From Acholeplasmataceae bacterium (GTDB lineage: Bacteria; Bacillota_I; Bacilli_A; ML615J-28; CAG-313): DNA of 40,265 nt. The translations under genes and the position numbers were made by a program. The notes under the pieces were generated by a model. That model searched no databases and had not been told where the DNA came from. It was given only the letters and a program-made list of their open reading frames with translations. Positions 1-40,265 of the stretch are shown here, piece after piece (position 1 is the stretch's first letter; every line of letters begins with the position of its first letter). The stretch is from contig DUPC01000011.1 of NCBI GenBank assembly GCA_012838545.1, positions 1 through 40,265 of the forward strand. The letters are read 5' to 3'.

Positions 1-175
1 TATTTGTTTAACTTTCTCAGAGAGTCTTTTTTGGATTTCGCAATTATTTTATTCGTTAAAAACAATAATTTCTCAACCTTTAGGAATCAAAATAAAAAAG
101 ATGACCCGGAGGTTGAACTAAATATTTTAAAAGAAAAATGGGAATTTGGTGCTATCACAGAGGAAAAATATTAAA
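1..175 (+). CDS. C-terminal fragment of a membrane or SHOCT-tailed protein (runs off the left edge)
   Basis: Frame 1 is open from the first base to a TAA at 173-175 and gives 57 residues, so the start lies outside the window. The visible part has a hydrophobic stretch (around residues 8-17, FLDFAIILFV), then a polar linker, then a tail containing ILKEKWEFGAITEEKY. That tail resembles the short SHOCT motif (L..LKE...G.ITEEEY) found at the ends of many small bacterial membrane proteins. The hydrophobic stretch before a charged tail also recalls the second helix of an MscL-like channel, but too little is present to decide. It ends just before a bidirectional terminator shared with the ROK kinase, so it is not part of the amino-sugar island. 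The reading frame is fairly certain; the identity is weak. Confidence 0.5.
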
Positions 176-230
176 AAAAGAGGAAAGTAATAATTAACAA
201 ATTTAAAAATTAGCAACACTAGCGAAATGA

Positions 231-264
231 AAAAATACGGATATTGGCGATCCGTATTTTTTTT
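231..264. terminator. Bidirectional Rho-independent terminator
   Basis: A perfect inverted repeat pairs AAAAATACGGAT (231-242) with ATCCGTATTTTT (250-261) around a 7-base loop, with an A tract on the left and a T tract on the right. It can end both the plus-strand gene on the left edge and the minus-strand ROK gene that stops at 293. Confidence 0.85.
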
Positions 265-292
265 GTTGGACAAATTTTTTAAAAAGTTTCAT

Positions 293-1168
293 CTAGACTT
301 TCATGTAATTTGCCCAGAAATGGTAATAAGCACCATATAGGCCACCATCGCTTTGCAGGGTGGCGTGAACAATTTTGGTGTTTTTTAAATAGGTAGCGTC
401 GCAGGTTTCTTTTAAGAATGGCATTAGTTCTTTAACCAAAGTCGGACGGTTGGAGATGGCACCTCCAATGGCTAAGATTTCCGGATTGAACAGGTAGATT
501 AAATTGGAGATTCCTTTTGCTACCCGGTAGAACCAGTGATTGATTAATTCGATTGCTTCTTGGTTTCCTTCGTCATACAATTTGAATAACTCAATTCCAT
601 TATTTATCGGTAGTTCCTGAGCTTGGGCCAGCGAAACGAGCGCTTTCACAGACGAACTTTCTTCCCAGGTGACATCTCCGACATACATTCTTCCAACTTC
701 CCCGGAAGCAAAGGAAAAGCCCCGGTAAATGTGACGGTTCACAACAATTGCTCCCCCAATTCCGGTCCCCAAAGTAATCAAAACAAAATCTTTCACATTG
801 GGGCGGTTGGCGATTTCTGCCAAAGCAAAGCAATTAACATCGTTTTCCACGGTGACTTTTAAACCTGTGGCACTGCTTACGGTTTCAATGATTTTGAATC
901 CGATAAAATTGGGAATCGTTTTGGTGGCGTTTAAGACGACTCCGGTGGTGCTGTCAATTACACCGGCGCTGCTGATTCCCACGCCCATTAAATCATAGTT
1001 TTGTTTCAACTCGTTGATTTTGTCAATAATATTATTGTAAATAAATGGTGCGCCATTTTCCGCGCAGGTCGGAAAAGATTGTTTGAAAACTAAGGTGTTG
1101 TCGGCAGGATCAAAGAGTCCATATTTAACATCTGTTCCTCCAACATCAAAAACTGCCACGTATTTCAT
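293..1168 (-). CDS. ROK-family sugar kinase (ManNAc/GlcNAc-type kinase or glucokinase-like)
   Basis: A 291-residue cytoplasmic ATP-dependent sugar kinase of the ROK family. The N-terminal phosphate-binding motif is VFDVGGTDVKYG (residues 6-17), the catalytic Asp is probably Asp110 in VENDVNCFALAE, and LGTGIGGA spans 133-140. The usual zinc-binding Cys cluster and the GExGH histidine are absent; the equivalent site reads SGEVGR (155-160), as in the zinc-free Gram-positive branch that includes beta-glucoside kinase BglK and putative N-acetylmannosamine kinases. I chose the ATG at 1168 rather than one 28 codons upstream because MKYVAVFDVGG is the normal family start and AGAGGAT lies just before it. 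The linked NanE makes ManNAc or GlcNAc the likely substrate, which is inference. It has its own promoter overlapping an operator-like site. Confidence 0.9.
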   Translation of the reverse strand: MKYVAVFDVGGTDVKYGLFDPADNTLVFKQSFPTCAENGAPFIYNNIIDKINELKQNYDLMGVGISSAGVIDSTTGVVLNATKTIPNFIGFKIIETVSSATGLKVTVENDVNCFALAEIANRPNVKDFVLITLGTGIGGAIVVNRHIYRGFSFASGEVGRMYVGDVTWEESSSVKALVSLAQAQELPINNGIELFKLYDEGNQEAIELINHWFYRVAKGISNLIYLFNPEILAIGGAISNRPTLVKELMPFLKETCDATYLKNTKIVHATLQSDGGLYGAYYHFWANYMKV

Positions 1169-1204
1169 AATATCCTCTTTTTCTAGTTTTAATTGTTTGT
1201 TTTT

Positions 1205-1237
1205 ATCAAGTATACCAATTTTAAGGAAAATTGTAAA
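1205..1237 (-). promoter_or_regulatory. Promoter of the ROK kinase with an overlapping operator-like sequence
   Basis: On the minus strand TTTACA (1232-1237) and TATACT (1209-1214) are separated by 17 bases. The -10 box is embedded in AATTGGTATACTTGAT (1205-1220). This resembles one half of the HutC-type operator used elsewhere in the window and the published NagR/YvoA operator style (ATTGGTATAG), but it is the weakest of the sites reported here. Confidence 0.55.
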
Positions 1238-1282
1238 GGAAATAGACATCACAGAAATCGGGAAGAATTAAAAAGAAATAAC

Positions 1283-1338
1283 TTGTCTATACTTTATTAG
1301 CCATATAAATTGCAAAATAATTAAAAGTCAGATATAAT
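1283..1338 (+). promoter_or_regulatory. Promoter and HutC-type operator for the esterase operon
   Basis: The operator-like CTTGTCTATACTTT sits at 1283-1296. Downstream, TTGCAA (1311-1316) and TATAAT (1333-1338) form a -35/-10 pair with a 16-base spacer, about 30 bases before the ATG at 1368. The operator matches the island consensus in its left arm and centre but has lost the right-hand CAAG. Confidence 0.55.
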
Positions 1339-1367
1339 TAAAGCAAATTTTTTATCGGAGGATTTTT

Positions 1368-2303
1368 ATGGATAAGTATCAAAAACCGATTACGATATCA
1401 AGACAAAGCGATTTTTTTGAAAAATGGGCTGTTTGGAAAAGCGAAGTAAAAGCCTTGCCCAAAGATATTGAATCAATTTCGGAAACCGATACCGATTATG
1501 GCTATACCAAGGAGTTTTATTTTACGGGGGTAGCCAATACCAAAGTCTACGGTTGTCTTTTTTTAAATAAAACAAAAGATGCCAAAAAAGAATTGATTGT
1601 CTTATACCATGGCCTGGGAGCCGTTATCGCCACCGAAGGTTACCAACAAATCGCCAAATATTGGCTTGATGAAGGTTATTCCGTTTTAGGAATGGATTCC
1701 CGTCTTCAAGGCGGCAAAACAATCGACCCTAACCATTACCAATATCGTGAATACGGTTTGACCGCTTTCAATATTTTGGATCCGGATAACTACTACAGCA
1801 AACGCCTTTTCCAAGATGCTTTGCAACTCTTGGAAATCACCGAAAGTCTACCAGAAATTAAAAGTTGGCCGATATATGTTACAGGAGGTTCCAAAGGCGG
1901 AGAATTGTCGCTTTTTTCTGCAAGCCTATCCAAAAAAGTCTCGCTTTGCTTATGTGATATTCCGAGTGGCTGTTATTTGGAAGGCCGGATAAAAGGGGCC
2001 CATGGCAGTTATCGGGAGTTAAATAAATTTATTGCCGACCATCCGGAACGGGAAGAACAAGTTCTAAAAACCGTAAGTTATTTTGATTTAGCCAATTTTG
2101 CTTCGCAAATTGCTTGCCCGGTTTTAGCTTCGGTCGGTTCGGAGGATTTGATTTGCCCACCAGACTTTTTCTATCAAGCATATCGCCAAATACCTTCCCC
2201 AAAAGTGTTTATTGAATATGCAGGTTATGGGCACGGTGGTTATGATTCAATTCACATGGCCAAAAAGTTTGTCTTTATTGAAATCTATCGGGTAAAGGAG
2301 TAA
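1368..2303 (+). CDS. Acetyl xylan esterase/CE7-like alpha/beta hydrolase
   Basis: A 311-residue cytoplasmic alpha/beta hydrolase most like the acetyl xylan esterase/cephalosporin C deacetylase group (AXE1, CE7). The oxyanion HG lies at 81-82, the nucleophile is Ser175 in GGSKGG, the acid is probably Asp260 in GSEDLICPP and the base is His289 in GHGG. The GSxD..CPP and late GHG spacing is typical of CE7 enzymes, which remove O-acetyl groups from imported oligosaccharides. There is no signal peptide, so it should act on material already taken up. GGAGG precedes the ATG at 1368. It leads an operon with an FAD oxidoreductase 3 bases downstream and a GHL10 protein. The true acyl group and sugar are unknown. 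Confidence 0.8.
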   Translation: MDKYQKPITISRQSDFFEKWAVWKSEVKALPKDIESISETDTDYGYTKEFYFTGVANTKVYGCLFLNKTKDAKKELIVLYHGLGAVIATEGYQQIAKYWLDEGYSVLGMDSRLQGGKTIDPNHYQYREYGLTAFNILDPDNYYSKRLFQDALQLLEITESLPEIKSWPIYVTGGSKGGELSLFSASLSKKVSLCLCDIPSGCYLEGRIKGAHGSYRELNKFIADHPEREEQVLKTVSYFDLANFASQIACPVLASVGSEDLICPPDFFYQAYRQIPSPKVFIEYAGYGHGGYDSIHMAKKFVFIEIYRVKE

Positions 2304-2306
2304 ATC

Positions 2307-3869
2307 ATGGAAACCAAACATTATGATATTATTGTTGTCGGCGGCAGCATTGGGGGTGTTTTGGCGGCTTTTTCTAGCGCCAAATCCAATCTCAAGGTTG
2401 CCTTAATCGAAGAAACCCGCTGGATTGGCGGACAACTCACCAATCAAGCCGTGCCAAGCGATGAACACCGTTGGATTGAAGAATTCGGTTGCACCGCCAC
2501 TTACCGGAGGTTTCGCAATCGCGTTCGCGACTATTACCGAAATCATCCTCACTTTAATAAGGAAGTAGCAAAAAACCCTTATTTTAACCCGGGTGCAGGA
2601 TGGGTTAGCAGGATAGCCCACGAACCGCTTGTTTCGTTAAAGATTTTTTACGAAATGTTAAATCCTTATTTGGAAAGCAAACAAATCGAACTATTCCTGG
2701 AAACCAAAGTAATTTCCGCGGAAACCGATAATGACATGGTAAAAGCGGTAATAGGCAAGAATTTAAAAACAAAAGAAAAAACCCGTTTTACCGGTACTTT
2801 CTTTATCGACGGAACGGACATCGGTTCGCTTCTGCCGTTAACGAATACCGAATATGTTACGGGGGCGGAAAGCAAAGCGGAAACCAATGAACCGCACGCA
2901 CCGCTTGAAGCTTCAAAATACGATATGCAACCGGTAACTTGGGTAGCCGCCATCGAATTTGCGAAGGGCGAAAACCATACCATCGAAAAACCACCATATT
3001 ATGATTATTTCAACAGCGTGGTTATGGATTTTGCGGCTGGGGTAAAAAAACTCAGCTGGGAATACCCGGGGTTAAAACGGGGACAAAAAGAAAGAGGATC
3101 GCTTTTCGGTCATGAAGGAATCAATCTCTTCACTTATCGCCGGATAATCAATAGTGCCTATTTCACCGACGATTATGTTAAAAACGACGTTACTATTTTA
3201 AATTGGCCCCAAAACGATTATCATTTTGGCAATATCTATGAAAGTCCGGATGCGGAACACCATTATATGATGGCCAAGGAATTGACCAAATCCGTTGTCT
3301 ATTGGCTGCAAACGGAAGCGCCAAGGGAAAACGGTTTGAAAGGATATCCGGAAATTAAACTGAGAGGCGATGTGACGGGAACCGAAGACGGTTTGGCGAT
3401 GGCGCCTTACATTCGGGAGTCACGACGAATTAAAGCTCTTCACACCATTTACGAACAAGATATCAGTGCTTTGACCAACGATTCCCTCCCCCATGTTTGG
3501 GATACCGTGGGCGTTGGTTCCTACCATATTGACATGCATATGACTACCGTATCGCATACCTTCTTCTACGATCACAGTTGGCCGTTCGAAATACCGCTTG
3601 GTGCGCTTATCCCGGTTCGAATGAAGAACTTGCTTCCGGCATGCAAAAACATCGGCACAACCCATATAACCAACGGTTGTTTCAGACTTCATCCGGTAGA
3701 ATGGAACATCGGGGAAGCAGCAGGATACTTTGCGGATTACTGTATGAAATTAAACAAAACCCCTCAAGAGGTATACCAAGATAAATCCTTGGTCCAAAAA
3801 TTCCAAAGTATGTTAGAAAAAAACGGTTTTGAACTCCATTGGCCGAAGGATAAGGTCCATGCGATATAG
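2307..3869 (+). CDS. FAD-dependent oxidoreductase (FAD_oxidored/PF12831 type)
   Basis: A 520-residue flavoprotein. The N-terminus has the dinucleotide-binding fold YDIIVVGGSIGG (residues 6-17), followed by LIEETRWIGGQLTNQ, the typical FAD-pyrophosphate and isoalloxazine region of the FAD_oxidored family; FIDGTDIG (around 168) is the second FAD contact. No signal sequence is visible, so it is cytoplasmic. Family members are frequent in glycan-utilisation loci but their reactions are mostly unproven; oxidation of a sugar or a sugar acid is a reasonable guess only. It starts 3 bases after the esterase with GGAG before the ATG, so the two are co-translated. The stop at 3867-3869 lies inside the ribosome-binding site of the next gene. 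Confidence 0.85.
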   Translation: METKHYDIIVVGGSIGGVLAAFSSAKSNLKVALIEETRWIGGQLTNQAVPSDEHRWIEEFGCTATYRRFRNRVRDYYRNHPHFNKEVAKNPYFNPGAGWVSRIAHEPLVSLKIFYEMLNPYLESKQIELFLETKVISAETDNDMVKAVIGKNLKTKEKTRFTGTFFIDGTDIGSLLPLTNTEYVTGAESKAETNEPHAPLEASKYDMQPVTWVAAIEFAKGENHTIEKPPYYDYFNSVVMDFAAGVKKLSWEYPGLKRGQKERGSLFGHEGINLFTYRRIINSAYFTDDYVKNDVTILNWPQNDYHFGNIYESPDAEHHYMMAKELTKSVVYWLQTEAPRENGLKGYPEIKLRGDVTGTEDGLAMAPYIRESRRIKALHTIYEQDISALTNDSLPHVWDTVGVGSYHIDMHMTTVSHTFFYDHSWPFEIPLGALIPVRMKNLLPACKNIGTTHITNGCFRLHPVEWNIGEAAGYFADYCMKLNKTPQEVYQDKSLVQKFQSMLEKNGFELHWPKDKVHAI

Positions 3870-3879
3870 AGGTGATGTA

Positions 3880-6156
3880 ATGACTAAAATAAAACAAACT
3901 TTAATATGTTTAATCGCTTTGTTCAGTATGATTAGTTTTATGAATTTGAGAGTAGAGGGAAATAATATGAATCAAGTAGCAGTTATCTCCGTTACGAAAA
4001 TCGGCGGTGTCCGAAATACCAATAACTTGGTAGTTTATTTGGCAAAAGATTATCCCGACGGCAGCGATCAAAATCAATGGGGTTTTGAAGCAGCGGTTAA
4101 CAGCGAAGGGATTGTCGTGGAACTGGGCGTTAATGTTAGAATGCCAAATGGCGGTTTTATTGTTTCCGGTCACGGAACTTCCGAAACCACCGTTATAAAC
4201 ACTTTTAAACTAGGTCAATACGTCGAATTCAATCAAGACCAAATGAAACTATATGTTTATGAAGACCAAGCATTCAGTTATTATTATGGCGCAAAAAGCA
4301 ATTTAGAAAACGCCAATCTTAGGGTAACCGCTCAGGTTAATGCGATGTTTGATATTGACTTAACGCGCATTCAAACTTTTCAAAATCAAGCAAACAGTCT
4401 TTTAAGCGACTTGGAGGAGGCTTATCAGGTTTATCAAACCAACCAAAGCCCTTCCGCTTTGAGTGTGGTAAAAGAAAAAGCCGGACAAATCAACAACCTA
4501 AGTCAAGATATATATTATTTGAGTTATCCTAATTTCAAAATCGAAGGCCGAGTTCTTTGGCATCGTCCTAATTCCGGTCAAGGATATGATGAATTAACCC
4601 TGGAAGGTGTTAAAAAAATGCTTGATCAAATGAAAAAGATGGGTATTCAAACGATAATGATTGAAACCTTCTGGGAAGGCTTTGTTTGTTATCAATCCGA
4701 ATATTTACCGTATCAACCGCAGATGAAGAAAAACGGCGTTATTCCAACCTACGGCGAATACGGGCAAGACTATTTGAAATGCGTTATCGGCGAAGCCAAA
4801 AAACGTGGCATCGAAATTCATGCTTGGACCGAAACCTTTTTGGCAGGAGTGAGCGGACCCGGTCAAATTGGCTTATCTAGCCACATCAAGCAAGAATGGC
4901 TTAGCGTCAACTATTTTGGCGTTCCGGGAGAACTTTCCGGCAATGCCACCCTTTACTATTTTGACCCGGCTAATCTGGAAGTTAGAACTTTATTAACTGA
5001 TGCGTATCGGGAACTGGCGCGCAATTACGATCTTGACGCGATTGAACTCGATTATATCCGTTATCCTTATTCGAACCTTATCAGTTTCAAAAACGGTCAA
5101 AGTACTTCCATGATTAATGACAACGGTTATACCGAGTATGCCATGAATGACTTTATGACCAGTTACGGCTATAGCGGAGACATGAAACAACTTATTGCTA
5201 CTTCAAGCAAGGCCAGAAACGAGTGGATTAAATATCGCACCCAAAAAGTCACCGAATCGGTTATGGTTTTCCGAAATGCGATTTTGGAAGAGAAACCGGG
5301 AATGAAGATTACGATAGCGGTAGCTGCTGATCATCAACAAGGCATCAATAACTATTGTCAAAATTGGACTGAATGGGCCAAATTTGGTTGGATTGATTCG
5401 GTCAAACCGATGGCTTATACCGCGGACACCAATTATGTCGGAAACCTTACTCAAATTTACTTGGATTTAGTCGGTTCCATGAGTTTGGTGTATGCCGGGA
5501 TTGGACCGGTGTATTTCGGTTATCCGGTAACCGTCAACCAAGACCAAATGACAATCGCCGTGCTTAAAGGCGGAGCGGGAAGCGCGATTTTTGCAGCATT
5601 AAACATCTTAGGGAACGAGGAGTTTGAACGCGCATTAGAATTAAGCGCATCCTACATTCCGCGCCTTTCTCCGGAAAGCGCCCCTCAAGTATTGTTGGAC
5701 GAAGGTTTGAGTTATATTCTCGATAAAATGGATCGCATCTATAACCGGGATTTGCAATTCAACAATATTGAAACCATTAAAACAATTTTGACAAATGTGT
5801 TAGCGATAGAATTAACCCCGGTTGTCGGATACGAAAAAGTGGTCGAAGAATTGGATAAAGCGATTAATGAACTTTCCAAAACCACCAACACCACAATTAA
5901 GCAAAGAATGTATGAGGATTTATCGTACATGCGTCGCTTATTCGATTATTTAATCAGCCGCACTTTAATCAACAGCGGCGATTGGATTCCGAGTTTGAAT
6001 CCGAACCGTCCAAGCGGTATATCGGTCAAAGTTCCGGATCCGGTTACCGAAAAACCGAAGGGCTGCGGTTGCCAAAGCGATTTTGCGATTGTAGTTAGCA
6101 CCCTGGCAATACCTGTTTTAGCTTTTTTTGTCTATCGCCGAAGACAAAGCATCTAA
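3880..6156 (+). CDS. Secreted GHL10/DUF187 glycosidase-like protein with C-terminal Gly-Cys membrane tail (first copy)
   Basis: A 758-residue exported protein. I chose the ATG at 3880 because AGAGGTG (3868-3874) lies five bases upstream and a clear signal peptide follows at once. Residues about 32-128 form a domain containing VNSEGIVVE and PNGGFIVSGHG, also seen in the second copy and probably in the repeat lipoprotein. A helical linker follows. About 219-540 is the glycosyl-hydrolase-like 10 barrel (DUF187), with EIHAWTET and IELDYIRYP near 388-396. The family includes E. coli DigH (YddW), a hydrolase of denuded peptidoglycan glycan strands. The last 32 residues are KGCGC, a hydrophobic helix and RRR, which should hold the protein in the membrane with the enzyme outside. 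It is third in the esterase operon and is followed by a terminator. Confidence 0.9.
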   Translation: MTKIKQTLICLIALFSMISFMNLRVEGNNMNQVAVISVTKIGGVRNTNNLVVYLAKDYPDGSDQNQWGFEAAVNSEGIVVELGVNVRMPNGGFIVSGHGTSETTVINTFKLGQYVEFNQDQMKLYVYEDQAFSYYYGAKSNLENANLRVTAQVNAMFDIDLTRIQTFQNQANSLLSDLEEAYQVYQTNQSPSALSVVKEKAGQINNLSQDIYYLSYPNFKIEGRVLWHRPNSGQGYDELTLEGVKKMLDQMKKMGIQTIMIETFWEGFVCYQSEYLPYQPQMKKNGVIPTYGEYGQDYLKCVIGEAKKRGIEIHAWTETFLAGVSGPGQIGLSSHIKQEWLSVNYFGVPGELSGNATLYYFDPANLEVRTLLTDAYRELARNYDLDAIELDYIRYPYSNLISFKNGQSTSMINDNGYTEYAMNDFMTSYGYSGDMKQLIATSSKARNEWIKYRTQKVTESVMVFRNAILEEKPGMKITIAVAADHQQGINNYCQNWTEWAKFGWIDSVKPMAYTADTNYVGNLTQIYLDLVGSMSLVYAGIGPVYFGYPVTVNQDQMTIAVLKGGAGSAIFAALNILGNEEFERALELSASYIPRLSPESAPQVLLDEGLSYILDKMDRIYNRDLQFNNIETIKTILTNVLAIELTPVVGYEKVVEELDKAINELSKTTNTTIKQRMYEDLSYMRRLFDYLISRTLINSGDWIPSLNPNRPSGISVKVPDPVTEKPKGCGCQSDFAIVVSTLAIPVLAFFVYRRRQSI

Positions 6157-6163
6157 ATAACGA

Positions 6164-6209
6164 CACCACTTACCATAAGAATCCTCTTTTGGCAAGTGGT
6201 TCTTTTTTT
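6164..6209 (+). terminator. Rho-independent terminator of the esterase/GHL10 operon
   Basis: ACCACTTACC (6165-6174) pairs with GGCAAGTGGT (6191-6200) with one internal mismatch and a 16-base loop, then TCTTTTTTT follows. It starts eight bases after the GHL10 stop. Confidence 0.8.
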
Positions 6210-6243
6210 GGAATTTGTCCGGAATATTTAATATATTTATTAA

Positions 6244-6273
6244 CTTGACTATACAAGAAAAATAACGTATAAT
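6244..6273 (+). promoter_or_regulatory. Strong promoter with overlapping HutC-type operator (GH84 operon)
   Basis: TTGACT (6245-6250) and TATAAT (6268-6273) have a 17-base spacer. The -35 box is inside the full operator CTTGACTATACAAG (6244-6257), so a bound repressor would block polymerase directly. The identical 14-mer recurs at 14690. Confidence 0.8.
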
Positions 6274-6309
6274 GGAAAGGGAAAAATAATACTCGCGGAG
6301 GATATCAAT

Positions 6310-7986
6310 ATGATTAAATTGCCTAGCTATATAAGAGACAGCTATTTTTTAAACAGTTACGTTAAATTCGAAAATACCAAAAAACTTCCTTTAAACTTAA
6401 CCTCTCGAACCATTACTTATCAAATGTTTTCCGATTTTGACAAAATCCTTGATTTAAACAAAATCGAAATTGGCGGAAATGACCCTGCCACTTTGTATGT
6501 TGCCTATAACCGAGAACTAAAAAGCGATGCTTATCGCTTGGAAATAACCAAAGCCAAACAAATTAAAGTGGAAGCTTCCTCACGCAGGGGGATTCGCTAT
6601 GCCTTGGCATTGCTTTCGGATTTGATTGTATTTGAGGGGAATGATTGTTATTTGCCGATTATCCAAATCGACGATGAACCTAGTTTTGCCCGTCGGGGAA
6701 TTATCGAAGGATTTTACGGTGTGCCGTGGACGCAGGAAGAAAGACTCGATGAAGTCGATCTTATGAACCGCTACCGAATGAACACATATATGTATGCCCC
6801 CAAAGATGATGAATACCATCGGAAGTTATGGTCAAAACTATATCCGGAAACCGAATTGAACCAGTTATTGGCAATCAAGGATAAATGCAGTGAATTTGAC
6901 ATTGATTTTGTTTATTGCATCAGTCCCGGCAATGACTTTGATTACAGCAGCGAAGAACATTTTACTTTATTGTTTAGAAAACTCGATCAAGTCATTGAAC
7001 ATGGCGTCAAACATTTTGGCGTGTTAATGGACGATATTGATTATAAATTAAGTCCTAAAAATAAAGAGCGTTTCAACCGTCCGGGCATCGCCCATGCATA
7101 TATCGTAAGCCGAGTTAACAGTTATCTGAAAGAAAAACTGTTTGACCACACTTTGATTATGTGTCCAACCGAATACCACCAAAACCATGACAGTATATAT
7201 CGCCATGATTTGGCTACTTATCTGGATAAAAATGTAGCGGTGTTTTATACCGGGGATGCGGTATGTGCGGAAGTGATTGACGAAAAAACGATTTCGAGTG
7301 TCAGAAACTATTTCGACCATCCGCTCTTTATTTGGGAAAACCATCCAGTTAACGACTTCTTGCCGGGCAGAATCTTTACAGGTCCGATTCAAAACCGTTC
7401 CAAAAGAATGGCGCAATATGTTGATGGATATATTACCAATCCGATGAACCAATGGTTGGCATCGCGCGTGGGAATTGTGTCTTGCGCCTACTATGCCTGG
7501 AATTCGGAAAGTTACGATCCGGAAAAAGTCTATCTTGAAGTATTGGAAAAAGAATTTCCGGAACTGTTGCCTGACTTGAAAATATTTTTCGACGCCAACC
7601 GGGCAACCGTTGTGGATCATTACAATAATCACCAATTTGCCCAATGGGTTGAAGAAGGAAAAAACGATGAAATTATTAATTATTATCAAACTTTGGAGAA
7701 AGCGGTTAATCAATTATTGACACACAAAGACCATCCGTTAATCAAAGAAATCACGCCATGGCTATATTGGGCTTTAACCGAAAGTTCGTTAATCAAAGAT
7801 ATCATTAACAATACTTTTTCTTATCTTGAATTAACCGAAAAACTGCAAACCCAAACACGATTGGGTATTGAATGCTTGGATAAGCTAATACTTAGCAAAC
7901 TTGTCTTAACGCCAGAAGATTACCAACAACTTATAAAAGCAAAACGCGGCAACCTTTGGTGGCGCATCTGGGAGGATAAAAAATGA
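6310..7986 (+). CDS. Cytoplasmic GH84 beta-N-acetylglucosaminidase (NagJ/O-GlcNAcase type)
   Basis: A 558-residue enzyme of family GH84. Residues 1-125 match the GH20b-like helper domain, and the barrel begins at FARRGIIEGFYGVPW (126-140), the hallmark of the family. The catalytic pair is Asp241-Asp242 in VLMDDIDY; GH84 enzymes use two adjacent aspartates in substrate-assisted catalysis with the acetamido group of GlcNAc. No signal peptide or surface domains are present, unlike the long secreted clostridial homologues, so this version should trim GlcNAc from short imported oligosaccharides. GGAGG sits well before the ATG. It leads a five-gene operon and its stop overlaps the next start (ATGA). 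Other N-acetylated beta-linked sugars are possible substrates. Confidence 0.93.
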   Translation: MIKLPSYIRDSYFLNSYVKFENTKKLPLNLTSRTITYQMFSDFDKILDLNKIEIGGNDPATLYVAYNRELKSDAYRLEITKAKQIKVEASSRRGIRYALALLSDLIVFEGNDCYLPIIQIDDEPSFARRGIIEGFYGVPWTQEERLDEVDLMNRYRMNTYMYAPKDDEYHRKLWSKLYPETELNQLLAIKDKCSEFDIDFVYCISPGNDFDYSSEEHFTLLFRKLDQVIEHGVKHFGVLMDDIDYKLSPKNKERFNRPGIAHAYIVSRVNSYLKEKLFDHTLIMCPTEYHQNHDSIYRHDLATYLDKNVAVFYTGDAVCAEVIDEKTISSVRNYFDHPLFIWENHPVNDFLPGRIFTGPIQNRSKRMAQYVDGYITNPMNQWLASRVGIVSCAYYAWNSESYDPEKVYLEVLEKEFPELLPDLKIFFDANRATVVDHYNNHQFAQWVEEGKNDEIINYYQTLEKAVNQLLTHKDHPLIKEITPWLYWALTESSLIKDIINNTFSYLELTEKLQTQTRLGIECLDKLILSKLVLTPEDYQQLIKAKRGNLWWRIWEDKK

Positions 7987-9515
7987 AGCAAAAAGTAGTG
8001 CTGCTTCCATTAGACGAAAGACCATGCAATTATGTCTTTCCCCAAAGAATTTTTAAAGAAACCGATATTGAAGTTGTAACCTGTGATTTGAGCATATTGG
8101 GTAAAAAGAAGACTCCAGCGCAAATCGATAAGCTCCAAGCCTTTTTGCTTGACGAAACGCGCGATGCTTTTGGCCTTGTAGTTAGTATTGATATGCTTTT
8201 GTACGGTGGGATTGTACCATCCAGGTTACACCGTGAAACAGAAGATACTTTAAAAAAACGGCTGGACATCTTGCGTCAAATCAAAAAGATTAATCCAAAG
8301 ATTAAAATCTTTGCCTTTGATTTAATCATGCGTTGTCCGCAATACAGTTCTTCCGACGAAGAACCGGACTACTATGAGGTTTGCGGAAGAGAAATCTTTT
8401 TGTCGGGTTACATCCAAAACCGTATTGAACTTGGTGTTGCCACCGAAGAAGAAAAAAACCGGTTGCCGGGTATTTTGGAAAAAATCAAACCGGAATATCT
8501 GGAAGACTTTTTACATCGCAGAGGACTCAATCTAAAACTCAATTTGACAAGTCTTGATTTAATCAAAGAAAACATAATTGATTTCTTGATTTTCCCTCAG
8601 GATGATGCCAGCGAATTCGGCTATACCGCAAAAGACCAAACCGTCATTCGAAAGGACATTACCGAGAACCATTTGGATTTCCAAGTATATATGTATCCGG
8701 ATGCAGATGGGGTGACGAATGTCTTATTGTCGAGGATGCTTCTTCAAGAAAAAAGAATTCGTCCGTTGATTTATGTGCGTTATTTGTCGCCTGCTTCACC
8801 GCTTCAGATACCTTGTCTTGAAGACCGTTATTTGGATGTAAGCGTAAGGTATCAGATATTGGCAAGCGGTGCGCTGGTAGCAACATCTGCCAGCGAAGCC
8901 GATATTGTTTTGCTGGTGGCAAGCGGCGGGGACAAAATGGAAACTGGACCCGACAAACAAACCAATCCCGGCCGAACCATTACGGTTCTTCGCAATTTGG
9001 TGGATGGATTGGAGTACGCGGAATACTGCATAAACACTTTAAAGAAACCGGTGATGATAGCGGATATCGCTTATCTGAACGGTGCCGATTTGGAACTTGT
9101 TGCTTTGCTCAACAAGCGGGGATTATTGTTTGAACTGGCGTCTTATGCCGGTTGGAACACCGCTGCAAACTCTCTGGGCACTTGCATTCCGCATGGAATC
9201 GTCACCATGTTATACGGAAAAACCAAGTCTTACTATGACTTCATGGTTTTAAGATACTTAGAGGATGCGATGTATTGCAGTATTGTGCGGTCGCTTGTAA
9301 CAAATAAGTATTTAGCCGAAAGAGGTTTCCATTATTTCTATGTCGGCGAAACTGACGGCGAAATCAGCCAAATCGTAAAGGAAGAAATCATCAAGCATGC
9401 CCAAATCTATTTGTCCGAAATGACGGATAAATTCCGAATCAACCGGTGTTACATGCCGTGGGCGAGAATGTTTGAAGTAGGGTTAGATGTGGAATTCCTT
9501 GAAAAAGGAAATTAA
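7983..9515 (+). CDS. DUF4127 protein, first copy
   Basis: A 510-residue cytoplasmic protein of the DUF4127 family. Recognisable family marks are VVLLPLDERPCNY at the N-terminus, DMLLYGGIVPSRLH around residue 63, IFPQDDASEFGYTAKDQ in the middle and a late AGWNTAANSLG. The strictly kept Asp, Glu and His positions suggest an enzyme, perhaps metal-dependent, but no reaction is known to me. Its ATG overlaps the GH84 stop, implying translational coupling with an amino-sugar hydrolase. A paralogue lies 2.4 kb downstream, and each copy sits next to the same GHL10 gene. That repeated pairing suggests it handles a product of GHL10 or GH84 action. Function is otherwise unknown. Confidence 0.85.
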   Translation: MKQKVVLLPLDERPCNYVFPQRIFKETDIEVVTCDLSILGKKKTPAQIDKLQAFLLDETRDAFGLVVSIDMLLYGGIVPSRLHRETEDTLKKRLDILRQIKKINPKIKIFAFDLIMRCPQYSSSDEEPDYYEVCGREIFLSGYIQNRIELGVATEEEKNRLPGILEKIKPEYLEDFLHRRGLNLKLNLTSLDLIKENIIDFLIFPQDDASEFGYTAKDQTVIRKDITENHLDFQVYMYPDADGVTNVLLSRMLLQEKRIRPLIYVRYLSPASPLQIPCLEDRYLDVSVRYQILASGALVATSASEADIVLLVASGGDKMETGPDKQTNPGRTITVLRNLVDGLEYAEYCINTLKKPVMIADIAYLNGADLELVALLNKRGLLFELASYAGWNTAANSLGTCIPHGIVTMLYGKTKSYYDFMVLRYLEDAMYCSIVRSLVTNKYLAERGFHYFYVGETDGEISQIVKEEIIKHAQIYLSEMTDKFRINRCYMPWARMFEVGLDVEFLEKGN

Positions 9516-9530
9516 ATTCAGGAGGAAATA

Positions 9531-11909
9531 ATGTCAAATAAATTAATCTTTCAAAATGCACGCAAAACTATCCTAAGAGTTTTAACGATCGGATTAGTTT
9601 TGCTTACAACGATAGTTATGCTTACATCAGGAGGAAATCAAGTGTTTGCCTACGAATTCGATTACGAATTTAACCCCGAAGACCCTAATGTCAGTTTAAT
9701 CAAAACATTCACCGGTGTTCGCCATGAAACAGTGCGGAATATTGATGATATTGTTTATTTTAGTTCAACCAATTATCCGAACGGTACCGGCACCAACGCT
9801 TACGGTTATGAAGTAGCCGTTAACGACAAAGGATTTATTATCGAAAAAAATGTTAATGCTTTGATGCCGGAGGGCGGATTCATTGTATCCGGTCACGGTG
9901 TCAATGCCAACGCTTTGCAAGCTTTGGAACTAGGCGATATCATTTTTTACGATAAATTGAAAGCCGAAATTAAGGTATACCGTCATAATTTATATTCGCC
10001 CCTAGCTTCCGCTTATTTTAACTATGAAGCAGCATTGGGTTATTTCAACAATGCACAAAGCAATTTATACGATTTTGATTTGGAGGGAACCCAAGCGGTA
10101 TTGGATGACATTTCATCCCGCCTTCAAACCATGGCCAGTTACGATACGGGAGAACAACTAACCACCCAAGAAATCGTGCAATTAACACTCAATAAAACCC
10201 GTATTATCGATCTTTCCAACGAAGTGCAATACCGTACTCTTCCGTTTAGGAAAGTAGAAGCCGTTGCCATGTGGCATCGCCCAACAGTTGCCAGTTTGAC
10301 TTATGCAGGAACAATTGCGTTCCTTGACCGAATCAAAGAAGCGGGCGTAAATGTGTTGCTTGTGGAAGCATTATGGAACAGTTATCCGATTTACGAATCG
10401 GAAGTGGCCGAAACGCAACCGTTAATGAAAATCGTTGGCGTCGACGTCTTTGGTCCGGAATACGGTAACGACTATCTTTTATGCTTAATCACCGAAGCTC
10501 ACAAACGAGGAATTGAAGTTCATGCCTGGAGCCAAACAATGCGGGGGGGAACATCCAATAACGGGTCCGTTAGCGACATTCCAAGCCATTTAAAACCAGA
10601 ATGGATTCAAAGGAACTATCAAGGCGGACTAACCTTTGACGGTCCGATGATGTATTTGGATCCCGCCAATCCAGAAGTTGTTGAGCATTTAAAAGCCATT
10701 TATCGCGAAATGGTTTTAAAATATGATTGGGACGGAATTGAATTGGACTACATCCGTTATCCTTATTCGAATCTGCCAAGTTATGTTTCCAACAGTTCTA
10801 CTAACAACCTTACCGATGGCGGTTATACTACTTATGCAATGAATGAGTTTTTGGCATCTATCGGAAAAACCGGAGCCAATCTTCGCGAACTAATCAAAAC
10901 AAATCCCGAAGTTCGCCGTCAATGGACTGAATATCGTGCTTCCAAAATCACCAACATGGTTGATGAGTTATCGAAATTAATTCGCGAATTAAAACCGCAA
11001 TTAGACATTTCCATGGCCGTCGCCGCAAGCCACCTCGAAGCTAAAACCAACTACATGCAAGACTGGATGAGCTGGGTGCAAACCGGTTGGATCGATACTT
11101 TTCGTCCGATGGCTTACCTTGGCAGCGTGGATCAAATCGAGCGTTTTGCCAAACAATATGTAAATCTAGCTAACCAATTGTCGGCGCTGGAAATGGGATT
11201 GGGATCGGCTTACGAAGGCTATCCGGCTATTGTCAACCAATTGCAAATGGAAGCAACCTACGTCAACAAAGGAATCGGTTCGGCGATTTTTGCTTCGCAA
11301 CAAATCTTTAGCATCGGTTCGCCTTCAAAAGCGGTCCAAGAATCGTTCAAGGCGATGAAACTTCATACCGCCCGTTATGAGAAAATCTCCCCTTATGATC
11401 ACATAAAAACAATTATCGACGGCAGTATGGACTATCTGCTTGATAAAATTGATCGTTTGTACGCTCCGGCGGGTAACTTCAACAACAGAGACACTTTAAA
11501 AGCCATTATCAACAACGTCAAAAAAGTTGAACTTAAATCACCAAGCGATTACCCTGATTTGGAAGATGCGCTCCTAAACTTAAAAGCTTATAACAGCGCT
11601 ACGCCTAATGAAAGCATAAAAGCCAGAATCAATGAAGATTTGGATTACTTGTTGCATATTATCGATTTGCGCATTAACCGTGCTTTAATCAACAAAGGCT
11701 ACTGGAACGGGAAAGGGGAACGTCCTGATATCACTACCTTGGAATTTGAAGAGTTTGAAAACTTAAACCCTACTCCTGATGATGAACTGCCAAAAGAAGG
11801 CTGCTTGAGTTTCTTGAATTGCAGTGAGAGCGATTTGGCGAGCATTACAGGGATTATAGGAACAATATCATTATTATTCTTTGCAATAAGAAGAAAACGT
11901 TATGAATAA
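9531..11909 (+). CDS. Secreted GHL10/DUF187 glycosidase-like protein, second copy
   Basis: A 792-residue paralogue of the protein at 3880. AGGAGGAA precedes the ATG, and a long signal sequence ends near VFA-YEF (about residue 40). The N-terminal domain (about 55-150) contains VNDKGFIIE and PEGGFIVSGHG. The GHL10 barrel runs from about 242 to 560 with EVHAWSQT and IELDYIRYP at 403-411. The tail has Cys in EGCLSFLNC, a hydrophobic helix and RRKR. The two copies align along their whole length but differ clearly in the loops after HAW, so they may cut different linkages. It lies between the two DUF4127 genes and overlaps the second by eight bases, so it is part of the GH84 operon. Confidence 0.9.
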   Translation: MSNKLIFQNARKTILRVLTIGLVLLTTIVMLTSGGNQVFAYEFDYEFNPEDPNVSLIKTFTGVRHETVRNIDDIVYFSSTNYPNGTGTNAYGYEVAVNDKGFIIEKNVNALMPEGGFIVSGHGVNANALQALELGDIIFYDKLKAEIKVYRHNLYSPLASAYFNYEAALGYFNNAQSNLYDFDLEGTQAVLDDISSRLQTMASYDTGEQLTTQEIVQLTLNKTRIIDLSNEVQYRTLPFRKVEAVAMWHRPTVASLTYAGTIAFLDRIKEAGVNVLLVEALWNSYPIYESEVAETQPLMKIVGVDVFGPEYGNDYLLCLITEAHKRGIEVHAWSQTMRGGTSNNGSVSDIPSHLKPEWIQRNYQGGLTFDGPMMYLDPANPEVVEHLKAIYREMVLKYDWDGIELDYIRYPYSNLPSYVSNSSTNNLTDGGYTTYAMNEFLASIGKTGANLRELIKTNPEVRRQWTEYRASKITNMVDELSKLIRELKPQLDISMAVAASHLEAKTNYMQDWMSWVQTGWIDTFRPMAYLGSVDQIERFAKQYVNLANQLSALEMGLGSAYEGYPAIVNQLQMEATYVNKGIGSAIFASQQIFSIGSPSKAVQESFKAMKLHTARYEKISPYDHIKTIIDGSMDYLLDKIDRLYAPAGNFNNRDTLKAIINNVKKVELKSPSDYPDLEDALLNLKAYNSATPNESIKARINEDLDYLLHIIDLRINRALINKGYWNGKGERPDITTLEFEEFENLNPTPDDELPKEGCLSFLNCSESDLASITGIIGTISLLFFAIRRKRYE

Positions 11910-13413
11910 AATATTGTATCTTCCGCTTGACGAACGTCCCTGCAATTGGACTTTTCCCAAAGAACTTTTTTCCACAGACAAGTTGGAAATAATCGCCATT
12001 CCCACAACACTTAAAGGCTACAAAAAACAAGGGAGCGACGTTAACAAAGTTAAACAGTTTATCAAAGATTTTGCCAAAGAAGCAAATGGCCTGGTCATAA
12101 GTCTCGATATGTTAATCTATGGGGGCTTGATTCCTTCGCGATTGCACTTTGAAACCAAAGAAACACTAATTGAACGCTTAAAAGTTTTGGAAGAAATCAA
12201 AAGCGAAAATCCTGATTTACAAATCTTTGGTTACGCAACGATTATGCGTTGCCCAACCTATAACTCAAGCGACGAAGAACATGATTACTATCAATACTAT
12301 GGCCGAAACATATTTGATTACGGGGTTTACACGCATAAGCAAAGTTTGGGAATTATCGACCTCGAAGAATTGAAAGCACTGAGGGCTTTAAATATTCCTA
12401 ATGAATATTTGGACGATTTTTCAAATCGAAGAATAAAAAACCGGGAAGTAAATCTCTCTATAATCGATTATGTCAAAAAAGGTATTATCGACTTTTTGGT
12501 GATACCTCAGGATGATTCCGGTCCTTACGGCTTTACCGCAATCGACCAAGAAATCATTCGAAAAAAGGTTTCAAGCGAAAATTTGTCCGATAAAATCTAT
12601 TTATACCCGGGAGCAGACGAAGTCGGTTCGGTGCTGCTTGCCCGAATGACCAATCAGATCAATGGGTTGAAACCTAAAATCTACATCAAATACCCGGGGC
12701 CGACTTGCGCAACGATTACGCCGTTAATCGAAGACCGTTATTTGGATATTACGGTAAGATACCAAATTTTGGCGAGCGGCGGGTTAATCGTCAGCAGTGT
12801 GACGGAGTGTGATGCGGTACTATATGTCCACGCATCCGCGGACATCCCGTTAACCAGTTTGATACCGACTCCGCCTTCCAGGGGAGTTACGGTATTAATT
12901 AATTCTGTTGAAGCATTCGAATTTTTGGAATATGCTCATAAAGTATTGAAAAAACCAATCGTGATAGCCGACGTGGCATATGACAACGGCAGCAACATCG
13001 AAGTATTCGATAAACTGTCGTTAAAAGATATGGTCTTTGGTATCGCTTCCTATGCGGGATGGAATACATCCTCGAATACCATCGGTTCTGCTGTCGCCAT
13101 CGGCATGGCTTACTTGAATTACGGCCTTACCAAACATCATTTGGATATTTTGGTAACGAGATATTTGGAAGACATCGCGTTCGGCGGTTACGTCAGAGAA
13201 ATTATCTGGTATGAAATGTTGCCGAATCAGCCGGAATATTCTTATTACGATACCAAAGAACACGATGGCTATATGAGCGAATTGGTTAAAGCGGAAATCA
13301 TCAAGTTTGTCGAAAGCAAAATGCCCGCTTTGAGAAACCATTATCAAATCGAAAGTTTAAGTCTGCCTTGGAAAAGGTTATATGAAATTGATTTAAAAGC
13401 CAAATATAAATAG
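11902..13413 (+). CDS. DUF4127 protein, second copy
   Basis: A 503-residue paralogue of the protein at 7983, with the same landmarks: LYLPLDERPCNW, DMLIYGGLIPSRLH, VIPQDDSGPYGFTAIDQ and ASYAGWNTSSNTIG. No signal peptide or membrane segment is seen. The ATG overlaps the end of the upstream GHL10 gene by eight bases, and the ribosome-binding site lies inside that gene, so expression is coupled. The retained motifs argue that both copies are active, and the divergence elsewhere suggests different substrates or a heteromer rather than recent duplication. The biochemical role is unknown. Confidence 0.85.
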   Translation: MNKILYLPLDERPCNWTFPKELFSTDKLEIIAIPTTLKGYKKQGSDVNKVKQFIKDFAKEANGLVISLDMLIYGGLIPSRLHFETKETLIERLKVLEEIKSENPDLQIFGYATIMRCPTYNSSDEEHDYYQYYGRNIFDYGVYTHKQSLGIIDLEELKALRALNIPNEYLDDFSNRRIKNREVNLSIIDYVKKGIIDFLVIPQDDSGPYGFTAIDQEIIRKKVSSENLSDKIYLYPGADEVGSVLLARMTNQINGLKPKIYIKYPGPTCATITPLIEDRYLDITVRYQILASGGLIVSSVTECDAVLYVHASADIPLTSLIPTPPSRGVTVLINSVEAFEFLEYAHKVLKKPIVIADVAYDNGSNIEVFDKLSLKDMVFGIASYAGWNTSSNTIGSAVAIGMAYLNYGLTKHHLDILVTRYLEDIAFGGYVREIIWYEMLPNQPEYSYYDTKEHDGYMSELVKAEIIKFVESKMPALRNHYQIESLSLPWKRLYEIDLKAKYK

Positions 13414-13423
13414 GGAGGAAAGA

Positions 13424-14512
13424 ATGAGAAAAATTAAAGGATTGTTGCTTGCTTTATTACTTTCATTTGTTCTTATGGGTTGCGAACCGAACGACGGTTT
13501 AACCCCAGAAGAACGCAAAGCATTAAAAGAAGACAAGATTTCGCCAACAATTATCATTGAAGAAGGTTATGAAGTGTTAACCTTTGATGTTGGCGCGCAA
13601 ATCGATCTTTTACTCGGCATCAAGGGCGAAGATAATTTGCAAGGTGATATTACCAATAAAATCACCATTGATAAATCCGGGTATGACGAAACCAAAAAAG
13701 GTTATTATGAGTTGTATTATTTCTTGGCGGATTACGCGGGAAACAATGCCACGCCTGTTAAAAGAGTAATTCGGCTCTTCGACCGTCAAAATGTTAAATT
13801 AATCGCTCACCGCGGTTTCTCGGCTCAAGAGTTCGACAACACCATGGAAGCATTCCAAGCCGGAGTTGAGGCAAACTTCTGGGGTCTTGAGTGCGACGTT
13901 CGGGTAACTAAAGACAATAAATTGGTCATCAACCATGATGACACCTTGCCGGGTGGAAATGGCTTAATTACCCAAAAAACATTTGACGAAATAATGGAAA
14001 TTGAATTTACCAACAGCAAATTCCCGGGCAGAGTTTATAAGATTGCCAGCTTCTATGATTATTTGCTTCTTTGCAAAGAAAACAATGTGACGCCAATCAT
14101 TGAGTTAAAAGCACCATTTACCAATCAACAAATTCAACTCGTAATTGATATGGTGGAAGCCGAAGGCATGATGGAAAAAAGCGTGTTCATTAGTTTCCAA
14201 GCCAGTTATTTGCAATATATCAGAAATCGTTACAGCGATGTCAGACTTCAACTGCTTTTAGGAAATGAAGACCCAACCGGTCCAATCAAAAACTGCCTAG
14301 CCAATAACTATGCTATTTCGGTTGCTTATTCCAATCCAACTTTCTGGACTCAAGCCAATATCGATAAATTCCATAAAGCCGCTCTTGAAGTAGCGGCTTG
14401 GACAGTTGACAACGTCAATACGATGAAGGAATTAATCAATATGGGAGTTGACTGTATTACTTCCAATGCGATTAATACGCTTCCGGAATTAGATCCGCTT
14501 CCGGTACAATAA
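13424..14512 (+). CDS. Lipoprotein glycerophosphodiester phosphodiesterase with Ig-like (DUF5011) domain
   Basis: A 362-residue exported lipoprotein. The lipobox ends at Cys20 (FVLMGC). Residues about 38-118 form a DUF5011-type Ig-like spacer (DITNKITID, then YYFLADYAGN). A GDPD barrel starts at LIAHRGFSAQ (126-135) and carries the usual residues His129, Arg130, Glu156 and Asp158 (ECDVRV) and His171 (INHDD). The common ENT triad after HRG reads DNT here, a conservative change. Such enzymes cut glycerophosphodiesters, including deacylated lipids and, for GlpQ-like members, glycerophosphate teichoic acid. It follows DUF4127 by ten bases with GGGAGG before its ATG and is the last gene of the operon. 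Confidence 0.9.
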   Translation: MRKIKGLLLALLLSFVLMGCEPNDGLTPEERKALKEDKISPTIIIEEGYEVLTFDVGAQIDLLLGIKGEDNLQGDITNKITIDKSGYDETKKGYYELYYFLADYAGNNATPVKRVIRLFDRQNVKLIAHRGFSAQEFDNTMEAFQAGVEANFWGLECDVRVTKDNKLVINHDDTLPGGNGLITQKTFDEIMEIEFTNSKFPGRVYKIASFYDYLLLCKENNVTPIIELKAPFTNQQIQLVIDMVEAEGMMEKSVFISFQASYLQYIRNRYSDVRLQLLLGNEDPTGPIKNCLANNYAISVAYSNPTFWTQANIDKFHKAALEVAAWTVDNVNTMKELINMGVDCITSNAINTLPELDPLPVQ

Positions 14513-14538
14513 ATAAAACCTGTCAGAATTCTTTGATA

Positions 14539-14570
14539 ATCCCCAATTTCTTGGGGATTTTTCTTTTTTT
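14539..14570 (+). terminator. Rho-independent terminator after the GDPD gene
   Basis: ATCCCCAA (14539-14546) pairs perfectly with TTGGGGAT (14551-14558) around a 4-base loop, followed by a T-rich run. Confidence 0.9.
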
Positions 14571-14662
14571 CAAGAAGGAAAATCAATGTTTATTGGGGGT
14601 TAAAAAACGGTCAAAAAGAACCCTAAAAAAAGCTATAGGCAAACGTTTTCCTTTTTTTGCAA

Positions 14663-14719
14663 CTTGTGTAGACAATTTTTACGATTTTGCTTGACTATAC
14701 AAGCAAAGTATAGTAAAAT
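14663..14719 (+). promoter_or_regulatory. Promoter of the large lipoprotein with two HutC-type operators
   Basis: TTGACT (14691-14696) and TAAAAT (14714-14719) have a 17-base spacer. One operator, CTTGACTATACAAG (14690-14703), covers the -35 box. A second, CTTGTGTAGACAAT (14663-14676), lies exactly 27 bases upstream. It is the only promoter here with two near-complete copies. Confidence 0.75.
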
Positions 14720-14762
14720 GGTAGTGTAAATTAACACGAAAGGAAGAAAGAGGTGTAAATTA

Positions 14763-17700
14763 ATGATACGCAAAGCTTTTTTTAGAATGAGTTTTTTCAT
14801 TTTAGCTTTCGGTTTGGTTTTCGTATTGGTTAGCTGTAAAAAACCAGGTGACGAAACAAAAGACCAAATCGCTCCATTAATTGAAGTCAATCCTGAAAGA
14901 GTCGAACTTTTTGCAGGAAAGAAAGCCAGCGAGTATGATCCTATGACAGGTATCGTTGGCCGTGACGACGTTGATGGAACCATAACTAACAAAGTAGAAG
15001 TTGATAAAGGCGACTTCAATCCAAATGTTCCGGGTGAGTATACCTTTACTTACACATTGGAAGACGCAGCCGGAAACAAAACAACTGCTTACAGAACTGT
15101 AGTAGTTATTGAAGTTTCTGCCGCACTACAAATTGGCGATGCTTACACAACTAACTTTGTTGTCAACCCACAATTGTTACCACAATATGTCGGTGCCCCA
15201 TTCGGTTTCGACTTAACAAAAGTTCATATTTTCTCCAAAGATTACATTGAATGGGCATTAGCCAACTATCCTGAACGGTTAGCTTCATTCTGGGGCGCAT
15301 TGGTTATTGTCGATGCAGAGGGAATGGTAGTACATTCTCGTTATCTATGGGTAAATACCGGTTATGATGAAGAAGGTGTTCAAGTAACTTTCACAAACGA
15401 CACTTTAACATGGGTTAACTATCCAGACCATGCTTCATCCGATCCTAAATTATACCAATATCGTCCAATTACCCAAGGCGGTCTATTTGGTGATATTTTA
15501 AGATTTATCCCTGATGGCGGAACTGTTCTCCTTGGTGTCAATGGTTTCTATAATGGTGCCGGTTCACCTAAGAAATTCTTTGAAGACCACATTGTTAACA
15601 CTGCAGACAATGGTTTAGGCAAAATTATTGATATCACAACAATCGATACCGATTTTGACCCTATTGATACATGGCCAATTATCAAAGTTCCTTATCAAGA
15701 ATTAGATACTGACAAAGCGACAGCTCGCACAGAAACAAGAATTACCCTTAGCCCAGGCGATCCTTATGACTTATTGGATGGCATTACAGCTAAGAGCGCA
15801 GCAGGAAACGACATTACTCACTTAATTACTTACAAAGTATATGAAGCGTCCACAATGAATTACACAAAAGTTTCTGTTCCAGGTGTTGAGGGCGAAATCG
15901 AAGACGGTGGCGTTTACTTCACCGGCGAAGATTTAGGCGACATCGATACTTCTGAAATGAACTATGGCGATCCAACACGTTCTTATTGGGTTGAATACAC
16001 AGTTGTAGACCCTGACAACGGAAAAGTAGATACTAGCTATCGTCTATATGAAGTTGTAGCCCCTGTGGAACCTTCAAAACCTTCACAAATCATTTTCGGC
16101 GAAACAACCGAAGAAATTATCTATAATGATACAACTGCATTGCTAGATCAATACGGCAGCGGCATTAACATGCGTCTTGATACTTACAATCCAGATGGCA
16201 AAATTTTTGTTTACAGCCGTCGCGGATTCTTAGCAGCAATAAACGATGATGCGGTTGTTGCAGCACAAGCTGCCAATAAAGGTTTACCAATCCTTCCATA
16301 CAGCGTAGTCGTAGTAGTGGATAAAGACGGTAAAGTTGTTCAATATCGCAACTGGACAGCAGTGTATGACGCAGAAGGCAATGACATTACTGCCGATTAT
16401 CCAAAAGTTGTAGCAAATGCTAATGGAGATCGTCAAGGTCAATTAGCTGATTTGGAAGATGTTATTCCACTCGATGGTTATGTTGTAATCTTCCCAGTTT
16501 CAGCTTCTAACCAAATCCGTCTAAAAGGTTTACAAATATTCTGGAACCCTGAAATTACTGCTTCTAACGACTTAGCGTCGCCAAGAACAGTTGATTGGAC
16601 ACAACCAGTTGTTACCATTAAACCAAATACCACAGAAATCGTTTCTGCTATTTATGGCCGTGAAGAAAAACAAATTCATTTCAATAGCGTCAGTTCTTTG
16701 AAATCCAATGGAACTAACGTTAACATGCGTTTTGCCAGTGATGGTATCTTCTTTGTTTATACCAAAGAAGGTTACATTGCAGCATTAACAGATGAAGGGG
16801 TAATTGAAACAAGTGCTTACAACCAAGGTATGCCATATCTTCCATATGGAATCGTTGTTATATTGAATGCAGACGGAACAATTGCTCATTTCAGAGTAGA
16901 TGGAGTCGGTCAATATGATACCGAAGGTAACTTCAAATCGACAACCGATGCCGGATTTGACGATCAAATGTTACCGGGCGGATCTGGTGGTTTACTTGCT
17001 GGTATCGATACTTTAGTTCCAGACGGCGGATACGTTGTAATCTTCCCATTCACTGGTGCAAATGACCAAAAAGCTATTGCACTTGAGATGTTCTGGAATG
17101 AAGCAGGCGACATCAACCAACCAAAAGAATTTGATTGGACAAAACCAATTCTTAAGATTCAAGAATTAGGTCATTATGTTAAACCATTTGATCTTCCATA
17201 TATTGAAGAAGAATTTGAAGATACTCCGTACAATGCAATTATCGGCGAAAAACAATACCATGTATCGGTTAACGATGCAGATATGTGGGCTGAAGATACA
17301 ACCGGTTACAGCTGGATTGGAAGAACACAAGCGTTCAGCCATATTTGGCACATTGTAACACATGATCAATTATCTTTAACCGCTGGCAAAAATGTTAACT
17401 GGTTAGGTCTTGTAATTGTATGTAACCCAGACGGCACAATCCACCACATCCGTATTGCCGGCAAAGATAAGGACAATGTTGGTTTGAACAACACTATCTA
17501 TATCGAGGAGGGCGAATTAGTGGTAGCTGGTGCAGACCATGCATTCTGGGGCAATGGCTCAATTCCTGATTCTTACAACGCAATTGCCAGAATTGAAGAT
17601 GTTACTCCAGAGGGCGGTTTCGTAATTGTAATTCCTGGTCACTTCGGACCTCATTTACCAATTTACGAAGCATTAATGGCTATGCCTGTTGAAGAACTTG

Positions 17701-18239
17701 CAGCACATTCATTCTTAAAACCAGTAGAACCAGTTGTTCCGACTGTTACAATCGGCGAAACAGAATTTGATTACTCGGTAAACGATGAAACAATGTGGGC
17801 TGAAGATACAAATTTCAGTTGGGTTGGTCGTTCATCTGTTGGCGATGGTCAACTCCACGTTGTAACTTATGACCAATTGTCGCTAACAGACGGCAAAAAC
17901 TGCAACTGGGGCGGCTTAGTGGTAATCTGCAACCCTGACGGTACTATCTACCAAATCCGCACTACTGCTTCTGTCTTATATAAACATGAATTAATCTTCT
18001 TTGAAGATGGCGTAAGACAAACTGCTACTAGCGATCATGCATTATGGGGTAATGGCGAATTTGCATATGACACTAATTATAATGCATTCTTTAAATTAAC
18101 TGACAACATCCCTGAAGGCGGATTTATCGTAGTAGCAACACAACACAGCCAAAATTTACATTTATCCGTTTATGATGCATTAGTCGCACTATCTGATGCC
18201 GAATTAATTAATGTATTTCAACAAATTAGCTTTGAATAA
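14763..18239 (+). CDS. Giant surface lipoprotein with five tandem repeats and Ig-like domains
   Basis: A 1158-residue lipoprotein with lipid attachment at Cys25 (LVSC). An Ig-like DUF5011 domain spans about 35-117, and a degenerate second one about 325-435. Five related units follow, at roughly 145-275, 440-595, 627-782, 825-979 and 995-1147. Each has a hydrophobic strand, a DG-turn (NPDGTIHHIR or similar) and a closing P(D/E)GG plus strand. Units 2 and 3, and units 4 and 5, are the closest pairs (MWAEDT is shared by 4 and 5). The same DG-turn and PxGGF pattern occurs in the N-terminal domain of both GHL10 proteins. No catalytic motif is recognised, so glycan or wall binding at the cell surface is an inference. 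It is monocistronic, flanked by terminators, and favours CCA and CCT for Pro, consistent with high expression. Confidence 0.85.
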   Translation: MIRKAFFRMSFFILAFGLVFVLVSCKKPGDETKDQIAPLIEVNPERVELFAGKKASEYDPMTGIVGRDDVDGTITNKVEVDKGDFNPNVPGEYTFTYTLEDAAGNKTTAYRTVVVIEVSAALQIGDAYTTNFVVNPQLLPQYVGAPFGFDLTKVHIFSKDYIEWALANYPERLASFWGALVIVDAEGMVVHSRYLWVNTGYDEEGVQVTFTNDTLTWVNYPDHASSDPKLYQYRPITQGGLFGDILRFIPDGGTVLLGVNGFYNGAGSPKKFFEDHIVNTADNGLGKIIDITTIDTDFDPIDTWPIIKVPYQELDTDKATARTETRITLSPGDPYDLLDGITAKSAAGNDITHLITYKVYEASTMNYTKVSVPGVEGEIEDGGVYFTGEDLGDIDTSEMNYGDPTRSYWVEYTVVDPDNGKVDTSYRLYEVVAPVEPSKPSQIIFGETTEEIIYNDTTALLDQYGSGINMRLDTYNPDGKIFVYSRRGFLAAINDDAVVAAQAANKGLPILPYSVVVVVDKDGKVVQYRNWTAVYDAEGNDITADYPKVVANANGDRQGQLADLEDVIPLDGYVVIFPVSASNQIRLKGLQIFWNPEITASNDLASPRTVDWTQPVVTIKPNTTEIVSAIYGREEKQIHFNSVSSLKSNGTNVNMRFASDGIFFVYTKEGYIAALTDEGVIETSAYNQGMPYLPYGIVVILNADGTIAHFRVDGVGQYDTEGNFKSTTDAGFDDQMLPGGSGGLLAGIDTLVPDGGYVVIFPFTGANDQKAIALEMFWNEAGDINQPKEFDWTKPILKIQELGHYVKPFDLPYIEEEFEDTPYNAIIGEKQYHVSVNDADMWAEDTTGYSWIGRTQAFSHIWHIVTHDQLSLTAGKNVNWLGLVIVCNPDGTIHHIRIAGKDKDNVGLNNTIYIEEGELVVAGADHAFWGNGSIPDSYNAIARIEDVTPEGGFVIVIPGHFGPHLPIYEALMAMPVEELAAHSFLKPVEPVVPTVTIGETEFDYSVNDETMWAEDTNFSWVGRSSVGDGQLHVVTYDQLSLTDGKNCNWGGLVVICNPDGTIYQIRTTASVLYKHELIFFEDGVRQTATSDHALWGNGEFAYDTNYNAFFKLTDNIPEGGFIVVATQHSQNLHLSVYDALVALSDAELINVFQQISFE

Positions 18240-18280
18240 TTGAATTAAAACAGCTTTTGTTCAAAAACTAATCATAGACT

Positions 18281-18322
18281 AAAAAAAAGAAGCTAGGGAT
18301 TTATTTCCTGGCTTCTATTTCT
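18281..18322. terminator. Terminator after the repeat lipoprotein
   Basis: GAAGCTAGG (18289-18297) pairs with CCTGGCTTC (18307-18315) with one G-T wobble. An A tract lies before and T-rich sequence after, so it could act on either strand. Confidence 0.75.
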
Positions 18323-18354
18323 AATGGTGATTTTTTTAAAAATGAGGGAAAACA

Positions 18355-19080
18355 ATGAATTTTGAAAAATACATTAACAGTAGGGTATTTAGTTTTTTTA
18401 ACTTCCTATATAAATTGGTGGTTATCAGTTTGCTATGTTTTATTGCGAGCACCCTTAACCTTTATGTTTTTGGGATTCTGGCTTCAGGCGTAGCAGCGAT
18501 AATTTTATTTAAAACGTCAAGCAACGATTCGGAGATACCGCTCGTCTTGACTTTTTGGCTGGGGTTTAAAAGGAATTATTTCAAGGCTTTGAAAATATCG
18601 TTAATCATGTTTGTAATGGTTTTTATCCTTGCCTTCAACACTTATTACTTTTATCGTTTAACGTTGGAAACCAAAACCATGTACAGTTATATCGCTTTAT
18701 ATATAACGATTGGTCTTGACATCATTACCTTTACCACACTGATATTGATTATGTTGGTATGCGTTTATTTCCCCTTTTTGAATGTTTACCATACCATTAA
18801 ATACAGTGTTACGATGTTATTTGTCTTTCCGGGTGCTTTTTTTATGCTTGTCGGATTAGTCATTGTTTTCCTAATTCTTTCTTATTTGTTCTGGTACTTA
18901 ATCCCTTTATTGATTCCGGGGTTATTCCTGTATTTGGTCCAATTGCTTTATCGAAACAAGCTCAACAAACTGCTTACCGAAGACGGTATCAAACCGCTTG
19001 ATGCCCCTATTCTTTTAAACGAATTCCGCAGCAAAAGAGCAAAAAAGAAAAATGAACAAAATGTTGAAATCGACAAATAA
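18355..19080 (+). CDS. DUF624 (YesL-family) membrane protein
   Basis: A 241-residue integral membrane protein with about five to six hydrophobic segments and a charged C-terminal tail (SKRAKKKNEQN). Its layout, with an N-terminal FNFLYKLVVISLLCF segment, is that of the YesL/DUF624 family, which is regularly encoded beside carbohydrate ABC importers in Bacillota and has no proven biochemical role. GAGGG precedes the ATG. No convincing promoter lies directly upstream, so it may be expressed by readthrough past the preceding hairpin. Family assignment is likely; function unknown. Confidence 0.75.
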   Translation: MNFEKYINSRVFSFFNFLYKLVVISLLCFIASTLNLYVFGILASGVAAIILFKTSSNDSEIPLVLTFWLGFKRNYFKALKISLIMFVMVFILAFNTYYFYRLTLETKTMYSYIALYITIGLDIITFTTLILIMLVCVYFPFLNVYHTIKYSVTMLFVFPGAFFMLVGLVIVFLILSYLFWYLIPLLIPGLFLYLVQLLYRNKLNKLLTEDGIKPLDAPILLNEFRSKRAKKKNEQNVEIDK

Positions 19081-19091
19081 ACATGTCTAAT

Positions 19092-19137
19092 CTTGTCTAT
19101 ACAATTACTTGACTAGATAGGCTGTTTATGTTATAAT
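19092..19137 (+). promoter_or_regulatory. Promoter and HutC-type operator for the import operon
   Basis: CTTGTCTATACAAT (19092-19105) is a near-perfect dyad three bases upstream of TTGACT (19109-19114). TATAAT (19132-19137) follows at a 17-base spacing. A further half site CTTGACTA starts at 19108. This should drive the long import operon. Confidence 0.8.
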
Positions 19138-19188
19138 ATAAACAAGAAAAAGTCGAAATTTTTACTTAAAATGAACGGAGTGGTTGAT

Positions 19189-22092
19189 ATGAAAAATGCA
19201 ATAAAGAAATTCCTCTGGGTAATTTTATTGGCTTTTACACTCGCAGGTTTTGCCAATCTCCAAGCTGCAACTCCCCAAATAAAATCCGAAGCTGCAGTCA
19301 CGGGAGGAATTGTCTCAGATGAGAATAGCTACATCAAATACATGGACAAGCATTCTACCAGCGCCAAACCGAACACTTTGATTTCGGTTGACGCCACAAA
19401 GGGTTATAGTTTTGATGCTGGGGATGCAGAAGTCGATGTTGTGGTGGGAGAGTTTGACGGAAAAACGGGAATCTTGCTTCCGGAAGAAGGCATCATTTCC
19501 TATAATATAACCGTTGAAAATCCTGGACTATATAACTTAAAAATTGAATACTATGCGATTTTGGAATATCAAGGCGTAACGATAAGCCGTTCCGCCTCAA
19601 TCGACCGAGGGCTTTTGATTGATGATAAATCGCCATTCACCGAAGCCAATAACTTTATCCTTCACCGTTTGTGGGAAGATAAGTTTAATGTAACCAAGGC
19701 CAGAGGGGAAGACAAAAATGATATAAAGCCGTCGCAAATCGAAAAACCTGTATGGCAAGAACGCATCGTTCAAGACATGAACGGATATTACGATGAACCG
19801 TATTATTTTTATTTGGCGGCGGGAACCCACAAGATTAGCTTTGTGGCCAACCGCGAACCTGTGGTTTTTCGAAACTTTGTTTTTGGCCAATTCGTGAATA
19901 TTAAACCTTATGCCCAAGTTAAAGAATCGTATGCAACAAAAGGATTAACCGAAAAAGCAGAATCATTCTTGTCGATTGAAGGTGAAGACGCTAGTTCCAA
20001 AACTTCGCCAACTTTAGCACCTGTTGAAGACAATTCCAGCAGTCGCTTATCACCATACCGTCGTTTTAAGGTTTCTTACAATACCATCGGTGGTTATAAC
20101 TGGCGAATCGTCGGCGACGCCATCACTTGGACGGTTCCTGAAGGTACCGAAGAGGGACTTTATGCTTTAACTTTCAAGGTTAAGCAAAACTTCACAAGAG
20201 GAATGTTCTCCACTCGAACCCTTTATATTAATGGCGAAATTCCTTTTGAAGAGATGAAAATGATTGAATTTGCTTATCGGAACGATTGGCAAAATGTAAC
20301 TCTCAGCAATGGCGAGGAACCTTATTTGTTCCACTTAAAAGCAGGAGACGAAGTTACCCTTGGAGTCAGCAGCGGCAGATACGCCGAACTTATCAGACAA
20401 ATCGATCAGTTAATCGCCGATTTGAATTTACTGTATCGGGAAATCGTTATGATTACCAGCGTTTCCCCATCGCCAACGCTCGACTATTTGCTTGAATGGC
20501 GGATTGAAGGTTTATATGAACGGATTAACTCCGCAAAAAATGTGCTTAACAGTGTTATCGATGGTGTCGAATCAATCGCCGGAAGAGGCGAAAACATCGG
20601 ACCGCTCGAACGGATGTTAGTCTTGCTTAAACGTTTCGACAGAGGCGAAAGGGAAATCACCAGAGGTTTGTCAACTTTCAAACAAAATATCTCCAGTTTA
20701 GGTACATGGACCACCAGCATGAAAGAACAACCGCTTTCGGTTGATATGGTATATCTCCATGGTATCGATCAGGATCTTCCGAGAGCCAAATCAAATATTT
20801 TCGAACGCATTTGGCGCGGCATTGTTTTATTTTTCGGTTCTTTCTTTGTCGACCAATCCTTAACAAGCAGCGTTGACGGAACCGGTCCAACAATTACCGT
20901 TTGGATGTCCTCCGGTCGCGACCAAGCCAATATCCTCCGTCAATTGATAGACGAAACATTTACGCCTGACAAGGGAATAAATGTCGACTTGAAATTGGTT
21001 AATGCGGGGGTGTTGTTACCTGCCACCGTATCCGGAAACGGTCCTGACGTTTCCTTGGGTGTGGGCGAAGATACGCCGGTCAACTGGGGGGTTCGGAATG
21101 CCATGTATGATTTATCGACATTCTCCGATTTTGAAGATGTGGCAAAACGCTTTTACCCAAGTGCTCTCTTACCGCTTTCCTTTGACGGTGCGGTTTATGG
21201 ATTTCCGGAACAACAAAATTTCTTGGTAATGTTCTACCGTAAAGACATTTTGGATGAAATCGGCATCACGCAACTTCCTAAAACTTGGGACGATGTGATT
21301 AGTTTGATTCCGATTCTTCAACAAAAGAATTTAGAATTCTATTTGCCGAATGTAGCGGGCGGACTAAACCCAATTCTATATGCTTTGATCCGTCAAAACG
21401 GTGGAAAGCTTTACACCGACGATAATCGCGAAAGCGCTTTAATGGAAACGAAAGCTCGCGATGCCTTTATCCAATTTACGAAATTCTATGCTGATTACAA
21501 GTTTGTGCAAAACGCCAGTTTCATCAACCGTTTCCGAACAGGCGAAATGCCAATTGGCATCAGTTACTATACCGAATACAACACTTTAGCAGTTTTTGCG
21601 CCAGAAATCAGAGGTCTTTGGGGCTTTGCGCCGCTACCTGGAACAGTGGTCGGTTATGACGAACTAAATCAACCAATTATCGATAACTCCACAACTTCCA
21701 ACGTATCTTCGGCAGTAATGTTAAAATCAACCAAATATCCAAACGAATCATGGGAATTCTTAAAATGGTGGACATCGAAAGACACGCAAATTCGCTATGG
21801 ACGCGAACTTGAAGCAATCATCGGTGCCGCTGCCAGATACCCAACCGCAAACGTCGAAGCTTTGGCGAACCTTCCATGGCCAACCAGCGACTATAAAGTC
21901 TTGAAAGCACAAATGGAAAAGTCAAACGGCGTTCCGGTAGTTGTCGGCAGTTACATCATTGGCCGTTATATTGACAATGCCTTCCGGGCTGTCATCAACA
22001 ATCAAGCCAATCCTAACGACAGCTTATATATCAATGTCTTGAAAATCAATAAGGAACTTGCGCGGAAACGTAAAGAGTTCGGACTAGAGTAG
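19189..22092 (+). CDS. Giant ABC solute-binding protein with N-terminal carbohydrate-binding-like domains
   Basis: A 967-residue exported protein. I use the ATG at 19189 because GGAG (19177-19180) is eight bases upstream and a signal sequence follows. Residues about 25-235 and 255-395 look like two beta-sandwich carbohydrate-binding domains (GLYNLKIEYY and GLYALTFKVK are matching strands). About 400-530 is helical. The extracellular solute-binding fold (SBP family 1) runs from about 565 (TITVWMSSGRDQ) to the end, with GPDVSLG, AVYGFPEQQNFLVMFYRKD and PKTWDDV as landmarks. The signal peptide has no lipobox Cys, unusual for a Gram-positive-type binding protein, so it may stay uncleaved. Usual family length is about 420-550, so over 500 residues are extra. 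It starts the operon with two permeases. Confidence 0.88.
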   Translation: MKNAIKKFLWVILLAFTLAGFANLQAATPQIKSEAAVTGGIVSDENSYIKYMDKHSTSAKPNTLISVDATKGYSFDAGDAEVDVVVGEFDGKTGILLPEEGIISYNITVENPGLYNLKIEYYAILEYQGVTISRSASIDRGLLIDDKSPFTEANNFILHRLWEDKFNVTKARGEDKNDIKPSQIEKPVWQERIVQDMNGYYDEPYYFYLAAGTHKISFVANREPVVFRNFVFGQFVNIKPYAQVKESYATKGLTEKAESFLSIEGEDASSKTSPTLAPVEDNSSSRLSPYRRFKVSYNTIGGYNWRIVGDAITWTVPEGTEEGLYALTFKVKQNFTRGMFSTRTLYINGEIPFEEMKMIEFAYRNDWQNVTLSNGEEPYLFHLKAGDEVTLGVSSGRYAELIRQIDQLIADLNLLYREIVMITSVSPSPTLDYLLEWRIEGLYERINSAKNVLNSVIDGVESIAGRGENIGPLERMLVLLKRFDRGEREITRGLSTFKQNISSLGTWTTSMKEQPLSVDMVYLHGIDQDLPRAKSNIFERIWRGIVLFFGSFFVDQSLTSSVDGTGPTITVWMSSGRDQANILRQLIDETFTPDKGINVDLKLVNAGVLLPATVSGNGPDVSLGVGEDTPVNWGVRNAMYDLSTFSDFEDVAKRFYPSALLPLSFDGAVYGFPEQQNFLVMFYRKDILDEIGITQLPKTWDDVISLIPILQQKNLEFYLPNVAGGLNPILYALIRQNGGKLYTDDNRESALMETKARDAFIQFTKFYADYKFVQNASFINRFRTGEMPIGISYYTEYNTLAVFAPEIRGLWGFAPLPGTVVGYDELNQPIIDNSTTSNVSSAVMLKSTKYPNESWEFLKWWTSKDTQIRYGRELEAIIGAAARYPTANVEALANLPWPTSDYKVLKAQMEKSNGVPVVVGSYIIGRYIDNAFRAVINNQANPNDSLYINVLKINKELARKRKEFGLE

Positions 22093-22101
22093 GTGAAGAC
22101 A

Positions 22102-23040
22102 ATGGAAGCAACCAACCAAAACCTTAATACAAACAAAAAGAGAAAACGCGCCTTGTTTTGGAAACAAGTAAAAGCCAATCGCACGGTTTATTCGATGATG
22201 GCGCCTTACCTCTTAATCTTCTTTGTCTTTACCGTTATTCCGGTTTTCATTTCGTTTATGTTAAGTTTCACTTCTTACGATATGTTGCAGATGCCTAGGT
22301 TTATTGGGCTTGACAACTATATTAACTTATTCTTAAACGATGAAGTATTTATTACCTCTTTGAGAAATACGTTTATCTTGGCACTCTTTACGGGTCCGAT
22401 ATCGTATTTGCTTGCCTTCTTTTTCGCTTGGTTAATCAACGAGCTTCCAAGCAGACTAAGATGGGTTATGACCTTAATCTTCTATGCTCCGTCGATTTCC
22501 GGTAATGCGTATCTCCTTTGGAGTTTAATCTTCTCGGGCGATATGTACGGTTATGCCAACGCGATTCTGATTAATTTAGGTTTCATCAACGAACCTATTC
22601 TTTGGTTGCAAAACACCAAATACATCTTACCGATTTTGATTATTGTTCAATTATGGTTAAGTTTGGGTGTCAGTTTCCTAGCCTTTATCGGCGGACTACA
22701 AAACACCAACAAAGAATTAAACGAAGCGGGTGCCATCGACGGAATCCAAAACCGGTGGCAAGAACTTTGGTACATTACGTTGCCACAAATGAAACCGCAA
22801 CTCTTGTTCGGTGCCGTCATGCAAATAACTGCCAGCCTTGGTATTGCCTCGGTTTCGATTGCACTGGCGGGACTTCCTTCCGTGGAGTATGCGGGGCACA
22901 CGATAGTAACCCACTTAATTGACTACGGAAGCAATAAAATGGAACTGGGTTATGCTTCAAGTATTGCAACGATTCTTTTCTTTATCATGATTGGAGCAAA
23001 CCTCATTGTCCAAAAAATCTTAAGAAGGGTGGGCTCTTAA
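22102..23040 (+). CDS. Sugar ABC transporter permease (MalF type), importer 1
   Basis: A 312-residue inner-membrane permease with six predicted helices. The ATPase-coupling EAA loop reads ELNEAGAIDGIQNRWQELW, followed by YITLPQMKP. An in-frame GTG at 22093 abuts the previous stop, but AGGTG fits the ATG at 22102 better. It forms the first half of the channel with the next gene and takes ligand from the large binding protein upstream. No ATPase is encoded in the window, so a shared MsmX/MsmK-like ATPase elsewhere must power it. Confidence 0.92.
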   Translation: MEATNQNLNTNKKRKRALFWKQVKANRTVYSMMAPYLLIFFVFTVIPVFISFMLSFTSYDMLQMPRFIGLDNYINLFLNDEVFITSLRNTFILALFTGPISYLLAFFFAWLINELPSRLRWVMTLIFYAPSISGNAYLLWSLIFSGDMYGYANAILINLGFINEPILWLQNTKYILPILIIVQLWLSLGVSFLAFIGGLQNTNKELNEAGAIDGIQNRWQELWYITLPQMKPQLLFGAVMQITASLGIASVSIALAGLPSVEYAGHTIVTHLIDYGSNKMELGYASSIATILFFIMIGANLIVQKILRRVGS

Positions 23041-23041
23041 T

Positions 23042-24016
23042 ATGGCTGCAAAAGAATCCCAAATCCTTAGAGCTACCAAAAACAACTTGGAATCGATTCA
23101 ACGGGAAGCGCAATCGTTAAAAATTGATGAATTGAACTTTATCGCAAGACGAAAACTAAGACGCAAAATCAAACGCCAAAAACGCCTAAGCCGTTCGCTT
23201 GGCGGCGACATCGCGCTTTTCACAGTACTGTTTGCCTTTGGCCTTTTTAGCGCCTATCCATTGGTTTTTACCATCAGCAATGCTTTCAAACCGTTAGATG
23301 AAATCTTCATCTTCCCTCCAAAATTGTTTCCAAGAAGTTTTACCTTCGATAATTTTATTGACTTATTTAACTTAATCGGAAATTCCCGGATTCCGGTTTC
23401 GCGTTTCTTATTCAATACCGTGTTTATTACGCTCCTTGGTACCGTCGGACACGTTATCATCGCATCGCTTTGTGCGTATCCGCTTGCCAAACACCGTTTC
23501 CCGGGACGCAGACTAATTTCTGCCTTAATCATTTATTCTTTAATGTTTTCATCGCACGTTACCGGAATACCGAATTACATGATTATCAGTTGGTTAGGCT
23601 TAATCGATACGCCGTTTGCGATCATCATTCCTGCCATCGGTTATACTTTGGGACTATTCCTCATGAAACAATTCATGGAAACTATCCCTAACGAACTTCT
23701 CGAGGCAGCAAAAATCGACGGCGCTGGCGAATATACCATCTTCTGGAAGATTGTTATGCCTTTGGTTAAACCCGCTTGGCTTACTTTAATTATTTTGCTT
23801 TTCCAAAGCTTATGGGGAGCAGACGGGGGCAGTTACATTTTCACCGATGCGTTGAAACCGCTCAGCTTTGCCTTAAGCCAAGTTGTTGCTGGAGGAGTCG
23901 CCAGAACCGGTGCCGCTTCAGCCGTATCGGTTGTCATGTTGATAGTGCCGATTACCGTCTTTATGATTTCGCAAAGCCGAATCATTGACACCATGGCGCA
24001 TTCCGGCTTGAAATAG
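23042..24016 (+). CDS. Sugar ABC transporter permease (MalG type), importer 1
   Basis: A 324-residue permease starting two bases after its partner. An unusual basic, helical N-terminal extension of about 55 residues (rich in RRKLRRKIKRQKR) precedes the first helix. The coupling loop is ELLEAAKIDGAGEYTIFWK, followed by IVMPLVKP. It pairs with the protein from 22102. The cytosolic extension might touch the ATPase or the ribosome, but that is speculation. Confidence 0.92.
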   Translation: MAAKESQILRATKNNLESIQREAQSLKIDELNFIARRKLRRKIKRQKRLSRSLGGDIALFTVLFAFGLFSAYPLVFTISNAFKPLDEIFIFPPKLFPRSFTFDNFIDLFNLIGNSRIPVSRFLFNTVFITLLGTVGHVIIASLCAYPLAKHRFPGRRLISALIIYSLMFSSHVTGIPNYMIISWLGLIDTPFAIIIPAIGYTLGLFLMKQFMETIPNELLEAAKIDGAGEYTIFWKIVMPLVKPAWLTLIILLFQSLWGADGGSYIFTDALKPLSFALSQVVAGGVARTGAASAVSVVMLIVPITVFMISQSRIIDTMAHSGLK

Positions 24017-24028
24017 AGGTGAAAAGAC

Positions 24029-25501
24029 ATGATGAAAAAACGCCTAATTTACAGTAGCATCTTTATTTTAACGTTTATTGTTAGTGTTCTATTTTCACTA
24101 AAAACCCCATTAAAGGTAAGTGCATCAAGTTATAATTACAACGATTTTCTGAACACCATCGAAGCACCGGAAGCGATGATTGTCAAACAAGTCATCAAAT
24201 CGGGCGAAATCTTGAACGATGAAAACGAACCGATTGAATTTGGCCTTTTGAAAGACATTTTCGTGCTGGAAAGCGAAACGCTTGGTACCAGAATCTATCT
24301 GCTTGACCAAACCAAAAATCGAATTATCGTTTTAAACGAGAATTTTGAATACATCGGAAAATACCCCAACTTTGAAATTGTGGAAGGAATTCCTGCCAAT
24401 CCCGATTTTATCTTGAATTCGCCAAGCGGCATTCATGTTACGGAAAAATATATCTATGTCGCCGATACCGAAGGTCAAAGAGTCGGTGTGTTTACCCACA
24501 ATTGGGGTTTGAAAAAGTCTATTAAGAAACCAGACGACCCAACCTTTGAAACGGTTGCTTTCAAACCGTTGAAGGTAGCGGTTGACACCAACGAACGGAT
24601 TTATGTTGTTGCTTCCAACATCTTTGAAGGTATCCTCGATATTAATCCCGACTATACCTTTAACCGTTATGTCGGTTCCCGTTCGGCAGAACTAACATTT
24701 TGGCAAAGGTTGAGATCGCTTCTCTTTACCCGTGCGCAAGAGTCCAAAACCGGACTTAATCTTGCGGTTACATACAATAATATCTTGGTGGATAACGGCG
24801 GGTTTATCTATGCCTTATCCAGCAGGAATTCGGGTAAACCCGTTCAAAGAATCAATTATAAGAGTGACGATGTCTTAAAACAAAACGGATACGGTCCGGT
24901 GGTCGGAGATTATCAAATCTACGATCAATATTCCGAATTTATCGATATTACCATTGGCGAATCGGAAAGCTATAGCATCCTCGACCGGACGATGGGAAGA
25001 ATCTTTACTTATGACTTTGAAGGACACTTATTGTACATCAGCGGTGGAGCCAATATCTTTCAAATCCCGGAAGCTTTGACTTATTTTGGGGAAAACCTGC
25101 TTGTTGTGGATTCCTCAAGCAAATCCTTGGTTATTCTTGAACCATCAGAATTTACCCACCAAGTCAACAAAGCAACCGCTGCTTATTATCAAAACGATTA
25201 TGTGAAAGCCGCAGAAGAATGGGAAAAAGTTTTGACTCTTAACACCAACTATTTGCTTGCATATGGCGGAATTGGTAAAGCTCAATACCGACAAGGCAAA
25301 TACCAAGAAGCGATGGAAAACTTTAAGCTCGCATCCGACATCGACAACTATTCGGCGGCTTACAAAGAATACCGCACCGAACGTTTGGAAAACATCTTGC
25401 CGTATGTAATCATTATCGGTTTCCTCGGCATTATCGCCATATTGATTCGGTCGGTTTACAAAAACTTAAAACATGCCAAAGAAGAGGGAGGAGATGAATG
25501 A
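24029..25501 (+). CDS. Secreted NHL-repeat protein with TPR and C-terminal membrane helix
   Basis: A 490-residue membrane-anchored exported protein. A signal sequence ends near KVSASS (about residue 32). The middle (about 70-360) has several NHL-like beta-propeller blades, for example GIHVTEKYIYVADTEGQRV. A TPR pair lies at about 385-450 (AAEEWEKVL, then AMENFKLASDID), and a single transmembrane helix (YVIIIGFLGIIAILI) is followed by a short charged end. AGAGGTG precedes the ATG. NHL-TPR proteins of this kind occur beside Yip1 and DUF5696 genes in carbohydrate importer clusters, suggesting an assembly or accessory role, which is not established. Its stop overlaps the next start. Confidence 0.8.
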   Translation: MMKKRLIYSSIFILTFIVSVLFSLKTPLKVSASSYNYNDFLNTIEAPEAMIVKQVIKSGEILNDENEPIEFGLLKDIFVLESETLGTRIYLLDQTKNRIIVLNENFEYIGKYPNFEIVEGIPANPDFILNSPSGIHVTEKYIYVADTEGQRVGVFTHNWGLKKSIKKPDDPTFETVAFKPLKVAVDTNERIYVVASNIFEGILDINPDYTFNRYVGSRSAELTFWQRLRSLLFTRAQESKTGLNLAVTYNNILVDNGGFIYALSSRNSGKPVQRINYKSDDVLKQNGYGPVVGDYQIYDQYSEFIDITIGESESYSILDRTMGRIFTYDFEGHLLYISGGANIFQIPEALTYFGENLLVVDSSSKSLVILEPSEFTHQVNKATAAYYQNDYVKAAEEWEKVLTLNTNYLLAYGGIGKAQYRQGKYQEAMENFKLASDIDNYSAAYKEYRTERLENILPYVIIIGFLGIIAILIRSVYKNLKHAKEEGGDE

Positions 25502-26154
25502 TGGATAAAGTAAGACAAAAAGTAAAAACTTTCCTTCATGATATGTTTTCTCATCCTCTCTATTTAATAACCCATCCGATAAAAGGTTTCTATGAATTTA
25601 AACGTGAAAACAAAGCTAAAACATATGTGGCTTGGATTTATCTGGCTTTAATGTGTCTTTTATCGATGGTGCAATACTTAGCCAACGGCTTCATTATCAA
25701 CCGAAACGACCCTAATCGTTTTAATGCCTATCTCACCATTATCATTGTGGTTGCACCCGTTATTCTCGTAACAGTGGGTAACTGGAGTGCAACTGCCTTG
25801 ATGGATGGCAAAGGCACGATGAGCGATATCTTTAAATTAGTATGTTATTCTTTATTTCCTGTAGTAATCGTTGGGTTCCCTTTGGTAATCATCAGTAATT
25901 ATATAACCCTTGAAGAAGTCAACTTTTTAAACATCATGTCTTTAATCAGCATGATTATCATGGGTTACATGATTTTCTTTGGTTTCATGGGCATCCACGA
26001 ATACTCTGTCAGCAAAAACGTCTTTTCAATCCTTGCGACGGTTTTAGCGGTAGCGGTAATAATCTTTATTTGCTTATTGTTCTTAACTTTGGTTCAACAA
26101 TTTGTCTCCTTTATTATCGCCATCTACAAAGAAATCGTCTTTAGGTTCTTCTAG
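25498..26154 (+). CDS. Yip1-domain membrane protein
   Basis: A 218-residue protein with five hydrophobic helices and an N-terminal amphipathic region containing HPLYLITHPIKGFYEFK, the typical lead-in of bacterial Yip1-domain proteins. Conserved features include NWSATALMDGKGTMSDIF. Two adjacent ATG codons (25498 and 25501) follow GGGAGGAGA; either could serve. It overlaps the NHL-TPR gene by four bases and precedes DUF5696, a conserved neighbourhood in carbohydrate ABC loci. The role is unknown. Confidence 0.8.
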   Translation: MMDKVRQKVKTFLHDMFSHPLYLITHPIKGFYEFKRENKAKTYVAWIYLALMCLLSMVQYLANGFIINRNDPNRFNAYLTIIIVVAPVILVTVGNWSATALMDGKGTMSDIFKLVCYSLFPVVIVGFPLVIISNYITLEEVNFLNIMSLISMIIMGYMIFFGFMGIHEYSVSKNVFSILATVLAVAVIIFICLLFLTLVQQFVSFIIAIYKEIVFRFF

Positions 26155-26166
26155 GAGGTGGCAACA

Positions 26167-28824
26167 GTGGCGAAAGAAAAAATATCAGCAGAGAATTACT
26201 ACCGTGCTTCCTTTTTAGCAAGAACCTTCTACAAGTTGCGTCTGGCCTTACGCGAATGGATAGAAAACTTTAGAATTCCGTTCGGTAAGATTATCGGCGT
26301 CATCATCATCGGTTTATTATTCCTTGGCATTTACTTGATTGTCAAGTTCAATGCGATTGAGATACCGGTGCGTCCTCCCTACAATAAAGAGGGATTTGTT
26401 GCAGCGATTGATAAATACAAAGACAATGCCCTTGGCACCAAGGTGTACGAAAACGATTCTTATATCTTTACTTTTGACGAAACAACCACGCACTTTACCA
26501 TCACCAACAAAGCGAACGGTCAAGTGTGGGCATCTTACCCATCCATCGTCAATAGCGAAGGCAATGTAGAACCAGACACCAAACGGGATATTGTCAACAT
26601 TTACTACTACAAAGCGCTGGGAACTCCTTCCAGCATGGGCAGTTACCGGTTTGCGGTTAAGGAAGAAATAATCAATAACGAAAACAAAGGTACCGATTAT
26701 TATCTTCGTTACAACGATACCGAAAAATCAATTGAAGTTTTATATCGCATTAGTTCCAAAGGTATCTCCACGACCGATCTGCCAACGCAAATGAGCAAGG
26801 AACGCTTCCAGGAGAAAATTATCGGTAAATTGGAAGAAATCGGCACCATCGAAGCGCTTTCGATGATTGAAGACATTACTTCCTTCTATCACTTGATTCC
26901 GGAACTCAATGCCTGGAAATTAAAAGCGGAAGGTCCGTTAGCCCTAGGCCGTATCGACAATATCTTAAAACTTGTCGGCTATACCGTAGAAGACTTGGCT
27001 TATGATAATGCGGAGCAGGGAATAGCGGTGGAAGATTCCCGAGCGGAATTTGAAGTAGCGGTTAAATACACTTTAACCGATCATGGTTTTGAAGCTAAAA
27101 TCATCAATGCTTCCATTGTGGAAAAAAACAATGCCCCGATTATATATATTGATTTCTTACCGTTCTTTGGTTCCAGCACCGAAAAAGATTCCGGTTATGT
27201 AGTAATTCCGGAAGGTTCGGGAATTTTAATCAACCATAACAGCGGAAAGAATTATGCCGGTAAGAGATTATACGGACCGGACATTGCCAACAGCAAAGAA
27301 ACAAAAACAAACGATTCATTAAATATTTCTTTACCGCTTTTTGGGGTAAAACAAAATGACGGCGGGTTTATTTCCGTCATCAAAAACGGCGGCGGGATGG
27401 CAACGTTCCTAGCGCAAAACCCATCGTCCAGCACACCGGTTAACTTTTCGTATTATCGTTTCCATTACCGGGAAGGTCAATTGTACGAGTTCGTTACATG
27501 GCGTACCGTTCAACCGGTAACAATTTGGACCAAATATTTTAGTTTGGAAGACTATACGCTTGAATATCGGTTTACCGATCAGGAAAAAGTTGATTATACC
27601 GATATGGCGAACATGTATCGCGAATACTTGCTTGAACAAGGTTTAACCCCTAAGACTCAAAGTTCCGAACTTTTGTTCAACTTAACGCTTCTTGGCGGTT
27701 ATGAGTACTTGTCGACTACCCTAGGCATTCCAACCAATAAAATCGGCACCTTGACATCGTTTGAACAAGCGAAGAAGATTATTGACGAATTGACAAGCGA
27801 CAATGTTGCAGCGATAAGTGTCTTATACCAAGGTTGGATGAACGACGGTATCAGGCACTATAGTCCGGTAAAAATCAAAAACGAAAAAGCGGTCGGTTCC
27901 AGACGCGATTTGATTGCCTTTGGGGAATATCTTGCGGGAAAGGGAATTGGTTTCTATCCGGAAATGAACTTTAACACTTATTACACGGATAAAAACTTCA
28001 GCAAGAAAAACGATAGCGTCCGTACGGTTTTTGCAACCGTCGTCGAAAGCTACCGTTTCAACCCGGCGACCTTAAGAGCAGACTGGACGACTACTCCTTA
28101 TTACACTTTAAGGGCAACCGAATTTGACCGGGTTATCGATAAAATCTTAAAAACCTATGCTAAACAAAAACAAACAACGATTTCGTTGCTTGATTTAGGC
28201 AATGCTTTAAGCGGAAGTTACCGAAACAAAGATACTATCTTCCGCAGCCAAACTGAAGAAGCCAGTCGTATCGTCTTAGAGAAACTGCTTAATGAATACA
28301 TTGAAGCAATCAACCTCCATAATCCAAGCGGCTATGCATTGGAATATGTGACGAATGCGGTGGACGTAAGCATGTTTGGTCCACAAGGCAAAGCCATTGA
28401 TGCAACGATTCCGTTCTATCAATTGGTAGTAAGCGGTTTGTTTGAATATGCGGGCGATGCGATTAATATGCTTGACTTATATTCGTATCAAACCCATGTT
28501 CTCAAAACCATAGAAACGGGTTCGAATCTCCACTTCACATGGAGTTATGAAGATACCTTGAATACTACCAAAACCGAATACAATAACTATTATTCAACCT
28601 ATTACAAAAATTGGTATGAAAAAGCCGTTAATACCTATCATGAAATTAACGATTTGGGCATCCACGGGGCAAGATTAATTGACCATGAATTTGTTAATGG
28701 CAATACAAAGTTAGTCTTGGTAACCTATGAAAACGGTACATCAATCTTTATCAACTATACCAATAACAAAGTAAATTATTCCGGCAGCGATGTACCTGCC
28801 ATGTCTTACAAGGTGGTGAGCTAG
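26167..28824 (+). CDS. DUF5696 protein, membrane-anchored extracellular
   Basis: An 885-residue protein with a cytosolic N-terminus, one transmembrane helix at about 40-62 (IIGVIIIGLLFLGIYLIV) and a large outside part. The GTG at 26167 is chosen because AGGAGG (26153-26158) lies eight bases upstream; the GTG at 26158 overlaps that site. The first outside region is beta-rich (FTITNKANGQVWASYP). The second half, with ISVLYQGWMNDGIRHYSP and GIGFYPEMNFNTYY, looks like a TIM barrel and may be glycosidase-like. The family is DUF5696, with no activity known to me. The operon position between importer genes suggests glycan binding or trimming at the transporter. Confidence 0.8.
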   Translation: MAKEKISAENYYRASFLARTFYKLRLALREWIENFRIPFGKIIGVIIIGLLFLGIYLIVKFNAIEIPVRPPYNKEGFVAAIDKYKDNALGTKVYENDSYIFTFDETTTHFTITNKANGQVWASYPSIVNSEGNVEPDTKRDIVNIYYYKALGTPSSMGSYRFAVKEEIINNENKGTDYYLRYNDTEKSIEVLYRISSKGISTTDLPTQMSKERFQEKIIGKLEEIGTIEALSMIEDITSFYHLIPELNAWKLKAEGPLALGRIDNILKLVGYTVEDLAYDNAEQGIAVEDSRAEFEVAVKYTLTDHGFEAKIINASIVEKNNAPIIYIDFLPFFGSSTEKDSGYVVIPEGSGILINHNSGKNYAGKRLYGPDIANSKETKTNDSLNISLPLFGVKQNDGGFISVIKNGGGMATFLAQNPSSSTPVNFSYYRFHYREGQLYEFVTWRTVQPVTIWTKYFSLEDYTLEYRFTDQEKVDYTDMANMYREYLLEQGLTPKTQSSELLFNLTLLGGYEYLSTTLGIPTNKIGTLTSFEQAKKIIDELTSDNVAAISVLYQGWMNDGIRHYSPVKIKNEKAVGSRRDLIAFGEYLAGKGIGFYPEMNFNTYYTDKNFSKKNDSVRTVFATVVESYRFNPATLRADWTTTPYYTLRATEFDRVIDKILKTYAKQKQTTISLLDLGNALSGSYRNKDTIFRSQTEEASRIVLEKLLNEYIEAINLHNPSGYALEYVTNAVDVSMFGPQGKAIDATIPFYQLVVSGLFEYAGDAINMLDLYSYQTHVLKTIETGSNLHFTWSYEDTLNTTKTEYNNYYSTYYKNWYEKAVNTYHEINDLGIHGARLIDHEFVNGNTKLVLVTYENGTSIFINYTNNKVNYSGSDVPAMSYKVVS

Positions 28825-30213
28825 ATGAGCAAAAATCAATCATTGCATAAGAAGTACTCGAAGTATTATTCGCAGAACCAAAAAATATTAAAAAAGCTTC
28901 AAAAAGCCTTAAAAGGAAACAATAATGAAGCAGCTACCGCCTTGCAAGCTCAATTGGATAATTTTGAAAAAGAGTTTCAAATAGTTAGAAACGACAAAGT
29001 TAGGTATTTATCGGAACTTAACGAAAAAGATTCAAAAAAATTACATCAATTAAGCGAACAATATGATGCCTTAAGCATCGAAAGAAGCAAATGGATGGAA
29101 AAAGCGAACCTCCGGGTTGCTCCCGACGGTAAGCTTAAGACTTTGCGTCATCTGAACAAAATCGGTCAAAGAAAAGGACAAAAGTATGTTCGGCGAATGA
29201 TTAAAGTTGCCGAAAAGATGCAAGACTTGGAAAACCGAATTAACCATCGAAATCAAGATATAATGCAAGTTGAGGAAAACAAATTTGTTCCGCTCGGTTT
29301 CTGGGCCCGACTTGTTAAATTTTGGAAATCAATCCCCTATGAAAAACAACAAAAGATCTGGGGTTATATTTTCTGTGTTCCATGGGTTATCGGATTCTTA
29401 ATCTTTTTCCTTTTGCCGATTTCGGAAAGTTTATGGTGGAGCTTAAATACTGTTAAGCCTGACAAAGGCGTCTTGGAAATTCAATGGAACGGCTTAAATA
29501 ACTTTAAGTCCTTGTTTACCGATTATGTCGATGCCTACGGAAACACCTTTGCCACGGTTTTGGCAAATTCCCTAGTCAGTTTAACCCTTAACTTAATTGT
29601 CGTAGTTATATTTAGTTTGATTATTGCAGTATTGTTGAATACGAAGTTTAAAGGTCATGCGTTTGTAAAGGCAATCTTCTTTATTCCGGTTGTCTTCAAT
29701 GCGACTGCTATCTACTTCGCAACCGAAGGTTTGGGCGGACGGCTTTCTAGCTCGATGTCCGGCAACTTCACTATTGCCAATGACTTCAATAATCTGTTAA
29801 GGAATATGTCGCTTCCGGACCGGTTTACGAGTTTTTTGGTGACTGCGGTCAACCAAATCTTCTCCATTGTCAATATGTCCGGGGTGCAAATTCTAATCTT
29901 TCTCGCCGCAATCCAATCGGTTCCTGCAAGCCTTTATGAAGCGGCTAAGATGGAAGGGGCCACCAAATACGAAATGTTCTGGAAAATCACTTTCCCAATG
30001 GTATCGCCGATTTTCTTAACCGCGGCAATCTATACGATTATCGACGGATTCTCCAAGTCGTCAATCCTGGGATTCTACGATATCGCCAAAGGTCAGTCGG
30101 CTTATGGCATATCTTCGGCGGTAGCCGTGATGTATTTCCTCTTTACGCTCGTCTTTATCGGCGCAGTTTATTACATTATGAAAGCGAGGTTGTTCTACTA
30201 TGACGAAAAATAG
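28825..30213 (+). CDS. Sugar ABC transporter permease with long N-terminal coiled coil, importer 2
   Basis: A 462-residue permease. Residues 1 to about 150 are charged and helical (LHKKYSKYYSQNQKILKKL, then KMQDLENRINH) and look like a cytosolic coiled coil. The six-helix MalF-type domain starts near IWGYIFCVPWVIGFLIF. The coupling loop is SLYEAAKMEGATKYEMFWK. Ordinary MalF-type sugar permeases are about 290-320 residues, so the extension is unusual. It begins immediately after the DUF5696 stop and overlaps the next permease by 14 bases. Confidence 0.9.
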   Translation: MSKNQSLHKKYSKYYSQNQKILKKLQKALKGNNNEAATALQAQLDNFEKEFQIVRNDKVRYLSELNEKDSKKLHQLSEQYDALSIERSKWMEKANLRVAPDGKLKTLRHLNKIGQRKGQKYVRRMIKVAEKMQDLENRINHRNQDIMQVEENKFVPLGFWARLVKFWKSIPYEKQQKIWGYIFCVPWVIGFLIFFLLPISESLWWSLNTVKPDKGVLEIQWNGLNNFKSLFTDYVDAYGNTFATVLANSLVSLTLNLIVVVIFSLIIAVLLNTKFKGHAFVKAIFFIPVVFNATAIYFATEGLGGRLSSSMSGNFTIANDFNNLLRNMSLPDRFTSFLVTAVNQIFSIVNMSGVQILIFLAAIQSVPASLYEAAKMEGATKYEMFWKITFPMVSPIFLTAAIYTIIDGFSKSSILGFYDIAKGQSAYGISSAVAVMYFLFTLVFIGAVYYIMKARLFYYDEK

Positions 30214-31219
30214 TCAAGTGTTAACCAACCTCAAGAAAAAAATCAATGCAATACAATTAAACATCAAAGAAACAATTAAAACACCAACGAAACAAAGAAT
30301 TCTTAAAGATAAAGTAGCGGATTTCTTCATGAATATTTTGAAATACGTGCTGCTTTACGGTCTATGTTTTATCATTCTTTATCCAATAATTCAGCAAGTA
30401 GCCGTTGCTTTGCGACTTCCCGAAGACGTTAATAATCCAACGGTACTATGGATTCCGGAAACTTTCTCATTGCTAAACTTCCGCGCCGCAATGGCCGCCC
30501 TCAATTACTGGCAATCGCTTCGCAATACCGTGGTAATCGCTTTTGGGGTTACGCTCTTGCAAGTAATTGTCACTTCCCTAATGGGTTATGCCCTTGCTAG
30601 GTTAAAATTTAGGGGACGCAATTTAATCTTTTCGCTCGTAATATTCACTATAATCGTCCCTTATGCAATGATTAGTCTACCTGCCTACATCAATTTCAAC
30701 AAATGGGGCATGGTAGGAAAACCTATCACTTTGTTCCTCATGGCCGGTTTCGGTATGGGAATTAAGTCAGGTGTCTTCATTTATCTCTTTAGGCAATTCT
30801 TTAGAGGTATTCCGGTTGAACTTGAAGAATCCGCACAAATCGACGGAGCGAATGTTGTGCAGGTATTCCTTCGCGTTATGCTTCCGAATGCCCGCGGGGC
30901 AATTGTAACGGTTGCGCTTCTTGCCTTTGTATGGCAATGGAACGACAACTACTTCACAGCCCTCTTCATTTCCGAAAACAATCCGAACATGTCAACCCTA
31001 GCAACGCAATTGCAATACTTAATTTGGAGTATTGACCAGGCATTAAGAAATGCCGGATACTATGCTTTCATTGGTCAAGACATCTCAAAGAATCCGTTCT
31101 TCTTCTCGATGATTCAAAATGCGGGAGGAATCCTCACGATGCTTCCGCTGCTTGTCCTATACTTCTTTGTTCAACGTCTCTTTGTTGAAGGAGTCGAAAG
31201 AACAGGAATCGTGGGCTAG
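30200..31219 (+). CDS. Sugar ABC transporter permease (MalG type), importer 2
   Basis: A 339-residue permease with an N-terminal basic tail of about 45 residues and six helices. The coupling motif is ELEESAQIDGANVVQVFLR, followed by VMLPNARG, with the first Ala replaced by Ser. It overlaps the upstream permease by 14 bases, so the two are translationally coupled. Its likely binding protein is the lipoprotein at 32000. No ATPase is nearby. Confidence 0.92.
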   Translation: MTKNSQVLTNLKKKINAIQLNIKETIKTPTKQRILKDKVADFFMNILKYVLLYGLCFIILYPIIQQVAVALRLPEDVNNPTVLWIPETFSLLNFRAAMAALNYWQSLRNTVVIAFGVTLLQVIVTSLMGYALARLKFRGRNLIFSLVIFTIIVPYAMISLPAYINFNKWGMVGKPITLFLMAGFGMGIKSGVFIYLFRQFFRGIPVELEESAQIDGANVVQVFLRVMLPNARGAIVTVALLAFVWQWNDNYFTALFISENNPNMSTLATQLQYLIWSIDQALRNAGYYAFIGQDISKNPFFFSMIQNAGGILTMLPLLVLYFFVQRLFVEGVERTGIVG

Positions 31220-31254
31220 ATCGAGGAAAAGAAGGAAACCACAAGGAGGTATAT

Positions 31255-31941
31255 ATGTTAGAAAAAATCAAAGGCGGCCTAATCGTATCCTGCCAAGCGC
31301 TTGAAAACGAACCTTTGTACAGTTCCTTTATCATGGGAAGAATGGCACTAGCCGCAAAAATGGGAGGAGCCGTAGCGATTCGCGCAAATTCCGTAGATGA
31401 CATCAACGAAATCAAACGCGTTACGGGTTTGCCGGTTATAGGCTTATTAAAAAGATGTTATTCAAACTCCGATATATATATAACCCCTACCCTTAAAGAA
31501 GTGAACGAACTCTTGGGGACCGAGTGTGAAGCGATTGCGGTAGACGCAACCAATCGCGCCCGCCCCAACGGGGATTCGTTAAGAGTGATTGTTGATGCGA
31601 TTCATCAAGGAAATCGTTTGGCGATGGCCGATATTTCGACATTAGAAGAAGCCAAGGAAGCTGAAAAACTAGGTTTTGACATGATTTCGACGACACTGGC
31701 GGGATATACCGAATACAGCAACCAACTCGAGGGGCCTGACTTTCAAGTCATCAAGGAATGCGTGGAGAACATCAAGATTCCGGTGATTGCGGAAGGAAGA
31801 ATCAGTACAGTGGAAGAATTACGGGAAGTCCTAAAGTACAATGTGCATGCGGTAGTAATTGGTTCTGCCATTACCCGCCCTCAACTCATTACCGAAAAGT
31901 TCATTAAGGTAATGAATGAAAAAGGCAATAAATCTTTATGA
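31255..31941 (+). CDS. nanE: N-acylglucosamine-6-phosphate (ManNAc-6-P) 2-epimerase
   Basis: A 228-residue cytoplasmic TIM-barrel enzyme that converts ManNAc-6-phosphate to GlcNAc-6-phosphate. The sequence follows the NanE family end to end: LIVSCQALENEPLYS at the N-terminus, catalytic Lys66 in GLLKR, VDATNRARPNG at about 97-106, Glu180 in IAEGRIST and the phosphate-binding VIGSAITRP. A strong AAGGAGG precedes the ATG. It sits between importer 2 permeases and its binding protein, so ManNAc or a ManNAc-containing glycan is probably an imported substrate. No sialic acid lyase (NanA) or sialidase is present here, so sialic acid is not the only option. Confidence 0.95.
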   Translation: MLEKIKGGLIVSCQALENEPLYSSFIMGRMALAAKMGGAVAIRANSVDDINEIKRVTGLPVIGLLKRCYSNSDIYITPTLKEVNELLGTECEAIAVDATNRARPNGDSLRVIVDAIHQGNRLAMADISTLEEAKEAEKLGFDMISTTLAGYTEYSNQLEGPDFQVIKECVENIKIPVIAEGRISTVEELREVLKYNVHAVVIGSAITRPQLITEKFIKVMNEKGNKSL

Positions 31942-31961
31942 TCTGTGATATAAAGATTTAT
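31928..31961 (+). repeat. Perfect 12-bp inverted repeat between nanE and the binding-protein gene
   Basis: ATAAATCTTTAT (31928-31939) is the exact reverse complement of ATAAAGATTTAT (31950-31961), with a 10-base loop. It starts inside the last nanE codons and lacks a T tract. It may be an RNA-stabilising or processing stem that lets the binding-protein message accumulate. Confidence 0.6.
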
Positions 31962-31999
31962 GATAGAAATTTGAAAGAAAGAAAAGGAGAAGAATCAAT

Positions 32000-33481
32000 A
32001 TGAAAAAATTCTTATGGGTGTTTTTAATTCTTTTAACCTTCAGTTTTGTGACTGCTTGTGGCGGCGGTGACGATAATGGCGATGATCCGAAAGAGAAAGA
32101 TATTGACCTAGGCGGTCAAGATTTCGTTATTATGGTTGATACACCGAATCGCCAAGACCCACGTACCGATGAATACGAAAGAATGTACCAACAACAAAAA
32201 GCTCAAAAAATTGCTGAAGTTGAAGCTAAATACAATTGTCGAGTTGTCTTTAGCCCTTATACATCTTCTTGGGGACAAGACCGTCGCAATCAATTAAAAG
32301 AAGATAATCTGGCAGGAAAAAAGGAAGTCCATGTTTTTGAAGTAAACTCTTCTTGGATTCCATTCTTAGCGGAAAACGGCGTTATTTCCGATTTAAAACC
32401 ATATATCGATACTCTTATCGATAAAGAAACTCAATACTGGATTGAAAAAGAAGGATATACTCAATTTAAGGGTGGTATCTACGGTTATGACGATATGCTC
32501 AACATGGCCGAATCCGGAATTTTCTACAACATCGATCTTTTAGCCGAAGTATTGGGCGAAGAAAACAAAGACTTACCTTCCCAATTATGGCTTGAAGGCC
32601 AATGGACATGGGCAAAATTTGAAGAATTGGTTGACCAATTATATTCATGGGTTGTCCAACAAAACGAACCTTACCACGTTCTTGGCGGTATGGGTTATAA
32701 CTGGGCATACCACATGGCAGCAGCAAACGGTCTTCGTTATGTCAACAATGATTTCCAAATTGAATTCATGAACGACGACATGATTGAAACATTCGAATAT
32801 CTACGTCGTTTATACAATAAGACAGTTGTAAGCAAATCGCCGGTATGGCAAACAACCACTAACTGGTCATTAACTGCTATTCCAGAATTCTCCGCCGGTA
32901 AAGTATTCTTCCATGACGGCGAAAGCTGGTACTTGTCAATGCAAAACAGATGGTTAAGAACTGATCAAAACCGTGATTTCGATATCGGATTCGTACCATT
33001 CCCAGTAGGTCCAAATGTTGAAGAAGATTTATCCAACTACTACATCAGCTGCATTACCGGTCAAGCAACATATGTAATCTCTTCCGCTTTTGAAAAAGAT
33101 CGTATTCCAAAAGGTTATGAACATGTGTACTTGCATGACGAAACAATCTTCAAGATTTGGCGGGATTTACAATACTTCTCACCAGTAGGAAGGGAATCCT
33201 ATGCCAACCAATTCATTACTCGCAGAGCCGTTTCTTACTACGGAAGCGAATCAAGCGTTGAAGCTCATCGTTCCATCATCAACAAACTAAATGTTGAATA
33301 CTTCTATTACATTGAAGGCATGGATAACCACGATTATGCAAGCGGAATGGGTCAATTAGGCTTAGCCGTAACCGACTCCGGTATGGACCCTCGTACTGCT
33401 TTACAAAGCTTATATGTTCATGTTGCTACCCAAATTTTTGACCAATTTGGAATTGAACAACAAGAAGCAACCGGTCAATAA
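32000..33481 (+). CDS. Lipoprotein ABC solute-binding protein, importer 2
   Basis: A 493-residue extracellular solute-binding protein of the family-1 sugar type. The signal peptide ends at lipidated Cys20 (FVTAC), followed by a flexible GGGDDNGDDPK linker. Landmarks include DFVIMVDTPN, YEVNSSW-like hinge strands (VHVFEVNSSWIPFLAENG) and WTWAKFEELVDQL. AAAGGAG lies before the ATG. It prefers CCA and CCT for Pro, unlike the CCG-rich enzymes nearby, as expected for an abundant protein. It follows nanE after the 12-bp inverted repeat. The ligand is unknown; an amino-sugar oligosaccharide is inferred. Confidence 0.9.
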   Translation: MKKFLWVFLILLTFSFVTACGGGDDNGDDPKEKDIDLGGQDFVIMVDTPNRQDPRTDEYERMYQQQKAQKIAEVEAKYNCRVVFSPYTSSWGQDRRNQLKEDNLAGKKEVHVFEVNSSWIPFLAENGVISDLKPYIDTLIDKETQYWIEKEGYTQFKGGIYGYDDMLNMAESGIFYNIDLLAEVLGEENKDLPSQLWLEGQWTWAKFEELVDQLYSWVVQQNEPYHVLGGMGYNWAYHMAAANGLRYVNNDFQIEFMNDDMIETFEYLRRLYNKTVVSKSPVWQTTTNWSLTAIPEFSAGKVFFHDGESWYLSMQNRWLRTDQNRDFDIGFVPFPVGPNVEEDLSNYYISCITGQATYVISSAFEKDRIPKGYEHVYLHDETIFKIWRDLQYFSPVGRESYANQFITRRAVSYYGSESSVEAHRSIINKLNVEYFYYIEGMDNHDYASGMGQLGLAVTDSGMDPRTALQSLYVHVATQIFDQFGIEQQEATGQ

Positions 33482-33508
33482 TGAAAATTTCTAAAAGGGG
33501 TTATAATT

Positions 33509-35395
33509 ATGCAAAAAACATTAAAGATTTTTAGTATCATCGTTTTATCCGGATTATTGCTTTTAGGCATAACCCCTCTTAAGGTAAATTCTGCTTCCTA
33601 TAATCCTACAAACGACAAAACAACCGACTTAGGTCACAATGTTGTAATGCATGAAACGATCGGTACTTTCCAAGGAAGTCAATATATCAATTATGTAGTA
33701 TTTAACCCAGTAACAACTAAATCAATCAAGTTAATTCCTTGGGCAGTTCTTAACCAAGAAACACAAACCAACATCAGAAGTAGCGTGTTGAATATTGCCA
33801 AAGACTATGAAGCCAAAAACCCGGGTTCGAAAGTGATTGCGGGGATAAATGCAGACTTTTTCCCTTTTGTCCAAACCAACGAAAACCCGTTTAGCGCTCA
33901 AGTCATTGACGGCAATCTCCATCAAGGAGGAGTCTTCACCATCAATCAAGGCAGCACATATTATCCTGCCAATGTATTGGGCATCTATGATGACGGTACG
34001 CTAAAATCCAGCCACAATGTTTATGCGTCAAATGCAACATTCTTAGACATCTTTGACGAAAGAGGTACCGTGATTTATTCAACGCAACTATCCACCGTCA
34101 ACTCTACCGTTGGAAGCGGTCAAACCGGAGCCTTCTTTGGCACGATGTATACCAAACAACTAAATGAACAAGAAGGCATCTATTATGTCCAATCTCCTTC
34201 GTATGTCCGTGACGACAACAAGTTTGCCAGAGGAGTTATCTCTTCAGTTGTAAACCAATTGACGATGGCTAAACGGACGGTTGCAATAGTGACAAAAGAC
34301 GCTAAAGTTAAAAGCTACCTTAAAGAGGGTGTAGAAATCAGAGTAACCAAAAGACTTGCGGGTGAACTAGAAGGCGCAGTAAGCGCAATTGGTTTCTACG
34401 GTCACCCATTGCAAAACGGTGTAGTTCCGTCCTATGGTGCTTATCCTAATGGTTTAGGCGGCCCACGGGAACAATCCGTGGTTACAAGCGCCAATCCAAG
34501 AACCATGCTTGGCGTTAAAGAAGACGACACTGTGATTATGGGAATCGTGGAAGGAAGAGCCACCGGAAAAACCGGTTTAACCGGTCAAGGCGTAGGCGAA
34601 TTTCTGAAACAATTCGGCTGTATTGAAGGGTTTAATTTTGACGGCGGGGGTTCTTCAACCTTGGTTGCAAGAGTCAACGGCACGTTAAAACAAGTAGCAA
34701 CGGGCACAGACGGAACAAGAGCAGTCGTTAACGCTTTGTTGCTTGTCGAACAAGAAACCGACCCAATCGAATTGAATCCGGTAATTTCCGAAATCAAACA
34801 CAATTCCTTTAAAATCACCGTTGATCCTAAACCGAATGGTAACCAACAAATCCAAAAAATCGAAGCAGTTGTAAATGACGAATTCTACACTATCGAAAAC
34901 AACACAATCGTAATCGAGGATGCCAAAGTTACTTCAAGCAATACGGTTAGATTTAAAGTGACCTATACGGAAAACGGTACGTCGAAATCCTTTTCGACTT
35001 TGAAAACAATTACTGTAAAAACGGTTGCCTTGCCACCGGAAGTTTCGGTTGAGGTTAGAGAAATCACTACATCTTCAGTATCATTTAACGTTACCTTAAA
35101 TACCAACGGTTCCACCATTATCGAAGCATACTTTGTATTCGGGGATAATCATAGAGTCATTATCCCAGGACAAAACATTTTGACGTTCCAAAATTTGAAA
35201 AGCGGAAACACTTATAAGTATTCTTCCATTGTCAATTATAATGATGAAACCGGATCGAAATATTATACCTTCCCTGAAACAAGCGTTCAAGTCAAAAAGG
35301 CATCAGGTTGTGGAAGCAATGCGATGTATATATATAGCGCTTTATCGACTGTAGCGATTGCGCTATTCCTCGTGCGTCGCAAAAAGAACCAATAA
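33509..35395 (+). CDS. Secreted phosphodiester glycosidase (NAGPA family) with Fn3-like domains and Gly-Cys tail
   Basis: A 628-residue exported enzyme. A signal peptide ends near VNSAS (residue 30). The NAGPA catalytic fold covers about 40-415, with GINADFF (112-118), NPRTMLGV (329-336) and FDGGGSST (377-384), the family's best conserved elements. Animal NAGPA removes GlcNAc from a GlcNAc-1-phosphodiester; bacterial members are thought to cut similar sugar-phosphodiester bonds. Two Fn3-like domains follow (about 420-505 and 508-597). The tail is SGCG (599-602), a hydrophobic helix and RRKK, like both GHL10 proteins. It ends the import operon and is followed by a terminator. Exact substrate not shown by sequence. 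Confidence 0.9.
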   Translation: MQKTLKIFSIIVLSGLLLLGITPLKVNSASYNPTNDKTTDLGHNVVMHETIGTFQGSQYINYVVFNPVTTKSIKLIPWAVLNQETQTNIRSSVLNIAKDYEAKNPGSKVIAGINADFFPFVQTNENPFSAQVIDGNLHQGGVFTINQGSTYYPANVLGIYDDGTLKSSHNVYASNATFLDIFDERGTVIYSTQLSTVNSTVGSGQTGAFFGTMYTKQLNEQEGIYYVQSPSYVRDDNKFARGVISSVVNQLTMAKRTVAIVTKDAKVKSYLKEGVEIRVTKRLAGELEGAVSAIGFYGHPLQNGVVPSYGAYPNGLGGPREQSVVTSANPRTMLGVKEDDTVIMGIVEGRATGKTGLTGQGVGEFLKQFGCIEGFNFDGGGSSTLVARVNGTLKQVATGTDGTRAVVNALLLVEQETDPIELNPVISEIKHNSFKITVDPKPNGNQQIQKIEAVVNDEFYTIENNTIVIEDAKVTSSNTVRFKVTYTENGTSKSFSTLKTITVKTVALPPEVSVEVREITTSSVSFNVTLNTNGSTIIEAYFVFGDNHRVIIPGQNILTFQNLKSGNTYKYSSIVNYNDETGSKYYTFPETSVQVKKASGCGSNAMYIYSALSTVAIALFLVRRKKNQ

Positions 35396-35424
35396 ATAAG
35401 ATAAGTATTTTGAAAACAAACAAA

Positions 35425-35458
35425 AAAAGGCAAGGATTATTTCAAATCTTTGCCTTTT
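35425..35458. terminator. Bidirectional terminator between convergent genes
   Basis: AAAAGGCAAGGATT (35425-35438) pairs with AATCTTTGCCTTTT (35445-35458) with a single mismatch around a 6-base loop. It can end the phosphodiester glycosidase on the plus strand and the lipoprotein on the minus strand. Confidence 0.9.
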
Positions 35459-35481
35459 AAATAATTGATAAATATTAAAAA

Positions 35482-36717
35482 CTAATCGTCTTTTCGTTTA
35501 GGAATAATCGATACCGTTTCTCCGCCCATTAGGGTTTGTTGGTCGGTGCTGGTGATGATAAAAGCATCGGTACTCGGACAACTTAAACGGTACTGGCGGC
35601 TTGCCACAAAAGGAACGCGATGAATTTGGCCGGAAATGTTTCTTAATAAGTAGACTTCCTGCCAAACGGCGTTTTCGACTTTGGCGGAAGTTGCTTGCGC
35701 AGGTTTACCTTCGTTAGCGACTTGGTCAATCGCATTGACCCTTTTGAACTCTGCCAGCGTTTTTCCATGACCACCCGAATAAAACATTGGACTCGCAAAA
35801 GATTTTGGCTCTTTCCAACCGTTTGCTTTCCGTAAATTGACGGATTCGGGAAGTGTGGAAACCGAAATGACATCGATTTTTAATTGAAGGTAATTTTCTT
35901 TGGGACTATAAACCATCATCTTGATGGAATCGCCCGGAAGATAATAATATTCTGTTTCTTTGTAATGCCAATTGCCATAACAATTGTTGCCGTTGCAACT
36001 CACCGCATACTCTCCGTCGTGTTCGGAATAACTACCTTCATCTTTGTTGATGGTAGTAATGTAGCGCCAAAACGGACGGTACACCATGGAGTAAGTGGAA
36101 ATTGAACCGTTCTTTAGTTGCGCAAGCGATAAGGATACACCTGCATCGCTTTCGCTGCCGGCATTTCCCCCCATGTAAATGGAAGGATTGTCTAAGTATT
36201 TGCCCCCTTGAAATCTTGCTTTATCCGGAGTAAATACCGGAAGGGTAATTACGCCGACAATTCCTCGCCAGTAATCTTTGCTGGAAACCACTTTATGGTA
36301 CCATGCACCTGGAAAACAACTTTGAGGTTGGGGCAAGCGTTCTCCGGAAATTTCATCGGTATATAAAGGATAATCTTCGATTTGTTGGTCGCTAATGATA
36401 ATGATTGTTCTTGTTACGGGAGTAGCGATATTACCGTCTTTATCGATTAGATTATAGGTAATGGTGTAAGAGCCGGGTTGATTGGGATTGTAATCTCCTT
36501 TATTGATGGTGATTCGGCCAGTAATGTCGCCTTCGATATTGTCAAGTCCGGTTACTCCGTCCATCAGATCCAGCGTTTCGCCGATTCGCACCTTTATCGT
36601 GTCATTGTAGACAGTAATTAAAGGGGGAATAGTATCTTTTTCTTTAGGTGTTTTATCGCAACCAATGATGGTAAAGCCAAACAAAAACAGGGTTAAAATC
36701 AGTAAATAAGACTTCAT
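35482..36717 (-). CDS. Lipoprotein with Ig-like (DUF5011) domain and an unrecognised C-terminal domain
   Basis: A 411-residue lipoprotein lipidated at Cys20 (FTIIGC). I chose the ATG at 36717 rather than one seven codons upstream because AAAGGT lies before it and the signal peptide is regular. Residues about 30-113 are a DUF5011 Ig-like domain (DITGRITINKGDYNPNQPGSY), very like that of the giant lipoprotein. About 120-411 is a domain I do not recognise. It is rich in aromatic residues and Gly, with AWYHKVVSSKDYWRG, GGNAGSESDAGVSLS and RPFWRY, plus a CNGNNCYG pair of cysteines that could form a disulfide. Carbohydrate binding is plausible, not shown. It has its own regulated promoter, divergent from the GntR gene. 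Confidence 0.8.
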   Translation of the reverse strand: MKSYLLILTLFLFGFTIIGCDKTPKEKDTIPPLITVYNDTIKVRIGETLDLMDGVTGLDNIEGDITGRITINKGDYNPNQPGSYTITYNLIDKDGNIATPVTRTIIIISDQQIEDYPLYTDEISGERLPQPQSCFPGAWYHKVVSSKDYWRGIVGVITLPVFTPDKARFQGGKYLDNPSIYMGGNAGSESDAGVSLSLAQLKNGSISTYSMVYRPFWRYITTINKDEGSYSEHDGEYAVSCNGNNCYGNWHYKETEYYYLPGDSIKMMVYSPKENYLQLKIDVISVSTLPESVNLRKANGWKEPKSFASPMFYSGGHGKTLAEFKRVNAIDQVANEGKPAQATSAKVENAVWQEVYLLRNISGQIHRVPFVASRQYRLSCPSTDAFIITSTDQQTLMGGETVSIIPKRKDD

Positions 36718-36749
36718 GAATATCAACCTTTCTGCCAAATAGTATATCC

Positions 36750-36800
36750 ATTATAGTAAGGTTGAAACACTTTGTCAAGTATTTAACTTATCTATACAAT
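36750..36800 (-). promoter_or_regulatory. Promoter and HutC-type operator for the minus-strand lipoprotein
   Basis: On the minus strand TTGACA (36773-36778) and TATAAT (36750-36755) are 17 bases apart, a near-consensus promoter. The operator CTTATCTATACAAT (36787-36800, plus-strand reading) lies eight bases upstream of the -35 box, similar to the arrangement at 19092. Confidence 0.8.
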
Positions 36801-36845
36801 TGCAATAATTTTAATTAAACACTTTTTTATTCGATAAATTCATGG

Positions 36846-37075
36846 TATAATGTTAATAAGTTGTAAAAAAAATTTGATATTATGTCGATTTATTCGAATA
36901 AAAAAATTACTTATTTTTAAACCAGAGGAGTAATTTTCAAAAGAAGCGGTATTTAATCAAGGAATTCAATACCTCTACTGAATCGATGAAAAACACTTTT
37001 GCATAAAAACTTTGAATGTTTTTTCGTCCAAATTTGTTGGAACGATTTTTGGTTTTTGCTTGTTTAGTCAAAACC
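36846..37075 (+). promoter_or_regulatory. Structured untranslated leader of the GntR gene with internal terminator-like hairpin and operator
   Basis: About 270 bases without a gene. TATAAT at 36846-36851 is a possible -10 box with a poor -35. Paired segments are GGTATT/AATACC (36949-36954 with 36968-36973), AGAGG/CCTCT as an alternative partner (36924-36928 with 36972-36976), AAAAACA/TGTTTTT (36989-36995 with 37017-37023), and TCGTCCAA/TTGGAACGA (37024-37045), followed by five Ts. The operator-like CTTGTTTAGTCAAA at 37059-37072 is 12 of 14 identical to the reverse complement of the island consensus, suggesting autoregulation. No known riboswitch class was recognised. Confidence 0.5.
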
Positions 37076-37122
37076 TAACGAAAATATAAAAAAAATATTA
37101 ATAAAGAAGGAGTGGTGAAAGC

Positions 37123-37875
37123 ATGGAAGCAAAAAAGCTTGTAAACCAAGTTGACACTAATAAAAACGGTCTAAGCATGTACCAAATTATTGAACAGGAC
37201 ATCAAGTATCGTATTGAAGAAGGTATCCTTCGCAACGGTGATATGATTGAATCGGAAAATGTTCTGAAAGAAATGTACAATGTTTCCCGAATGACCGTAA
37301 GACAAGCGCTCAATAATTTGGTACGCGATGGTTATTTGTATCGCCATAAAGGTAAGGGCACCTTTGTCAATTGCGACAAATTGGAAAAGAAAATTTATGG
37401 TCTAGTGGGCTTTTCGGAAGAAATGCGCCGTTTGAACCGTGTTCCTTCCAGCAAAATCATCAGCTTTGAACAAATCACTCCGGATGATAAACTCAAAGAC
37501 AAACTTGCCCTCACAACCACGGAACCGGTATATTTTATACGGAGAATCCGTTACGGCGATAACATGCCGGTACTGCTTGAACACATGTATATTCCAAGTT
37601 CGCTTTTTAAAGATTTAAACGAGCGGGTCTTTGAAAGTTCTTTCTATGATTATGTGGAAAAGAAATGCAATTATCGCATCAGTTATTGCACTCAAAAACT
37701 CGAAGCCAAAATCATGAACGAAGAACAGGCCAAAATCTTGGAAGCGCAACCGGGAAGCGCACTACTATACTGCAGTTCCGTAACCTACCTCGATAACGGC
37801 CGACCATTTGAATATGTGCGTTCGTTTTATCGTGGCGACCAATATCGCTTTATCCATCGCGCCCTACGAAATTAA
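37123..37875 (+). CDS. GntR-family (HutC/UTRA) transcriptional regulator
   Basis: A 250-residue DNA-binding regulator. The winged helix-turn-helix lies at about 20-85 (IEQDIKYRIEEGIL, then VSRMTVRQALNNLVRDGYLYRHKGKGTFV). The UTRA effector domain lies at about 105-245, with VYFIRRIRYGDNMPVLLEH and FEYVRSFYRGDQYRF as family landmarks. This type usually binds phosphorylated sugars such as GlcNAc-6-P or GlcN-6-P and then leaves the DNA. AAGGAGTGGTG precedes the ATG at 37123. It closes the island and is the best candidate to bind the dyads upstream of the operons. The actual effector is inferred from NanE, GH84 and the ROK kinase. Confidence 0.93.
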   Translation: MEAKKLVNQVDTNKNGLSMYQIIEQDIKYRIEEGILRNGDMIESENVLKEMYNVSRMTVRQALNNLVRDGYLYRHKGKGTFVNCDKLEKKIYGLVGFSEEMRRLNRVPSSKIISFEQITPDDKLKDKLALTTTEPVYFIRRIRYGDNMPVLLEHMYIPSSLFKDLNERVFESSFYDYVEKKCNYRISYCTQKLEAKIMNEEQAKILEAQPGSALLYCSSVTYLDNGRPFEYVRSFYRGDQYRFIHRALRN

Positions 37876-37882
37876 CTATTGT

Positions 37883-37922
37883 GATATATCTTTTGTTTAG
37901 GCAAAAGATATATCTTTTTTTT
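37883..37922 (+). terminator. Strong Rho-independent terminator after the GntR gene
   Basis: GATATATCTTTTG (37883-37895) pairs perfectly with CAAAAGATATATC (37902-37914) around a 6-base loop, followed by eight Ts. Confidence 0.93.
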
Positions 37923-38008
37923 GATTTAAAAACGAAAAAATAAAGACAATTTATTTGCATTTTTAAACGGAAAAGCGAAAAAATAATATACTTGTGAGGT
38001 AAAGATTT

Positions 38009-38344
38009 GTTAAATTATTAAACTTAGTATTAAACAAAGTTAAAAAAATTGATAAGATGTTAAAAGAGTTTGCATCCCAACATGTTATTGGTGCTACCAT
38101 TATCAATTCCACTGGAATGGCCAGAGAACTAATGAATAAAGATGAACTAAATATCATCGGATTGTTCCGTCAATTCCTTGACATAAAGCGCAAAGAAAGC
38201 AAAACAATCTTTATGGTAGAAAAAGAAGAAAAGGTTGAACAAGTTGTGTCGATTATTGAAAGCATCGTGGGATCCCTCGACAAATCGGATACCGGTATCC
38301 TTTTTACAACACCAATAGATTTCATCAGAGCTTATAAGCAATAA
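38009..38344 (+). pseudogene. P-II-like signalling protein, probably without a valid start
   Basis: The reading frame after the stop at 38000-38002 encodes LLNLVLNKVKKIDKMLKEF and continues to a TAA at 38342-38344. The protein resembles small P-II-like ferredoxin-fold proteins encoded beside cation/proton antiporters (GATIINSTGMARELM and DTGILFTTPIDFIRAYK). A good ribosome-binding site, GTGAGGT (37994-38000), stands eight bases before codon 38009, which is GTT rather than a start. The first in-frame ATG is at 38057 and would remove the first beta strand. TTG at 38007 is out of frame and stops after four codons. With the antiporter decayed next door, I think the start was lost; translation from 38057 or an unusual start cannot be excluded. 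Confidence 0.6.
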
Positions 38345-38347
38345 TAT

Positions 38348-39583
38348 TGACTCATTCATTCTCTTTTATGTTGGACTAATCATCATTACAGGGCTTTTAT
38401 TCGGTAAGTTTGCCCAAACCCTAAAATTACCTAATGTAACCGGATAATTGTTAGGGGGTTTAATCTTTGGACCTTTAATTGGGCTTCTTGGTTGAAAAAT
38501 TGTACCTAACAAAATGATTGAAAGAAAGGATATCGTGAAGCAAGTTGCTTTAGGGTTTATCGCTTTTACAATTGGAACCGAATTTAAAATATCCTTTTTT
38601 TTACCGAGTCGGAGCTCAGCGGATTATCATTGCCACTTTTGAATCGTTGTTTGCTTTTTTTATCGGTTCTGCTTGTGCTTTTGGTTTTTTTTGCTAATTA
38701 CCCCTCTGGAAGTTAATCCGCGTTTTGCGATGGTGTTATCGGCGGTTGCAGATGCAACAGCGCCTGCAGCTACTCTTATGGTAATCAAACAATACAAAAC
38801 AAAAGGGGAAGTCACGGAAAACCTTATGAGCGTGGTTGCGTTAGATGATGCCACTGCAATCATCTTTTTCGGTTTAATGGTGGCGCTTGCCAATGCCTTT
38901 TAAAAAAACCGACATGAATATTGCTTTTGCAATTGCGAAACCGTTTATTGAAATAAGGGGAAGTTAATTGATTGGGTTTATTGCAGGGGGGGTTTTGTCC
39001 TTGCTTCTACGCTGGTATACCGGCAGAAGCAATCGCATCAGTGTTATTTTTGCTTTTGTTTTTACCGTTACTTAAATGTCCGTTATCATCAAGAATTTGT
39101 TTGGATCAAGGGAAATATCGACCCTACTCGCAAACATGATGATGGGTGCGGTATTTATGAATCGCGCACGTACCGAGGACTACCATGTAATCATGGAATT
39201 AGTCGACCGGTTTACTCCGCCAATTTTTATCCTATGCTTTACTTTAAGCGGATTTGAGCTCAACTTAAAAGTTCTGACTCAAGTGGGAATTATCGGATTA
39301 ATATATATCGTATTCCGTGTTGTCGGAAAAGTGGCAGGAAGTTATTTGGGTGCTAGTATTTCTAAAAGCAGCCAAAAGGTCAAAAAAATATTTGGGTTGG
39401 AGCTTAGTTCCACAAGCCGGTGTTGCCATCGGTTTGACGGTTGTGGCTGATTCCATTATCCCGGAATATGCCCCGCAAATCAAAGCATTTATCTTAAGCG
39501 CGACTTTAATCTACGAACTGGTGGGACCATTCATCACTAAGTTGAGTTTGAAAAAGGCAGGAGACATTGTTACAGTAGGGTAA
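38348..39583 (+). pseudogene. Decayed cation/proton antiporter (CPA2/KefB-like)
   Basis: Translation in shifting frames gives a recognisable antiporter: GLLFGKFAQTLKLPNVTG and LIFGP near the start, FAMVLSAVADATAPAATLMVIKQY in the middle, then FTPPIFILCFTLSGFELNLK and LVPQAGVAIGLTVVADSIIPE at the end. It is broken by in-frame stops at 38445 (TAA), 38493 (TGA), 38965 (TAA) and 39073 (TAA), and by frame changes near homopolymers at 38595-38602 (eight T), 38685-38692 (eight T), about 38902-38908 (A run) and about 39386 (A run). The coding pattern between lesions is still clear, so decay is fairly recent. TGA here is not a Trp codon, because intact genes use TGG. It follows the P-II-like gene and probably formed an operon with it. 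Confidence 0.9.
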
Positions 39584-39682
39584 TTAGAAAAGACATGTCA
39601 TGTGATAAAACCTTATTTCTAAAGATTGTAAAGTAATAAACCCTTTTTGACAGAAACCACCAAAAAACATTTTATTAAACAC
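39584..39682. other. Short intergenic stretch after the antiporter pseudogene
   Basis: About 100 AT-rich bases between the pseudogene and the tRNA promoter. A short palindrome ACATGTCATGT is seen near 39593. No gene or clear terminator is found. Confidence 0.5.
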
Positions 39683-39711
39683 TTGCAATATTTGGCCGAT
39701 TTTGATATAAT
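39683..39711 (+). promoter_or_regulatory. Promoter of the tRNA pair
   Basis: TTGCAA (39683-39688) and TATAAT (39706-39711) have a 17-base spacer and lie 12 bases before the first tRNA. Confidence 0.8.
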
Positions 39712-39723
39712 ATTATAGCACCT

Positions 39724-39797
39724 AGGGGTATAGTACAACGGTAGTACACCGGTCTCCAAAACCGTCGATGTGGGTTCGATTCCTACTACCCCTGCCA
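39724..39797 (+). tRNA. tRNA-Trp (anticodon CCA)
   Basis: The acceptor AGGGGTA (39724-39730) pairs with TACCCCT (39787-39793). The anticodon loop CTCCAAA carries CCA, the T loop has GGTTCGATTCC, and the 3' CCA is encoded (39795-39797). A CCA anticodon reads only UGG, so TGA is not decoded as Trp by this tRNA. Confidence 0.95.
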
Positions 39798-39798
39798 T

Positions 39799-39875
39799 GG
39801 CGAATGTGGCGAAGGGGTTAACGCACCGGATTGTGGCTCCGGCATTCGTGGGTTCAAGTCCCATCATTCGCCCCA
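39799..39875 (+). tRNA. tRNA-His (anticodon GTG)
   Basis: The gene encodes the extra G at -1 (39799), then the acceptor GCGAATG (39800-39806) pairing with CATTCGC (39865-39871), a C discriminator and an encoded CCA. The anticodon loop TTGTGGC carries GTG. One base separates it from tRNA-Trp, so both come from one transcript. Confidence 0.95.
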
Positions 39876-39887
39876 TATCGAATGAAT

Positions 39888-39919
39888 AGGTTTGATACAA
39901 TGTCAAACCTTTTATTTTT
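39888..39919 (+). terminator. Terminator of the tRNA transcript
   Basis: AGGTTTGA (39888-39895) pairs with TCAAACCT (39903-39910), followed by TTTATTTTT. Confidence 0.85.
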
Positions 39920-39957
39920 GCTGGCGGAAAGGACAAAATCTCTTATCCGCCGCCAGC
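39920..39957. repeat. GC-rich 8-bp inverted repeat
   Basis: GCTGGCGG (39920-39927) pairs with CCGCCAGC (39950-39957); inside it GGCGGA and TCCGCC offer an alternative register. It stands out in AT-rich surroundings. Role unknown. Confidence 0.5.
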
Positions 39958-39970
39958 AGCAAGACAAAGT

Positions 39971-40021
39971 GAGACCAATAGTAGTCAAATATGAGGCTAT
40001 TTATAGGTCTCCTTTTTATTT
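39971..40021 (+). terminator. Possible second terminator-like hairpin
   Basis: GAGACC plus AATAG (39971-39981) can pair with CTATT and GGTCTC (39997-40012), with a 4-base bulge, followed by CTTTTTATTTT. No gene ends just before it, so it may end a short transcript or back up the tRNA terminator. Confidence 0.4.
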
Positions 40022-40029
40022 TCAAATCA

Positions 40030-40099
40030 ACTTTTTAACGATTAGGTTACTTTTTAACGATTACCCTACTTTTTAACGATTACCCTACTTTTTAACTAT
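40030..40099 (+). repeat. Tandem 19-bp direct repeats (iteron-like)
   Basis: ACTTTTTAACGATTACCCT occurs exactly at 40049-40067 and 40068-40086. A copy differing in the last four bases is at 40030-40048, and a partial fourth copy starts at 40087. The period is 19 bases with no spacers. It is followed by a 13-bp inverted repeat (40099-40111 with 40158-40171). Iterons of a replication origin or a regulator-binding array are possible. Confidence 0.7.
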
Positions 40100-40265
40100 T
40101 TGAGAAAAATCTACAATATTTTTGATTTTAATTTATGATTTTATGTCAATATCTTTTGATTTTTTCTCAAAAAAAGTTAAACATTAGCGTAATTTTTCTG
40201 ATGTTTCTGTGAATTAACGTATTGCATAAACGAAGCCTCTTTCCAAGGATGGCTCATAGGAGGAA
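40100..40265 (+). other. AT-rich upstream region ending in a ribosome-binding site
   Basis: No gene is seen. The last eight bases, AGGAGGAA (40258-40265), form a strong ribosome-binding site, so a plus-strand gene very likely starts just beyond the window. Confidence 0.5.

Follow-up and report, generated by a model that had tools for sequence, protein, structure and literature searches.

A candidate NagR-like regulon for the use of exogenous amino-sugar glycans in an Acholeplasmataceae bacterium

Analysis of 40,265 nucleotides of an Acholeplasmataceae bacterium (the window; contig C47 of a 1.71-Mb genome that is 96% complete) suggests that this DNA carries a single regulon that imports and degrades exogenous glycans that contain GlcNAc, probably along with ManNAc, and that are partly phosphodiester linked; we put the probability of this reading at roughly 0.6. 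The polymer is likely derived from the envelope of other bacteria. From 1368 to 35395 the main genes share one strand, and they mostly overlap or are separated by gaps of a few bases. The families named in an earlier sequence-only reading (ROK, CE7-like esterase, two GHL10, GH84, GDPD, NanE, and NAGPA) were all recovered by Pfam scans, above the gathering cut-off, at the positions below. Missing from that gene list were two DUF4127 proteins, an FAD oxidoreductase, two SBP/ABC transporter sets, a DUF5696 protein, and a GntR-UTRA regulator; the scans also add DUF624, Yip1, and NHL-TPR proteins and three Ig-like surface lipoproteins, the GDPD among them.

293..1252 (-), ROK-family sugar kinase (Pfam ROK, 140.7 bits)
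1368..2303 (+), AXE1/CE7-type esterase (Pfam AXE1, 153.8 bits; GGSKGG serine motif; no signal peptide seen)
2307..3869 (+), FAD-dependent oxidoreductase, cytoplasmic (PF12831; Pfam, 308 bits)
3829..6156 (+), GHL10-like surface enzyme a (Pfam, 85.6 bits; C-terminal GCGC-TM-RRR tail)
6310..7986 (+), GH84 beta-N-acetylglucosaminidase (Pfam NAGidase, 318 bits; no signal peptide seen)
7983..9515 (+), DUF4127 protein a (Pfam, 479 bits)
9531..11909 (+), GHL10-like surface enzyme b (Pfam, 109 bits)
11902..13413 (+), DUF4127 protein b (Pfam, 471 bits)
13424..14512 (+), GDPD lipoprotein with Ig-like domain (Pfam, 106.7 bits; PDB relatives)
14763..18239 (+), Ig-like surface lipoprotein, 1158 aa (Pfam Bact_surface_Ig-like)
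18355..19080 (+), DUF624 membrane protein (Pfam)
19171..22092 (+), large solute-binding protein, 973 aa (Pfam SBP_bac_1; C13 paralogue, 41%)
22093..24016 (+), ABC permease pair 1 (BLAST, 65-69% to C13 paralogues)
24029..25501 (+), NHL/TPR protein of the transporter cluster (Pfam; syntenic in L071, L076, L090, L104, and L105)
25498..26154 (+), Yip1-domain membrane protein (Pfam)
26158..28824 (+), DUF5696 protein of the transporter cluster (Pfam, 506 bits)
28825..31219 (+), ABC permease pair 2 (syntenic homologues in relatives)
31255..31941 (+), NanE, ManNAc-6-phosphate 2-epimerase (NCBIfam NF002231, 298 bits; cut-off, 189)
32000..33481 (+), solute-binding lipoprotein, 493 aa (SBP493; Pfam)
33509..35395 (+), NAGPA phosphodiester glycosidase, surface anchored (Pfam, 65 bits; cut-off, 25)
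35482..36738 (-), Ig-like lipoprotein (Ig418; Pfam); its C-terminal part recurs beside DUF4127
37123..37875 (+), GntR-UTRA regulator beside the island, closest to B. subtilis NagR/YvoA

Features read from the sequence divide these proteins into a surface, an import, and a cytosolic stage: lipobox-like N termini occur on the GDPD, the 1158-aa protein, SBP493, and Ig418, a Cys-rich/TM/Arg C-terminal tail is carried by both GHL10 proteins and NAGPA, and no signal peptide was seen on GH84, DUF4127, the FAD oxidoreductase, CE7, ROK, or NanE. In the mechanism that we propose, a NagR/YvoA-like GntR repressor would control the regulon via the TTGTCTAKACAA palindrome, the surface-anchored GHL10-like enzymes, NAGPA, and the GDPD lipoprotein would cleave the polymer, and the pieces would enter through two ABC systems whose binding proteins are large. 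The cytosolic CE7-type esterase, GH84, two DUF4127 proteins, FAD oxidoreductase, ROK kinase, and NanE would then yield GlcNAc-6-phosphate, which, once deacetylated, could be used by NagB encoded elsewhere in the genome. Terminator-like hairpins lie 3' of the GDPD gene (14538) and of the gene for the 1158-aa protein (18288). Promoter-like sites were seen upstream of the CE7, GH84, 1158-aa protein, and first SBP genes, and such sites overall are no commoner than in shuffled sequence.

Among the solved structures compared, the regulator matched YvoA/NagR (4u0v) best, at 173 bits, with DasR second at 97 bits; the NagR likeness is thus to the closest solved structure, and no NCBIfam equivalog cut-off is reached. 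The palindrome AACTTGTCTAGACAAGTT stands upstream of most transcription units in the window, and TTGTCTATACAA with at most two mismatches occurs at 16 sites against 4.3 expected, a count reached by 0 of 100 shuffles. A matrix was built from seven window sites; as its matches in the window are true by construction, it was tested outside. It found two sites in the sister island of a relative (G059) and four in Haloplasmataceae, with 0.15 expected in each, and all six are intergenic, 42-67 bp upstream of genes. The matrix gave no site in a further 168 kb of host DNA, in 706 kb of Paenibacillus-type loci, or in the C13 island or the MurQ operon described below. These sequence patterns suggest that the island forms a single NagR-like regulon, and the repressor presumably binds the palindrome; a named regulator with an operator-like palindrome forms a directly testable pair. 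The sites in and beside the island, with their matrix scores, are as follows.

1280..1297, weaker operator-like site between the ROK and CE7 genes (14.9)
6242..6259, operator-like palindrome 60 bp before the GH84 start (21.0)
14661..14705, two operator-like palindromes upstream of the 1158-aa lipoprotein gene (20.8 and 20.1)
19090..19107, operator-like palindrome upstream of the first SBP/ABC unit (21.1)
36785..36802, operator-like palindrome upstream of the Ig-like lipoprotein gene (16.4)
37057..37074, weak operator-like site upstream of the regulator gene (13.0)

A scan of named genomes yielded 79 DUF4127 loci (80 with the window) in Haloplasmataceae, Acholeplasmataceae (including Acholeplasma granularum and Paracholeplasma vituli), Paenibacillus, Psychrobacillus, and others; DUF4127 was also present in the Thermus and Deinobacterium controls. 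Profile searches of the 80 loci found NanE in 54, the FAD oxidoreductase in 51, ROK in 42, GHL10 in 20, GH20C in 12, and GH84 in 11, while GDPD and NAGPA are rare accessories (4 of 80 each). NanE lies on the DUF4127 strand in 54/54 cases (median gap, 85 bp), GH84 in 11/11 (42 bp), and GHL10 in 29/30, against a baseline of 71% for unassigned neighbor ORFs, and 50 of the 51 loci with the FAD oxidoreductase have it no more than 5 kb from DUF4127. Most of these neighbors are therefore operon partners of DUF4127, and the gene set exceeds chance. Its constant core, which is new here, consists of DUF4127, the FAD oxidoreductase, NanE, ROK, and an ABC transporter, and it is found in Bacilli and in wall-less Acholeplasma. 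Paenibacillus loci add an RpiR regulator and a simple SBP/ABC set to the core; NAGPA and GDPD are missing from most of these core operons, so the core may act on something other than a phospho-glycan. NagB is found near DUF4127 in three loci (L030, L031, and L085). Homologues of the Ig-like lipoprotein encoded at 35482..36738 occur in L020, L027-L029, L071, L078, L090, L104, and L105. The paralogous C13 island has two NAGPA genes, GH3, NagB, GH20, two canonical GHL10 genes, and an M19 dipeptidase.

For DUF4127 itself, a literature search found no paper on this widespread family. The AF2 model of protein a is of high confidence (pLDDT, 95.3), and no PDB structure among the matches listed has a TM score above 0.28, so those to chitinase B and xylose isomerase are probably due to chance; a profile search of PDB sequences gave nothing below an E value of 0.08. 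The invariant residues include Arg13, 81, 117, 180, 436, and 495, a pattern of conservation that would suit an anionic ligand. Matches of the FAD oxidoreductase in the PDB are confined to its nucleotide-binding N terminus. We tentatively suggest, at somewhat less than even odds, that DUF4127 and the PF12831 oxidoreductase form an undescribed enzymatic route that makes an acidic or phosphorylated N-acetylhexosamine conjugate available to the ROK kinase and NanE as a substrate, and that through it many Bacilli, as well as bacteria that truly lack a wall, draw on the envelope glycans of other organisms for nutrition.

ROK and NanE had been read together as enzymes for ManNAc. NanE exceeds its curated cut-off, but the ROK protein is not recognizable as a ManNAc kinase, failing the NCBIfam NanK equivalog (77.4 bits versus a cut-off of 450) and scoring far below the cut-offs throughout (BglK, 127 bits; NagK, 100; NanK, 77-86). 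Other N-acyl sugars may also be substrates of both enzymes. The catalytic Asp-Asp pair of GH84 is present, with MDDID aligned to WDDIE of the NagJ-type 6pv5. The GDPD retains the HR, ExD, and downstream His motifs (AHRG, LECDVR, and NHDDT align with solved GDPDs), has low similarity to every solved GDPD, and gave no GlpQ-specific match in NCBIfam or among solved GDPDs. NAGPA has a DUF2233 core with NPRT and DGGGS motifs, DGGGSSTL aligning with 3ohg.

Both GHL10 proteins clear the Pfam cut-off of 27.9. Cwp19 is the sole solved relative of protein a and, by Foldseek, the nearest structure to the model of protein b, followed by PgaB (a poly-GlcNAc hydrolase) and GH156; these modeled fold neighbors suggest that the substrate is likely an amino-sugar or related polymer. 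Cwp19 is a lytic transglycosylase (PMC6016235) for which Asp196 is the proposed active-site residue (PMC5765458). No equivalent of Asp196 was found in the window GHL10s, which have Tyr there (LDYIRYP versus FDDYFYP in Cwp19) and an extra invariant Glu close to the Gln77 strand; FDDYFYP, with its Asp pair, is kept in a C13 paralogue. The proposed kinship with DigH thus stands as to domain and fold, but activity is not safely transferable from Cwp19 or DigH.

The host had also been supposed to be wall poor, which its genome contradicts: Mur ligases, Ddl, MraY, and two PBPs are present. In a check that covered Mur ligases, Ddl, MraY, and PBPs, eight Mur-ligase matches were found, six of them assigned as MurC, MurD, MurE (two), and MurF-like (two), and a PBP1A-family protein and two transpeptidases were recorded. 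The reported lack of a sialidase, NanA, and MurQ is correct within the window; for MurQ it does not extend to the whole genome, which has two genes above the curated cut-off elsewhere (C40:5625-6491 and C27:59847-60713). One of these is in an operon, NamZ-MupG-BadF kinase-AnmK-MurQ, followed by EtfB, EtfA, and an FAD-linked oxidase of the GlcD/lactate dehydrogenase type. The sole DHDPS-family gene of the host has an in-frame stop inside the match and by eye looks like DapA rather than NanA. Neither the host nor any of the 10 Haloplasma/Acholeplasma-type relatives tested has TagA/WecG, the ManNAc transferase of the ManNAc-GlcNAc linkage unit, so the host does not itself make the teichoic acid junction. 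In an rpoB tree, the host family is sister to the metagenome-assembled genome Tenericutes ADurb.BinA124.

Among 43 genomes of the order, 24 have a PBP transpeptidase, 32 have MurQ above the cut-off, and 8 have DUF4127. MurQ is found in 12 of the 19 PBP-less genomes (8 of 11 of those at least 90% complete), and its neighborhoods there, within the limits set by the contigs, repeatedly hold NamZ, GH3, BadF kinase, AnmK, MurQ, and an esterase; a MurNAc catabolic operon is common to the host and many PBP-less members of the order. Our literature search found nothing on MurNAc use in Acholeplasma. A 2024 survey inferred that related orders would need muropeptide scavenging, and it mentions neither recycling nor MurQ (PMC10868615). 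A link between DUF4127 and wall absence was not significant in the 43 genomes (4/24 PBP-positive versus 4/19 PBP-less). The PBP-less G059 has the same island, with GH84, NanE, GntR, GHL10, two DUF4127 genes, and NAGPA together. Two other PBP-less genomes, G053 and G054, have two DUF4127 genes, NAGPA, GDPD, GH20C, two GH31 genes, and an AGE-type GlcNAc 2-epimerase, which by sequence appears to be a partly non-homologous version of the island with the same functions. The strongest sign of a central GlcNAc/ManNAc chemistry is that corresponding positions are taken by two different epimerase families and by two different beta-hexosaminidase families. Nine of the tested relatives had a single Mur-ligase-like match each, and PBPs were found in 0 of the 4 of these tested for them; the module is therefore independent of the bearer's wall. 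For several island-bearing relatives, the wall-poor premise is right.

The sequence-only reading held that the enzyme set matches, and dismantles, the linkage unit between wall teichoic acid and peptidoglycan of other bacteria (glycerophosphate-ManNAc-GlcNAc-1-phosphate-MurNAc). GDPD, NAGPA, beta-GlcNAcase, NanE, and GHL10 do occur together, their functions recur in the PBP-less G053 and G054, the host and its relatives are able to use MurNAc, and the absence of TagA means that the unit is not self-made. Against this, Pfam scans recognized no known beta-ManNAc-ase family in the window, NAGPA and GDPD, the enzymes most specific to the junction, are rare at DUF4127 loci, the GHL10s lack the Cwp19 Asp196 equivalent, ROK falls far short of NanK, and the chemistry leaves the core unexplained, giving no role to DUF4127 or the FAD oxidoreductase. 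We consider this full version unlikely, and the teichoic acid junction to be one candidate substrate among several. The broader proposal of scavenging on other bacteria's walls, once freed of its wall-poor host, fits the regulon, the relatives, the absence of TagA, and the MurNAc operons. That the host instead recycles its own envelope would accord with its peptidoglycan synthesis set and MurNAc recycling operon, but it is very improbable given the presence of the island in wall-less relatives and, again, the missing TagA.

Two further substrates deserve weighing. RpiR is a regulator type of nan operons, and the Paenibacillus operon of NanE, ROK, ABC transporter, and RpiR regulator without NanA could be one for nonulosonic (sialic acid-like) acids, with DUF4127 and the FAD oxidoreductase standing in for the NanA lyase; nearby esterases, the GH156 exosialidase among the top matches of the GHL10b model, and the invariant Arg residues, which suggest an acidic ligand, point the same way. 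This is nonetheless improbable, as Cwp19 and PgaB fit the GHL10 model at least equally and the window regulator is NagR-like, not NanR. Rather unlikely, too, is a source outside bacterial envelopes, in amino-sugar glycans of eukaryotes or of the environment (chitin-like, PNAG, or N- or O-glycans): the closeness of GH84 to O-GlcNAcase-type NagJ enzymes, the second place of PgaB among folds for GHL10b, and bearers that include Paenibacillus and Acholeplasma species are consistent with it, but the island has no chitinase, pure GlcNAc polymers need no NanE, and GDPD and NAGPA would be left unexplained.

If a regulon for exogenous GlcNAc and ManNAc glycans is the correct reading, a function would be assigned to the widespread DUF4127 family, and walled and wall-less members of one order would live partly on the amino sugars of other bacteria. 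Several known systems bear comparison. The NagR (YvoA)/DasR amino-sugar regulons likewise have a GntR-UTRA regulator, here with YvoA as best solved match, and operator-like palindromes precede several units; the window regulon differs in having no nagA or nagB and in having surface glycosidases, DUF4127, and the FAD oxidoreductase. MurNAc catabolism of the NamZ-NagZ-AnmK-MurQ type exists elsewhere in the host genome and in PBP-less relatives, but as a separate operon outside the window island. With GlpQ-type teichoicases of the GDPD family (PMC7086022), the window protein shares a GDPD catalytic domain on a surface lipoprotein, although it differs in its lack of a GlpQ-specific match and its distance from solved GDPDs. 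Finally, the GHL10 peptidoglycan lytic enzymes Cwp19 and DigH (PMC6016235, PMC5765458) share the Pfam domain and a TIM-barrel model nearest to Cwp19, whereas the window copies have Tyr in place of Asp196 and the additional invariant Glu.

The MurNAc catabolic operon is present in members of the order that lack any PBP (loci L113, L165-L170, L172 and L173), where its content is NamZ, GH3, a BadF kinase, AnmK, MurQ and an esterase; EtfB, EtfA and an FAD oxidase were confirmed as part of it both at L113 and in the host copy at L111. MurQ exceeded the curated cut-off in 12 of the 19 PBP-less genomes of the order. At L113, a single protein joins GH3 (NagZ-like) to MupG, the 6-phospho-N-acetylmuramidase.

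L111:507-10652, MurNAc catabolic operon, host copy
L113:2334-4952, GH3-MupG fusion, 872 aa

Elsewhere in the host, a GH9-family protein (L112:7500-9809) adjoins the second MurQ gene. The DHDPS family is represented by one gene only (L163:3663-4439; C23:29659-30441), and because a TAA falls within its profile match, this dapA may be truncated or frameshifted.

The same genome (G000) carries an island paralogous to that of the window (contig C13:20000-54822; L115 and L021), comprising an M19 dipeptidase, two canonical GHL10 genes, GH20, two transporter sets, two NAGPA genes, GH3 and NagB; the window's operator-like palindrome is absent from it. A second kind of DUF4127 operon also occurs within the family (L020 on C51, L027, L028 and L029), encoding a GntR regulator, an Ig418-like protein, an FAD oxidoreductase and a protein of 230 aa that no Pfam family matches, with an SGNH esterase at L027.

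Surface enzymes of the window, L021, L078 and L115 share a C-terminal tail of Gly/Cys, a TM segment and Arg/Lys.

6050-6156, C-terminal tail in the window
11800-11909, C-terminal tail in the window
35290-35395, C-terminal tail in the window

Of the window proteins, GHL10a and NAGPA were scanned against NCBIfam, and neither matched a model; the tail of these enzymes resembles CTERM sorting signals.
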